DNA of 64,000 nucleotides from Odiellus spinosus. Its lineage: Eukaryota > Arthropoda > Arachnida > Opiliones > Phalangiidae. A program made the translations under genes and the position numbers. Location of the stretch: contig OY987229.1 of NCBI GenBank assembly GCA_963920705.1, positions 20,217,728 to 20,281,727 on the forward strand, written 5' to 3'. Each line of letters opens with the position of its first letter. The first letter of the stretch is position 1. A model generated the notes under the pieces. The model worked only from the letters and a program-made list of their open reading frames with translations, ran no database searches and had not been told where the DNA came from. Positions 1-64,000 of this stretch are shown here, in pieces.

Positions 1-997
1 GGAGGGGGCAAGCAGATACTTGTTATCTCTATCAAAACTGCTGTAGGGTATCTCTTACGGGTAGATATAGACCGAGTAGCGAATTATCTTGATCACTGAC
101 GTCATGGAACACTAACATTACCATAATCCCTTGCATAAATTAACTACAGGGTTTTTGCACTGAAGCTAAAACACAGAAACTATGCGCCTATTTATTGACG
201 TCATCGTCCTCTAGCCCCCTCCCCCCTGACAAAACCTGTTTATTAACAGACCCTGGCCCCTCTGATCCTTGAATATACTAGTTACTCTACTTAATACAAT
301 TAGCAAGAACCTCATCAAGTACGCAAGAACATTGGAGTACATCTTCTGGTACCATAATCGATTAGAATATTCTTGCTCCGATATTCTTAAGTATTTAAGT
401 TAATTATTGATGTTGGAGTAAATAAATACACGCTGGGAAGGTGTAGTGGAGGTATTAATATCTCGGAGTACTGTAAATCTCGCTGAAAACGCAATTATCC
501 TCTCTCAACGTAAAACTTTGAGCCATTTGAACCCTCCATTCACAATAGTGAAAAAAGTAATATTTTTGGTTGCTCTCTGGAAAAAGTTGCCCTCGATCAT
601 TCCATTTTCCCAATTGAACATAAAGTTGCTCAATTCTTTGACTATAACACAATGGAACATGAACTTTACACTTAAGTGTGATTTCTCTTGCTCTAGAGCA
701 CCCAGTGAAAATCGTTGTTAAATTTTAGTACAGAGGTAACTAGGTATAGTCTCTGAATCCGCGTAATGAAAACGGGCCAAAAAAGTTTAGGTGGGTTACT
801 AAAAAGTAATTTTTCCACCCTCCTTATACATAACCTTAAAAAACAAGTTTTGTCCGATGATCTAGGTAGATTTAGAAATATATATATATATATAGGGTAT
901 ACAACTATTCTCTACAACGATAAATCGTACTCAGTCGCGCGGTTCTTAAGCGTTAAATCGAAACATTGTTTTATTAGTTTTAAATTTTAAAAGCGAA
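1..997. other. Gene-free left flank
   Basis: I see no supported gene or repeat with a recognisable copy elsewhere in the window. Short open frames on both strands between 446 and 990 have no family resemblance and lie in AT-rich sequence. The 5' UTR and promoter of SDR-1 should lie in the last few hundred bases, but no clear TATA or initiator element can be singled out. Confidence 0.5.
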
Positions 998-2682
998 ATG
1001 CATTCTGCCATTGAAATAATAATAGGAATTTTAAAGATATTTTATCGCATCTTGGAGCATTGGTTTCTTTTGTGTATTCCGAAACATTTAAAATGTAAAG
1101 ATGTCAAAAATGACGTTGTTTTAATAACTGGAGGTGAGTGTTTTTAGAGATTAAAATTTTAAGAAAATTGAATGATCCAAATGATCTGACGTTTTTTTTT
1201 AATAACGGTATGAAGGTGGTAGCGGTATGGGACGATCCCTGGCTCAAAAATTTGCAAAATTAGGCTCCAAGGTCGTTGTTTGGGATGTTAATGAGCAAGG
1301 TAACGAAACAACGTGTCAACTGGTGCGTCAAGCCGGGTCAGAGGCGAAAGGTTACCGGGTTGACGTTGGTAATAGAAAACAAGTTTACGAGACTGCTCTG
1401 AAAGTTAAGAGAGATGTCGGTCAAGTTACCATCTTAATAAATAATGCCGGCATCGTTTTTGGTAAGGGAATTTACATTTTTTTACCGACTTTAATGATAT
1501 TTATCATCAGCCAATGATTTTTCGAAATGAAACTCAAAATTTTCCTTCAGCCTGAGGGTTTAGACGTTTAAATCGAGTCGTATTTTGACGATTAGCATTG
1601 TCAAGGTTAGTAAAGAGACGGGTTAAGCAGGCTCTGACGTCAATGATTAAACCAAGGATCCTTGATTAAACGACCTAACTGATTGGATTCTGGACTTGGA
1701 TTACTAGCCAACGATATATGGGTCAAGTAGTATTTTTGTCATATTGACTGCTATCTTTTGATTTTAAGTAAGCTCTTAAGTAACCGCGTTTGGATTGCCT
1801 TCAGAGCCGGCTTAACGTGTCTCTCATGCATTAGCTTTGAGCATTATTGGGCTCGTCAAAATGTAGTGCTTGGTTATCAGTAAGGGTACACTTGGGCGTA
1901 CCCGGAACAGAGGCATCGACATTAACCCCCTGTCTAATTTAAACTGTGTGTTTATAAAGGGTCAAAGTTAGATTATAGATTCAAGGGTTTAACGTTCTTT
2001 TTGGGTTGGTGGAAACGTGTCAGTTTTAGGGGTTTACTAGATAATTTTGAAGTTAATAGTACATGATCATTTGCTTATGGCTGAACGAATGTTTTTCACC
2101 AAAATTGATTCTTTTCGCCTCGATAATTATGAATTAGGTAAGAAATTATTGGATTTGTCGGACGATGGTATCGAAAAAATCTTTCAAGTTAACACCATCA
2201 GTCACTTTTGGACTTGCAAGGCATTTTTACCGGACATGATGTCGCGTAACTATGGTCACGTGGTAAATGTGGCCAGTGTAGCTGGTCACGCCGGTTGCGA
2301 ACAATTAATTGATTATTGCGCTACAAAACATTCCGTGGTCGGTTTTAGCGACTCGTTAGCGACAGAATTGAATTCCAACGGTTACGACGGTATCAAAGTG
2401 ACCTTAATATCTCCGTCAGTGGTCAATACTGGACTATTCGATGGCTTGAATACCTCTATCCCGCCTCTTGAGACTGATGAGGCCGCTAGTAAGATAATGG
2501 ACGCCATATTAACAAACCAGAGCGTGGCTGTCATACCTTGGTATTTGAGTTTTGTTATTATGACGAAAGCTTTGCTACCGACTGAAGCCTTCGTAGCTGT
2601 GATGGAATTACTGGGCAGTAAAGGGGCCATGAATAATTTCAGGGGGAGACGTACCGTTCGAAATTCTGGTTCGGATTCATAA
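998..2682 (+). CDS. SDR-1: SDR16C-like retinol/steroid dehydrogenase, 3 exons
   Basis: Coding exons are 998-1133, 1216-1461 and 2138-2682, giving 308 residues. Both introns are GT-AG and phase 1. An N-terminal hydrophobic stretch (about residues 5-28) ends in a Pro-containing IPK turn and should anchor the protein in the ER or lipid-droplet membrane. TGGGSGMG (44-51) is the dinucleotide-binding loop, and Asp69 after VVVW suggests NAD(H). NNAG is at 121-124. The catalytic set is Asn146, Ser174, Tyr187 and Lys191 (YCATK). The NFRGR tail motif is shared with SDR-2. The family oxidises or reduces retinoids, steroids or fatty alcohols; the substrate cannot be read from sequence. The ATG at 998 begins a short exon with no long frame of its own. 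It was chosen because it supplies the membrane segment and joins in frame to the glycine motif. SDR-1 is the first gene of the tandem array. Confidence 0.9.
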
Positions 2683-2779
2683 TTTTAAACTATATCATTC
2701 GCTTTTTTTTATTGTAAATCAAAGATAGTCGTTACCACGGATTGTGAGAATTTTTGTTTCTTAATTGTGAAGTATTGAA

Positions 2780-2785
2780 AATAAA
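2780..2785 (+). promoter_or_regulatory. Poly(A) signal candidate for SDR-1
   Basis: AATAAA lies about 100 bases after the SDR-1 stop codon, a normal distance for a cleavage/polyadenylation signal. In AT-rich DNA the hexamer also occurs by chance. Confidence 0.5.
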
Positions 2786-2831
2786 TAATTAAAATTCTAG
2801 AAAATTAAATTTGTTTTCTAACGAGAGTTCC

Positions 2832-2906
2832 CTACACTTGAGAACTCAGGTGCATAGTTTGAAATCAATGCTCTGTCCAAGTTGAACACAGCGAACTCAA
2901 GTGTAG
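2832..2906. repeat. Small fold-back repeat, family K
   Basis: CTACACTTGAG at 2832 is matched by its reverse complement CTCAAGTGTAG ending at 2906, so the segment can form a hairpin. Related sequences built on CACCTGAGTTC or GAACTCAGGTG occur near 18192-18290, 29610 and 50840-51410, so this is a dispersed family. The rest of 2913-3676 holds nothing I can assign. Confidence 0.55.
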
Positions 2907-3676
2907 AGCGATTTCAATGGTGTCTACCTACTCTGTTTCCGATTGGGTTGTATCAGAAGTTATTTCCTTTTGCCTCAATGCTGTAAATTTAGAACAAATC
3001 TTTACTACAAGGAAAATTACGTTAGGAGATATCTAAATTCCCGTTTTCACGGAAAATAGTTTTTGCCTTGAAAATAGTTCGCAATAAGCCGGATAGAAAT
3101 GATTATGAAATTTGCAGATCAAAAACCTTTTCACTCAACTCCCTCATATCGTATTGAAGGTCAATTTTAAATTAAAATTACCCAGTTAGAAATAATGATG
3201 AAAACGGAAATTATTTCAATGTAATACGATTTTTAACAAAGTTTCCTTTATTCTGTTGTAATTTTAACCACATTTTATATTTCAAAACTTGTATGTCGGG
3301 CGCATATGCTTTATAATAGCGTAGTAGTAAAAACATGGCATTCAATTTATTTTCTCTTCGATAAAACACTCAATCTCTTATTCCTCTCGCGACGCTTAAC
3401 AAAAATATATCAATCCTAATTATTGTGGCGTAATCTAACTTATACATTGTGCTCTAGCTCTTGAAACTAACACTTTATCTAACTCAGATTAGCGGCCGGG
3501 GATAAAGTTATCCAACAGTCTAGTGCAAAAGTCTAAAAAGTTACGGAGGCCCCGTCGTGTTGTTATTCAAAAGTTACGAAGATAGTTTAGGTATCTGCGG
3601 CAAATCATTTTCAATTTTAACCTCGTCAAAAATCTTAGTTTTTAATTTTAATTCTAATTATTGAATATTTTTAATC

Positions 3677-5214
3677 ATGGCCAATGTCGTCCATATTTTA
3701 TTCGGTATAGTTAGGTTAGTTTACGCGCTATTGGAATCTATCGTGTTGTTGGTAATACCTAAGCAACTTAGGTACAAAAAGGTATTGTACCCACTACTTA
3801 TTTGACCTTCTAGAGTATTCATTCGATTAATTCATAATAAACGAAAATAGCGTGATGAATAGTTTACTTATAGCGAAAGGTTTAAGTTCAGTCCAATTTT
3901 TAATTATCAAAAAGGTGGACAAAGATATCGTTTTGATAACCGGTGGTGGAAGTGGTCTCGGTCGTCTGCTAGCTCAACGATTCGCCAAGTTAGGGTCGAC
4001 GGTAGTTGTCTGGGACATTAACAAAACCGGAAATGACGAAACGTGTAAGCTGGTGAAAGAAAATGGAGGCAAGATTAGCGGATACATTTGCGACGTTACC
4101 GACAGGAAGCAGGTCTATTCCATGGCCGATAAGGTCAAAAAAGAAGTTGGTAAAGTTAGCATTTTGATCAACAACGCTGGTCTCGTTGGTGGAAAACGAT
4201 TGCTGGATTTACCGGATGAACAAATTGAAAAGGTCTTCAACGTCAATACTTTATCTCATTTCTGGACTTGTAAGGCGTTTTTACCCGACATGATGGTGTC
4301 CGGCAAAGGACACGTTGTCAACGTGGCTAGTATGGCAGGATTTTTTGGAGTCGAAAAGTTGACTGAGTATTGCGCCACGAAACATTCAGTGTAATTTTTT
4401 TGGTTTCAATTTTGTTTAATGTTCTTGATGCTTCTGTTTGCTATTATCCTTTTATCTCCATGGCGTACCTCGTTTTGTCGGCCTGTTTTTAGTTTTAGAT
4501 AATTCAGCGATGGAAATAAGTATCATTACGTCCCATAACATTTTCACTTACGAGAGGGAGGGGGGTCACTGGACATTTCAAAATTTTGAGGCGCCCAAGG
4601 CACGTCTCTCCTTTAGTTAAGGAGGAGGAGGGGGCTTACCCACTTCCGCCTATTTACTTCTGCTTTTAGTATCTAAACACAAGGGAAGATTTGGTTCTTC
4701 ATAAGCTAGCCACGCTTATTAACTCCTAGTGTGAAACTTACGTCGCTAAGTATACCTTTACAACAACTAATCAATTTGAAATCATCCCAGTTTGGGTTTC
4801 ACGGAATCTTTAGTAATGGAACTTCGTTACGGAGGTTATCCAAATATCCATTGTACCGCCATATGTCCCGTGTCTATTGACACCGGTTTCTTTGATGGCT
4901 TCAAATTTGGACCAATCCCAATGTTGAAACCGGACTACGTAGCGGACGAAGTCGTCTCGGCTATTCGCGTCAACCAGAAAATTTTGTTGTTACCGAAGTA
5001 CATAGTCCTTCTTGTCATGGCCAAAGCCCTATTTCCGGTAGAAATGGGTTTGGTACTTGCCGATATATTCGGAGCCGGTGAAGCCACCAAAAATTTTCGT
5101 GGCCGAACAGCGGTCAATTCGGGAGCGGAAAAAAATGGAGAGTCCTCAGGTCAACGTGAAAATGGACAGCAGCAAAGAAATGGTGCCAAAAGTGGTTCGA
5201 AGAAGGCCAAGTAG
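3677..5214 (+). CDS. SDR-2: SDR16C-like dehydrogenase, 3 exons, basic C-terminal tail
   Basis: Exons 3677-3781, 3915-4390 and 4791-5214 give 334 residues. Intron 1 (133 bp) is phase 0 and lies six codons before LITG. Intron 2 (400 bp) is phase 2, just after YCATKHSV. A membrane segment covers about residues 5-28. TGGGSGLG is at 44-51, Asp69 (WDIN) suggests NAD(H), NNAG is at 121-124, and the catalytic residues are Asn146, Ser174, Tyr187 and Lys191. Numbering is identical to SDR-1 through the catalytic core, so the two are close paralogues. After the shared NFRGR motif the protein carries an extra tail of about 35 residues rich in Gly, Asn, Gln, Ser and Lys. It ends in KKAK, which fits the KKXX COPI retrieval pattern if the C-terminus is cytosolic. 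Splice sites were set by frame and paralogue alignment; the second acceptor restores HSV-LGFTES. Confidence 0.9.
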
Positions 5215-5595
5215 ATACAACAATTACTATTATAATCGCGGGCTCTACGTCATAGCCGAGATGCCTGAAGATGGTGTCTGATTGGTTATTAATATTATTA
5301 TACGGATTATGAAACGCAACGTGGATTTTACGTGTATATTTTAGGATTATTCTATAGGTTTTCAGTCACGTGATATAACCATATGTAGGGAGCTAACAGT
5401 CCTGAAATTACAACGTCGACCCTAGAATATTTCCTAAGGAGTTTATATTCCCTTTATGTACGCTAAGCCTGTAATATAAAATAACGTTGCGTTTCACTAC
5501 CCCTTGAAATTTGAAAACTTTTTAAAATCAAAAACGCGTTTAATTTTTTATTGAATACCAATTAATTTATACCAACATATATTTCAAACGTTTGA

Positions 5596-5601
5596 AATAA
5601 A
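5596..5601 (+). promoter_or_regulatory. Poly(A) signal candidate for SDR-2
   Basis: AATAAA lies about 380 bases after the stop codon of SDR-2 and is followed by an A-rich run and a TG-rich stretch. It is the first canonical hexamer I found downstream of this gene. Confidence 0.4.
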
Positions 5602-5997
5602 AAAAATGTGTTTTCTCCAATGGACTCGGAAATAGAAAACAAATATGAAAATATAATTTTAAGTACTGACGTCTGTTGTATGTGGAAATTAATGAAATAT
5701 TTTTTATTAATTTTTTCTTCTTAAAAATTTATCGAGAATTTGGTATTTGTTGTGTAAAAATAGAACTTAATATCTATTCCGATTTTAAAAAAAAGTTTAA
5801 TAATGAGTAGGTTTTCAGTTCATATTTTTTACTTCAGGTGGCGAAAGCTCCTCTAAATTCGATTGTATTTTTCAAGCAGCCGGGAAGATTTAGTCTTTTT
5901 GATTTCCAAATATTTCAGTGTCAAATTTATTACCGATTTTAGTGTTTTAGTTCGATTGTGAATTTTGGACTGTCATCTTTTTTTCGAACGACTTTGT

Positions 5998-6587
5998 TTA
6001 AGTGCCTTGATACAACAGTGTGCTTGAAGATTGGAATCTTAATGAAGTGGAATTGTCAGTGTTTGTCAAGGTAGAATTTGTTTTAATATCTTTGTTAGGC
6101 CTAACCGAAGTCTTAAATTTTCTTGTGGGTTTTTTCGTGGAGGGTGGCGCGCCATTGTAATCTGGCATCTCAGAGACAGAGTCTGTCTCGTTGGATCCAC
6201 AAACACAACGGGGGGTTGTGGAATGTCCGTAACTAGTTGATCCTTCATTACCTAATTTCCCTCCAGTCTTATCTCCGCCCATGGAGGGGACAACGGACTG
6301 TTACCCTGTACACGAAAAACCACCCCGAGTAGACGCCTACCAGCCATTTTAGGTTCCTTGGTAGCACAAAACGTTTTTGTAACTTCAGAATTGCGTGACA
6401 CCACGAACCATGTTGTTATGTATACCGGCCAAGAGTCACTGTACCACGCAGCAGGGGAAAATAAGCTTCCTAAAGACGCTATACGCTTTCTGAATGTTAC
6501 CCAAATTCCCTTGTGTATATTTGTTAGGGTCTGTATTTCTGGTTTTAGACTTTTAACTGGTTTTAACTTGGAAGATAGTAGTAGGAT
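5998..6587. other. Unassigned block with overlapping open frames
   Basis: This stretch is less AT-rich than its surroundings and stays open over 90-160 codons on the minus strand and about 80 on the plus strand. The minus-strand frame at 5998-6282 encodes a Ser/Thr/Asn-rich peptide containing CVCG. I do not recognise a family. It could be a decayed retroelement piece or an exon of an unknown gene. No splice or start evidence supports a real gene, and the longest minus-strand frame runs into the family E transposon at its right edge. Confidence 0.25.
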
Positions 6588-6924
6588 CAGAAGTAGATGA
6601 AACCCTCCTTTGAAGTCTACTACTCCAATGTTCCATATAGCGCTCCTCTCTGTATGGGTAAAATTCCCAATTTTACGAGTTAGAAGGGGTCCTACTTCAT
6701 CCCCCCTGTCTACGGAAAATTGGAAATTCTCTCTCTCCACAAACGACGACGTTTTTTTGACGAACTCCGAGGCTGCTAGAGATATTCGCTCGACGAGCTC
6801 ACGCTCCGAAAATATCTACCGTTAGGAGGCGTACGGATCGCGCCTTTTGAGAATAACCCATACAGAGAGGGGTAGACAAGACCCGGGAGTAATAGACTTC
6901 AAAGGAGGGTTTCATCGGCTTCTG
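6588..6924. mobile_element. Family E MITE, copy 1
   Basis: A 337-bp terminal-inverted-repeat element runs from CAGAAGTAGATGAAACC to its inverse ending in GGCTTCTG. It is flanked by the exact 7-bp duplication GTAGGAT (6581-6587 and 6925-6931). It encodes no transposase; the open frames inside are by-products. Other copies are at 39184, 45303 and 49191. Confidence 0.85.
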
Positions 6925-6931
6925 GTAGGAT

Positions 6932-8203
6932 GTAATGGAAAATACCGTACGAATAGTAGATAGGGCTAACCCTCATGCTGGCAAGGTAAATTTACCAGGG
7001 GACCACCATGTAGGCAGCCTTGAGCTCTGTCACAGTGAACTATTGTTTTAAATCGCGCCGTAGGTGGTTGTATAATTTTATTTTAGGTCCTGCTAAACGA
7101 TTATATCTTCGGTAAAATACCCCTCCGATGATAGCCAACCTTATTTACTCCTCCACTCGATCATTAGTTTCAATAGGTAATTTATTGTCGACTTAATAGC
7201 AGTTCCATCTTAATTTAAATAATTATTTTTAAACATAGATTACGTAACTCGAATTTTTTAATATATTCATAGAAAATTTCCTGGTATCAGGGGCGTGTCT
7301 AAAATATAAATATAACCAAATACTATTAAGTGCTTTTCAAAAAGCTATTTCTCATTTTGAAACTTATCTTGATCGTAAGTAAATTCTTTAGATAACTATT
7401 ATTTTTTTCTTCGACAAATAACTGATCTGTTTCACCTTAAATATGGGGATTTTAACTTTTCGCAAGGAACCTTCGGAGAATTTCAAGGTCAGGTCTCATA
7501 AAATTACGATTTTAGTAAAGAACAAAGAGAGCTTTCAAATAAAAGCAATTGCTCCAAAACCGGGCAATAAATAAGATTAATTTTAGGAGATGAATAAATA
7601 ATATTAATCAAGTATTTTTAAGATGAAGTCAATTAACTTTTTAATCAACTTCGTGGCTCCCCATTGAGTAATATTTTAAAATAAAAATCATTAAGCTTAA
7701 ATTAATAATTAAATGAATTTCAAATGAACTAAAACTCCACCTTTTATTTGAAAATTATGGTTAATTACGTCATCAAGTTAAAAAATTAAATATATTTTGT
7801 TTTTTTAAAAACGCGTTAACTCAGCTAGAGATTTAAAATTTTTAATTCTACAAGGAAAAATAACAAAAATTATTCTAAAAAATTGTGACAGTCTAGACGT
7901 GAATTTAAATTAGACTTGTCATTTAAAACTGAAAATAAAAACTAGTTTTTCACGGGCACAACTACATTTTTGGAGTTACAATACAATTTTTTCTGTATAA
8001 ATTTATAACAAGTTTCAATCTTTTTGAAATATTGACTCGTGAAGGTTAAATCTACGTAATGACGTAACATTTAACTACAATCCTAGATTACTAGTTTTTT
8101 AAACAACCTTATAATTATATAAAAAAAAAAAGTGAACATTATAAGTTTAGTAATCACGTTTTTTTATCCACTGAGCCATGAGCAGGATATTTTATTCCTA
8201 TAT
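6932..8203. other. AT-rich gene-free stretch
   Basis: This is very AT-rich sequence with no open frame or repeat that I can match elsewhere in the window. Confidence 0.5.
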
Positions 8204-8550
8204 TTAAAGGGTGATTTTTTTTATCGTTTAAATATACCTAACACACCAGTAATAAAATTACAAACAAATATTAAACTAGAAATAAATTTAAAACTTAACC
8301 GAAAAATAGGCTTAGCTGAATTCGTGGATATCAGCGGAATTACTTTCAATTGAAGGGTCAGTTACCAATCGATTGTTATTGGAAGTTTCAAGTAGATCTC
8401 GACTTAACCGCTGCCCTTTGCTCATTGGTCTCTGACCCTTAAATGCGAAAAAATTCAGGATCTCAATGAATCCAGCTAAGCCTATTTTCCTGGGTAAATT
8501 CGTTTGTTAATTCTGTATTGGTGGATTAGGCCTATTTGAACGATGAAATT
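8204..8550. mobile_element. Family B palindromic MITE, copy 1
   Basis: The element begins TTAAAGGG and has long arms. The left arm contains AAATTTAAAACTTA then ATAGGCTTAGCTG; the right arm holds the inverse, CAGCTAAGCCTATTTTCC and GGATTAGGCCTATTT. The right terminus is eroded. The best-preserved copy is at 36294-36734 and has TTAA at both ends. Confidence 0.75.
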
Positions 8551-9439
8551 TACATATATGTCATAGCCTACGTAGCCTACCCTATGGCCCTGTACTATTT
8601 CTCACATGATATAGACTATAAGCCACTATCTTGAAACTACAAAACCTAGCTTAGGAAATTAACGTCAAAATTCGTCTAAGTAAAATCAGACGAATTTTAT
8701 TTGACTACAAAGTATGCGAGGTTGGTACCATTCTCCCTAGGTTCTAAGGATTATTTCAATGGATTAACGTACCGTAAAGCATAATCGGGTGCATTGCTCG
8801 TGACTTCTTCCTAGGGGGATATCATTAATTTTAAAATCAAATATTGAATTTTTATCCTCAAAAACAAATTCAGGAAATGAAATAAAACCATTATTATGTG
8901 ACGCCATTACTTTTATGTAACATGCGTAAGAATATCTAAAAATATATTCAGAAATATAGTTAAAAAAACCATTCCTCTCCCATAACGTGAGCAGAAATTT
9001 AATAAATTATTGCACGCGATATTTTTTCCACGCATGCGCAGTTTAATTTATAAAACCACAACGTTAATGTAAACGTAAAGGAGAGACGCAGTTAGGTATT
9101 TATTACGCGTTTTTTCTAGAGCGCATAATTTATCAGAGGTTTTAAATTTAAGTTTTTATTAAAATTACTTCCAGGTTTGTGCCAAATTTAACGAATTAAA
9201 TGCATGGAATTTTTATTTTGCAATCATTCGCTAGCTTCGCGTGTTAATATTGATTTCTAGGGAGTATGCTTGCTTTAGATTGATATTATAAAGCTTGTCT
9301 ATAATTTGGACGCTTAAAGAGCATACTGTCACCAAGAATTTAGAACGGAGTCTTTGTTTTTGTTTATGGTTAATAGATTTTCAATAGGATTTGCTCGGTG
9401 CTTCAAATAGTATTTTTTTCTTTCACACGCTTGGATACT

Positions 9440-9675
9440 ACTTCGGTGATTTCCTGCACAAATTACAAACATAATTTAAAACTTACCAGTAAAATAGGCT
9501 TAGCTGGATTCATCGAAATCTTGAATTTCTCCTCATTGATGGGTCATAGAATAATCAAATGTTATTTTGAGTCTCATATGGAGATCTCGCCTTAACGACG
9601 GGCCTTTGCTCATTGGTCTTTAACCCTTCAATGTGAATAAATTCAGAATCTCCTTGAATCCAGGTAAAATTCAAA
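9440..9675. mobile_element. Family B MITE, copy 2 (degenerate)
   Basis: It shares AATAGGCTTAGCTGGATTC and the central CTCATTGGTC segment with the other B copies and ends near a CCCTTTAAA remnant of the terminus. Outer arms are partly lost. The interval 8551-9439 between copies 1 and 2 shows nothing else. Confidence 0.6.
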
Positions 9676-9940
9676 CTAAATGTTTTACAATCCCTTTAAA
9701 AAGTCACGTGTATTATTCGCGGAATATCATTGCATGGATTTTCGTCAAATCCTATTTCCAATATTTCATTTGAATGATAGTCCCGAGACGCTCGCCAAAA
9801 CTATTCACGGACTTCATAATTTCTCTAAGCTGTCATTCTCTATGTTATGCTGTTGAATAGAATCTTTAAAAATTGAAAGAAAGAAGAAAAGCCTTTTTCA
9901 AGGTTGTTTGTTTTTAAAAACGAAATAAAATTAAAAATTC

Positions 9941-10005
9941 TTAAAGGGATACGAGAATCTAATAAGTTATTTTTAATCTGGATTAATCGGAATCGAACAA
10001 AAGTG
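9941..10005. repeat. Dispersed repeat Q, copy 1
   Basis: A stretch around AAGTTATTTTTAATCTGGATTAA(C/T)CGGAATC (read with gaps) recurs at 14915-14985. It is short and diverged, probably the remains of one old element. Confidence 0.4.
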
Positions 10006-11489
10006 GATGAAAGGCATTGTAAATTTTGAAAACACGCGCCCTGTTTGAGTTGTATTTATTTTTCCCGCGTTTTTGCGTATTATCGCGAGACTTGACTCCC
10101 GCGCTTTTTATTTCAAATATTGATTAAGCCTAACGCAAGACCTAAGCCTAATTTAATTATTATACAATTGCAGATTAGGGATTTGTAGATTATAATTTAT
10201 GTTGAACTCGGTTGAAGTAAGAGAAATTTCAGTATATTTTTAATATATTGCGTATAATTAATTACTAATTTAACTAAACCTTTTTCAAAATCCTGCGTTT
10301 GACGGATAATATACCTAGTTAATGTGATAATTTTATTGAATAGAGATAAAATATTATTCATGAAAGAGAATTAAAAGAAATTTAAAGGAAATTTCTAATA
10401 TTTTAAAACTTCAAATTGACAAAAGTCGTTTAACAAGTACAAGATCAGGTGCAACTCATTGTTTTTGTTTTTCTTCTTCTTCTGCTTTGAAATTCCACGC
10501 TTTTTTTCTTTCTTTGTTTGTTCAAAGTGGGGGTGACAAGATTAAAAATATATCATAAACCCCTAACGTATTCCGAATATTGGAAATTGATACTACACAC
10601 ATTATTACTAATAAGACTGTAGGTTTGTTACTGCAAAATTATAATAAACCAATCAGATTGGGGGAATAAATGAGCGTCCCTTAAGCCTCGTTTTCAATCA
10701 AGATTTTCAAGCTTCTTCTTTCACTTTTCAAAAATCATTTAGATATCCGCTTTTTTGTCACTTGAAGCTCGATTCTTGGCTAAAACAATCGTGATTGAAA
10801 ACGGGCCAATGGTCCTAAAAACAAAGTTGAAAATCTTTGATAATATAAGGGAATATCAGGGATATTCAATTTCCCCGAATAAATGAAAATACAGAAGGCC
10901 CAGGTCATGAAATCTTGTCACCTCTACTTTTAAAATGATGCAGACTCACTCCCCCCCTTTTTATTTTTCATCCTGTTTTTTTAAAGTGGGGGAAATAAAT
11001 TTTCTTGTTTCTATTAGTTTCCTCGGCTTTATGAACACCCTATACTATACCAAGGCCTTCAGCGCGTTTAAGTTATTAGAGTCAACTAAAGAGAGATGTT
11101 GATAAGACAATAAGGATAGTTCTGGTGAAATGTAATCCACCTGTCTCCTTGTACGTACGCGTTGCTTTGAGTAAACTGAATAAATTGCGGTCACGCTAGA
11201 GTTGCTCTCGCTTTCGAAGCCACCAACACAAATGAGTTAGAACTGCGGAACAAACGCCTTCGGACGTGGAGTAGTTGGTTCCTTCGTCGGATTCCTCCTC
11301 CTTATCCTGTTAAATTAAACGAATTTCAATTTATGGTTTGTTCTTTTTACACCTTAATATCTATAATTAAATAATTAAACGTGTGGATTTAATTTATATT
11401 GAGTCGTAAAATTTTAAAACTTCAATTTTAATTTCAAACCTTTCAATTACTTAATCTTCGAATACATTTTCGCGCAATCGCAATTCTCA
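10006..11489. other. Gene-free stretch upstream of SDR-3
   Basis: It contains one dispersed repeat (P, about 10709-10810, recognised by ATCCGCTTTTTTGTCAC and recurring at 21718-21840) and otherwise unassignable AT-rich sequence. The SDR-3 promoter must lie at its right end, but no clear core element can be picked out. Confidence 0.45.
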
Positions 11490-12482
11490 ATGGGTGAAAA
11501 AGAAACCCAAGATGGTGTTTGGATAAACCTGGTAATCAACGCGCTAGTTACTATTTACCTTTGGTTGAAAAGTATCGTTATGGCATTCGTTCCAAAACGG
11601 CTTTATTCCAAAGACGTACGGAATCAAATTGTACTGATAACTGGCGGTGGCAGCGGTATCGGACAATTACTGGCCATTCGTTTCGGTAAACTCGGTTCCG
11701 TGGTGGTCGTATGGGACGTCAATGACGCTGGTATGAACGAAACTTGCCAATTGGTGCGTCAAAATGGTGGCACCATTCACAAGTACGTTTGCGACGTAAG
11801 CGATCGTAAAAACGTCTACGCCGTCGCTAAGTTGGTGAAGGAAGAACTAGGCGTAGTGGATATCCTGATTAACAATGCCGGAATCGTAAACGGCAAGAAA
11901 TTCTTGGACATCGACGATGACATGATCGAAAAGGTTTATCGAGTCAATACCATGGCGTCATGTTGGACGTGTAAGGCGTTTTTACCAGATATGATTGAAC
12001 GAGATCACGGGCATTTGGTCTTTGTGTCGTCTATGGCTGGAATGACTGGCGCGTCTCATTTAACGGACTATTGCAGTTCGAAATACGCCGTTGTTGGCTT
12101 CGAAGAGGCGTTGAGATTGGAATTGAGAGGTTCGGGTATCGAAGGAGTCAAGAGTACTTGCGTATGTCCGTATTTTACGAATACGGGACTGTTCCACGGC
12201 GTCTCAACCGCCATTTTACCATTGTTGGAACCGTCTTACGTTGCCGATTGCGTCATGAATGGCGTATTGACCAATCAGGCGTTTGTTCTGGTGCCGTGGG
12301 CGATGCTCGGTTTGTTTATTTTAAAGATAATGTTGCCCGTCCCTGCCCAGTACTCTTTGTACGACGCTGTTGGTGGAAAGACTTTCATGGACAATTTTAC
12401 CGGTCGCTCGGATTTGAAAATCGAAGAAAAAAAACCCAATGGACTCGTGAGTCACGATTCGAGGGAACGAATCAAGTGTTGA
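11490..12482 (+). CDS. SDR-3: SDR16C-like dehydrogenase, intronless
   Basis: A single uninterrupted frame of 330 residues starts at the first ATG before the membrane segment (about residues 11-35). TGGGSGIG is at 51-58, Asp76 (WDVN) suggests NAD(H), NNAG is at 128-131, and Asn153, Ser181, Tyr194 and Lys198 (YCSSK) complete the catalytic set. The N-terminus is seven residues longer than in SDR-1/2. The C-terminus after NFTGR is a charged tail ending in IKC, the same last three residues as SDR-7. It belongs with SDR-1 and SDR-2 by the WDVN and VNT signatures. The absence of introns contrasts with those two; it may reflect a retrocopy or an intron-poor ancestor. No obvious poly(A) tract or flanking duplication marks a recent retrocopy. 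Confidence 0.92.
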   Translation: MGEKETQDGVWINLVINALVTIYLWLKSIVMAFVPKRLYSKDVRNQIVLITGGGSGIGQLLAIRFGKLGSVVVVWDVNDAGMNETCQLVRQNGGTIHKYVCDVSDRKNVYAVAKLVKEELGVVDILINNAGIVNGKKFLDIDDDMIEKVYRVNTMASCWTCKAFLPDMIERDHGHLVFVSSMAGMTGASHLTDYCSSKYAVVGFEEALRLELRGSGIEGVKSTCVCPYFTNTGLFHGVSTAILPLLEPSYVADCVMNGVLTNQAFVLVPWAMLGLFILKIMLPVPAQYSLYDAVGGKTFMDNFTGRSDLKIEEKKPNGLVSHDSRERIKC

Positions 12483-14315
12483 TGGTTTTAAAATTTTAGT
12501 CTCGTTTTAAAGTTAAATATTGGATCGATTTTTGTTTTTTGTAATTTAAAGGGTTAGTGTCACGATATGGTAAAAATTTCAATTGGAATTAATTTCCTTA
12601 AATGCGGGTGCGAGAGACGCTTAAAGAAAAATTCGGGGTTGGCTAAATTGAAAGAAAATTTTTGATACTTCTAACGGTAAAATTTTAAAATTAGAAAGCT
12701 CAATTTGACGAAACTACCGGAAATTTAAAATAATTCCGTGTTGCCAGTCTTTAGTTTACAAATTTATGAACAGAAAATATTCTTTTAAAGAGAGTATGAA
12801 GTCACAAATTGTTCGTGCATTACTAAATTACCATTGGTGCCTAAATGAATACCCTCTAAGTTACTTAGGGTAAATGAACTGTTGGCGTAATGCCACAATT
12901 TCTGAAATTCTTACTATCACGTGGGATAATTTAAATTTGATAAAAGAAACTCGTTTTAGTGCGCATACCAAAGCGTCTAATATATTTTTTTTATAATTAC
13001 GGTATCTTCGAAAGAACTAGTTTTGGGGTGGAAAACTGTTACCATCTTTTTTTTTACCAAACCGTACGTTGTAGAATTACTATTTTAACAAGATGGTCCT
13101 TGTGTGCTGCGACTTGTTTTCGAGGCAGAGGTTAAGTTGTTAATTAAAACCTCGGTTTAAGTTTTCAAGTTTAGTTGTTTTCTTGTTAAGCAATTTTTAC
13201 ACGAAGAATCATGCTTAGTTAAAAACTAAAAATCTAGAATTGATGGAGACACGATAAGCCAACATGCTAGACCCATAGAGTTAACAAGCTGTGTTTTTCC
13301 AAGGCCAAATGATCATGTTAAAGGAATAGAAGCTTCAGAATTTCCTGTACAATGTTTTTGGGACGGTTAGACGAGCTCAAGCTCTGGTATCTCTACTTCC
13401 GGTAGCTCTCCTATTGGCTCCGAGTCACCAACAGTCGATTAGTAAAGACATTAATAGACTTGGCTCGTATGATGACAAAAAACAGTTTTTTGGTAACTTC
13501 AAAATGAGGTAAACCGTTATGTTGTTATATATGGCATGGTTCCATATCATATTTTCATAAAAATGATTTATATTCAAGGTTAAGCAAAATGACTCGGTAC
13601 CTAGAATTTTTATGAAAAATGGTCTGAAATTTTAAAAACTTAAGAGCGATTTAATTGAAAACCTTTTATAACTGTATTTGTTAGAACTAAACTATGTCAC
13701 TTTAGCTTTACACACATTTTTTTGTTAATAAATTATTTAACCATATTTTTTTCTAAGTTATATACTATTTGTGTCAAGGAAATTAAGCGGTATATGAAGT
13801 AATTTAGATTATGATATATGGGTTATGCCAGAACGTGTATCAAATGATATAATCGAGAATATGTTATATAATTTCACTAGAAATTATCAAATCAGCTTAA
13901 ATCTTTTTTATCAAGGACATCTTCAAAGTGTAAACGTCTTTCCACATCAATTATAAGCAGATAAGCTTTTAAAACCAAATCAAATGATTTGGCATGTAGT
14001 CTAGAACTATTTTCAATGGACACCCTAGAAGAATAACTAAACCTTGCGGACATAAGCGTCTTCTATCGGAAAATAGTTGTAAAAATAGATTTAGTTATTC
14101 ATTTTTATCTAGGTGTCTATTGTCAATAGTCCTAAAGGTAGGGTATGAAACTTTAGCATTTCATCTTCAGCTCGAAACCCTCCATAGCCACCAGCGACGA
14201 ATTCCTTGATATTGAAGGAAGGAGAGTTATGTTGAGAGGTGGGGAAAATTAAGAGCGTCCGCAATTTAGGTCTGGTCCTAAGACAGAACCGCTACCAGGG
14301 GGAAACAGGCTTACA
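12483..14315. other. Gene-free stretch after SDR-3
   Basis: The only recognisable element is a fragment at about 13376-13447 containing CCGGTAGCTCTCCTATTGG. This is the reverse complement of part of the tandem repeat J at 51105-51380. Everything else is AT-rich sequence with no matches that I could find. Confidence 0.45.
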
Positions 14316-14607
14316 ATCGTAGCGGCCGCAGTTGCAGTGTAAATATGAAATCGGAAGCACCACTCTTTGGAGAAATCCCGGAGTTGGAAGGGAAGACACT
14401 ATAACCAAGCGCGGCCCGCCTAATTCCGCTTCTCTCTCCCGACTCAAAATATCGAGGAAGAGTCCAAATCACTCGAGCCAGACAGGGATGATGACTTTTT
14501 GGCTAGTTTTAAGTGATGGGCTAGTACCTTTACCTGGGCCTTTGCTGATAGCATTAAGATACGGGGCGTTGTTTACTTCTATGTGATAAAATAATAGACT
14601 TTTGGTA
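14316..14607. mobile_element. Family D MITE, copy 1 (left arm lost)
   Basis: It shares AGCGGCCGCAGT, CACTCTTTGGAGAAAT, GCGGCCCGCCTAA and ATCGAGGAAGAGTCCAAATC with the other D copies. The right terminus GGGGCGTTGTTTACTT...ATAGACTTTTG is present; the matching left terminus is missing. It contains a NotI-like GC-rich core unusual for this DNA. Confidence 0.75.
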
Positions 14608-15264
14608 TGGTATTTTCCCCTAAGGCTAGGCTCTATGTATAGATGGTAATTTATAATGTCTGGATTAATGTAATTATAAGTTATTAATACAGTTGTATTT
14701 TTGCAGTAATTACATTCTAAGGCTAAACTTGATTTTATCAAGGATCTTTAGTATTTGAAATCGTACGTGAAATAATAGGCTTAAATTAGGGTTAATCGTG
14801 AGTACTTTTTGTGTAAAGTTTCGCAATGATAATTTACAATATATGGAAATCGTCCCACAACTTGGGTTAACCTGAATTTTTTGTAAGGGTAAAAACTCGA
14901 CTTAAAAACCCTTTAAGGGATACCAAAGACTCTGATAACAAGTTATTTTTAATTTCGATTAACCGGAATCCAAAAAAAATAAAAAAAGGATATTTTTCAA
15001 TAAATTAGGACTAATGAAATAATCATAAAATTATTATCAAAACTATGTTTCCCAATGAAGAAAATCTTCGAATTTAGTCAAAATGGTCCAAAGTCGATCG
15101 AAAATTCCTTCTGAATTCAATTGACCAAGAAGACCAAATGAAAAAAATCCGAATTCTCCCAAAGTGGATCAGAATTTAAAATACCTTTTATTTTTTGTTG
15201 ATTCATTAAGCTTTTTTACTAATTGGGAAAGCGATTTCATTGGTTATTCTATGGGAGCACATTG
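14608..15264. other. Gene-free stretch with repeat Q copy 2
   Basis: About 14915-14985 resembles repeat Q at 9941. The rest is AT-rich and unassigned. Confidence 0.4.
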
Positions 15265-15340
15265 AAATTCAGGCACTCCATATCCATGAATCCAGCTAAG
15301 CCTATTTTCCGGGTAAGGTGGATTAGGCTTGCTTTAAATA
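15265..15340. repeat. Family B fragment (copy 3)
   Basis: A solo piece of the right arm: ATCCATGAATCCAGCTAAGC followed by CTATTTTCCGGGTAA and GGTGGATTAGG, with an internal deletion relative to other copies. Confidence 0.65.
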
Positions 15341-15693
15341 ACCTATCTTAAAACCAAATTAAAAATAAAAATGCTCTTTTCGTAGGAAATTTCTGGAACT
15401 CGATAATTTTCTTGGGGACCTAAATTTCTTTAAGTTTCGGATCAGTCTTTCTTTACAGATTGTTGAATGAAATTAATCGTTGCGTTGTAAGAAGAAAAAA
15501 AATTAAAACTTAGGCGAACACTTTAATATGTTACAGTATAATTAAAAATTATCGGAACTTGTTTTTCTAGATCCCTCCCCGAAAAAAAAAAAAAAAAATA
15601 AAATTAAATTGAAGGAAAAATTAATTCTTGTTTTGTTTTAAGATAATTTTTTAATTTGACTCAATAGGTCAGTACGATAGGGTTGAAGGAAAT

Positions 15694-15697
<4 letters not shown>

Positions 15698-15735
<38 letters not shown>
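15698..15735. repeat. Poly(A) run of 38
   Basis: An uninterrupted homopolymer. A shorter A run is at 15584-15598. No retroposon body can be recognised directly upstream. Confidence 0.9.
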
Positions 15736-15738
<3 letters not shown>

Positions 15739-15899
15739 TTTTCGTTAAAATTTCAAATTCGCCCTTTTTTCTGTGTCAAGAGTGTCGCACACTGTTTGTT
15801 GAGATGACTTTATTTTTAATATAAAAAGAGTATATGAAAAAATCCCTAGGAGTATTAGTTCCGTCTTGCTAGTGGCTCAGATAAGATCTTGAAATTCGC

Positions 15900-16663
15900 A
15901 ACCCAACAACAAGTGAGTTTTTTTATCGATGTCTTATCGTTTAAATAAACCTAATCTACCAGTAAAAAAATTACGCTAGAAATAAATTTAAAACTTACCC
16001 GGAAAATAGGCTTAGCTGGATTGAAAGTCTCACGGAGATCTCGCATTTGCTTATTGGTCGCTTACCAATCATTGTGAAGAAATTTAGGATATCCACGAGT
16101 CCAGCCAGAGGTATATAATAACCCCCTTCGGGGGGAAGTATGAAAGGTAGGCAAAATCGACGAACAACGAGTGCCCGGCGTAAATCGCGGCGGATCGACA
16201 CCGCTTTACTCCCAAAAAATAGTTACACCATTTTGAACCTCACTAAATTTTCCCTACGCACACTTACGGAACTCGCGAGCTGAAGTCAACCTTCGACTCC
16301 ATTTTAACAGACAGCCTGACTCCTGAGACAGGAAGTTCTAAACACAAATCGAGCCGTCTTGTTTATACAAAGACCATTTACTAGAGGAGCGACATTGAGA
16401 AATCCAGCGCGAGCTAGTGGCCTAGACAGTCAGCAGCGGGCTCTTGTTGTTCGTGATTTTTAGCATTGGTAGTATAGGGGCTTTCATACTTCCCCCCGAA
16501 GGGGGTTATTATATACCTCTGGTCCAGCTAAGCCTATTTCCCGGGTAAGTTTTAAATTTATTTTTAGTTAAATATTTGTTTGTAATTTCTTTTTACTGAC
16601 CAGTGGATTAGGCCTATTTAAAATGATAAGGGAACTTCTTGTCAGGTTGCATTCTCCCTTTAA
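15900..16663. mobile_element. Family B MITE, copy 4, split by a family A element
   Basis: The left arm runs 15900-16105 and the right arm 16522-16663, ending in CTCCCTTTAA. Between them sits family A copy 1 with its own target duplication, so B was present first. The arms carry the usual AGGCTTAGCTGG and CAGCTAAGCCTAT pair. Confidence 0.8.
16106..16521. mobile_element. Family A MITE, copy 1
   Basis: A 416-bp element with inverted termini of about 40 bp that start CAGAGGTATATAATAACC and end with the inverse. It is flanked by the 7-bp duplication GTCCAGC on both sides. The terminus includes CCCCCTTCGGGGGG, itself a small hairpin. There is no transposase; the short open frame across 15995-16201 is a by-product that recurs in other copies. 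It sits inside family B copy 4. Confidence 0.9.
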
Positions 16664-18375
16664 GGGCTGTACCCTTTGATACTAAAGGTTGTTCGTATAT
16701 ATTCCAAGTAAGATTTATGTGACATCATAAATGTTAACCTATTTTTCAAAATTATTCTTCCACGTGAAAATTGAAAATTAAGCCTTTTGCGTAGGCGATG
16801 TGGCTTAAAAACCAGTATAATATGTCAGACTACCTATAGATGCAGAGATTATAAAATAGTACAAACGTCTCCGGTGAATTAAAAACTTGAGACGATCGTG
16901 TGTTAGAGTATCGGTTTCTCAATTTCATAACATAACTCTCTCAGGGTATGTAGGTCAATTAAATTATAACTTTATATTTTGACCCATCCGTTACGTAATT
17001 TTTTCTTCTACGGTTTGGTTCCAAGAACATTTTGCAAAACAGGGAGGGCTAAGGTGGATTAACATTCACTTCGTAAAAATTAGAAAGGGGGTAGTAAACC
17101 CACTGAATCAGATCTGTAAAGGGGGATGCTGAGCTCATGCGCAGTGACGGCGATGTTTCATCCTCATTTGCTTGCCTATTCCCTTTGGAGGGGGTCAAAA
17201 TAAACGCAAGAGATCTATTCTCTGCTTGTAGAAAACGTAGCCAGACAATCAAAATCCATTTCAATTAGGTAAACCTTCCCCGGGATATCTCGAGTCTGAA
17301 GACTCGCGGTCTATCATAGGCTGCGCGAGGAAGGAAAAACTATCTCTCTTCTCTCCGCGCCCGCAGATTATTTGTAAGCTCGTCTTTATACTATTACGTT
17401 TTTATGCCGTATGTAGATATCTTCAGAGACAGGAAAGTCTGGATTTGCTTGTGTTTCTAATCCAAGATGAAAAAAACATGCAAATTATTTGATTAGAGAC
17501 ATACAAGGAAAATTCCGTTAAAACTTAATTTATATTAAATTGCTCGCAGTATAAAGAAGGAAAATGTATCTATTATAATTAAGTTTTTCGAACAATTTCC
17601 TAACAGCTTTAATTATGTTTCCATTTGTCTTAGTCAAGAAGCGTATCTGACCGTCACATAGTTTTTAATATCGGTTAAGACTTCCTTATACGACCCCAAA
17701 GAGATTTCAAAAACCTTTATGTACTGCCAAGTTCTTTAGAGCTTTTAGAAAGACTTAATATCTTTCTTCTAAATATCCTGGAACCCTTGGGCGCCATTCC
17801 TGTATTTTAATTACTTACTGGAGAGTTGGCACCTGGCGTCCAAGGTGAAGGTAGATCTTAAATATATTTTAAATATAATTTTAATATAATTTAATGTTCC
17901 TGGTTATTTAATCACGATTACTTTTAAGTTTTAAAGTTACATAATTTATCTCAAATTTATTTTTTACGCTAGAAAAGAGGTTTGAAATTAGTGAGCCCCT
18001 CGAAATGAGGTTTTGTTATCTCCCTGGGAAAAAACTTATCACTGGGGTGCCTCTTTTAACTCAAACCAAGACCTTGGTTAACGCAAGGGGGAAATATTAA
18101 AAACTGGTCCGCTCCAATTTGACTGGGGCCCATGCCCCCTTAATTTTCCTCCCTATGTAGTTTCCTAGGAATCTCAAAAGTAACTGAGGGGTGGGTAGAC
18201 ACTTGAGAACTTAACTGAAGAAAATGAATGAACTCTGTACAACCAAAGTTTGCCAGAACTCAAATAATTGTCAAAGCTGAACTCAGGTGTACAACCATAG
18301 AAGAAGCAGTTAGTTATTCCATGGTACAGCGAAGTAAAGTTTGTCCACCTCGAAACTAAGAAACCTTTCTTGTAA
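16664..18375. other. Gene-free stretch with a family K piece
   Basis: A family K fold-back-like piece lies at about 18192-18290 (ACACTTGAGAAC ... GAACTCAGGTGTACAA). The rest has no supported gene and no repeat that I could match. Confidence 0.45.
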
Positions 18376-18793
18376 CAGAGGTATATAATAACCCCCTTCG
18401 GGGGGAAGTCTGAAAGGTAGGCAAAATCGACGAACAACAAGTGCCCGGCGTAAATCGCGGCGGATCGACACACCGCTTTACTCCCAAAAAATAGTTACAC
18501 CATTTTGAACCTCACTAAACTTTCCCTACGCGCACTTCCGGAACTCGCGAGCTGAAGTCAACCTTCGACTCCATTTTAACAGACAGCCTGACTCCCGAGA
18601 CATGAAGTTCCAAACACAAATCGAGCCGTCTTGTTTATACAAAGACCATTTACTAGAGTAGCGACATTGAGAAGTCCAGCGCGAGCTAGTGGCCTAGATA
18701 GTCAGCAGCGGGCTCTTGTTGTTCATGATTTTTAGCATTGGTAGTATAGGGGCTTTCATCCTTCACCCCGAAGGGGGTTATTATATACCTCTG
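18376..18793. mobile_element. Family A MITE, copy 2
   Basis: A full-length element in the same orientation as copy 1, with termini CAGAGGTATA and TATACCTCTG. It is flanked by the 7-bp duplication CTTGTAA. Confidence 0.9.
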
Positions 18794-20208
18794 CTTGTAA
18801 GTATTCTTTTAAATCTTCCAGGAATCAAGTTAGAAGTAAAATAGAAATTAACTTAACAGAGCTATCTATGACACTAGTAAAATTTTCCAATTATAGTATT
18901 TGAAATTTAATTATTTTCTAATATAATTAATTTAATTAGAGTATATGATAATTTTAATTTAACCTTAAATTACGGTGAATTAAATATTATCGCGATGAAA
19001 ATTAGTTTTGGGAATAGATGGAGATACCTTTCTAGCGCTTAAAGAAAATTCTAATTTAACTGAAGTTACGGGACGTGTTTCAAAGGACAAGTCTTACATT
19101 TTGGTTCTCAAAATATTGAAAGCCATAAAATAAGAGCAAAATAGTCCAAAATCGTCGAGTTATGAATTAAATTTAGTACTTAAATTAAATAGGAAATATC
19201 TTTATATTTAAATCGGTGAAATGATATATAGATCGATGTGACGTCACTCTAACTAGAATGTTTCTTGAAATCAACGACAAAAGGGGTTAATCCACCTGGT
19301 GGGAAAATGTAGAAATAAAACGTGTCTCTTTTACCAATCACTCAGTATTTATTGCACTCTGATTTAAATATTTACTCGTGACGTCGAGTCTATGGGGGAT
19401 TAGCTAAAGTTTTCCATATTAAGAATCATTTTCCTCTTTATTCGTTAAGAATGACGTAAAAGTGATAAAATTACGCATGCGCGAAGTTATATTTTATATT
19501 GCCGAAAAAAAGAACCGCTAAGATTTAGTTGATCTCATTAGAATATCTTTTACATCAAATTTAATGATCATGGTGATTAACTTATGATATAATTAAATTA
19601 ATTAACGATACTTCTACTTCATGGTTGAGAAAAACACTTTATTAGAGGGAATATTTTTTACTAAATCAATTAGTGATCCAAACTTTTAATAAACTTTTAA
19701 GTATATTTTTAAATTTTTTAAAGAAATTAATATTGAAACATTTAAAATACATATTGGCATGTTCAAATAAATTTTATAGGCCTTATTTATCATACGTAAG
19801 ACCGTCAAAGGTATTAGATCATAACAAAAAATAAACCTGTACTTTAAATTTTAATTTTTCCACACCATTGAGTTCTTAACTGTTTACCTCGTAATGAAAA
19901 CAGGTTCTTCAAATACGAGATAAAATCAATTTTAGGCTTAGCGCAAATAAAATGCTATTGTAGAGGAAGTATTCAAAATTCAACCCTCCCCTGTTCTTCA
20001 CTGGACTTTGAGGAAACATTTTATCGAAAAACAACCGACTCATTCAACGTATTTAGGAAAAATATCCACTGTTTTATTTGGGCCAGGAATAGTGAAAATA
20101 GATAACGACCAACATAAAAAAAATATACATTAAAATACTGTTTATTTGATATCAGTTTCACTTTCGGACTGTGTCGAAACTGTATCGAAGTTAAACCTCG
20201 CCAAAAAG
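18794..20208. other. Gene-free stretch upstream of SDR-4
   Basis: AT-rich sequence without a recognised gene or repeat. An in-frame upstream ATG for SDR-4 at 20146 lies in it and is discussed under that gene. Confidence 0.45.
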
Positions 20209-21263
20209 ATGGGATTAACTTTTAGAATAATCAAAAAACTATGCACAATGCTTTGTGAAATAGCGTTTAATTTCTTCTACTACTTTGTGCCCTATCGTTT
20301 TCGACGAATGAAAGATTTATCGACGGAAGTGGCTCTCGTAACCGGAAGCGGACAAGGTTTAGGTCGTCAGCTGGCGTTGCGATTGGTTCAAGAAGGTGCC
20401 AATGTAGTTTTGTGGGACGATGACAAAGATGCCTTGGATAAAACGCTGAGTTTAGCCAAAGATTTGAACCCGGAAATGGAAAACGTACGCGTTACCAGTT
20501 ACGTAGTGGACGTCAGTGATCGGACTTCGGTTTACGAAAATGCCGTTAAGGTTAAGAATGAAGTTGGATCCGTTACGTTGTTGGTTAATTGTACCGATGT
20601 CGTCAATGGCCAGAAGTTTATGGAATTAGACGATGAGAACATACTGAGATCGTTCGATACTAACGCCTTGTCTCAGGTTTGGGTTATTAAAGGTACATAT
20701 GCTTTCTTGTCCGAAACTAGGCTTAGCGAGTTTAGGTGTATTTGGGTTTTCAAAAAATATTATCGTCCTTTTTTCCCTAAGCCTTTCTGCCCGACATGAT
20801 GTCACGGGGTACTGGGCATTTGGTCTCGGTACCCGGAAGTTCCGGTTTACTAGGATCGTCAAACTTAGCGGACTACACGGCGGCCAAGCACGCTGTAGTT
20901 GGCTTAATCGAATCTCTACGCCTGGAATTAGCCGTGGAAAAGTACAATAATATCCTAACTACACTGGTTTTCCCGTACTCCACCAACAACGCCGTCTTGA
21001 AACGGTTGTACAACGGTCTCGTTTCGCGAATGGATGACAGCAATATGGCGGACGAAGTTCTCGGAGCGATTAAGAGGGGTGTAATGGTTCATTACGTACC
21101 GGAAATGTTGAGCATCATACTGATGTTCAAAATTTTCGTGACGTCTCGAGCCATTTTAGCCGTTCAAAGGTTACTCAATGGGGAAAGCGCCAATATTAAC
21201 AAAAGAAAAAATGTCTTCTCGAATGATAAACGCGACGCCAAAGTGTTTGAAAATATGCATTGA
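20209..21263 (+). CDS. SDR-4: divergent SDR16C-like protein, 2 exons, altered active site
   Basis: Exons 20209-20692 and 20782-21263 give 321 residues; the 89-bp intron is phase 1 within the Ala of KAFLPD. The start at 20209 places the membrane segment (about residues 5-29) as in its paralogues and has a better context (AAAAAGATGG) than the in-frame ATG at 20146, which would add 21 residues. TGSGQGLG is intact (45-52) and WDDD supplies Asp70. NNAG is replaced by NCTD (127-130). The residue 13 before catalytic Tyr193 is Gly180 instead of Ser (PGSSG). Asn152 and YTAAK (193-197) remain. The frame is intact and the intron is canonical, so this looks like a maintained gene. It may be an enzyme with shifted chemistry or a pseudoenzyme. 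Neighbouring Ser181 and Ser182 could partly compensate. Confidence 0.88.
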
Positions 21264-22082
21264 TTAAAAAGTTTAAAAATTTTAAATGACGTATTATAGA
21301 TTCAATCTTTTAGTGTCGATTCATGATGAAAGGAGAAGGCTGAATTAATTCAAAACTAGTACCATTTGAAAATTAAAATGTCGCCTATAATTTTGTGCAT
21401 TTGCAATTTGTCGTACAGAACTAGTTAGAAACTAATTGTAAAGCGGTTACGTTTTTAACAGCTCGTATTAGTTTCCCTTTAAGAATATTTTCCTCCGGCC
21501 TTTCTATCTGATTGGTTGATAATTTCAACATCTTTTTCCTCATATTTTCTCCCGTTATATTAGCATCTTAGTAACTGTTTTATTAGTTTCGTGTTGGTCT
21601 TCATTTCATTGTGATTAGTAAACTTTGAGACAACAGGGTCGAATTTTAAATTTAGTCATCCATATAGAGAAAAAAATTATCACTAGGCGTTGTAACCTTC
21701 TATTTCTTAATCTTTTTCAAGCTTTTGCTTCTACAGCTTAGCTTATATAAAATTCATTTGGAAATCCGCTTTTTTGTCACATGAAACCTATAATGTGAAA
21801 TAATCTTAGTTTGATTCGATTTTTGGCCAAAAAAATCTTTTTTGATAAGACGGCTTTTTACCTTTTTTATTGTTCGGGCAACTTTTAAATCAATTTAAAA
21901 ATAGGCTTAGCCTCCTTATCTGGATCTACAGTATCGGAGCCCGCAAGGAAACGAATACACTGATTATCCCCTCCCTGCTGAAACTACTCTGTCGTTTTGA
22001 AGTCCCGCGTCTCGCCGTAGTTTTTTTTAGTAATTGATACGCCCTATCAACGAGAAAGCCGCCTCTCTTTCGTTCTTCGATA
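21264..22082. other. SDR-4 to SDR-5 spacer
   Basis: It contains a copy of dispersed repeat P (about 21718-21840, marked by ATCCGCTTTTTTGTCACATG). No canonical AATAAA is evident in the first 100 bases after SDR-4. A possible promoter for SDR-5 lies at the right end, but no core element stands out. Confidence 0.4.
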
Positions 22083-23021
22083 ATGCCTGAAACAGTAACT
22101 CAAATCTCGAAACATTTAATATTATTTCTAATTGAAATAGTTAAAAACGTGTTAAGTTCCCTTATCCCCGATTCGTTCCGGAAAAAAAAATGCATCGAAA
22201 ACGAAATAGTTTTAATAACGGGAGCGGCTAGCGGTATCGGTCGAAGTCTGGCCAATAAGTTTGCCCAACAGGGGTGCAAAGTTGTCCTGGTTGACGTCAA
22301 CCTTTCGGCTCTAATGGAAACGAAACAACATCTGGAAGAAAATTACGGTGCTAACATCGTCTGGTCGTATCAAGTGGACGTCTCTGATCGAAACGCCGTT
22401 TATCGATTGGCCGAAAAGGTTACTCAGGAAGTTGGTCAAGTTGACATCTTGGTAAACAATGCCGCCATCATTGATATTGGTTATTTCCTCGATTTGAAGG
22501 ACGAAAATAGTACTAAATTAATCAATGTCAACTTAATGGCTTACTTCTGGACTACTAAGGCCTTTTTACCGGGTATGGTGGAAAGGGGTCAAGGCCATCT
22601 CGTCTACGTCAGCAGCGCCGCGGCCTTTTGCGGGGTACCAGTTACAAGTACTTACTGCGCGTCTAAAGCCGGTACCGCCTTTTTTTCCGAGGCTATTGGT
22701 CAAGAGATGTTGTATTTGCAATGGAATGGAATTAAAGTTAGTACCGTCTTCCTGTCAGTCGTTCGTTCCAATTTGTACACTGATTTTGTACCGGATAAAG
22801 ACAATATAGACCACGGATTGATACCCCTAATGGAACCCGATTACGTAGCGAATGAAATTGTACAAGGTGTTTTGATTGGACGAGAGAAGATTTACGTGCC
22901 TCATTCCTTGTTCTGTTTTATTTTGATGAAACCTTTTATGAACGCCAAAGCCATGTGGCATTTAACAGCGGCTACCGTTTTTGGAGAGGATCCGAGCTTG
23001 AAACTCAAATTATCGAAGTAA
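22083..23021 (+). CDS. SDR-5: SDR16C-like dehydrogenase, intronless
   Basis: One uninterrupted frame of 312 residues. A hydrophobic N-terminal helix (about residues 10-28) is followed by LIPDSFRKKK, shared almost exactly with SDR-6. TGAASGIG is at 46-53, Asp71 (VDVN) suggests NAD(H), and NNAA (125-128) is a mild variant of NNAG. Asn150, Ser178, Tyr191 and Lys195 (YCASK) are all present. It pairs with SDR-6 as a recent tandem duplicate and more loosely with SDR-7. All three have VDVN or VDVD and VNVNL, unlike the WDVN/VNT group. The predicted product is a membrane-anchored NAD-dependent retinol- or steroid-type dehydrogenase; the substrate is unknown. Confidence 0.92.
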   Translation: MPETVTQISKHLILFLIEIVKNVLSSLIPDSFRKKKCIENEIVLITGAASGIGRSLANKFAQQGCKVVLVDVNLSALMETKQHLEENYGANIVWSYQVDVSDRNAVYRLAEKVTQEVGQVDILVNNAAIIDIGYFLDLKDENSTKLINVNLMAYFWTTKAFLPGMVERGQGHLVYVSSAAAFCGVPVTSTYCASKAGTAFFSEAIGQEMLYLQWNGIKVSTVFLSVVRSNLYTDFVPDKDNIDHGLIPLMEPDYVANEIVQGVLIGREKIYVPHSLFCFILMKPFMNAKAMWHLTAATVFGEDPSLKLKLSK

Positions 23022-23064
23022 TTAGCAAGTAATTAGCAACATTTCTCGGGAATTCTCGCCATAT

Positions 23065-23083
23065 AATAAATGGATATAATAAA
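23065..23083 (+). promoter_or_regulatory. Two overlapping-range poly(A) signals for SDR-5
   Basis: AATAAA occurs at 23065 and again at 23078, about 45-60 bases after the stop codon. This is the clearest polyadenylation signal in the array. Confidence 0.6.
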
Positions 23084-23583
23084 CTTTCCACTAATTCTTG
23101 TATTAAACTGTTCTATTGTTATTTTAAAATAATCTTGGAACCAACAAAAATAACCGTTAAAAAAAGCACCTGTTTTTATTGAAGATAACTTTTTTCAAGG
23201 TTGTGTATTACTTATACTTTTCCCAATCTTGAAACCAGAGAAAAGATACGTTAAATGGAATCTGTTTCTATTGAAATGTTTCATTTTTTCAAGGTTGGGA
23301 CGAAGTGAAATATTTTCTGTCTATGAAAAAGAAAATAATTGATTTGAAGAGGGTTGGGACGGTTATTTCCATTAATTTATAAAAGCTGTTTTTCACTTGA
23401 AATTTCACATTACTATTAAGGAAAAACCAGGGAAAGTCGGGCAATTTTGTAATGAAAAATCTGTATCAGTAAAGATTTAAATGCTCGCTCTCGAAATTCA
23501 AGCCCAGAATCTCAAATAATCACGTCTTTTTAACGAATGGGTATAAAGGGAGTAAAAATCGTCTGGTAACGCGCGCTAGGTAA

Positions 23584-23752
23584 AGGTCGGGGGTTTGGAC
23601 AAGATATTTCTGCTTAACTTTTTTATTAATTTGAAATTATTATGAAAAATCCAATATAATCGAAATATTTAACTGATTATTATTAATAATTAACTGATTA
23701 ACTAAATATTTGTGGATTATCTAGTCCAAACCCAAAATCTCTAGCGCCTATT
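23584..23752. mobile_element. Family C inverted-repeat element, copy 1
   Basis: It runs from AGGTCGGGGGTTTGGACAAG to the approximate inverse TAGTCCAAACCCAAAATCTC. The interior is an AT-rich palindromic mix of TTAACTGATTA and TAATTAACTG. Other copies lie at 28152, 31962 and 55590. The remaining bases to 24114 hold only a stray tRNA B-box-like match (rejected). Confidence 0.65.
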
Positions 23753-24114
23753 TTAGAGAACATTTGTAAGACATAATGTCAGGAATGTCAAATTTTATCT
23801 TGGGCCAGAGCTTTATACACCCTGTGGCATTACTTTCCTTGGTTCGAATCCCCGTTACCATTCCCAATGGGTGCATTTACATTTTGGCGCGAAAACGATC
23901 TTTAGTCGGTTCCTTCTTAGTTAGGTTATAGTACTCTCTAAACTAAGGCCTGCTTATGCGGATAAACTTAAAAAAAAAAAAGGAAAATCAACAACCAGTT
24001 TTCCCGAGTTTTCCTTTATTATTTTTTATTCTAATCTGATTTTAACGAAAACTTTTCCCTGTTTAAACTTAATAATATATCCAATTTTATTTTCAATTTT
24101 ACTCTAGAAACGGA

Positions 24115-25044
24115 ATGTCGCGTTATTTAGAGTCTCTTAAACATTTAGCTATATTTCTAATCGAAGTATTTAAAACTGTTTATTGGTCGTTAATACCAGA
24201 TTCTTATCGTAAATTGAAAAACCTTGAAAATCAAGTTGTATTATTAACGGGAGCCGCGAATGATATAGGCCGTTTCCTGTCCTTAAAATTTGCTCAGTTA
24301 GGCTGCAAGATAGTCCTGGTTGACGTAGACCAATCGGGACTCAACGAGACTAAAGAATTCTTGGACGAAAGATGCGGAGAAAATATCGTCTGGTCGTATA
24401 ACGTGGATGTCTCTGATCGAGAAGCTGTTTACCTATTGGCCGAAAACGTCACGCGAGATGTTGGTCGAGTTGACATTTTGGTGAACAACGCCGCCATTTT
24501 GAAAGAAAAACTCTTTTTTGAACTGAGTGACGAAGACATTGTTAAGTTGGTTAATGTCAATTTGATGTCCTATTTATGGACTACAAAGGCATTCTTGCCC
24601 AATATGGTTCAAAGTTGTAACGGACACTTGGTCTACATTAGTAGCGTGGGCGCTATTTTTGGTACCCCTTTACATAGCGATTACAACTTGACAAAATGGT
24701 GCGTCGCTGGCTTCGCCGAGGCTTTGGGACAAGAGGTCTTAGTCAAGAATTGGACTGGAGTGGAAATAAGTACCGTTTTTCCATCATTTGTTAATAGCGG
24801 ATGTTACAACCCTGATGGTTATAACGGATTTGTAGGAGCCGCGGAACCGTCTTATGTCGCTGACACCATTGTGCGGGGAATTTTAATTGGTCGAGAGAGA
24901 ATTTACGTGCCTAGCGCTTTGTACGGTGTTGCATTGATTAAACCTTACGTTAGTGTTAAGGCCTTTTATCATTTAAGTTTGGCTGTGGTTGGCTCGGCAG
25001 TTTACCGAGGGCTGTCAGCGTGTAATGACGTCACGAAAAATTAA
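24115..25044 (+). CDS. SDR-6: SDR16C-like dehydrogenase, intronless, altered glycine loop
   Basis: One uninterrupted frame of 309 residues, closest to SDR-5 (shared LIPDS, NIVWSY, WTTKAFLP and GREKIYVP-type segments). The N-terminal helix is at about residues 8-27. The cofactor loop reads TGAANDIG (45-52), with Asp50 where the family has the second conserved Gly. Asp70 (VDVD), NNAA (124-127), Asn149, Ser177, Tyr190 and Lys194 (YNLTK) are otherwise intact. The Gly-to-Asp change adds a side chain and a negative charge beside the cofactor pyrophosphate and could weaken binding. There is no frameshift or premature stop, so it is not an ordinary pseudogene. Confidence 0.9.
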   Translation: MSRYLESLKHLAIFLIEVFKTVYWSLIPDSYRKLKNLENQVVLLTGAANDIGRFLSLKFAQLGCKIVLVDVDQSGLNETKEFLDERCGENIVWSYNVDVSDREAVYLLAENVTRDVGRVDILVNNAAILKEKLFFELSDEDIVKLVNVNLMSYLWTTKAFLPNMVQSCNGHLVYISSVGAIFGTPLHSDYNLTKWCVAGFAEALGQEVLVKNWTGVEISTVFPSFVNSGCYNPDGYNGFVGAAEPSYVADTIVRGILIGRERIYVPSALYGVALIKPYVSVKAFYHLSLAVVGSAVYRGLSACNDVTKN

Positions 25045-25161
25045 ACTTTCCATTTAAAAATATATATTGCACTTCCACGAATCACCTTATTATCATTTCA
25101 CTGAAATTTTTTTCATTTTATGTAGTTTTTTTTTTTTTTTTTTGTAGCATTTCAATCGAAA

Positions 25162-25463
25162 GTACAAGCAAGAAGGATCAGACAAGGAGAGGAAAAGTAG
25201 GGCTGCGTTGAGTTAGAGAGAGAAGAGCCACCCTCCCCGGGTGGAAAGGGGGATAGGAAATTCTCGAGGTAAACTGTTGTCACGTGGTCACTAGCGTCGT
25301 TGGCTACTACGAAGCTGATAAAGGATCCGTTTTACCCACGTGACAACATTTTACCACGAAACATCTCTACCCCCGTTCTCCCAGAGTGGGAGTTTAGGCC
25401 GACGCAGTAGGAACTGCGCCGTCCCCACTTTTCCTCTCCTTGTCTGATCCTTCTTGGTACAAG
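25162..25463. mobile_element. Fold-back element L
   Basis: The left arm starts AAGAAGGATCAGACAAGGAG and the right arm ends with its inverse CTCCTTGTCTGATCCTTCTT. The inner arms also pair: GTTGTCACGTGG against CCACGTGACAAC. The arms are about 120 bp and mispaired in the middle. I see no second copy in the window. The sequence from 25464 to 26032 holds nothing further. Confidence 0.7.
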
Positions 25464-26032
25464 ACATTCCGTCCTTGGCTTCCTTCGAACTAAATATATC
25501 TCTATCAAAACGTTGATCAAAGTCTATCTTATTTCGTCTTAAAATTATACCAGAAGGTAATATCAGGAGAAGTTCTCGCTGAAGCTTTTCTTACGTATCA
25601 AGTGTCTTTACACGTATTATTGGCTTTTTCGAGAGAGCTACCGATGCAATTTGAATTTCCAATATTAGTGGCACCCTCCTCCTGTTATTTCATTCTGCTG
25701 TTATCAAAGTCTTAATTTCAACTTTCAAAAACTCACTTTTAACGAATAAGAAGCCGGTTTTCTACGGAAGAAGATGTAGTTATAAAGTGTATCTAAATTG
25801 AGTAAATCAACGAAACGTTGTTTGAATCTAAAATTAAGTCTAAATCCAGTTTTTAACTCTCTTATAGAATTTAATTGCCTATCATTTTGGTATTCAAGGA
25901 CAACCTTATTTAACTTAACATCTTGCATTCAGCGTTAGTTCGCTCGATACTTCTTAAACGATTGTTTCAGAGTTTATTTAGATAAGTTGAAATCTTAACC
26001 AGAATTTAGCTAGAAAAAAAAAACTCGGTGAA

Positions 26033-28114
26033 ATGGATAAAATATGGGTTAATTTTGTGCATTTTCTGCAATTTTGCTTCGAGTTGATCAAAGTTATTCT
26101 CATAAGTTGCGTCCCAAGTCGTTTCTTAACCAAGAAAAGTGTTAAAGGTATGGCAGTGACGTTTTTAATTCATATTATAATAGCTATAATTATGTGTAAT
26201 ATGTTAAGTTCATGTTGCCAAAAGGCAATTCGATTCATTTCATTCATTCTATAAGCCTGAATAATTTTACAATAGACGAACGTTATCGAATTACTTTTTT
26301 CTACCATTTCTCTACAAAATAGATCCCTTAACTTCTCTAGGGTTAAAATTTCGCGTACAGTGGTTGGCTGTTACTGCTTTTCTTGTGTGGCCCCTGTAGA
26401 ATTGCTAGAACTGTACTACTTCGGTGTCTAGGGTGAAAACTACACACGAGGACAGGCTGGCCTATAAAAATGTTAGAACAGTATTATTTTGGTGAAGACC
26501 AAACATTTGAGCAGATATGTAATTAGTTCTAGAATACTTAAATGACATTATATATTTATAATTACTTATATACAATAATATGTGGACCAATTATTTAATT
26601 TGATGTACATTATAATAAATTTTAAATTAGTAATATTCTACATACGTTAAAATCACGCTAAAACGAAAATTTTCTTCCATTTCAAGATGAATTAGTTCTG
26701 ATCACTGGTTCTGGAAGTGGAATTGGCCGTCTTCTGGCTTTGAAATTCGCCGAATTAGGGAGTAGATTAGTTCTTGTGGACGTAAATTCTATTGGAAATC
26801 AAGAGACTTTGGATTTAATACAGAAACACCACGGTAATTTAGCCACCGCTTACGAATGCGACGTGTCTGACCGCAAAGCCGTATACGAGTTGGCCAAGAA
26901 TGTCACCAAAGATGTGGGAAATGTTTCCATCTTAATTAACAACGCCGGTATCGGAATGGGTGGTAAATTATCGGATATAACAGATGAAAAGATTGAATTG
27001 GTGAATATATACGTTTAACCACAAATTATATTTACAACAAAAAATCAGTTAGGAGAACTGCTATGCAGCTTTGCAGGTAAAACTGCGTAACTAGCCAATC
27101 AGCTCTGGCGAGCATTGACGTCAGACCACCAACCCGACACGGGTATATATCCCTTCCATGAAAATAGAGAAGGATTATAAGATATAGCTTATATAGTTCA
27201 TTTATCTATGTCGCCACTAAAACTGTATGTTCTGGATCAGGTGAAAGATGGTTGGCTTCCAGGGCAATGACGTCATTTAATACGTCACCCTTATGATGTC
27301 TGATATATTCAGCGAGCGCCGGAAATTTAAATACTCAGTTTTAGGTAAACTTTGGCTAAAATGGCTGTATAGTTTCTATAGTAACAGGACAACTACCGAT
27401 TGAAATTGCATTAGAAAAATCTAACTGATTTCTTGTTGGCGTCAGGAGTAGGCTATATCCTAAGTGTAAATTTCAAAGGGGGCCCAAATTTTAAATCGAT
27501 AGGGGCTTGATTAAATAGCATAGGCCATATAGGCCCCAAAGATTTAGTATAGTTGGAAAAAATGCTGGCGCCGCCACTAGATACAAAAATATTAAAAAAT
27601 GTAAAATATACTCCACAAGGTCATGAATGTCAACCTTTTGGCGCAATTTTGGACAGTCAAGGCGTTTTTACCTTCTATGAAAGAGACCAACCACGGTCAT
27701 CTGGTTCACTTATCTTCAGCAGCGGCGTTAATCGGTATCCCTAACATGGTAGAATACTCCGCTAGCAAATACGGCGTATTTGGATTATCGGAAGCTCTGA
27801 ATTTAGAACTTTTGAACGATGGTTATGATGGTATTAAAGTTACCACAGTTTGTATGGCACCGATAAAAACGGGTTTACTCAACTACGAAGATGACGGACT
27901 AATTCCAATGTTAACCCCCACCTACGCCGCCGATTGTATCCTTCACGGTATCTTGTTGGATAAAGAAATCATTTACGTGCCTAGATTTATATATCCAATG
28001 TTATATTTTAGAGCGCTGGTTAGTCGCAAGGCAGCCTTGCACGCCATAAAGGTCCTGGGCGGCAATGGATTGCTTAAACAAGTGAAATTTAGGAAACCTT
28101 CCATAAAATGTTGA
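26033..28114 (+). CDS. SDR-7: SDR16C-like dehydrogenase, 3 exons
   Basis: Exons 26033-26147, 26687-27000 and 27620-28114 give 307 residues. Intron 1 (539 bp) is phase 1 inside the Asp of KDELVLITG, and intron 2 (619 bp) is phase 0 between EKIEL and VMNVN. A membrane segment lies at about residues 5-27. TGSGSGIG is at 45-52, Asp70 (VDVN) suggests NAD(H), NNAG is at 123-126, and Asn148, Ser176, Tyr189 and Lys193 (YSASK) are all present. Its sequence groups with SDR-5/6, yet those are intronless, so introns were gained here or lost there. The C-terminus ends in IKC, as in SDR-3. Splice sites were chosen by frame and by matching the paralogues; alternatives would break conserved motifs. Confidence 0.9.
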
Positions 28115-28151
28115 TTCAAATTTCAGGTTTAATGGTAGACTCATTTCTATA

Positions 28152-28597
28152 GAGGTCGGGGTATGGACATGATAATTCTAATTATTTTATCTTTATTGCA
28201 ATAACAAAAGTCTATGACTTTATTCCATAAAAGTAAACAACGCCCCGTAGCTTAATACTATCAGCAAAGGTCCGGGAAGATTCTGATCCGAGACACTCTA
28301 GCGGCCGCAGTCGGTGTAAATATTGAAATTTGAAGCGCCACTCTTTGGAGAAATTCCGGAGTTGGGAGGGAAGACAATATAGCCAAGAGCGGCCCGCCTA
28401 AATTCTATCCCTCTCTCCCTACTCAAATATCGAGGAAGAGTCCAAATCATTTTAGCCAGACAGGGATGATGACTTTTTATGTAAAACTGTACCTTTGCTG
28501 ATAGTATTAAGCTACGGGGCGTTGTTTACTTTAATGGAATAAAGTTATAGACTTTTGATAATAATTAACTGATTCTCCAAATATTTGTGGACCTCTA
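28152..28597. mobile_element. Family C element, copy 2, interrupted by family D
   Basis: The left part GAGGTCGGGGTATGGACATG and the right part AAATATTTGTGGACCTC match family C copy 1. A complete family D element (28205-28557) is inserted between them, so C is the older insertion. Confidence 0.7.
28205..28557. mobile_element. Family D MITE, copy 2 (complete)
   Basis: A 353-bp element with inverted termini of about 65 bp: CAAAAGTCTATGACTTTATT and its inverse ending ATAGACTTTTG, with GGGGCGTTGTTTACTT and its complement inside. The GC-rich core contains AGCGGCCGC. Flanks GCAATAA and ATAATAA agree at five of seven positions, a possibly decayed 7-bp duplication. Confidence 0.8.
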
Positions 28598-29317
28598 CAT
28601 TTTTTTCAACCAAAGGCGAGTTCTTGGGCGTAAGTTCAGCGGGTATACCCAATGACATTAGAAGGTTATGCAAATTGTGGAATGATGCCAGTGAGAAATG
28701 TTACGTAGCTATGACTTCGATCATTCTGAAACAGGCTTAGAAGTAATACAAGTCAAAAACCAGTTTATTAATTGTTTAAACCAGTTTTTTTTAATCAAAA
28801 ACTGATGATCACTGGTTCCCAGGGGACTAGTTTATTAATTCTAATATTAAAGATATATATTCACATATATTAATCGGACAAATTTAGTATTCAAGGCACT
28901 AGAACTTAAAAATAATTTCTATGGGCATTACAAGTTTCGACAATTGCGAATTCTGGTGTACAATTTATCAGACCTCTTTGTATTTTTAATGAAAACCTCT
29001 AGATTTCCAAAGACTTCGAACCCAAGGTAGATATCTGAACCCAGAGTGTCGGCCTCTATGCCAGCAGCTAGTTAAGGACCCACCGAACTAGTCGTTTAAC
29101 CACTAGAACTGTCTTTGATTACATGATGTATGTAAGTCCCATCACTTGAATCTTTCCCCACTTGGTCTATGGTGAATAGGCCAACCGAGTACTGTCAAAA
29201 AATAAGCATTTGCATTTTTATCTCGAGGCACAAATAATCCGTAAGGTCAAAAACAGATTATATTTCTGGTAAGGTTAATGGCCGTGGTGTAACCGAGTGG
29301 GTAGGCTCACTTGACTT
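28598..29317. other. Spacer with a tRNA-like A-box
   Basis: There is no gene here. At 29282-29310 the sequence TGGTGTAACCGAGTGGGTAG resembles the 5' half of a tRNA or the head of a tRNA-derived SINE. It sits directly in front of the 26-bp minisatellite, and no matching B-box follows. Confidence 0.35.
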
Positions 29318-29603
29318 CTTTGACGGTGCTTTGAGCGCGTCATCTTTGACGGTGCTTTGAGCGCGTCATCTTTGACGGTGCTTTGAGCGCGTCATCTTTG
29401 ACGGTGCTTTGAGCGCGTCATCTTTGACGGTGCTTTGAGCGCGTCATCTTTGACGGTGCTTTGAGCGCGTCATCTTTGACGGTGCTTTGAGCGCGTCATC
29501 TTTGACGGTGCTTTGAGCGCGTCATCTTTGACGGTGCTTTGAGTGCGTCATCTTTGACGGTGCTTTGAGTGCGTCATCTTTGACGATGCTTTGAGTGCGT
29601 CAA
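29318..29603. repeat. 26-bp minisatellite, 11 units
   Basis: The unit is CTTTGACGGTGCTTTGAGCG followed by CGTCAT. Eleven units run head to tail, the first eight nearly identical and the last three carrying GAGTGCG or GACGATG variants. Each unit contains TGACG and CGTCA, the two CRE half-sites, in inverted orientation. It lies 1.2 kb after SDR-7 and 0.9 kb before SDR-8. Confidence 0.95.
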
Positions 29604-30469
29604 CTATTTGTACACCTGGGTTTTCAAGAGTCTGCCCTTTTGGGTGTAACTCGTATAAGGTTCATCAAGCCTCGTTTGTTAATGGCCAGTTTTCTTTCCA
29701 TAAAATTTTTACAAGGTCAAAATTAATTTTATCAGATAATTAGACTTATTAAATTCCTGCGGCGTATTTCTCTATTTTTTATTATATTTTTTTGAAGATT
29801 ATCTGTAAAGTTTTAAAGCGAATTATAAAACCATCTGCACAAGGACGTTTTTTTTTCTTCTTTCAAACAGGTTTTAAATATCAGTAAAAGTATTTCTTAG
29901 TAATAAAATCAAAAAGGGGTCATTTTTCCCATGTATTCCCTATAAATCCATAATTTTGACCCACCGACTTCGCGATCTAACGCCATAAAAAAGTTAAAAG
30001 TATGTTTTTAGTCTCTATCTAGTAGATTTTGACTTGTAATAAGGATTAAGCAAGGTCGTTCCCTGGTTTGGTAACGCTACCAAGTTAATTCTGAAAGGTC
30101 TTCAGCTTTTGTTAATGCTGGAAATTTCTGTTGATTCCCAATATGCCTTGTTGCAAAATGACTTATGTAAAAATTATACACCTTTTGTAGTCTACTGAAG
30201 GCAAGTTATTAGTTAGGAGGAAAAACTTGAACTGGTCCTGATACATCTACACTTTCGCACTATTCAAATTTTCTTCATGAACGAACTAGTGTTGAGAGAA
30301 ATTGAAAACCTGTTTGATTTGAAAAGGGTGTTTTTTCGGCTAAACCTTTTTTATTCGATTTTTGTTTAACCACTTATTCTTCAACAAAATTTTAAAACTC
30401 TCTCTATATCCGACGGAACGCGAGTCAAAAATTCGAATATTATAATAGTAAAATTCGAAGGGGCTAACA
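29604..30469. other. Spacer upstream of SDR-8
   Basis: A family K/J-like piece (GTACACCTGGG ... AGTCTGCCC) adjoins the minisatellite at 29610-29640. The rest is AT-rich with no assigned feature. Confidence 0.4.
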
Positions 30470-31849
30470 ATGGCCAAAGATATTTCGAAAATTATTCAGC
30501 ATTTATTATTAGCAGTATATTATCTATTGGAAACCTTAGTATGGTCTTTTATACCCTTAAAATGGAGAACCAAGAAAGACGTTAAAGGCGAATTAGTTTT
30601 AATTACCGGAGGAGGAAACGGACTAGGTCGAAAATTGGCCATAGAATTCGCGAAATTAGGAGCTAAGATAATTACTCTTGATGTTAATGCTAAGGGTAAT
30701 GAAGAAACTGTCAGGTTGGTGAAAAAAGTTGGAGCCGAAGCTCACGGATTTGTTTGCGATGTATCCGATAGAAAACAACTTTATAAAACTGCCGAAATAA
30801 TTAAAAGTCAAATAGGTGAGTTAATAATTACGCAATTACCTAACTGATTACAGCCTTTGGTAATGCTAAATAAGTATTCAGTTACGTAATCACTTTAGTA
30901 CAGTCAAAGAAGCAGGCTTGAACACCGAGGAGTGATCAGCCCCTCGATGAATCTGAACAAGACAATTTATTTTGAAATGTAGCGTATACCAGAATTTAAA
31001 AGAAAATTCTACGTTTAATGCCCGTTTCTCGGTAGAAACCTGCCGCCAATGAACAGACTCGATGATTTTCTTTTGTATTCTTGGTCCTATAGATTTGGGT
31101 TTAACACTAATAGCAAGAGTCTATACATTAAAAAGAGTATGCCCAAGATGCTATACTCTGAAAAGTTCAGAGCTCGTCGAGCTCTCTCTCACCCCTTACG
31201 CCTAAATTGGCCTAAACCTCCAAATTAAAGTCTAACAATCAATTTCGCAATGTTAGGTACAGTAACTATATTAATTAACAACGCTGGAATCGCCATTTGT
31301 AAGACGTTACTTGACCTAGAAGACGATGACATTCAACGCGTATTCGACATAAACAGCGTGGCTAATTTCTGGACGGCCAAGGCATTTTTACCGGACATGA
31401 TCAAAGCCAATCACGGACATATTGTCAACATGTCCAGCATTAGTGGAATCTTTGGTGTTGACTTATTTCCGGACTATTCTTCTAGTAAACACGCTCTGAA
31501 TGGATTTGATGAATGTCTTAAATTGGATCTGATTCGTCGAGGTTGCGACAATGTACACACGACCTTGGTTTGCCCTTTTCTGATTCGGGGAGGACTTTTC
31601 GACGGATTTTACGACGGAGTGGTCAATATTTTGGACACCGATTACGCCATTGAAGAGATAATGTTGGCGATTTTGACCAATACGGAGGTCATGTATTTAC
31701 CAAAACTTCTCTACGTTTTGACCTTTTTACGGCCCATTATTTCCAGGAAAACTTTGTACTATTTTCAGAACTTTGCGGCTGATAGAGGTTTAGCGAATAA
31801 CGTGGTTGTTAGAAAGTTTAAATCAGACGAAGATGTTAACGTAAATTAA
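30470..31849 (+). CDS. SDR-8: SDR16C-like dehydrogenase, 2 exons
   Basis: Exons 30470-30815 and 31257-31849 give 312 residues. The 441-bp intron is phase 1 in the Gly of SQIG-TVTIL, just before LINNAG. A hydrophobic helix lies at about residues 8-28. TGGGNGLG is at 46-53, Asp71 (LDVN) suggests NAD(H), NNAG is at 123-126, and Asn148, Ser176, Tyr189 and Lys193 (YSSSK) complete a normal active site. It is the last gene of the array; the next gene is unrelated. The start codon is the first ATG before the membrane helix, in a good context (AACAATGG). The substrate is not predictable beyond the retinoid/steroid/lipid-alcohol range of the family. Confidence 0.92.
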
Positions 31850-33682
31850 TTTCAAAAAGGGGCTTAGAAAAATCAACTATTTTAATCCTAAAGTTAATTT
31901 CAACTAAAGTTAATTAACACTTTAGTCTAAACTCTAGTTTCCTCTTTAAAATCTAAACTTCTATGTCGGGGTTTGGACAAGATAATAAACAAATATTTGG
32001 ATAATCAGTTAATTATTAATTATAACCAGTTAAATATTTCGATTATATTCCTGTGGATAATTTCAATCAAAAATATCTTGTACAAATCTCTTCTTGTTGG
32101 CGTTTTCAGTACATACATACTCCTGCGTGTAATAAACTCCTGTTTTAATGGATAACTTGATTTTCTGTTTGAAAATTTATTTATCCAAAGTATAAATACT
32201 GTATTCAGGGTCAAAAATAACTATTATTTACTATATCTAATAATTTAAACGATAATTAAGATCCTATGGAAAAAAGGACATCGATGGCCTTGGACTAGAA
32301 TCAGAATAAAGATAATTAATTTGAATTCGCCCCGGGCCCGAAGTACTGCCCATTTTAGCTCTCTTTAACGAAATTAAATTAGTCTCAAACTACCATTTAT
32401 CTTCATTATGATTCAATTATTATTAAACTATTTACATAGGCCTTCTATGTTTAAAATCTTTGTCCTGAATCAATTGCGTCTAATTTTCCATGATTCTTAC
32501 TCGCCTATGGATGCAGAAGTTGATCTAAAAAAACCTTATGTTTAGCTTTAATTTTCACATCAAAAGATGGTCCTATTTTGTATAATTTTTATTTACAATT
32601 TGTACTTGTCTTTTCCTTTAATAAATATAGGCAGCTAAGCCTAATTAGTTACTACTTCCAAAGTTCAAAAAGTAGTTTTAAAAAACCCGCGTAACTTTAT
32701 ATTATGAAACTTTTTAGCTTGTAGCTCATATTTTTCTAAACACTAGTGTCCTCTATTGGAGAATGGGGCAACTAACATTGCGTCATAGGTCGTAATGTGT
32801 CTAGAAAACTGCAAAGCTGATTTGATGCGTCATTCTAGTAGAGATAAGCCACGAAATGTACGAGGCGTGAAACCGAAAATTACTTGAAATTAGAATGTAG
32901 GGCTAGTTTTTCTCTGTAAAGAAAGAGAATTATTTAAGCCAATTAAGCCTCACCATCAATTCTTATATCATTACATTAAAGGCAAGTATTTTTATAATTC
33001 CAAATTCTACATTGTTTCCTCTTAAAGGGTTGTTAACTGGTAAAATTCTAAGAAAACCGACAAGCCAAGGCCTAAAGTACTTCGGTCTACTTTGTATAAG
33101 CTAATTAGCTTAAACGGAAGACTTTAGGAAATTATAAAGACCTCCCCCTTTTGTGTTATCAACACATAGGCATAGAAACCAACTTTACGTATCATATTAT
33201 CAGTCAGTAATGTTACGTTGAGGTAGGCAGAGGTTATTCTTTAATTTAATATAATGTTACTTTTACTTAATGTATTGTCATTGTTTTCTTTAAAAATATT
33301 GGGCCCCTCTTTGATAAAACTTCCGATAACGTTCGGAAGTCCAATACAGTTAACTAAAATCTTATCAGATGTAAATGTACGACCATTAGCCTCTTTGATT
33401 GCGCGAAATCAGATAGTTTATACCAAAGTTAGACGCAACACAGTTTTTCTTTTCATTGAATATAGTTTAATATTTAACTGGAAGTCCCATTTAAAAAGTT
33501 TTATGCTAGTGGTAGGTGTTAAATGTGTCATTGACCTTATGAGCTAAATGCCAATCATTATACCTTGCATACGAACAGTAAATTCGGAGAAAAAGCAATA
33601 AATTTTTTTTCTTGAAGTTGTTTAAAGTTTATCATTGTTTTCCGTTGTTCTCTGATAGGTTCTGAAATAGAAACCCTTCAAA
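31850..33682. other. Spacer between the SDR array and the MiT/TFE exons
   Basis: It includes family C copy 3 at about 31962-32046 (TCGGGGTTTGGACAAGATAA and an AT palindrome; only the left half is clear). No gene is supported. A 97-codon hydrophobic frame at 33254-33547 has no start context or homology and is probably chance. The MiT/TFE 5' UTR may begin at an acceptor-like CTCTGATAG ending near 33658. Confidence 0.4.
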
Positions 33683-34716
33683 ATGATGAGTCGCACGAAT
33701 ATGAAGCTGCAAATGATGCGAGAGCATACGCAGCAACTGGAACGGCAAGAGGCGCAAATGAACTTGGCCTCCTCCGCTCCTCAATCATCGGCAATTCAAG
33801 TTCCTATTCGTCTTGTTACAGTTGAAGATTTGGCAGTACCGAAACAAATATTTCGAGTAGGTTTGATTTTTTTATCTTATACATTTAAATATATCTAAGA
33901 GCCTAATGTACGACAACGCTACAACTTAATTAAGAATAAGCTAGGAAATAATTTGAGGCAAGATATAATTAATTTAATCTAAATAAAAACCTTTTTGCGT
34001 TAATCTTCGCCTTAATTCGAGAGATGGCAGCAGAGTTTCCTTAAAGCCAAAAAAAATCAATAACCTATATATTTTTTATGAAAAAATAGTCTTTACTACC
34101 TTTTTTTAATGGGTTATTAAATACCGGTAATAGAAAAAACTCATTTGGCCGGTTCAAGCCAGAATTTAATTATCTGATGAACTATTTTAATGAAATACTT
34201 AACCTAACCAATTAGTTTTTTTATGAATTAAAGAGAGTCTTGACTTTATAAAGAAAGGATCAAATTTTAAATTTATCGGTAAACTTTTAAAATTTTAATA
34301 TTGATATTTTTTATCGGTATTTATTTAATGACATTGAAAATTCGATATTTCATTAATATCTGTTACTAGTATAGTACTTAAAAGGTAATCAAATTACCAT
34401 TTACCAATACTGTTATTTAAAATTTAAGCAATTAGAAGTTAGGAATGATTGCGACTAATTACAAATTTTTAATATTGTAATTTCATTTTTTCAGGTTCAA
34501 ACTTTGCTGGAAAATCCGACACGCTTTCACATTCAACAGAAACAGAGACGTCAGTTACGTCAATTTTTGGATACTCAGGCGGCTTCGTACCGCGTGGCAA
34601 CACCTCCGCAATTACTTCAAATTCAAGAAGTACCACCGCAAGTAAACAACAGTAGTGCTTCATCCGCAATTTGTAGTCCAGCTTCAGTGGCAACAACCAC
34701 ATCGCCGCAGCAGGAG
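33683..34716 (+). CDS. Mitf: MiT/TFE (MITF/TFEB-type) transcription factor, N-terminal two exons
   Basis: Exons 33683-33856 (58 codons) and 34495-34716 (74 codons) join in phase 0 across a 638-bp GT-AG intron. The product starts MMSRTNMKLQMMREHTQQ, matching the start of vertebrate TFEB/MITF. That N-terminus includes Ser3-Arg4, known in TFEB to contact Rag GTPases and hold the factor at the lysosome. After the junction, VQTLLENPTRFHIQQKQRRQ matches the second conserved N-terminal block (LENPT..H.QQ) of the family. A Ser/Thr/Pro/Gln-rich linker follows, and the exon ends at CAGGAG|GTAGG. The bHLH-leucine zipper (DNA binding to CACGTG sites) is not in the window and must lie more than 29 kb downstream unless missed. 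The family controls lysosome biogenesis, autophagy and pigment-cell genes. Confidence 0.87.
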
Positions 34717-36293
34717 GTAGGAAATTGTTTTTCTTACGTAGTTTTAAATTAGTGATTTATGGGACCCTGTTATATCGTACGTTAAATAATATAAACACTA
34801 ATAACCTTAATATTGTTGGGGAAATCGGTTCCATGTTGACCTTACTGAGGAATCTTACATAACTGCACGTTTTCTATGCTGTAAAAGCATCTGCATAGTG
34901 GCTCCACCTGTTATTAGGTGTGTTTTACAAGAATATATATTTTAATTGAGAATATAACGCATCCAGATCCAGTAAATCTGTAGTCGTATAGTTAAAACTA
35001 CAGTAAAACCCTTTTATTATAACTAAAAAGGAAACCTTCAACTTTGACGTAATTAAAAGCGCTAGTAATAATGATAGGTGGCGATAGTGTAGACCAATAA
35101 AGCTTATCAATAAGTGTCGTCTGCTATGAAACGCTCCCACTGCCTCTCCGCTGATACAGTTATCATTTTTATGTTAATTTTATTGTAATGAAATAACGAG
35201 TTAATAACCTCATGCACATGTACCAATAACGAAACGCTCTATAATGAAATATTGCCTATAAGGAAGATTTTTTGGGATTTCCCCCGTATGTTCTGCAATT
35301 AATCAAAGCCTAGCAGATATAACGAAATTACAGATATAACGAAATGTTATTTTTTACGACAGAATTTCGTTATAACGAAATTTAACTGTGTAATTGAAAC
35401 ATAATTAAATTTTGATTTGCTTAAATAAACACCTGTAGGTATTTATGTAGCCCTAGTCCCGGAATTACATGTATTTAACCTTAGCGCCCTCTAGGGAAGC
35501 TTTCCTTAGTCGTAGAAAGTAGCTAGAAGTCTCATTTAAAGTATTAATTAATGAATATTAAAATTATTAAACATTGTAAAATATAATTTCATTAACTTTA
35601 ATTCAAGAGAATGATAATTCATGGTTTTAAAACCTAAAATCTTTATTTTTTGGGGGGAGCACACGCGCTTCTTTTTAACCCAGCTAACTCAATGTACAAA
35701 TTGTACAGTCAAAGCTAGGCTGTGTGCATAAGTGAAGATAATTTTCAAGGGGCAAGATCTAGAGCAGATAGGGCCTTTAAATTAAGTTTTTCCATTAGAA
35801 AATTAAGTAAAATCAAACCCCATTCCTGACTCAGTAGTTTGGGGTTTTTGGTGCAGTGTGAACTGAGCTTCATATTATTTTGACCCAGGTTGTGTAGTAA
35901 TTCAAACCAAGGAAATTTTTTTTTAACAATCTTTGATAATTTTGAATGCCAAATGGTTTTAGAAACAACGCGAAAGCATATTGGGGTATAAAATAAAATG
36001 AACGTAAAATAAATAAGCGATAGATAGCTATGCACGAAGAGAAAAGTTAATTGATTGGAAAGTGGAAACTGCTTGGGGGTGCCACTTAAAAAAAGTGTGA
36101 CTTCTCACTGGGAACAACACTTTGGCTTCGAGTGTTAAGTTTTAGCTCTCATAGTTGTCAAAGCGGATAACATGTCAAAGTGTGGTTAGAATAAGGTTTA
36201 CTTAGCCTGCGGGCAATTGTCACATGTGATTAGTTTTCACAACTAATCAACCCATGAGATGGAAATAGGAACCTTCAACTATTAGTACTCACC
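34717..36293. other. Presumed MiT/TFE intron, unique part
   Basis: AT-rich sequence without repeats or coding segments that I can support. If exon 2 is read through without splicing, its frame ends 11 codons later. Confidence 0.45.
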
Positions 36294-36734
36294 TTAAAGG
36301 GAGAATGCAACCTAACAAGAAGTGATTTTTTATCGATTCCTTATTGATTAAATAGGCCTAATCCACTACTGAAAATATTTACAAACAAATATTAAACTAG
36401 AAATAAATTTAAAACTTACCCTGAAATTAGGCTTAGTGGGATTCATGGAGGTCCTGTTTTCCTCGCGTTTAAGGTCTAGCGACCAATCGCGCGCGACGTA
36501 AGTCTCGTGGAGATCTCGCGTGAACGACGGGCCTTTGCTCATTGGTCGCTAGACCTTACACGGACGCAATTCAGGATCTCCATGAATCCCGTTAAGCCTA
36601 TTTTCAGGGTAAGTTTTAAATTTATTTCTAGTTTAATATTTGTATTGTAAACTTTTTATCGATGGATTAGGCCTATTTAAACGATAAGGAATCGATAAAA
36701 AATCACTTGTAATTAGGTTGCATTCTCCCTTTAA
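36294..36734. mobile_element. Family B palindromic MITE, copy 5 (best preserved)
   Basis: A 441-bp near-perfect palindrome running TTAAAGGGAGAATGCAACC to its inverse, with TTAA at both ends as target duplication. The arms hold ATAGGCCTAATCCAC, AAATTTAAAACTTACCC and TTAGGCTTAG, and the centre holds two inverted copies of CATTGGTCGCTAGACC. TTAA targeting is typical of the piggyBac and Kolobok superfamilies, so this is probably a non-autonomous derivative of one of them. Confidence 0.85.
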
Positions 36735-37752
36735 GGCAAAAGAGTATGTATAGATAGAGTAGAGAAGTACCTCCCTCACTTTACGTCACTCACTACTAGT
36801 GGCGCCTGGCGGCCTAAATCAGCAATTAGTCCAAGTTAATTCCCTAGACAACCGCACGTACGGTAGCTTACAATATTTCCTCTTCCACCACATATTTTAA
36901 ATTGTCGATCTTTGACTTTGTCGAATCGAAAAGAGAACTTAGCACACCCATAGTGGTTGAGTAGTGTTTTGTATATAAAAAAACCTCATTGGAAAGTTTC
37001 CTACATATTGGTTTAATTGAACAACATTGTTTCCTTATTTGATATTGGAATTTCATTAGTATTTGGATGCCAAAGATCGGATAAACTGGATAAATAGCTT
37101 AGTATTTTTACGTGGTCTTTGGTATTGGCATTCCATTTTTATCTGGTATTGAGATAAAAAAAAATTTGAAGGCCAGAATTAAATAACCATACGATGTTAA
37201 CCAACCACTTTTTTTTAAAATTACCCCATTTATCTGGCAAGAGGAATCTTAATGTATCCACCGCATTTTCGAAATCTAAAGCCCCATTTCGTTGATAAAA
37301 CAATAAAAAAAATGCCATTTTTCTACATTCAAATATTTTTATTTCGCTTAATTACCCCAAAGTTTTAAATTCGGTGTTTTACCACCATATTTTTCCACGT
37401 ATGATAAGATTTTAATTTAGCCAAAAAATAATGGAGCTACGGTCTCCATTAGTGTTAAAATCGTAAAATTTGCTTGCCTATGAATTTAGACAATAATTCG
37501 CGTTAAAAACATTTTAACTGTTGATTTTCGTCATATTCAGTACCCAAATTTTAATATGTTCTTTATTTTACGGTTAAATCTTAGTTTTTATTATTGGGAA
37601 ATGGGGTGCTGGCTTTTGGAGGGTTCTGTGTAGAGTAATATCGGTGTGACGTGACGCAACGTCACCCACGCTATTTCCTAAAAGAAAAAAGTTGCCGCCA
37701 AAATGGCCGCCATGGTCAACGCTATGGAGCGATACTACTCTATTGCTGGCAT
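36735..37752. other. Gene-free stretch
   Basis: AT-rich, with no match to the other repeats and no supported coding exon. Confidence 0.4.
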
Positions 37753-38146
37753 CAGAGGTATATGAAAGCCCCCTATACTACCAATGCTAAAAACCACGAA
37801 CAACAAGAGCCCGCTGCTGACTATCTAGGCCACTAGCTCGCGCTGGACTTCTCAATGTCGCCACTCTAGTAAATGGTCTTTGTATAAACAAGACGGCTCG
37901 ATTTGTGTTTAGAGCTTCCTGTCTCAGGAGTCAGGCTGTCTGTTAAATTGGAGTCGAAGGTTGACTTCAGCTCGCGAGTTCCGGAAGTGTGCGTAGGGAA
38001 AATTTAGTGAGGTTCAAAATGGTGTAACTATTTTTTGGGAGTAAAGCGGTGTGTCGATCCGCCGCGATTTACGCCGGGCACTTGTTGTTCGTCGATTTTG
38101 CCTACCTTTCATACTTCCCCCCGAAGGGGGTTATTATTTACCTCTG
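37753..38146. mobile_element. Family A MITE, copy 3 (inverted, left terminus shortened)
   Basis: Opposite orientation to copies 1 and 2. The left end reads CAGAGGTATATGAAAGCCCC, lacking the AATAACCCCCTTCGGGGGG hairpin part; the right end is complete. It is flanked by the 7-bp duplication CTGGCAT. Open frames crossing it are shared with other copies and are not genes. Confidence 0.88.
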
Positions 38147-38183
38147 CTGGCATATAGCTACCTAAATGGACGAGATTTGATTG

Positions 38184-38356
38184 GCGGGAGAGAGACGGAT
38201 TTTAGGCAACTCAGAAATTTCTCCAAAGAGTGGCGCTTTCGATTTCACTATTTGCAATTTTGCATGGCGACTGCGGCCGCTAGAGTGTCTCGAATCAGAA
38301 ACTGTCAGTACATTTACCAGGACCTTTGCTACGGGGCGTTGTTATTTTTATGGAAT
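38184..38356. mobile_element. Family D MITE, copy 3 (partial, inverted)
   Basis: It contains ATTTCTCCAAAGAGTGGCGC, GCGGCCGCTAGAG and GCTACGGGGCGTTGTT in reversed order relative to copy 2. An internal deletion removes the GGCCCGC segment. It adjoins family A copy 3. Confidence 0.7.
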
Positions 38357-38839
38357 TTTGAATGTATCTTCAATTTAACGCAGATACATTTAATTTTTTT
38401 TAAATATCATATTTTATGGTATAATAAATGAGAAAATTAATTTATGGCATATTACACTTCATTTCCTTCGGGCTCGCCTTAAGCCAAATTAATCTAATCT
38501 TTTATTATTGTTAAAAGAAAAAAACAAATACGCCTTTTAAATATAAATTAGGTGTCAGTATTCTTCTTTGGACGTGGTATAATTAAAAATAAAATTTTTT
38601 TAACACGCACCAAGTTAAATTTCATTTTATCATGGTTTTATCTCGTAATTGGTTTATTAAATCGAATTTTTATACAGTGAAAGTTAAGGCGGATTATCAC
38701 GTAACGTTAAATCTAATTGGAAATAAAAGTAGTTTTATAAATTATCTATATTTTGAGAAATGACGGTACGTAAGCGTTCGGTTATCGTGTCTCGCGTAGC
38801 TTTGAATTCTAATACACAATTTAAAAACGAGTTACTAAA

Positions 38840-39130
38840 TAAAAGTCTCACCGTCTAGAGTCCGCAGTTGGTGTAAATTGTGTAATCGCCTCTCATTGGA
38901 GAAACTTAGGAGTTGAGAGAGAAGACTATATAGCCAAGAGCGGCCCGCCTAAATTCCGTCCCTCTTTCTCGTCTAAAAAATATCGAGGAAGAGTCCAAAT
39001 CACTCGAGCCAGACAGGGGTGATGACTTTTTTGTCTATTTTAAGTGATGGTCTAGTACGTTTACTTGGCCATTTGCTGATGGTATTAAGCTACGGGGTTT
39101 ACTTTTATGAAATGAAATAATAGACTTTTG
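38840..39130. mobile_element. Family D MITE, copy 4
   Basis: It runs AAAAGTCTCACCG, then CGCCTCTCATTGGAG, GCGGCCCGCCTAAATTCCG and ATCGAGGAAGAGTCC, to ATAGACTTTTG at the right end. The left arm is internally deleted. It is in the same orientation as copies 1 and 2. Confidence 0.75.
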
Positions 39131-39183
39131 GTGCAAATAATGTAGAAGTGGCGATTTTTGTGAACTTTATTTAAAAGTGATAA

Positions 39184-39520
39184 CAGAAGCCGATGAAACC
39201 CTCCTTTGAAGTCTATTACTCCCGGGTCTTGTCTACCCCTCTCTGTATGGGTTATTCTCAAAAGGGGCGATTCGTACGCCTCCTAACGGTAGATGTTTTC
39301 GGAGCGGGAGCTCGTCGAGCGAATATCTCTAGCAGCCTTGGAGTTCGTCCAAAAAACGTCGTCGTTTGTGGAGAGAGAGAATTTCCAATTTTCCGTAGAC
39401 AGGGGGGAAGAAGTAGGACCCCTTCTAACTCGTAAAATTGGGAATTTTACCCATACAGAGAGGAGCGCTATATGGAACATTGGAGTAGTAGACTTCAAAG
39501 GAGGGTTTCATCGGCTTCTG
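39184..39520. mobile_element. Family E MITE, copy 2
   Basis: A 337-bp element, CAGAAGCCGATGAAACCCTC to its inverse. It is flanked by the exact 7-bp duplication GTGATAA (39177-39183 and 39521-39527). Confidence 0.9.
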
Positions 39521-39956
39521 GTGATAACTATAGTTCGTTGGTCAATTTTAAGTAGTTTATCTGACTTTAAAACTCCCCTTGATCTCTAGTTGAATGTTAG
39601 CGAAAACCTATTTTTAAATACAAAATATGTAGAAAATACACCAAACCTATTAATTACATTTTTACTTTGACATGATTAGGGTTCAATCAATTTAAACCCT
39701 TTTTACCAGTGAATGTTAGCATAGATTTGGGAAGAGATGATAGTGACCCTAGGCGTCATTTTACATTATTATTTATTTCCATTAAAAAGTATTAGGAATA
39801 AAAAAGTACTAGAAATAAAAATTGATATTAATTGATATTTCAACTGATCCAACCGGTATCTTTAACTGCCAAGAAAAGGATTACTTAGTTATTATTAGTC
39901 GCGCCGTCCTGATCGTTTAACGATTTGCTTAATAGGTATTTCGAAAAAAATTTCCA

Positions 39957-40225
39957 CGAACGCCCCGTAGCTTAATACTATCAGCAAAGGTCCGGGTAAA
40001 TGTATCGGCAGAGTCTGATTCGAGACACTCTAGCGGCCGCACTCGGTGTAAATAGTGGACTGAGAAAGCGCCACTCTTTGGAGAAATTCCGTAGTTGGGA
40101 GGGAAGACAGTATAGCCAGTATAGCCAAGCACGGCCCGCCTAAATCCCGTCCCTCTCTCACGACTCAAAATATCGAGGAAGAGTCCAAATCACTAGAGCT
40201 AGACAGGGGTGATGACTTTTTGGCT
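39957..40225. mobile_element. Family D MITE, copy 5 (termini lost)
   Basis: It begins inside the left arm at CGCCCCGTAGCTTAATACTA and ends at GATGACTTTTTGGCT without the right terminus. AGCGGCCGC and GCGGCCCGCC-type core segments are present; CAGTATAGC is duplicated within it. Confidence 0.75.
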
Positions 40226-40261
40226 GTTCTCAATATTTAGACACGTTCGTGGTGTTTAAAT

Positions 40262-41027
40262 AGGGTTGCCACAGGTCAGGGAAAACAGGAAAAAGTCAGG
40301 GAATTTGAAAATGAACCAAAAAAGTCGGGAACTTTTAAGATATTTTAAAAAGTCAGGGAATTTAAAAATCTTTCAAGAAGCCAGGAAATTACAATCATTA
40401 TCTGCGGAAAAGATTTCAAGCTGACCGTGTCAGTTGTATAGATTAGAACAAAGATACGCGTGCAAAAAGTTTGGCGAACGCAATTATATAAAAAATAAAA
40501 GGTCAAAAATTGGGTAGTATTAGCTGAAACGGTCAGGGAAAATCGTTGGAAAAGGTCAGGGAAAATCGTTGGAAAAGGTCAGGGAAAATCGTTGGAAAAG
40601 GTCAGGGAAAATCGTTGGAAAAGGTCAGGGAAAATCGTTGGAAAAGGTCAGGGAAAATCGTTGGAAAAGGTCAGGGAAAATCGTTGGAAAAGGTCAGGGA
40701 AAATCGTTGGAAAAGGTCAGGGAAAATCGTTGGAAAAGGTCAGGGAAAATCGTTGGAAAAGGTCAGGGAAAATCGTTGGAAAAGGTCAGGGAAAATCGTT
40801 GGAAAAGGTCAGGGAAAATCGTTGGAAAAGGTCAGGGAAAATTGTTGGAAAAGGTCGGGGAAAATCGTTGGAAAAGGTCGGGGAAAATCGTTGGAAAAGG
40901 TCGGGGAAAATCGTTGGAAAAGGTCGGGGAAAATCGTTGGAAAAGGTCGGGGAAAATCGTTGGAAAAGGTCAGGGAAAAACCTGGAAAAGTCAGGGAATT
41001 TGAATCTGAAGAAACTGTGGCAACCCT
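40262..41027. mobile_element. Family F transposon, copy 1, with expanded internal array
   Basis: Inverted termini AGGGTTGCCACAG and CTGTGGCAACCCT are flanked by the exact 7-bp duplication TTTAAAT. The unique left half contains GTCAGTTGTATAGATTAGAA. The right half is a 23-bp minisatellite of 19 units (40532-40968). The 23-bp period keeps all three plus-strand frames open for about 145-160 codons; these lysine/glycine-rich frames are not genes. Copies 2 (41487) and 3 (53750) have 1 and 5 units. Confidence 0.9.
40532..40968. repeat. 23-bp minisatellite, 19 units, inside family F
   Basis: The unit is GTCAGGGAAAATCGTTGGAA plus AAG. The first units are nearly identical; the last few carry GTCGGGG in place of GTCAGGG, which points to a directional spread of variants. 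Confidence 0.95.
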
Positions 41028-41415
41028 TTTAAATTAATTTCTAAAGTTTGAAATTTTTTTTATAAAAATATAAATTCGGGCCAATCACAGTTCAGCCTTT
41101 AACATTAAAAGAATAGGCCGGCGATTGATACCCAACGTAAAATATAATGAAAATGTTACGTTATATAGATGTTTAAATCTTTAGTTATGACTGATTAGCT
41201 GTTAATTTGAAGAATCTGTTGCTAGGAAAAACATGGCAGTATGTTTATCGCGCGTACGTGTGGCCTAGTTCCGAAATAATTTGATTCTCCATTGTGGGTA
41301 GACAATTAATAATAAATTTAATTAGCTACTAAAAACATGCCGAACTTTTTCTGTTAACCTTATTTACAATTAAATTGAAATGCCCTTGGTTTAAAATACC
41401 TGTTTCGGCTGATAA

Positions 41416-41951
41416 TTAAAGGGAGAATGAAATTAAAATATTTTGTCGATTCCAAATGCCACACGCTGATATGAAATTATCTGTGCAGGGTTGCCACAGA
41501 TCAGGGAGAACAGGGAAAAGTCAGGGAATTTGAAAATGAACCAAGAAATTCGGTGAATTTTAAGATATTTTAAAAAGTCAGGGAATTTAAAGATCTTTCA
41601 AGAAATTACAATCATTATCTGCAGAAAAGATTATCAGCTGACCGTGTCAGTTGTATAGATTAGAACAAAGATACGCGTGCATAAAGTTTGGCGAACGCAA
41701 TTATATAAAAAATTAAAGGTTAAAAATTGGGTAGTATTATCTGAAACGGTCAGGGGAAAATAGTTGGAAAAGGTCAGGGAAAAACCTAGAAAAGTCAGAG
41801 AATTTGAAAAAACTGTGGCAACCCCGTTAAAATTTATTTCTAGTTTAATATTCGTTTGTAATGTTTTTTACAGGTGGATTAGGCCTATTTTTAAACGATA
41901 ATTAAGAAATCTATAAAAAAAATCACATTTTAAGTTGCATTCTGCCTTTAA
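41416..41951. mobile_element. Family B MITE, copy 6, interrupted by family F copy 2
   Basis: The left end TTAAAGGGAGAATG and the right end GCATTCTGCCTTTAA (TTAA at 41948) belong to family B. The centre and much of the left arm are replaced by a family F element. The right arm GGATTAGGCCTATTTTTAAA is intact. Confidence 0.75.
41487..41825. mobile_element. Family F transposon, copy 2
   Basis: Termini AGGGTTGCCACAGATCAGG and CTGTGGCAACCCC. The same internal sequence as copy 1 is present, but with one unit of the 23-bp motif. It sits inside family B copy 6; no clean target duplication remains. Confidence 0.85.
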
Positions 41952-42269
41952 TACCAAAGATTTAAATAGACAATCAATAGAACCAATATAATTCAAAATC
42001 AAACCAAGCGATGAAAAAAACCTTTCAAATAATAAGATTAACGTAATTTCATCATGCCTTTACAAATATATCAATGTAACTTTCCACACCAGATTATAGA
42101 TCCTATGATTAATGATAGTCGAATATTTGCCCCACACCATGGCGCGTTCTTTTAATTCCATGTCTTGTTGGGATATTTAATAAGGTAAAGGTTCCAATTT
42201 AAAATTAAATAGCCTTGTACTTGTATATTTTTCTATAATTGTTTTCTCAAATTGTTTCGTCGTGTTCAG

Positions 42270-42344
42270 GAGGAGTTGACAATGAATGGACGCCCATTTT
42301 TGCCAACTGCTCTTGTAGCCGTGGATGATCTTGTTTATCAGTGA
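42270..42344 (+). CDS. Possible short terminal exon of the MiT/TFE gene
   Basis: An acceptor-like TTTCGTCGTGTTCAG precedes GAGGAGTTGACAATG. Continuing in phase 0 from exon 2 gives EELTMNGRPFLPTALVAVDD then LVYQ and a stop. If spliced, the isoform would have about 156 residues: the Rag-binding start and LENPT block but no DNA-binding domain. The sequence after the stop is unusually GC-rich for this region. Support is only phase and an acceptor motif, so chance is quite possible. Confidence 0.25.
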   Translation, partial: EELTMNGRPFLPTALVAVDDLVYQ

Positions 42345-42687
42345 TCCCCCGGTTGTTTCGCAAACGCGACGACTTGTTTTTCACGAAGCCACCGGCGGCG
42401 GTTTTCGGACTTTGGTCTGATCGCGATAGTTAACGAAAACGTAACTAAAAATCGGGTAGATCCTGGAAGAAGACATGAATTATTGCTTAAGCCCCACTAT
42501 TTTCACCAATTATTATTCTTAACTAAGTGGAAATCGCCTCACAAAACAGGCAGTTTTCCCTCGAAATATTTTTTGGACGCATATTATATTTAAAAGCGAT
42601 GTTTTTCAAATTTATGAAGGTGATTATTAATTGTAAATTTTAAATATTTATAAAATTTTCCCATTGTAAATAAGCAAAAGTCAATTA

Positions 42688-43131
42688 CAGGGTGACCACT
42701 TTTCCTATATTTCCTATTTTTTTCCTATATTTTCACCTCCTTCCTATATTTAATGGCAATTCCTATAATCTCCTATATTTCTACTCAAAATCTCTAGTTA
42801 AGGGTAAAGTTCTAAATCATACTGTCAGCTGTGGCTGTATAAGATTATTTTAGCTTAACTGTACATTTTCCAGTTAAAATAGTCTGTAAAATTCCATACT
42901 ATTTAAGCAATGGATCATATTAATACCATGTTTAAACCGGTGGCGAGAGTTGTGACGCAATAATAAACATGGTTCCTATTTTTAATTAATTATTTTCCTA
43001 TTTTATCATATATTTTACACTTATTTCTTCCTATTTTATCCTATATTTTACATAAAATTTTGCCTATATTTTCTTAAATTTCGCAAAGAAATTTCCTATA
43101 TAGGATTTTCAAATTTTCAGTGGTCCCCCTG
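42688..43131. mobile_element. Family G MITE, copy 1
   Basis: It runs CAGGGTGACCACTTTTCCTA to CAGTGGTCCCCCTG, a short inverted terminus. The interior is rich in TCCTATATTT. It is closely similar over its whole length to the element at 46362. No clear target duplication. Confidence 0.8.
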
Positions 43132-43463
43132 CTCTCTGTTTGCAAGAAAAAGGTTAAATATTTTCGAGGGGAACTTTGGATAGGCGTAGACACTTAATAG
43201 GTTTGAATTAAAAAATTAAATAAATTACGTCTTCCCTTTCATTTTAAGAAGACACTTTACCCAATTAAGTCGGTATTTAGAAGTCTTATAAGGTGTATAT
43301 TTATTATCAATTTCGATGATTAATTTTTTGAAAAAGTAAAACACTCTAAAAAATAATTCACCTTATGTATTTCACTCGTAGGGCGAGATTCAATTTCCAC
43401 CTAAAATCCGCTAAAATCTAGCTAACGTGTTTTGCGCGTGAATTTACACTTCGGATAATTAAT

Positions 43464-43765
43464 TTTGACCGCGGTTTTATTTAACTTAATTGGCCACGGT
43501 GTTAATTATCAACTTAATTGGCCGCGGTTTTAATTATCAACTTAATTGGGCGCGGTGTTAATTAACGACTTAAACTGTGGCCGCGGTTTTAATTATCAAT
43601 TAAACTTTGGCCGCGTTGTTTATTAACAACTTCACTCTGACCGCCTTGTTCATTAACAACTTAACCTTTGACCGCGGGTTTAATTACGAATTTAACTTTG
43701 GTCCTGGTTTTAATTAATAACATATCTTTGTCTGGATTTTTAATTACCAACTTAACATCGGTCGC
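43464..43765. repeat. Degenerate minisatellite, about 33-bp units
   Basis: About nine diverged units of the form TTGGCCGCGGTTTTAATTAT plus CAACTTAA. Units decay from left to right (CCGCGG becomes CCTGG, CTGG). Not coding. Confidence 0.8.
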
Positions 43766-44580
43766 TAAAACAAGTGTCGCGTTGCGTAACTACGGTGGTC
43801 CTATGATCCGTCTTGTTTGTAATCAGTTCACTGCTTTTCTTGAAGTTCCCGATATTATTGAAATACTTTAGGATATTTCGAATTAAACGAGGAAACATAC
43901 TTCAACGTTATGTTACCTTTAATCACTTATAATTATACTTAAATATAATTTTGATACTTATTAATCTTACGTAGTTATGTTTCTCGCTTTCTCCCTTGTT
44001 TATTGAACCCAATTTTTTTTTTATTCTTCGCACGTTTCGATCAAATATACGAAAATAAATTTGTACTTAAAAATGTAAGATATTCGCGCCAAACTTGTGT
44101 GGCGCGAAATCTTTCCCGCCCAAATAATTGGCACGTTTTTCAACGTCAACGTACATAACTTAAACTTAAATTTTTAATAAGACGTAATTAAAGAACAATT
44201 ATCTTAAAATGACAGTCGTATTTCATGAAATTTAAAGAACTCTTGATCGCCCCACCCCCACGGGCCCGTAGCCAGTAAGGGGGGCCCGTAGCCAGTAAGG
44301 GGGGCCATACCCCCTTCAAATGATAATGTTCCATCGTGCCCATTGAAAAGGTACGCGTGTCCACTTAATTTTTTTTCTTAATTTTAATTTCCTTCAATTA
44401 AAAGTCTTCTATTTTGAAAATTGATCTCGTTTCGCCCTTGCCCGAGGCAAGGACTTAATTTCTGTTCGAACTCAAATTAAGTTAATTCAGTAGAATGGTT
44501 AAAAAAAGTTTATTAGTTCCAATTTATTAGTGACTGATTTTCAATTTGTTGGAGAGATTGGAAAATGTGTACTTTAGTTA
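43766..44580. other. Gene-free stretch
   Basis: It includes a two-unit direct repeat of GGGCCCGTAGCCAGTAAGGG at about 44263-44305. Nothing else can be assigned. Confidence 0.4.
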
Positions 44581-44853
44581 CGTTCACACTAGTATTTCTT
44601 AATCGATTTGAAACGGTAAAATCAAACCTATATTCGAATCGCCAGGAATCGTTTTAAGCGTCACGTGTTCACGCATTATCTTTATAAATCGATTTATTAT
44701 AGCTTCATCTATCGGTTGTTGAAACCGAATCGGTACGAAACTGGTTCCCGAAGCAGTCTTGAGAAATCGTATCTAATCGATTCGTTCACACGACTCTATA
44801 GCGAAACGTTTTGAAACGGCTTAAATCGATTCCAAGGCCTAGTATGAACACGG
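44581..44853. mobile_element. Family H element, copy 1 (single unit)
   Basis: It runs GTTCACACTAG to CTAGTATGAAC and contains ATCTATCGGTTGTTGAAACC and AACTGGTTCCCGAAGCAGT. It is the reverse complement of the array at 55819-56475. Confidence 0.75.
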
Positions 44854-45302
44854 CTCATGATAGTCGTAACCCAATTACGTGTAGAACAATTATTAAAATG
44901 CAACCATGGGTTTTAATTAGTCATATTTCCTACTATTTCAGTTAATTAAGACTGTTTTTTTAATTATGGGGATTGTAAAATGATCGCTAGTCTTATCCAA
45001 ATCACATCTACAATAATTATGCCAACACACCCTTCCAATTTTATTTAATTCCAATTAATTGTAGAGACTGTTTTTTAATTTGGAGAGATTGTAAAATAGT
45101 TTCTACATTGTTAGTCTTAAGTTCTTAACTGAATCACATTTGCAAGCAGCGTTTAATGAGAGGTTGTTTTTTTAACAATTTTAAATACTCCTCGAAAAAA
45201 AATGGTTTCTTGAATATAATTATCTTAAATTGAAGTAAAACACCGCTTAAAACAGCTATCAAAGATAATTTGCTAAAGAACTGAAACTAAGATGAATTTC
45301 AG

Positions 45303-45639
45303 CAGAAGCCGATGAAACTCTCTTTTGAAGTCTGCTACTCTGTTTCATATAGCGCTCCTCTCTGTATGGGTAAAATTCACAATTTTACGAGATCGGAGGG
45401 GTCCTACTTCATACCCCCCTGTCTACGCAAAATTGGAAATTCTCTCTCTCCACAAACGACGACGTTTTTTTTGACGAACTCCAAAGGCTGCTAGAGATAT
45501 TCGCTCGACGAACTCCCGCTCCGAAAATATCTACCGTTAGGAGGCGTACGAATCGCGCTTTTTGAAACTAACCCATACAGAAAGGGGTAGACAAGACCAG
45601 GGAGTAATAGACTTCAAAGGAGGGTTTCATCGGCTTCTG
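45303..45639. mobile_element. Family E MITE, copy 3
   Basis: A 337-bp element from CAGAAGCCGATGAAACTC to GGCTTCTG, flanked by the exact 7-bp duplication ATTTCAG (45296-45302 and 45640-45646). The interval 44854-45302 holds nothing else. Confidence 0.9.
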
Positions 45640-45646
45640 ATTTCAG

Positions 45647-46361
45647 TAACTATAATTATTATTATATTATTACATATATTACCTATATTACATATATTAT
45701 TATGCCACATAATTAATATAGAAAATATTCATTTTTTTATATATAATTTTTTAAAGCCCTTCCTTTTTGACAGATTAGATATATTTTAACTCGTGAAGGG
45801 TCCTAATTACGCTAGATTACCGAATAAATTACGTCCATCTTTCCCTTCTCCCGTTTTCTACACGAATGAAGTCGTGACGATGATTTTGGTTGTGGGGCTT
45901 TTTATTTTTTGGGGTATCATATTATCAAAAGCCGAAGAAAAGGGACAAAAAGTACATCTTGTTATTTTATGGTGATTTTGACATAACGACCTTGTGCGCT
46001 AATATATTCTTCACTCTCTTCATTTTGCCAACACCTCTTCTGAAAATCTAATTTTTTAAAAAGGGATATTTTTTTGCTAAAATTGGTACCTTAGGTAAAA
46101 ATATTCCCACGGAATTTTTTCATAATTTTTGAAAATATTTTTTTTTTTAAGTTTTATATCTTGAAATTTGGCTACAGTGACTTTTCGACCAATCAGCGGT
46201 TCAATTCGTATAGAAATATTGCGCAATAGTCTCGTGGCGCGCGCGTTTCCCAGACTTTTTCGCGCTCTTTTTAATTTAAATTTCTACAATTTCAAAATTA
46301 GGCTTAGCGAAAATATGGTCATTTCTACAATTTAAAAGCTTTTCTTAAGTTTTGATTTAAT
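45647..46361. other. Gene-free stretch
   Basis: A short microsatellite-like TTATTATATTACATATATT region follows the E element. The rest is unassigned; a 60-codon frame at 45793-45975 has no homology that I recognise. Confidence 0.4.
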
Positions 46362-46807
46362 CAGGGTGACCATTTTTTCCTATATTTTCACCTCCCTCCT
46401 ATTTTCTCCTATAATTTAATGGCAATTCCTAAAATCTCCTATATTTCTACTCAAAATATCTAGTTAAGGGTAAAGTTCTAAATCATACTGTCAGCTGTGG
46501 CTGTATAAGATTATTTTAGCTTAACTGTACATTTTCCAGTTAAAATAGTCTGTAAAATTCCATACTATTTAAGTAACTGGATCATACTAATATCATGTTT
46601 AAACCGGTGGCGAGATTTGTGATGTAATAATAAACATGGTTCCTACTTTTAATTAATTATTTTCCTATTTTATCATATATTTTACACTTATTTCTTCCTA
46701 TTTCATCCTATATTTTACATAAAATTCATCCTATATTTTCCTATATTTCGCAAAGAAATTTCCTTTATTTCCTATATAGGATTTTCAAATTTTCAGTGGT
46801 CACCCTG
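46362..46807. mobile_element. Family G MITE, copy 2
   Basis: Termini CAGGGTGACCA and TGGTCACCCTG form a clean inverted pair. The body shares ATCATACTGTCAGCTGTGGC and CATGTTTAAACCGGTGGCGA with copy 1. Confidence 0.85.
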
Positions 46808-47478
46808 TAAATTGACGTAAAAGTCAAATTAATACATAATTATACCATTAGAAGCGCTGTTGAAGGTTGAAATAATATGATTGGTCGAAATTTATATTAA
46901 CTTTTATTCTAATTTAACCAAATAAATTAATTTAAACAAATTATATAGGTAATTGTTAGATTTTTTAATTGAAATAATTGACTTAAATGATGCTTAAATG
47001 AAACCAAATAGATGACCCTTTTATTTAATATTTTCAAAATAAAGTTTAAATTGTACAGATTTTAAAACATTCATTCCCAAAGTTCGATTTCGATCAAAAT
47101 CTTACATCTGTAAACATTCCACTTTGGTTTAAAGTGGCGCAATCTTTTTGGGGGACGGGGTTTTTTCAACGAATAACCTGAAAGTTGAAATGTTTTAAAA
47201 TTAGTTATCATTTGAATTTACGTAAGTCATGATAAGAAATTCCTGATAGTTTAATTAATTTGGAAACCGATGGAATACCTGTTTTTATCGAATTTCTTTA
47301 ATATTAGCCGTTTTTCAAGGAATAATGAAGACGATTGGAAAAGTTAAAATATGCCTAAAAGCCAAAGTTTGTTAGAAAAGCTCTTAACTTGTAGGATTCT
47401 CATTCTTGAAAGTTTTTACTCCATTCGTTATTCAGACTTTACTATAAGAATGCACAGTGAAATAAAATTGGTACAAAA

Positions 47479-48290
47479 GTCAGGGAATTTGGAAATGAAT
47501 TCAAAAGGTAAAGGAATTTGGATATTAATTCAAAGGGTCAGGGAATTTGGAAATGAATTCAAAAGGTCAGGGAATTTAGATATTAATTCCAAAGGGCCGG
47601 GAATTTGGAAATGAAATCAAAAGGCCGGGAAATTTGCAAATGAATTCAAAAGGCCAGGGAATTTGGAAATGAATTCAAAAGGCCAGGGAATTTGGAAATT
47701 AATTCAAAAGTCAGGGAATTTGGAAATAAATTCAAAAGGTCAGGGAATTTGGAAATTAATTCAAAAGGGCAGGGAATTTGGAAATTAATTCAAAAGGTCA
47801 GGGAATTTGGAAATTAATTCAAAAGGTCAGGGAATTTGGAAATTAATTCAAAAGGTCAGGGAATTTGGAAATTAATTCAAAAGGTCAGGGAATTTGGAAA
47901 TTAATTCAAAAGGTCAGGGGATTTGGAAATTAATTCAAAAGGTCAGGGAATTTGGATATTAATTCAGAAGGTCAGGGAATTTGGAAATGAATTCAAAAGG
48001 TCAGGGAATTTGGAAATGAATTCAAAAGGCCAGGGAATTTGGAAATGAATTCAAAAGGCCAGGGAATTTGGAAATGAATTCAAAAGGCCAGGGAATTTGG
48101 AAATTAATTCCAAAGGTCAGGGAATTTGGAAATGAATTCAAAAGGTCATAGAATTTGGATATTAATTCAAAAGGTCAGGGAATTTGGAAATGAATTGAAA
48201 AGGCCGGGAAATTTGGAAATGAATTGAAAAGGCCGGGAAATTTGGAAATGAATTCAAAAGGCCAGGGAATTTGGAAATGGACCCGAAAGG
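47479..48290. repeat. 29-bp minisatellite, about 28 units
   Basis: The unit is GTCAGGGAATTTGGAAATTA plus ATTCAAAAG. Variants GGCCAGGG, GGCCGGGAA and ATGAATTC alternate in blocks. The unit resembles the GTCAGGGAATTTGAAAATGAA part of family F. About 250 bases further on (48545-48595), AAAAACCTGGAA and AACCCTTTT recall the right end of F. This is probably a decayed family F copy whose other internal motif expanded. Confidence 0.9.
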
Positions 48291-48595
48291 TTAGGCATAA
48301 GTCAAGGAAATAAAACATTTCAAAACAGATCAAGGAAATATCTCTGATATTTTGATCTTTTAATTGTAATAAATTATAAAATATTCTCCTAAAGATTCGT
48401 TTTTTTTTTCAAATATATTCTGAGAATACTAACCACATTATTGATAGATTGTGTCAAGTCACGTATAGAAAAAGTGTGCTCGCAAATATCAGTAGAGTCA
48501 TGTAAAATATTAATTAACGGTCAGCGAAATTGTTTGCATATGCTCAGGGAAAAACCTGGAAATATTATTTGACAAATTATCTAGGAACCCTTTTA

Positions 48596-49190
48596 ATCGT
48601 TTGAATACTTCTGTAAGAATTTTCCCACGAAACTGGTTGCATTTTACAAGGTTTCCCTCGTATATCTTTTTAAAAATAACGTGTAGACAATCTTTGAATC
48701 CCCGGTTTCATGCCTGTGTAGATAACACGTATAAAGTTTAGGTCTGGAATCTATAAAGGCCTGTTCAGACGATACCACTTAACTTATTCAACCAAATCCA
48801 TCAGTCATTTCCAAATTTACGAGCTGAATGAGAAATGAGCGCGTTATTATGAAAATAACTGATAATATTTAAAGATTAAAGTATTATTAAAATAAATTAA
48901 TAATGAGACTGCCACTACATGTCTATGAAAACAGTTCATTAAATAATGATTTTGGGGTGCTTTTGATCTTACAAGTTTCTTTTCAACTAAGCAGTAGTAG
49001 TCGCTAGTACATTTTATTTTAATTATACTTAAATTTCATCATCATGGTCATCAAGTTTTGTGTAAAATTATTTTTTAAAAATAAGGAATAAGGCGTGTCT
49101 CGCTTCATAACTGAAATATTTCTCTCAATCTGTCTTTATATTATCAAAAGTCTATTACCACATTCCATAAAAGTAGCTTAACACAATCAG
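48596..49190. other. Gene-free stretch ending in a family D fragment
   Basis: Only 49144-49190 is recognisable: CAAAAGTCTATTACCACATT and following bases match the left terminus of family D. It is cut off where family E copy 4 begins. Confidence 0.45.
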
Positions 49191-49530
49191 CAGAAGCCGA
49201 TGAAACCCTCCTTTGAAGTCTATTACTCCCTGGTCTTGTCTACCCCTCTCTGTATGGGTTAGTTTCAAAAAGCGCGATTCGTACGCCTCCTAACGGTAGA
49301 TATTTTCGGAGCGGGAGTTCGTCGAGCGAATATCTCTAGCAGCCTTGGAGTTCGTCAAAAAAACGTCGTCGTTTGTGGAGAGAGAGAATTTCCAATTTTC
49401 CTTAGACAGGGGGTATGAAGTAGGACCCCTCCGATCTCGTAAAATTGGGAATTTTACCCATACAGAGAGGAGCGCTATAATATGGAACATTAGAGTGGTA
49501 GACTTCAAAGGAGGGTTTCATCTACTTCTG
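49191..49530. mobile_element. Family E MITE, copy 4
   Basis: It runs CAGAAGCCGATGAAACCC to CTACTTCTG. There is no matching 7-bp duplication: the left flank is a truncated family D end. The junction may be rearranged. Confidence 0.85.
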
Positions 49531-50206
49531 CTTACATTGAAATCATCAAAAATGTTTAGAAAAATGGATCCTAATTTGGACTTCGTTCTGTAGTCAAAAA
49601 GTTGTAGTCTGAATAAGGCTTAATACTGTTTCAATGTATAGACTTTAATATTTTAAAAGGTATATCTAAGAGCTTCGTCACGTATTAAATAAATTTATAT
49701 TCTTATAGTACTTCTTGTTATCTGTTACTTTTTTTTTAGTACACCCAAAGGTAGATAGTCGCAATTAATGTTCGAAATTGGTTGATATCTGTCCCCAACT
49801 CTTGAGTTTTAAGGTTTTATTTGATCACGTTCGACGCGATCCATTCATTTCAATATCCTAATCAGTTTTTGAAGAGATGTCAAAAAGGTATTAGACGGTG
49901 CACCTTCTGATTTTTATTATTTTTTTTAGGCTTATATATAAACCATCCCAGTCTCGGTTGATTAGTGTTAAAGGTTTAGTCTCATACCAGATAAACGTCT
50001 GGGAGAAATCACTCAGTCAAGTGAACTACAGATCTTTCTTGTGAAATCACTGAAATGACTGTCGAACTGAGAAAAAAGGATACTCCCCAAGTGATGTGAG
50101 AAACTGACCAATCAGAGGGTTGAAACGAAATCTGGGTGGAATGATAAGAAACAGCCCATCCCTCCTCCTCACCAGACTCGGTCTAGAATCATTACAAACA
50201 TCTTAA
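49531..50206. other. Gene-free stretch
   Basis: No supported gene or matched repeat. Confidence 0.4.
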
Positions 50207-50506
50207 AAATTTACAAACAAATATTAATCTAGAAATAAATTTAAAACTTACCATCAAAATAGGCTTAGCTGGGTTCATGGAGATCACCTGACATTGATCT
50301 CTATGATCAATGTCATTGGCTGCTAGTCCTTATACGGAGAATTCAGGATATCTCCATGAATCCAGCTAAGCCTATTTTGATTTCAAGTTTTAAATTTATT
50401 TCTAGTATCAAATTCGTTTGTAATTTTTTTTTTTCTGTTGGATTAGGTCTATTTAAATGATCAGGAATCGATAAATCACTTTTGTTAGGTTGCATTCTCC
50501 CATTAA
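50207..50506. mobile_element. Family B MITE, copy 7
   Basis: Both arms carry ATAGGCTTAGCTGG and CCAGCTAAGCCTAT, with a centre of ATTGATC inverted pairs. The right end is GCATTCTCCCATTAA. The left outer arm is missing. Confidence 0.75.
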
Positions 50507-50589
50507 TGGCTGTTTCAATGTTTGAAGTCTCTTTTGGCACTGATAGATTTCACTAATTTTCTAAACTCTTGTGATACTAGACTCTGAAA

Positions 50590-50720
50590 AAGTCATTTTT
50601 ATTCAATTCAGTCTGTTAAAGTATGCAGAGATAACCCATGAAAGGTTTCGCGGTAATAATTCAGAGTAATTATCATGGGAACTGAACTCGCAAAGCGTAA
50701 ATCCGTATCGCAGACATTTT
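50590..50720. repeat. Dispersed repeat O, copy 1
   Basis: GTCATTTTTATTCAATT, AAAGGTTTCGC.GTAAT and AAATCCGT occur in the same order at about 63446-63575. Both copies follow a family B-type terminus or remnant, so this may be part of a longer element. Confidence 0.5.
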
Positions 50721-50930
50721 TAGACATTCTAAAAAATACTCGAAAAAACAGAAAAGGAAATTCTAATGTCAGGGTCATAGAAAATAAAAAAAATTGACCC
50801 GAATTCAAATCTTGGAGAAAATTGTCAAAAACTAAAACACACCAACTCTACACCTGAGTTCAGTTTTGACAGTGCATTGAGTTCGAACTCTATGAACTCT
50901 TGAGTTCAGCTTTGATTGTGCAATAATTAT

Positions 50931-51527
50931 GTACACCTGAGTTAGCGAGTGTCTGGCCCCTCGCCGGAAGTAGAGATAACCATAGATTTTAATTTGTAAT
51001 TTATTTTCAATGATCTCAGGGCTTAACTAATTTACACACTTAGCTGTCATATTTTTAGCTCCTTTAATCGTTACTATTTTTATCGACTGCCAAATGCCTG
51101 GTGGTCACTCGTCTCCAATAGGAGAGCTACCGGAAGTGTCTTGAATTCTCTGTATACCTGAGTTCGCGAGTGTCTGCCCCTTCGCCGGAAGTAGAGATAA
51201 CCATAGATTTTAAACAGACAATTCTGACGCTTCCTGTTGTAATTTATTTTCTATGATCTCATGACTTAACTAATTTACACACTTAGCTGTCCCATTTTTA
51301 GCTCCTTTAATCGTTACTATTTTTATCGACTGCCCAATGCCTGGTGGTCACTAGGCTCCAATAGGAGAGATACCGGAAGTCTCTTGAATTCTCTGTGCAC
51401 CCGAGTTCGCGAGTGTCTGCCCCTCGCCGGAAGTAGAGATAACCATAGCTTTTAAACAGGCAATTCTGACGCTTCCTGTTGTAATTTATTTTCTATGATC
51501 TCAGAGCTTAACTAATTTACACACTTA
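50931..51527. repeat. Tandem repeat J, about 2.5 units of 220-245 bp
   Basis: Units start near 50931, 51152 and 51396 with CACCTGAGTT.GCGAGTGTC or CCGAGTTCGCGAGTGTC. They contain GCCGGAAGTAGAGATAACC and TTTAGCTCCTTTAATCGTTA. The first unit lacks a segment with TTCTGACGCTTCCTGTTG. A reverse-oriented fragment is at 13376. An adjoining stretch at 50838-50930 belongs to family K. Confidence 0.85.
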
Positions 51528-52190
51528 TATTTTCTCTTTAAAACACTCTCGTATCTTTTAAGTTGTCTAGTTTGAAACTGATAATTTTTTAGCACTAACT
51601 ATGAACGCGCACCTATTTGATCCCATCACCGGCTTTTTTGGGGGGAACATTTTAGGAGATATTTGAAAATTTCATTGCCATTGCCAATTACTATTTGGGG
51701 TGGTATCGGAGGTATGTTGAATTTCCCAGGAATCTAAAAGATGAACTCTGTAAAGCGTATAAACCAAGCTTAAGATTACGGCTTCTTTGAAGGACGTAAT
51801 TAATGAACAGGGAACGGTGAAATCGCAATCAGTCAAGCCTTGCTATTTGGTTTTACTTGACTAGCATTCAGAATCTACTTTCTCTTTATTTGTAATGAGT
51901 TTTAAATGTGGTTGAAATACGCGTATAAACGTTATTCAAATAAACCCAAGCAGGTTTCGCCGGATTCGTTTCGGTTTAGGAGTTAATTTATCAATTTAAT
52001 TCACTTTCTTAAGGCGCTTTTCTGGGACATTTTCCTCCCCAAAACGTCCCCAACATCATACAAACCTGGAAATTTTGGAATGCTTGGAGATATTAGGGAA
52101 ATTGAGTGTTGTTCGAAACATCGGGGAATATGGTTTTAAATTATTTAGGAAAAATCAGGGAAAATATAATGTTGTCCAAAATTTAATGTC
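51528..52190. other. Gene-free stretch
   Basis: No supported gene. GGAAATTTTGGAATGCTTGG and CAGGGAAAATATAATG near 52070-52170 vaguely recall family F-type sequence. Confidence 0.35.
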
Positions 52191-53040
52191 CAATTTTAAG
52201 TTTTTTTTTAAAAGTTTTATTTGAATTTTAAGTTATTTTGAAAGTTTTATTTGAATTTTAAGTTATTTTGAAAGTTTTATTTGAATTTTAAGTTATTTTG
52301 AAAGTTTTATTTGAATTTTAAGTTATTTTGAAAGTTTATTTGAATTTTAAGTTATTTTGAAAGTTTTATTTGAATTTTAAGTTATTTTGAAAGTTTTATT
52401 TGAATTTTAAGTTATTTTGAAAGTTTTATTTGAATTTTAAGTTATTTTGAAAGTTTTATTTGAATTTTAAGTTATTTTTAAAGTTTTATTTGAATTTTAA
52501 GTTATTTTTAAAGTTTTATTTGAATTTTAAGTTATTTTGAAAGGTATATTTGAATTTTAAGTTATTTTTAAAGGTATATTTGAATTTTAAGTTATTTTGA
52601 AAGTTATATTAGAATTTTCAGTTATTTTGAAAGTTATATTTGAATTTTCAGTTATTTTGAAAGATATATTTAAATTTTAAGTTATTTTGAAAGGTATATT
52701 TGAATTTTAAGTTATTTTGAAAGGTATATTTGAATTTTCAGTTATTTTGAAAGTTATATTGGAATTTTCAGTTATTTTTAAAGTTATATTTGAATTTAAG
52801 TTATTTTGAAAGGTATATTGGAATCTCAAGTTATTTTGAAAGGCATAATGGAATCTCAAGTTATTTTGAAAGGCATAATGGAATCTCAAGTTATTTTGAA
52901 AGGCATAATGGAATCTCAAGTTATTTTGAAAGGCATAATGGAATCTCAAGTTATTTTGAAAGGCATAATGGAATCTCAAGTTATTTTGAAAGGCATAATG
53001 GAATCTCAAGTTATTTTGAAAGGTATATTGGAATTTTAAG
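52191..53040. repeat. 30-bp minisatellite, about 28 units in three variant blocks
   Basis: The basic unit is GAATTTTAAGTTATTTTGAA plus AGTTTTATTT. A first block of about 11 such units gives way to units with GGTATATTTGAATTTT. A nearly identical block of units GGCATAATGGAATCTCAAGT plus TATTTTGAAA follows. The 30-bp period keeps frames open on both strands (77-100 codons), but these are by-products. Confidence 0.95.
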
Positions 53041-53749
53041 ATTTTAGAAATTTAATATTATTCAAAGGTGTACGTAATTTTGGCCAATATCATACTTTTT
53101 AAGGTTTTTATTAAGTTTAACATATTGTATGTAAAAATCCGCCTAAGTTTTGCAATTTTTGTATAAAAAGTGATGGAGAACTGAAGTTAATCCCCTATAA
53201 TCCTGGACACGATTTTTTTACTTAATTTTAAGAATACCCTCAATTATAGCTCTGTTATCCTTATAATTTTTATTTCCAATTCCTAGCTCTCATTTTACGC
53301 AATTAGTATTCCAGACTGAACCCTATTTCTTTAAAAAGCGAATCGTGTATCTTTATAGGATATCATGTTGGAGGTTTTTATTTTAAAGCGAAGGGGCTCT
53401 TTTAAATTACTCTCCAAGGTTGTTATGTTCAGTGGCAACTATTATAGTTTTTACATGCTGAACCAGGCCCCTCAACATAAGAAATATGTACATTTTTATG
53501 CGGGCTATTGTCGACTAAGGCCCCCATTACCTTCCGACCTCTAAGATGAAGGTGACTTTCGTGACCACAGTAACCTTTTTATAGCTTTTCTGCGTGTGTA
53601 GTTTTTTTTCATTCCCTCGAAAAGACGCCAAATTGGGGGGAGGGGGGTCAAGCCCAGTCCCAAAAAGTCTACAAGGAAGAGTATGGTGTAGCCTATTGTA
53701 GTGCCTCAAGCTTCTGCCTGTTTTACTGGAAGTGGGCTCACCTTCTGAC
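53041..53749. other. Gene-free stretch
   Basis: A minus-strand 77-codon frame at 53527-53760 runs into a family F terminus and has no homology that I recognise. Nothing else is visible. Confidence 0.4.
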
Positions 53750-54187
53750 AGGGTTGCCACAGGTCAGAGAAAGCAGGGAATTTTAAAAAAGTCAGGAAAT
53801 TTTAAGATATTTTAAAACAGTCAGGCAAAAGTCGGGGAATTTAAAGATCTTTCAAGAGTCCAGGAAATTACAATCATTATCTGCAGAAATGATTCGAAGC
53901 TGACCATGTCAGTTGTATTGATTAGAACAAAGATACGCCTGCAAAACGTTTGACGAACGCAATTATATAATAAAAAATAAAAGGTTAAAAATTTTGTAGT
54001 ATTAGCTGAAATGGTCAGGGAAAATAGTTGGAAAAGGTCAGGGAAAATAGTTGGAAAAGGTCAGGGAAAATAGTTGGAAAAGGTCAGGGAAAATAGTTGG
54101 AAAAGGTCAGGGAAAATAGTTGGAAAAGGTCAGGGAAAAACCTGGAAAAGTCGGGGAATTTGAATCTGAAAAAGCTGTGGCAACCCT
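53750..54187. mobile_element. Family F transposon, copy 3
   Basis: Termini AGGGTTGCCACAGGTCAG and CTGTGGCAACCCT. Flanks TTCTGAC and GTCTGAG agree at the five central bases. The internal array has five units of GTCAGGGAAAATAGTTGGAA plus AAG (54014-54128), against 19 in copy 1. Confidence 0.88.
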
Positions 54188-54896
54188 GTCTGAGCTTCCC
54201 CCTGGGTAGCGAGGCAAAATAAAGCCTAGAGATTGATTTTGTTTCCAGGGTGACAGGCAGAAGTAATCTGTTCTGTCACTAATAACGTGGGTTAAACGGA
54301 AAACATGATTTTAAGCTTGAACTTTAATTTGACGCGGCCAAAGAAATCTGTAATAAAACCACGCCTTTACTCTTAAATTTCGATTTATTTGTATCGATAT
54401 TTTATTAAACACCGTATTAAAAAGAGATGTGGGTTAAAATTAAATTTAACGATTTAATAAGAGTCGTTTCAATAAATACGTATCTTTTTCATTTCATGAG
54501 ATTAACGTTTTAAAATATAATTTAACGACAAGAAAATTTATTCTAATTTTTAAATATATTCTTTTTATTACGCCTCTAGGGATTATCATTAGTACTAAAA
54601 ATTTAAATTATTTATACACTATCCTCATTTAAAATTGTTTTATTAATTTTTTTAAAGTTTTTTTTTTTTTATTTTGTTAAAACAGGAATTCCATATGCAA
54701 ATATGTGATATTTCATTCGCGAATTCCTCGTTAATATCATCGTAAAACATTTAAATATAATTCTACATCATCAAGTGGGATAAAAAATAATTTCTATATT
54801 TTTAGTCTCATTGGTCTCATTTCTATTACACGTGATGTCTGCTTTCCAAAATCTCCTGTTAATTTTTTGATTTTCAATATTTCGTTTAGATTTCCG
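54188..54896. other. Gene-free stretch
   Basis: AT-rich with homopolymer T runs; nothing assignable. Confidence 0.4.
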
Positions 54897-55373
54897 TTAA
54901 AGGGAGAATGAAAGGTCGAAACAACCTATTTTTAATCGATTAAGAATGCTAAAATAATGAGAAAAACAATAATATAACTCACAAAAAATATTTCGTTATT
55001 TTATAATCAATTCCCAAAGTTCCGAAACTTGCGGATGCTAAGCCTTGGCTGCCTAGCTCGGTGAACAAGGCGAACACGAGCCGTATTTTTTTTTAATATT
55101 CCCGTCTGATCTAGTCGCCAATCACGAGCGAGTACGCGAAGTTTTAAAATACGCGTACTCGCTCGTGATTGGCGACAAGAACAGCCGTGAATATTAAAAA
55201 AAATACAGGTCGTGCTCGCCTAGTTCACCGAGCTAGGCAGCTTAGGCTTAGCATCGGTACTTTGTAAATTGATTATAAAATAACGAAATATTTTTGGTGA
55301 GTTATATTATTGTTTTTCTCATTATTTTAGCATTCTTAATAGATTAAAAATAGGCATTTAATTCTCCCTTTAA
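54897..55373. mobile_element. Family B-like 477-bp palindrome (copy 8)
   Basis: It runs TTAAAGGGAGAATGAAAGG to its near inverse, with TTAA at both ends. The arms differ from other B copies inside: AAATAACGAAATATTTTTGG, CTAGCTCGGTGAAC and TCGCCAATCACGAGCGAGTA are each mirrored on the other arm. The palindrome is almost complete and hinges near 55145. Confidence 0.88.
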
Positions 55374-55585
55374 AGGGAGAATGCAATCTAAGAACAAGTA
55401 ATTTTTTATCGATTCCTTATCGTTTAAATAGGCCTAATCCAACAGTAAAAAAAAATTAAGAATAAATATTAAACTCGAAATCAATTTAAAACTTAAATAG
55501 GCTTAGCTGAACTCCCTTTATAAGGACTAGCAACCAATGACATTGATCGATGGAGATCCTGCATTCCCTGTATAAGAGACAAATT
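55370..55585. mobile_element. Family B MITE, copy 9 (left part)
   Basis: It abuts copy 8 and shares the same TTAA. It reads TTAAAGGGAGAATGCAATC, ATAGGCCTAATCCAAC and AATAGGCTTAGCTGA, then stops after a short central segment. The right arm is absent. Confidence 0.75.
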
Positions 55586-55589
55586 ATTA

Positions 55590-55680
55590 TGATAAAACCT
55601 ATGTAATCGAAATATTTAACTTGTTATAATTAATAATTAGCCGATTATCCAAATATTTGTCTTGTCCAAACCCTAACCTC
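55590..55680. mobile_element. Family C element, copy 4 (right part)
   Basis: ATGTAATCGAAATATTTAAC, TAATTAATAATTAGC and GTCCAAACCCTAACCTCTA match family C. The left terminus is lost. Confidence 0.6.
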
Positions 55681-55818
55681 TACTTAAATGGCTGCGCCCT
55701 GCTTGGAAATCAAGTCCGTACTCTTTTAACAGTCACGTTTTTTGGCAAGCTCTCTTTACTAACCTTGCTCGGAATGGTACGCTGCTTTTGTACCATTCCC
55801 GTCGGCGCCCACTTTAAG

Positions 55819-56475
55819 CCGCGTTCATACTAATCCTTGGAATCGATTTAAACCGGAGTTTAAAATCGATTTAAACCGCGGGGAGTCGTGTAACGGGAAA
55901 TCGTTTATTTCTCGAATTGATTTGATTTATCGAAACTGCTTCGGGAACCAGTTTAGTACCGATTCGGTTTCAACAACCGATAGATGAAGCTACAATAAAT
56001 CGATTTATAAAAGCCGCGTTCATACTAGGCCTTGGAATCGATTTAAACCGTTTCAAAAACGTTTCGCCGTAGTCGTGTGAACGGGAAATCGTCTTTTCTC
56101 GATTCGATTTCTCGAAACTGCTTCGGGAACCAGTTTCGTACCGATTCGGTTTCAACAACCGATAGATGAAGCAACAATAAATCGATTTATAAAAGCTGCG
56201 TTCATACTAGGCCTTGGAATCGATTTAAACCGTTTCAAAACGTTTCGCCGGAGTCGTGTGATCGGGAAATCGTCTTTTCTCGATTCGATTTCTCGAAACT
56301 GCTTCGGGAACCAGTTTCGTACCGATTCGGTTTCAACAACCGATAGATGAAGCTACAATAAATCGATTTACAAAGATAATGCGTGAACTCGTGACGCTTA
56401 AAACACGATTCCTGGTGATGTCATATCGGTTTGATTTTACCGTTTCAAACCTTTTAAGAAATGCTTAGTGTGACC
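55819..56475. mobile_element. Family H element, copy 2, with three tandem internal units
   Basis: Three consecutive units of about 180-190 bp start near 55819, 56013 and 56195. Each runs CGTTCATACTA..CCTTGGAATCG through CTTCGGGAACCAGTTT and ACAACCGATAGATGAAG to ATAAATCGATTTA. Copy 1 at 44581 has one unit. The end AGTGTGACCG mirrors the start. Confidence 0.85.
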
Positions 56476-57148
56476 GTAGATATAAAATATCGATATTTAA
56501 ATTCAAGAAAAAAAATTGGAATAAATGATAAACCAGAAACGTTGCTCTTTATACCTATTTGAAATTCCACTAGAGAAATAGTTGTTGAAAGACTTCAAAT
56601 GACATCGAGAAATAAAGATTAAGTATATTTGAGACCTTCTTACAGTTTATCAAACATTATATACCCTAAGGGGGGCTCTTTTCGGCTTCAAACACGATTG
56701 AAATTTAAATTTAAAGACATTTTCCAATTTTATAAACGGTATTTTCTGCACGTAGGAGCTTAGTTTATCTCATTTGGATTTTGCAGCGCATGCGTAGGCT
56801 ACTACACCTTTTAACGCGTATTATTATATACTTAGATGTATAAAGGAAACTTAGGCTTAGGCAGCGTTGCCAAATCAAGATTAAATTGGATTAGCACCCT
56901 AATTGCTTAGTAAGTATAGATCCGAATTTTTCTCAACTTGAGAGCGTAATTTTAATTGGTTAACGATATTTTTCACGGCAAACCAATTATAAGGTTAGTT
57001 TATATGGCCTCGATAATTTTGATTGGTCGGTGAGAAAATTATAAGGTTTCAATAATTTATCTATCCCAGTTTAAAAGGTTTTAGGTTTAAAGGGAAGGTA
57101 ACTTGTTCGGAATTAAAATTCAAACAAATTTCTTGATTTTTCGTTTTC

Positions 57149-57183
<35 letters not shown>

Positions 57184-57930
57184 CCATAAACACGCATACC
57201 TGAAAGCATCAGGGAAATGTAACTCTTGGTTTATTTGGGTATTTAAAATCTTTGGTTCAGCTGTAAATATTATCAGGCTTAAAATATCGAGGTAGAGTCC
57301 AAATCACTCGAGCCAGACAGGGGTGATAATTATTTACCAATTTTTTTTTAAAGTTACAATTGTACTCTCCCCATGAGATAGGTTGAGTCACGGTAACGTC
57401 TATCGGCTACTAACCAACCCGTTTTTGTTATTATAAAAATATTTTTAAAGATTATTTTGGGTTTAAGGAGTAAAATATGTAAATTCTTTCGTAATGAAAA
57501 TGATCTCTGTAATTTCAGTTCATTATTTTAAATGTTTTTGAATATTTTTTTAAGTATCTTTTGAACCAATCTTAAAAATTATTTAAAAACTGAAATTATC
57601 AGAAGCCTTTTGCATACCAAATATTCTCTCTATTATAATGTCCAATAGGAATTTGGCAAAAACTCATTTTTTGTATTAATCCTCCTCTGCTTTTCTCATT
57701 TTTGTTAACAATTATTCATCATAAGTGTATCGTAAATGATAGACCCGAGGGTTAAAACACTTTGAATTTTTGTGTACGTTGTTTTCAAAAGATTTTGAGA
57801 TTTTAAAGGTATTTTTGGCGAGTGGGACGACCCTCTTGAGTTTAATACGATTAAGATCGCCAGTGTCTGCCCCCTCGATTTTTGGCAATGATTTTTTTCG
57901 GAGTTTATTTCCTATAGAGAACGTTTTAAG
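56476..57930. other. Gene-free stretch with poly(T) and a family D fragment
   Basis: A run of 34 T lies at 57150-57183. A family D piece lies at 57277-57331 (ATCGAGGTAGAGTCCAAATC, GACAGGGGTGAT). There is no supported gene. Confidence 0.5.
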
Positions 57931-58042
57931 AACTGGTTCCCGAAGCAGTTTCGAGAAATCGAATCATTCGATACAAAAAAAGACTGTTTCCGGTTCACAC
58001 GACTCTAGCGAAACGATGCCAAGGCTTAGTATGAACGCGGCT
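57931..58042. mobile_element. Family H fragment, copy 3
   Basis: AACTGGTTCCCGAAGCAGTT, GGTTCACACGACTC and CCAAGGCTTAGTATGAACGC match family H in the orientation of copy 1. The interior is deleted. Confidence 0.7.
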
Positions 58043-59105
58043 TATGGTATACGCATAATTTCTCATAAACATATACCCAGTTCATCTCCAAAAATATTTC
58101 GGTCTTGATATCGACGGGGATTTAAACGGCTATCAGAGCAGAAGCGGATGGAAAATGATGGAAACAACGTAAGAAGTGTGGGATTGATCCATCCGCTTCT
58201 GATATCGGTGACGTACTCACTAGAGTCGGTGTATCTTTGGTCACGTTTCCTGAATATAAGTTTTTCTGTCATTAAAGTCTTAGTCACGAGTATTTTGAAA
58301 AGTTAGGCGTTGAATTGTAATTTCAATATTTTTATAACTCGGACAATGATAATACACTTTTCTAAGCCTTGGCTCGGTTGTCGTGGGTGTACGCAGATTC
58401 TGTCTATCTAGAAGGGATACCATTTAAACTTTTCTAACATAAAACTTACAAAAATAATAATGAAACAAAAACAAAGTTAATAGACGACAGGAAATGGGCG
58501 GAAGATCCGGAAGGAGTATTGTACTAAGTACATTTATAAATAAGTAAAATGGCCGCTTCCTTGTTTCCTAAGCCTTGTTCATAGATTTAACGATATAAGA
58601 TAGTTTATTTACGCTTGCACATCGCGTAATTTTGGCCCAAACTGAGTAATTTCCAGGAAGTTCATTGTTGCGGGGAAAGTTACGCATAACGCGCAGAATT
58701 TTTAATTTCGAAAATATCTTTCTCGTTTCTGTAGATGTCAGTTCCTTAATTGTGTACTAAATAACTTAAGCCTAAGCCTTGGCTTAAAACTAGGAGCTCT
58801 AGGGAATTCTGTACTAAATAACTTTAGCCCAAGTCTTGGCTTAAAACAAGGAGCAAAAGGGAATTATATTAAGATGGCGAAATTAATTTTATTAATAATT
58901 ATATTTCCTATATATTCCTAATTTTTAATGCCTTCGTTTAAGTTCCTTTAATTTAAACTAATATACCATATTTTCCTATAAATTGGGTTCTATTCACACC
59001 ACATCCATTCTTTTCAATTAACATTCAAAGCCCTTTAAAAAAATTCAATAAAACTAGGAAATCCTTTGAAAAATCAAGCGATGTTGATTATAACGACAAT
59101 AATTT
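58043..59105. other. Gene-free stretch
   Basis: A small inverted pair, ATCAGAGCAGAAGCGGATGG and CCATCCGCTTCTGATAT, spans 58131-58205. A two-unit repeat around TGTACTAAATAACTT..GCC lies at 58752-58860. There is no gene. Confidence 0.45.
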
Positions 59106-59522
59106 CAGAGGTATATAATAACCACCTTCGGGTGGAAGTATGAAAGGTAGGCAAAATCGACGAACAACAAGTGCCCGGCGTAAATCCCGGCGGATCGACA
59201 CACCGCTTTACTCCCAAAAAATAGTTACACCATTTTGAACCTCACTAAATTTTCCCTACGCACACTTCCGGAACTCGCGAGCTGAAGTCAACCTTCGACT
59301 CCATTTTAACAGACAGCCTGACTCCTGAGACAGGAAGTTCTAAACAAAAATCGAGCCGTCTTGTTTATACAAAGACCATTTACTAGAGTAGCGACATTAA
59401 GAAGTCCAGCGCGAGCTAGTGGCCTAGATAGTCAGCAGCAGGCTCTTGTTGTTCATGATTTTTAGCATTGGTAGTATAGGGGCTTTCATACTTCCCCCCG
59501 AAGGGGTTATTATATACCTCTG
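59106..59522. mobile_element. Family A MITE, copy 4
   Basis: A full element in the orientation of copies 1 and 2. The left hairpin reads CCACCTTCGGGTGG, a compensated change that keeps its pairing. The flanks ATAATTT and ATAATAT are a 7-bp duplication with one mismatch. Confidence 0.88.
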
Positions 59523-59976
59523 ATAATATGAATTGGTTAAGCGCCTGTAAAAGTGTTTCAGCCTCCGCGCTCCAGTGTTCAGGGTGAAGCCAACCTATTG
59601 CATCTTTCTGGTACAAAGTTACGTACGAACATTGTAAATTATTATATTTTGATTAGTATAATTAGTCTATGAACCCTATTTTTTCTCTGTAATATCGAGA
59701 TTAAATAATCTTTCTCTTATAAATAAAAGTATGCCCGCCATTTTGCCACATTTTCGCCATTGTTTTTAACGAAAAATAACAGTCGCTTGATTTTAATAAT
59801 AACCACACGCGTTTTACGTCACGAGGGAATATTATTTAAATTATATTTCTTGTTCAGGTTAAAATTTTGAAAATATTTTCTAGATCAGGCTAATTTTATT
59901 TATTGCCTAATTTTGGGAGGACATGGGTGATCATATTTTGTCCCTCACAGATATAGAGTGAGATATAGAGTTATAT
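59523..59976. other. Gene-free stretch
   Basis: Nothing beyond AT-rich sequence. Confidence 0.4.
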
Positions 59977-60978
59977 CAAAAGTCTGATAAGACTTCATAC
60001 AAAAAGTCCTTAACTGGCGCAGGGGCCTGAAACGTGTTGTTTTCAGTGCTTTCCCCTTTCTACGCGTAGGCAGATATCTCTGTAAAGCGGCACCTAAAAT
60101 CACGTGACTTTTGCGCCACTTCACCAAACATCTAATGAAATTAGTGGCTACGCGTTGCAAAAAGTAGTTCCCCCGGTTTTTACATATAAGACATCTTTTA
60201 CCACTTTTAAAGTCATGGTAACAAATAAGAAATGAAATTCAAAGCAATTTTTCCGATAGAAAGTTTTTAAGTCAAGAATTAATTAGCAATATTAATTATT
60301 AAACCATTATTGGCCTGATTTAACCACATGAATCGCTGTTGGTTGTTTCACTATGTTCGTCTGCTGCATTGTTTTGGTATTCTCACCACTATGACTCCCA
60401 AAACTTTGTAAGTAAACCTATTTTACTTTTAAACTAATTTTAAATGAAATGTAATAAGTTTTTTGAACTATTGAATTGGGTTTGAATAAAAACTTTGAAA
60501 TATCAATTATTTTCCTGATGCTAAGAAATGTTTAAGGAAACATCTTGATTTAAAAAATCGTTTAAAGACGTAACGCCCGAGTTTTAATCGTTTGTTTAAA
60601 TTTAAGAAACCTCACTTCGTACTATTTAAACTTTTAAATCGCAATTAATCCTTTTTAAACGTTTGTTTACATTTAAGAAACCTCCATTCCCCGAAACTTG
60701 TCAATGTTTTACTATCCTGCCCTTCCCGTGCACTAAGGGCCTTCAAGGCCCCTTGTACGTTGTCCCCCCTAATAAATAAAGAAACCTCCCTTCGTACTAT
60801 TTTCAGGACTTCCGTATAACTCGCCTAGCTATTGGCTAGTTTTGAATTTAGCTATCTCGTTCTCATTGGGTGCTGTAGACTAGCGTCGTCTGCACTGTAA
60901 ATTACATGTTTTCTATAGCCAAAGCAAGAACCGGGCGCCAGTTAAGGACTTTTTGTATGAAGTCTTATCAGACTTTTG
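59977..60978. mobile_element. Element M, 1-kb terminal-inverted-repeat transposon
   Basis: The left terminus CAAAAGTCTGATAAGACTTC and the right terminus GAAGTCTTATCAGACTTTTG are inverted over about 45 bp, through AGTCCTTAACTGGCGC. The flanks are the exact 7-bp duplication GTTATAT. The first bases CAAAAGTCT are shared with family D. No transposase frame is present, so it is non-autonomous. It contains a small retroposon-like insertion at 60686-60778. Confidence 0.85.
60686..60778 (+). mobile_element. Truncated retroposon-like insertion
   Basis: About 93 bp ending in CCCCCCTAATAAATA are bounded by the 11-bp direct repeat AAGAAACCTCC (60675-60685 and 60779-60789). The GC-rich body with the pairing piece AAGGGCCTTCAAGGCCCCTT and the A-rich tail look like the 3' end of a LINE or SINE. 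The related piece AAGAAACCTCACTTCG also precedes it at 60605. Confidence 0.55.
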
Positions 60979-61242
60979 GTTATATTTGAATATCATGATA
61001 AGCAAAAACACGTAACCTTCCCTTCGTAGAAATCACTTAAAAAAAAATCTAAATATAAACCACTTTAACAAATTCTTTAAAAATAAAAAATTTTGATAAC
61101 TGCCTCGATATCAAATTATATATCTTAGAAAAAATTTGCATATTTCGGGATATCCAATAGATGGTCGTAATATTAATTAAGGCGGTGCTTTGGGGTTTCT
61201 AACTTTCTATACGCCTATCTCGTTTCTCAATTTATATGTTTG

Positions 61243-61278
<36 letters not shown>
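61243..61278. repeat. Poly(A) run of 36
   Basis: An uninterrupted homopolymer between AT-rich segments. The rest of 60979-61537 shows nothing else. Confidence 0.9.
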
Positions 61279-61280
<2 letters not shown>

Positions 61281-61537
61281 GAAAAACTGAAAAAACTAAA
61301 CTTTCCTCATTAATATAGTCATTAAATTGCTAAAATATAAATTTTATTTAAAAAAAAAAAATTCAGCGAAATGCCTTCGGTGGTTGCCAAGTAGCCTACG
61401 TTATAAAATAAAATTTATTGATTTATTAGGAACTAACATTTAATGGAAATAAATAAATATTAAATCATTTTTTGATCAAACCCGTGCTTTTAAAAAATTC
61501 GACTAAATAATTAAACGTATTTAATCATTGTGTGTAC

Positions 61538-62256
61538 CAGGCTGGGAAATAAGGATTATTTTTGAACTGGACTTAAGGCCAGTAGAGCCCAAGTAGTTTT
61601 ATTAAAAAACTGGACATTGGCTAGTTACAATTTTAATGAGCTTGACAAACTGTCACTATGACCAGAGGTATATAATAACCCCCTTCGGGGGGAAGTATGA
61701 AAGCCCCTATACTACCAATGCTAAAAATCACGAACAACAAGAGCCCGCTGCTGACTATCTAGGCCACTAGCTCGCGCTGGACTTCTCAATGTCGCTACTC
61801 TAGTAAATGGTCTTTGTATAAACAAGACGGCTCGATTTGTGTTTAGAACTTCCTGTCTGTTAAAATGGAGTCGAAGGTTGACTTCAGCTCGCGAGTTCCG
61901 GAAGTGTGCGTAGGGAAAATTTAGTGAGGTTCAAAATGGTGTAACTATTTTTAGGGAGTAAAGCGGTGTGTCGATCCGCCGCGATTTACGCCGGGCACTC
62001 GTTGTTCGTCGATTTTGCCTACCTTTCATACTTCCCTCCGAAGGGGGTTATTATATACCTCTGCTATGACGTAAGCTTAAAGTTAATGTTACTTGTTGTA
62101 GGGAGTCTAACTCAATATTATTTTATTTAAATAAATTCTTAATGAAAAAAACGAACAAAGTTTTGAAATTAACTGGCCGCCAGGACAGTAGACCCCCAAG
62201 CATTTAATTTTTAAACTGGACTTTAGTCCAGTGAAAGCGCCTTATTTCCCAGCCTG
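61538..62256. mobile_element. Inverted-repeat element N, split by family A copy 5
   Basis: CAGGCTGGGAAATAAGG at the left is matched by CCTTATTTCCCAGCCTG at the right. Inner pairs such as AACTGGACTT...CCAGT also mirror. Family A copy 5 sits inside with its own duplication, so N is older. No clear target duplication for N itself. Confidence 0.7.
61663..62063. mobile_element. Family A MITE, copy 5 (inverted)
   Basis: The opposite orientation to copies 1, 2 and 4, with full hairpin-bearing termini. It is flanked by the exact 7-bp duplication CTATGAC. Confidence 0.9.
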
Positions 62257-63009
62257 ATATATAATTTTGTTAATGTACGTTAAGGGGTCATCCGTACATA
62301 ATTCATTTCGTAACTCTTAAACGGCGCCCCGTACGACAAAACGTCATAGAACATTTTCGTCTTAAAATGACCCATAGAACCCACTAGCTCGGTCCTACCA
62401 CCATTTTCTACTATACCCTGTATGTTATGATAAAATAATTTCAGTATTATTTTCGTTTTTAACCCTTTTGACATTATCCGCGGGTGGTCTCATAGCCATC
62501 AATAAGAATATATACAAATTAATTTGGCAATGGATATTTTTTTGAAAAAAACACTTTATTGCGAGTGTTCGTCGAATACTCCTGAAATATCGCGTTTCAA
62601 CTTTTTATAAATTTTCTTGACATATTCCAGACCAAATCCTTTTGAGATTTTTTAGCTCCTGATTTCGAAGCACGAAATGAAAACCGCATCGCAGTCTCTT
62701 ATCTCTCGCACACCTTTCCTTTTTCATGAAAATGACATATTTTTAAAGGTATAGCGAAACACACGCTACTTATATCAAGATTTGAGATATCATATAACCC
62801 ATAAAATAGACCGTCAAGTCTAACTTATTGAACTTAAAGGGACACTTAGAGCTGGAAAAGGAACAGCTTTTGTATTTATTTTCCAGAATTTTTTCCCAAT
62901 TTTTCTGGTATTTAAATTAATTTCTAAGGTTTGGTAAAATTTCTATGAAAGTAAATATAAATTCTGACCAATCATATTAAGCAGCGCTTGCAATGTCATA
63001 ACATTAAAC
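62257..63009. other. Gene-free stretch
   Basis: A minus-strand 64-codon frame at 62280-62474 has no recognised homology. TAATTTCTAAGGTTTGG..AAATTTCTATGAAA near 62920 resembles sequence to the right of family F copy 1 (41034-41090), so the family F copies at 40262 and 63010 share flanking sequence. Confidence 0.4.
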
Positions 63010-63235
63010 AGGGTTGCCACAGGTCAGGGAAAACAAGGAAAAGTCAGGGAATTTGAAAATGTACCAAAAAGGTCGGGGAATTTTAAGGTATTTTAAAAAG
63101 TCAGGGATTTTAAAGATCTTTCAAGAAGCCAGGAAATTACAATCATTATCTGCGGTAAAGATTTGAAGCTGACCGTGTCAGTTGTATAGATTAGAACAAA
63201 GATGCATGCAAAAAGTTTGGCGCAATTATACATAC
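63010..63235. mobile_element. Family F transposon, copy 4 (right part lost)
   Basis: It begins AGGGTTGCCACAGGTCAGGG and follows copy 1 through GTCAGTTGTATAGATTAGAA, then breaks off near GGCGCAATTATA. No 23-bp units and no right terminus. Confidence 0.8.
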
Positions 63236-64000
63236 GTTTTTTGGTATGATGATTTAAAAAATAAACTCAAAAGCTGATATATTTAGCTCCAAGTTCCCTT
63301 TAAATTAACCCATATACTTGACGATACGTGATAAACCAACTTTAAAACCGAATTTACGAGATTTAAAAGCATAATAAAAACTAAAAAGGCTACGTAAACT
63401 TCGTTTAAAAGTCGTTTAAAGGGATGCTCAATTCTGATAGGTCATTTTTATTCAATTTGGATTGTTATAATACGCGTAATAACCATTTCGAAACTAACCA
63501 AAGGTTTCGCTGTAATTTAAAATTAATTATAAAAGTCGCGAACTGTATTCGCTAAGCCTAAATCCGTCCAGAAGAAATTTTAGATCGGAATAATTATCGA
63601 GAAGAGTTAGTTGCTGTAGCCAATGAAATATCGTCTACAAATGTCACGTGAACCAATTAGATTCACGCGAAATTTCAAAGACGCAGTCTCATTGGCATCA
63701 GCAATTAGGTTCTTTTGAAATAAATCTGAGTCTAATATCGCAACTTTGATAATTAACCGCCAATTTAATAACCACGGATTGCGATTTTTGATGATATTTT
63801 AGGTTTATTGATTAAAAATAACTTGTTTAAAGAATTTAATATTCCTATAAACCGCCAAATTAGTCGCATCGAGAGACTGATTCGATGTACAATCCTACAA
63901 CTTTGACTGTACTAAAGTTATTTATGTAATCGAGTACTTATTTAGCTTTTGTTAGGATTGATTGGAAGTTGGTAACCTCTCGTAAAGTATTACTAGCGAC
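63236..64000. other. Right flank with repeat O copy 2
   Basis: Repeat O lies at about 63446-63575, preceded by TTAAAGGGATG, a weak family B-like terminus. No coding exon is supported up to the window end. Confidence 0.45.

Follow-up and report, generated by a model that had tools for sequence, protein, structure and literature searches.

Eight tandem SDR16C-like genes of Odiellus spinosus with eight private intron positions, most of them probably gained after an intronless ancestor

Five of the eight genes of a tandem SDR16C-like array in Odiellus spinosus carry introns, at eight private positions, and three introns that many SDR16C genes share elsewhere are absent from every copy. From this pattern we infer an intronless ancestor and gain for most of the positions, and we consider it fairly probable that an intronless gene gave rise to the array and that the introns were mostly gained afterwards, copy by copy.

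The window, meaning the whole stretch of 64,000 nucleotides analysed (contig OY987229.1), holds at 998-31849 eight complete SDR16C (RDHE2/HSD17B11-13-like) genes, arranged head to tail and all on the + strand. After removal of eight GT-AG introns the coding frames of 307-334 amino acids run from ATG to stop with no internal stop in any of the eight, and a tblastn search of the remaining parts of the 64-kb window, with the eight proteins as queries, returned no additional SDR copy (best E 0.67). The genes are as follows.

998..2682, + strand: S1, SDR16C-like, 3 exons, 308 aa; open reading frame (ORF) after removing i1 and i2, no internal stop; orthologue fragment P0251, 75%
3677..5214, + strand: S2, SDR16C-like, 3 exons, 334 aa; spliced ORF; orthologue P0045, 68%
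11490..12482, + strand: S3, SDR16C-like, intronless, 330 aa; single ORF; Pfam adh_short 9.7e-49; orthologue P0001, 72%
20209..21263, + strand: S4, divergent SDR copy, 2 exons, 321 aa; spliced ORF; longest end branch in the tree
22083..23021, + strand: S5, SDR copy, intronless, 312 aa; single ORF; Pfam adh_short 2e-49
24115..25044, + strand: S6, SDR copy, intronless, 309 aa; single ORF; Pfam adh_short 7.9e-39
26033..28114, + strand: S7, SDR copy, 3 exons, 307 aa; ORF after removing i6 and i7
30470..31849, + strand: S8, SDR copy, 2 exons, 312 aa; ORF after removing i8; orthologue P0103, 74%

The domain PF00106 (adh_short) scored above its curated cut-off in all three proteins submitted, those of the intronless copies S3, S5 and S6. 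The best solved relatives of S3, the only copy queried, are HSD17B13 (1.3e-68) and HSD17B11 (1.5e-66), above other SDRs, and its named protein matches are mostly SDR16C/RDHE2; placement of the other seven genes in SDR16C rests on alignment and tree. The YxxxK motif is present in all eight genes and NNAG in five, with NNAA in S5 and S6 and NCTD in S4. The catalytic Ser column is altered in S4, and the glycine motif (TGxxxGxG) in S6.

The introns are distributed over five of the eight genes (S1, S2, S4, S7 and S8) and occupy eight different codon/phase positions in an alignment of all eight, the nearest pair being i3 and i6 at 7 nt. The first-pass annotation, which had listed eight tandem paralogues, three of them without introns, and eight introns in five genes with no shared position, is thereby borne out by intact frames, GT-AG borders, alignment and the single ORFs of S3, S5 and S6. 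In the list below a colon marks the border, and reference positions (ref) are codon/phase in Apteryx numbering.

1134..1215, + strand: i1 (S1), 82 nt, phase 1, TGG/GSG split as TGG:GSG, ref 44/1; GT-AG, frame, paralogue alignment
1462..2137, + strand: i2 (S1), 676 nt, phase 1, NNAGIVF:GKK, ref 127/1; GT-AG, frame; P0251 departs exactly here
3782..3914, + strand: i3 (S2), 133 nt, phase 0, YKK:VDKDIVLITG, ref 34/0; GT-AG; junction colinear with P0045
4391..4790, + strand: i4 (S2), 400 nt, phase 2, ATKHS:VLGF, ref 193/2; GT-AG; junction colinear with P0045
20693..20781, + strand: i5 (S4), 89 nt, phase 1, WVIK:AFLPD, ref 155/1; GT-AG, frame, paralogue alignment only
26148..26686, + strand: i6 (S7), 539 nt, phase 1, KKSVK:DELVLITG, ref 36/1; GT-AG, frame, paralogue alignment only
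27001..27619, + strand: i7 (S7), 619 nt, phase 0, DEKIEL:VMNVN, ref 141/0; GT-AG, frame, paralogue alignment only
30816..31256, + strand: i8 (S8), 441 nt, phase 1, KSQI:GTVTIL, ref 113/1; GT-AG; junction colinear with P0103

Orthologues from a relative cross several of these junctions without indel, P0045 (68% to S2) at i3 and i4 and P0103 (74% to S8) at i8. The fragment P0251, 146 aa long and 75% identical to S1, follows S1 up to the donor of i2 and then diverges, which places i2, to judge from the sequence, before the split of the S1 lineage from the relative species giving P0251; it is also colinear across the i1 site, fitting either splicing or no intron there. The earlier description of the gains as recent does not hold, as pairwise identity among the eight paralogues is only 30-55% (S5 and S6 are 55% identical) and i2 is common to S1 and its orthologue in another species. 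None of the eight introns lies beyond ref 193, and all are confined to the initial 63% of the coding sequence, an arrangement with a probability of about 0.02 under uniform placement. Such uneven 5′ placement is also expected from 3′-biased cDNA-mediated loss and counts against the reading that we prefer.

A literature search for published SDR16C intron positions gave nothing usable, and outgroup positions were read from the ends of exon-edge protein fragments, not from annotated genes. Coverage of the outgroups is partial, and the part upstream of about ref 60, with i1, i3 and i6, was hardly sampled for breaks. Introns at W151:T152, 232:233 and 274:275 are common to many phyla, with an additional one at 185 in vertebrates. 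In one search 91 of 116 newly returned fragments run to W151 and continue with V and unrelated residues, and 62 of those 91 read VS, as expected from TGG:GTRAGT. Named sources of W151 breaks are Trichonephila spiders, an oribatid mite, an ant, a shrimp, two birds and a lemming, and a land snail record likewise ends at this W. Ends or joins at 232:233 were seen in vertebrates and a spider, and those at 274:275 also in horseshoe crabs, a bee, an annelid, amphioxus and an acorn worm. All eight window genes read through the three sites. Conversely, no exact outside match to any window intron position was found in the sampled outgroups save i2 in the S1 orthologue P0251; the presence of all eight positions in outgroup SDR16C genes, which the first-pass annotation took as the sign of loss, is not what this partial exon-edge sample displays. 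Eight SDR16C records elsewhere cover almost the full length of the protein on contigs of 6-34 kb, and intronless SDR16C genes seem to exist outside the array, with P0012, P0020 and P0083 as candidates, so that an intronless ancestor is not far-fetched.

Some outgroup records come close to window positions. P0335 breaks at ref 140/1, 2 nt upstream of i7, and its sequence past ref 140 is S-K-L-I-Y, as A:GTAAG would give; P0273 joins 153/154 to 189/190, 1 to 4 nt from i5; both are single records read by eye. These near misses count against the preferred reading, in that they may be old positions that have slid. A mixture in which some introns are older sites shifted by a few bases and the rest are gains is in our judgement rather unlikely. 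Under it, i5 would derive from W151:T152 or from the site near 154, i7 from 140/1, and i3 and i6, separated by 7 nt, from one N-terminal intron. Besides P0335 and P0273, this is favoured by the position of i5 10 nt from the shared W151 site, where S4 reads WVIK and the other seven copies WTxK, and by the fused spider record P0003, which joins after HFWT to ILITG and hints at a possible intron near LITG in spiders. However, exact matches are absent from the sampled outgroups, sliding by 2, 7 or 10 nt would require matching changes at the two ends to keep the protein length constant, and with many sites within 900 nt some near misses are, by our estimate, expected by chance.

An intron-dense founder holding all eight introns together with the shared ones, followed by nearly complementary losses, partly through 3′-biased cDNA-mediated replacement, is improbable and more so than sliding. 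The placement of all introns at or before ref 193 is what 3′-biased loss would leave, three fully intronless copies are expected of whole-gene replacement, and intron loss is frequent in amylase genes according to PMC3096672. Against this, gain requires 8 events and loss alone 25, 28 or 31 (Dollo, three topologies), and the ancestor would have needed exons of 7 nt (i3 to i6), 24 nt (i6 to i1) and 10 nt (W151 site to i5), with none of its eight positions matched exactly in the partially sampled outgroups. The interpretation in the first-pass annotation is partly supported. Gain is favoured over complementary loss: the missing shared introns, the lack of exact matches in the sampled outgroups, the event counts and the 7-nt exon speak for it, and the partial sampling and the near misses at i5 and i7 weaken it.

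The course of events that we prefer, descent from an intronless gene, would begin with the loss, possibly preceding the array, of the introns common to many SDR16C genes in different phyla; retroposition or cDNA-mediated replacement is the simplest route, and the founder was most likely a retro- or cDNA-derived copy. Tandem duplication of this founder would then have yielded the eight copies, and most introns would have entered individual copies one at a time, in five distinct gene lineages. Against this course, the trees do not recover the array as one clade: in the careful tree S3 and S4 stand, with weak support, outside the group of the remaining six copies. An array with more than one founder would call for more than one reset, unless all its founders came from an older intronless gene. 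In a 127-row tree the starred branches force 4 changes against the array as a clade, but orthologues were there counted as outsiders; this rejection was dropped because the clade of window genes plus orthologues is not rejected (p-AU 0.38).

The introns themselves were searched for traces of their origin. In i3, CAAAAAGGT stands at both junctions as a 9-nt in-register repeat, and the donor-acceptor runs of the eight introns measure 5, 6, 9, 0, 3, 3, 3 and 5 nt. Own junctions are more alike than mixed ones (permutation p 0.006), yet 18 of 56 mixed pairs reach 5 nt, and junction repeats were discarded as proof of break repair. Likeness of introns to their own versus other exons gave permutation p 0.02 and 0.04, and the best of 16 single tests 0.007, 0.015, 0.02, 0.05 and 0.07, all exploratory since the likeness was first spotted by eye. 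The 3′ end of i1 resembles the end of the upstream exon (single-test p 0.007 of 16 tests), and i1 and i5 hold exon-like stretches. Exon copying was rejected as a general rule, low single-test values being confined to i1, i4, i5 and i7; none of the eight introns holds a clear copy of a neighbouring exon, and SDR proteins compared with the introns by tblastn reached no better than E 0.067, taken as chance. These observations are suggestive of a short-repeat (break repair) or exon-duplication origin for some introns only. We put forward only tentatively, and as doubtful, a more specific scheme. In it the array stems by tandem duplication from a single intronless founder, and at least five copies acquired new introns independently of one another through local DNA events, either break repair with short repeats or small exon duplications. 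The genome would then hold a graded series of gained introns, some of which keep traces of their origin, such as the repeat of i3 and the exon-like ends of i1 and i5. A mobile intron-forming element (introner) active in the genome is a very improbable source: several inverted-repeat elements lie in the neighbourhood, an inverted repeat lies inside i2 (1614-1644/1794-1824), and i8 contains a dispersed repeat with a second copy at 63867-63949 (blastn E 1e-12), but both repeats stop short of the splice sites and no two of the eight introns in the 64-kb window match at E up to 0.1.

A motif scan for the DNA-binding part of the MITF-like neighbour gene picked up only the SRTN exon on that gene, and a peptide search of the literature found no paper on its putative exon border. 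An Rfam search gave no match.

Studies of how spliceosomal introns originate are held back in part by the scarcity of gained introns that have an intron-free homologue for comparison. Since intronless and intron-bearing copies adjoin here and the shared introns are gone, each intron has seven unsplit homologues as its baseline, and close species could date each intron event. The array is useful for the study of intron gain but is not unprecedented; the first-pass annotation's view of it as a good natural system is fair, with the reservation that alpha-amylase genes already show the same behaviour (PMC3096672, PMC3584928).

With the SDR16C family (RDHE2/SDR16C5, SDR16C6, HSD17B11, HSD17B13) the window genes share length, YxxxK and the closest sequence kinship. 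They differ from it in lacking introns at 151:152, 232:233 and 274:275, from HSD17B13 in lacking its exon-2 borders at 70:71 and 106:107, and from the family again in forming a tandem array of at least eight copies, of which S4 and S6 deviate in core motifs. The 9-nt repeat of i3 and the exon-like stretches of i1 and i5 bring to mind the introns that arise through tandem genomic duplication or break repair (PMC3443670), although the window signals are weak, were first noticed by eye and include no clear exon copy. In basidiomycetes, PMC3584928 describes an alpha-amylase gene that came from bacteria, entered an intron-rich genome without introns and was then filled with them. The window array is alike in the probable later refilling of an intronless gene, but there the founder came by horizontal transfer and the gain rate was high, whereas the window copies hold 0-2 introns each. 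For animal alpha-amylase genes PMC3096672 gives a likely intronless ancestor, resets and frequent intron gain and loss, with paralogue-private positions inferred in Daphnia. The array shares with them the presumed intronless ancestor, the reset and the paralogue-private positions; amylase copies lying close together generally share their structure, whereas the eight tandem copies of the window share no position. This parallel suggests that intron reset followed by refilling is a possible general fate of gene families.

Each of the eight tandem SDR16C-like genes (S1-S8) gives one open frame when its introns are taken out, in a window of animal DNA with a G+C content of about 35%.

998-31849, + strand: SDR genes S1-S8, each a single ATG-to-stop frame once eight GT-AG introns are removed
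20209-21263, + strand: S4, with divergence well above that of the other copies and both NNAG and the serine column lost
33671-33898 and 34459-34752: parts of a MITF/TFE gene (Pfam) next to the downstream end of the array, each an open stretch

Pairwise identity among the eight is only 30-55%, and the duplications are therefore old. Pfam found adh_short in S3, S5 and S6, the three intronless genes, which were the ones tested. S3 has HSD17B13 and HSD17B11 as its closest relatives of solved structure, and its named protein relatives are for the most part SDR16C5/RDHE2 and SDR16C6. YxxxK is present in all eight genes, the glycine motif is altered in S6, and S4, in which NNAG is replaced by NCTD and the serine is missing from its usual column, may be a non-catalytic copy and not an active enzyme.

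In a quick 127-row tree, which counted their orthologues as outsiders, the eight genes were scattered. A careful tree of 54 rows (the eight genes, three orthologues and 43 outgroups selected from 351 records) recovered one clade (80/91) of S1, S2, S5-S8 and the orthologues P0045 and P0103; S3, together with P0001, and the long-branched S4 fell outside it at weakly supported positions. Constraining all eleven together cost 5 log units and was not rejected (p-AU 0.38); a single founder of the array is therefore allowed.

Intron positions, as residue/phase on the full-length vertebrate reference P0034 (Apteryx RDHE2)
i1 (S1): 44/1
i2 (S1): 127/1
i3 (S2): 34/0
i4 (S2): 193/2
i5 (S4): 155/1
i6 (S7): 36/1
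i7 (S7): 141/0
i8 (S8): 113/1

The first-pass annotation had described eight introns at private positions, and its list proved correct in substance: all eight positions are distinct on the reference, with a minimum distance of 7 nt between two. Searching proteins with S3 yielded three sequences of full length, each nearest to one window gene, namely P0001 (S3, 72%), P0045 (S2, 68%) and P0103 (S8, 74%). Their ORFs of about 1 kb on contigs of 1.2-1.3 kb suggest that they are cDNA. P0045 spans the i3 and i4 junctions, and P0103 that of i8, without insertion or deletion. The fragment P0251 (146 aa, 75% identical to S1) is colinear with S1 across the i1 site and up to ...NNAGIVFGK, and diverges where i2 starts, which fits read-through into a GTAAG donor. 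If P0251 is cDNA, i1 was spliced out and i2 retained; if it is genomic, it represents a relative without i1. In either case i2 predates the split of the two species.

Intron positions in outgroups were inferred from the edges of protein records used as exon probes, with 55 isoforms and partial predictions chosen from 235 records inspected and the full 235 scanned with a profile. Among vertebrates, many records stop at reference residue 232 or 274, residue 232 is joined to 275 in P0161, P0162, P0167 and the spider record P0188, and 274-276 is where records from horseshoe crab, bee, annelid, amphioxus and acorn worm stop. Departure from the family at 185 was seen in P0216, P0218 and two fish records, and further edges lie near 171, 177, 181, 190, 195-210 and 226 in scattered records. 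Human HSD17B13 isoform B is described as missing peptide 71-106 (PMC10449848), and the presence or absence of exon 2 as changing product length by 108 bp (PMC13101278); this puts borders at 70|71 and 106|107, and they were transferred to the reference via alignment to the solved relatives of S3. A search with an N-terminal alignment of 116 aa, restricted to proteins of about 64-203 aa, gave 116 new records among the best 120 of 5328. Family sequence up to W151, followed by V and unrelated residues, was found in 91 of the 116, which is not a frequency since the length limit favours breaks near W151. VS follows W151 in 62 of the 91, matching the expectation from TGG|GTRAGT. Species named among the 91 are Trichonephila spiders, the mite Oppiella, a penaeid shrimp, an ant, two birds and a lemming. 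The remaining 25 stop at W (3), continue into the next exon (8), have another residue or the wrong motif (7, including P0259) or lack the motif (7, including P0255); P0255 and P0259 also break at W151, missed by the search pattern, and a land snail record stops there. Because the breaks at 151|152 span a broad range of phyla, this intron is suggested to be old.

None of the eight window genes is interrupted at 151|152, 232|233 or 274|275, and no exact match of any of their eight positions to an outgroup edge was found among the sampled records, in which sampling is weak before residue 60 (i1, i3 and i6). Single reading frames from residue 1-6 to 302-303 occur in P0012, P0020, P0021, P0024, P0027, P0044, P0083 and P0089 (the last from 30), on contigs of 6-34 kb, and shorter frames, P0130 and P0212 for instance, likewise extend beyond 151. 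Should the eight near-full-length records be plain ORF calls on genomic DNA, there are intronless SDR16C genes apart from those of the array. The array is thus not alone in having lost the shared introns, and its intronless ancestor may predate it.

Between gain and complementary loss, the alternatives posed at first pass, the balance falls on gain: most of the eight introns are concluded to be probable gains after loss of the ancestral introns, and i5, i7 or one of i3 and i6 may be older sites that have slid. Sliding is suggested by near misses: P0335 parts from P0031 after residue 140 with S-K-L-I-Y, as an A|GTAAG at 140/1 would give, 2 nt from i7, and P0273 joins 153/154 to 189/190, 1 to 4 nt from i5, which itself is separated by 10 nt from 151|152. 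In P0262 a break read by eye at about 144/1 lies 10 nt from i7; i4 lies 25 nt from the vertebrate position 185 and within a few nt of breaks near 195 in P0132, P0177, P0180 and P0219. Against gain, all eight introns fall within the 5′-most 63% of the coding sequence (probability about 0.02 under a uniform distribution), where loss biased towards the 3′ end would leave them. Each intron being in a single copy, Dollo loss requires 25, 31 or 28 losses against 8 gains on three topologies written by hand after the trees. An ancestor with every position would have had exons as short as 7, 24 and 10 nt; fewer losses would be needed with sweeping cDNA replacements, but these exons would stay as odd.

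Within the window, no intron matched another of the eight. An internal inverted repeat lies in i2, and i8 carries about 89 nt of a dispersed repeat (30862-30949) with a 76% identical copy on the opposite strand at 63867-63949. The junction and exon comparisons are exploratory, the likenesses having first been spotted by eye. In-register donor/acceptor match averaged 4.25 nt for introns' own pairs versus 3.32 nt for mixed pairs (permutation p 0.006), and 18 of 56 mixed pairs reached 5 nt. At both junctions of i3 stands CAAAAAGGT; runs of at least 9 nt, as here, occur in 575 of 199773 GT-AG pairs taken at random from the window. Intron starts are slightly more alike to their own downstream exon than to those of others (p 0.02), as are intron ends to their own upstream exon (p 0.04), the lowest of 16 single tests being i1 end (0.007), i7 start (0.015), i4 start (0.02), i5 end (0.05) and i5 start (0.07). 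These likenesses would be compatible with gain via break repair or small exon duplication, both intron-gain routes treated in a review (PMC3443670).

Of the two MITF/TFE stretches, 34459-34752 scored 3e-13 and 33671-33898 scored 0.0009, below Pfam's cut-off. The gene has an intron before VQTLLENP, at the place where vertebrate MITF exon 2 would start; a peptide search of the literature found no confirmation of this border. If it holds, an old intron is kept in another gene of this genome. Two MITE-like elements (16105-16522 and 18376-18795) are 96-98% identical with terminal inverted repeats of 41-42 nt, the former flanked by arms of a larger inverted repeat. Tandem arrays lie at 29317-29602 (26-nt unit), 40526-40998 (23), 47474-48279 (29) and 52192-53059 (30); AAAAGGTCAGGGAA-like text is common to the 23- and 29-nt units and to arrays at 54008 and 63039.

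Literature searches gave no paper on intron evolution in SDR16C genes among the matches listed. The array is a good test case. For animal amylase genes, intron positions private to one paralogue, resets and an ancestor without introns are described, whereas close amylase copies generally have a common structure (PMC3096672); fungal amylase is described as having been refilled with introns from an intronless start (PMC3584928).
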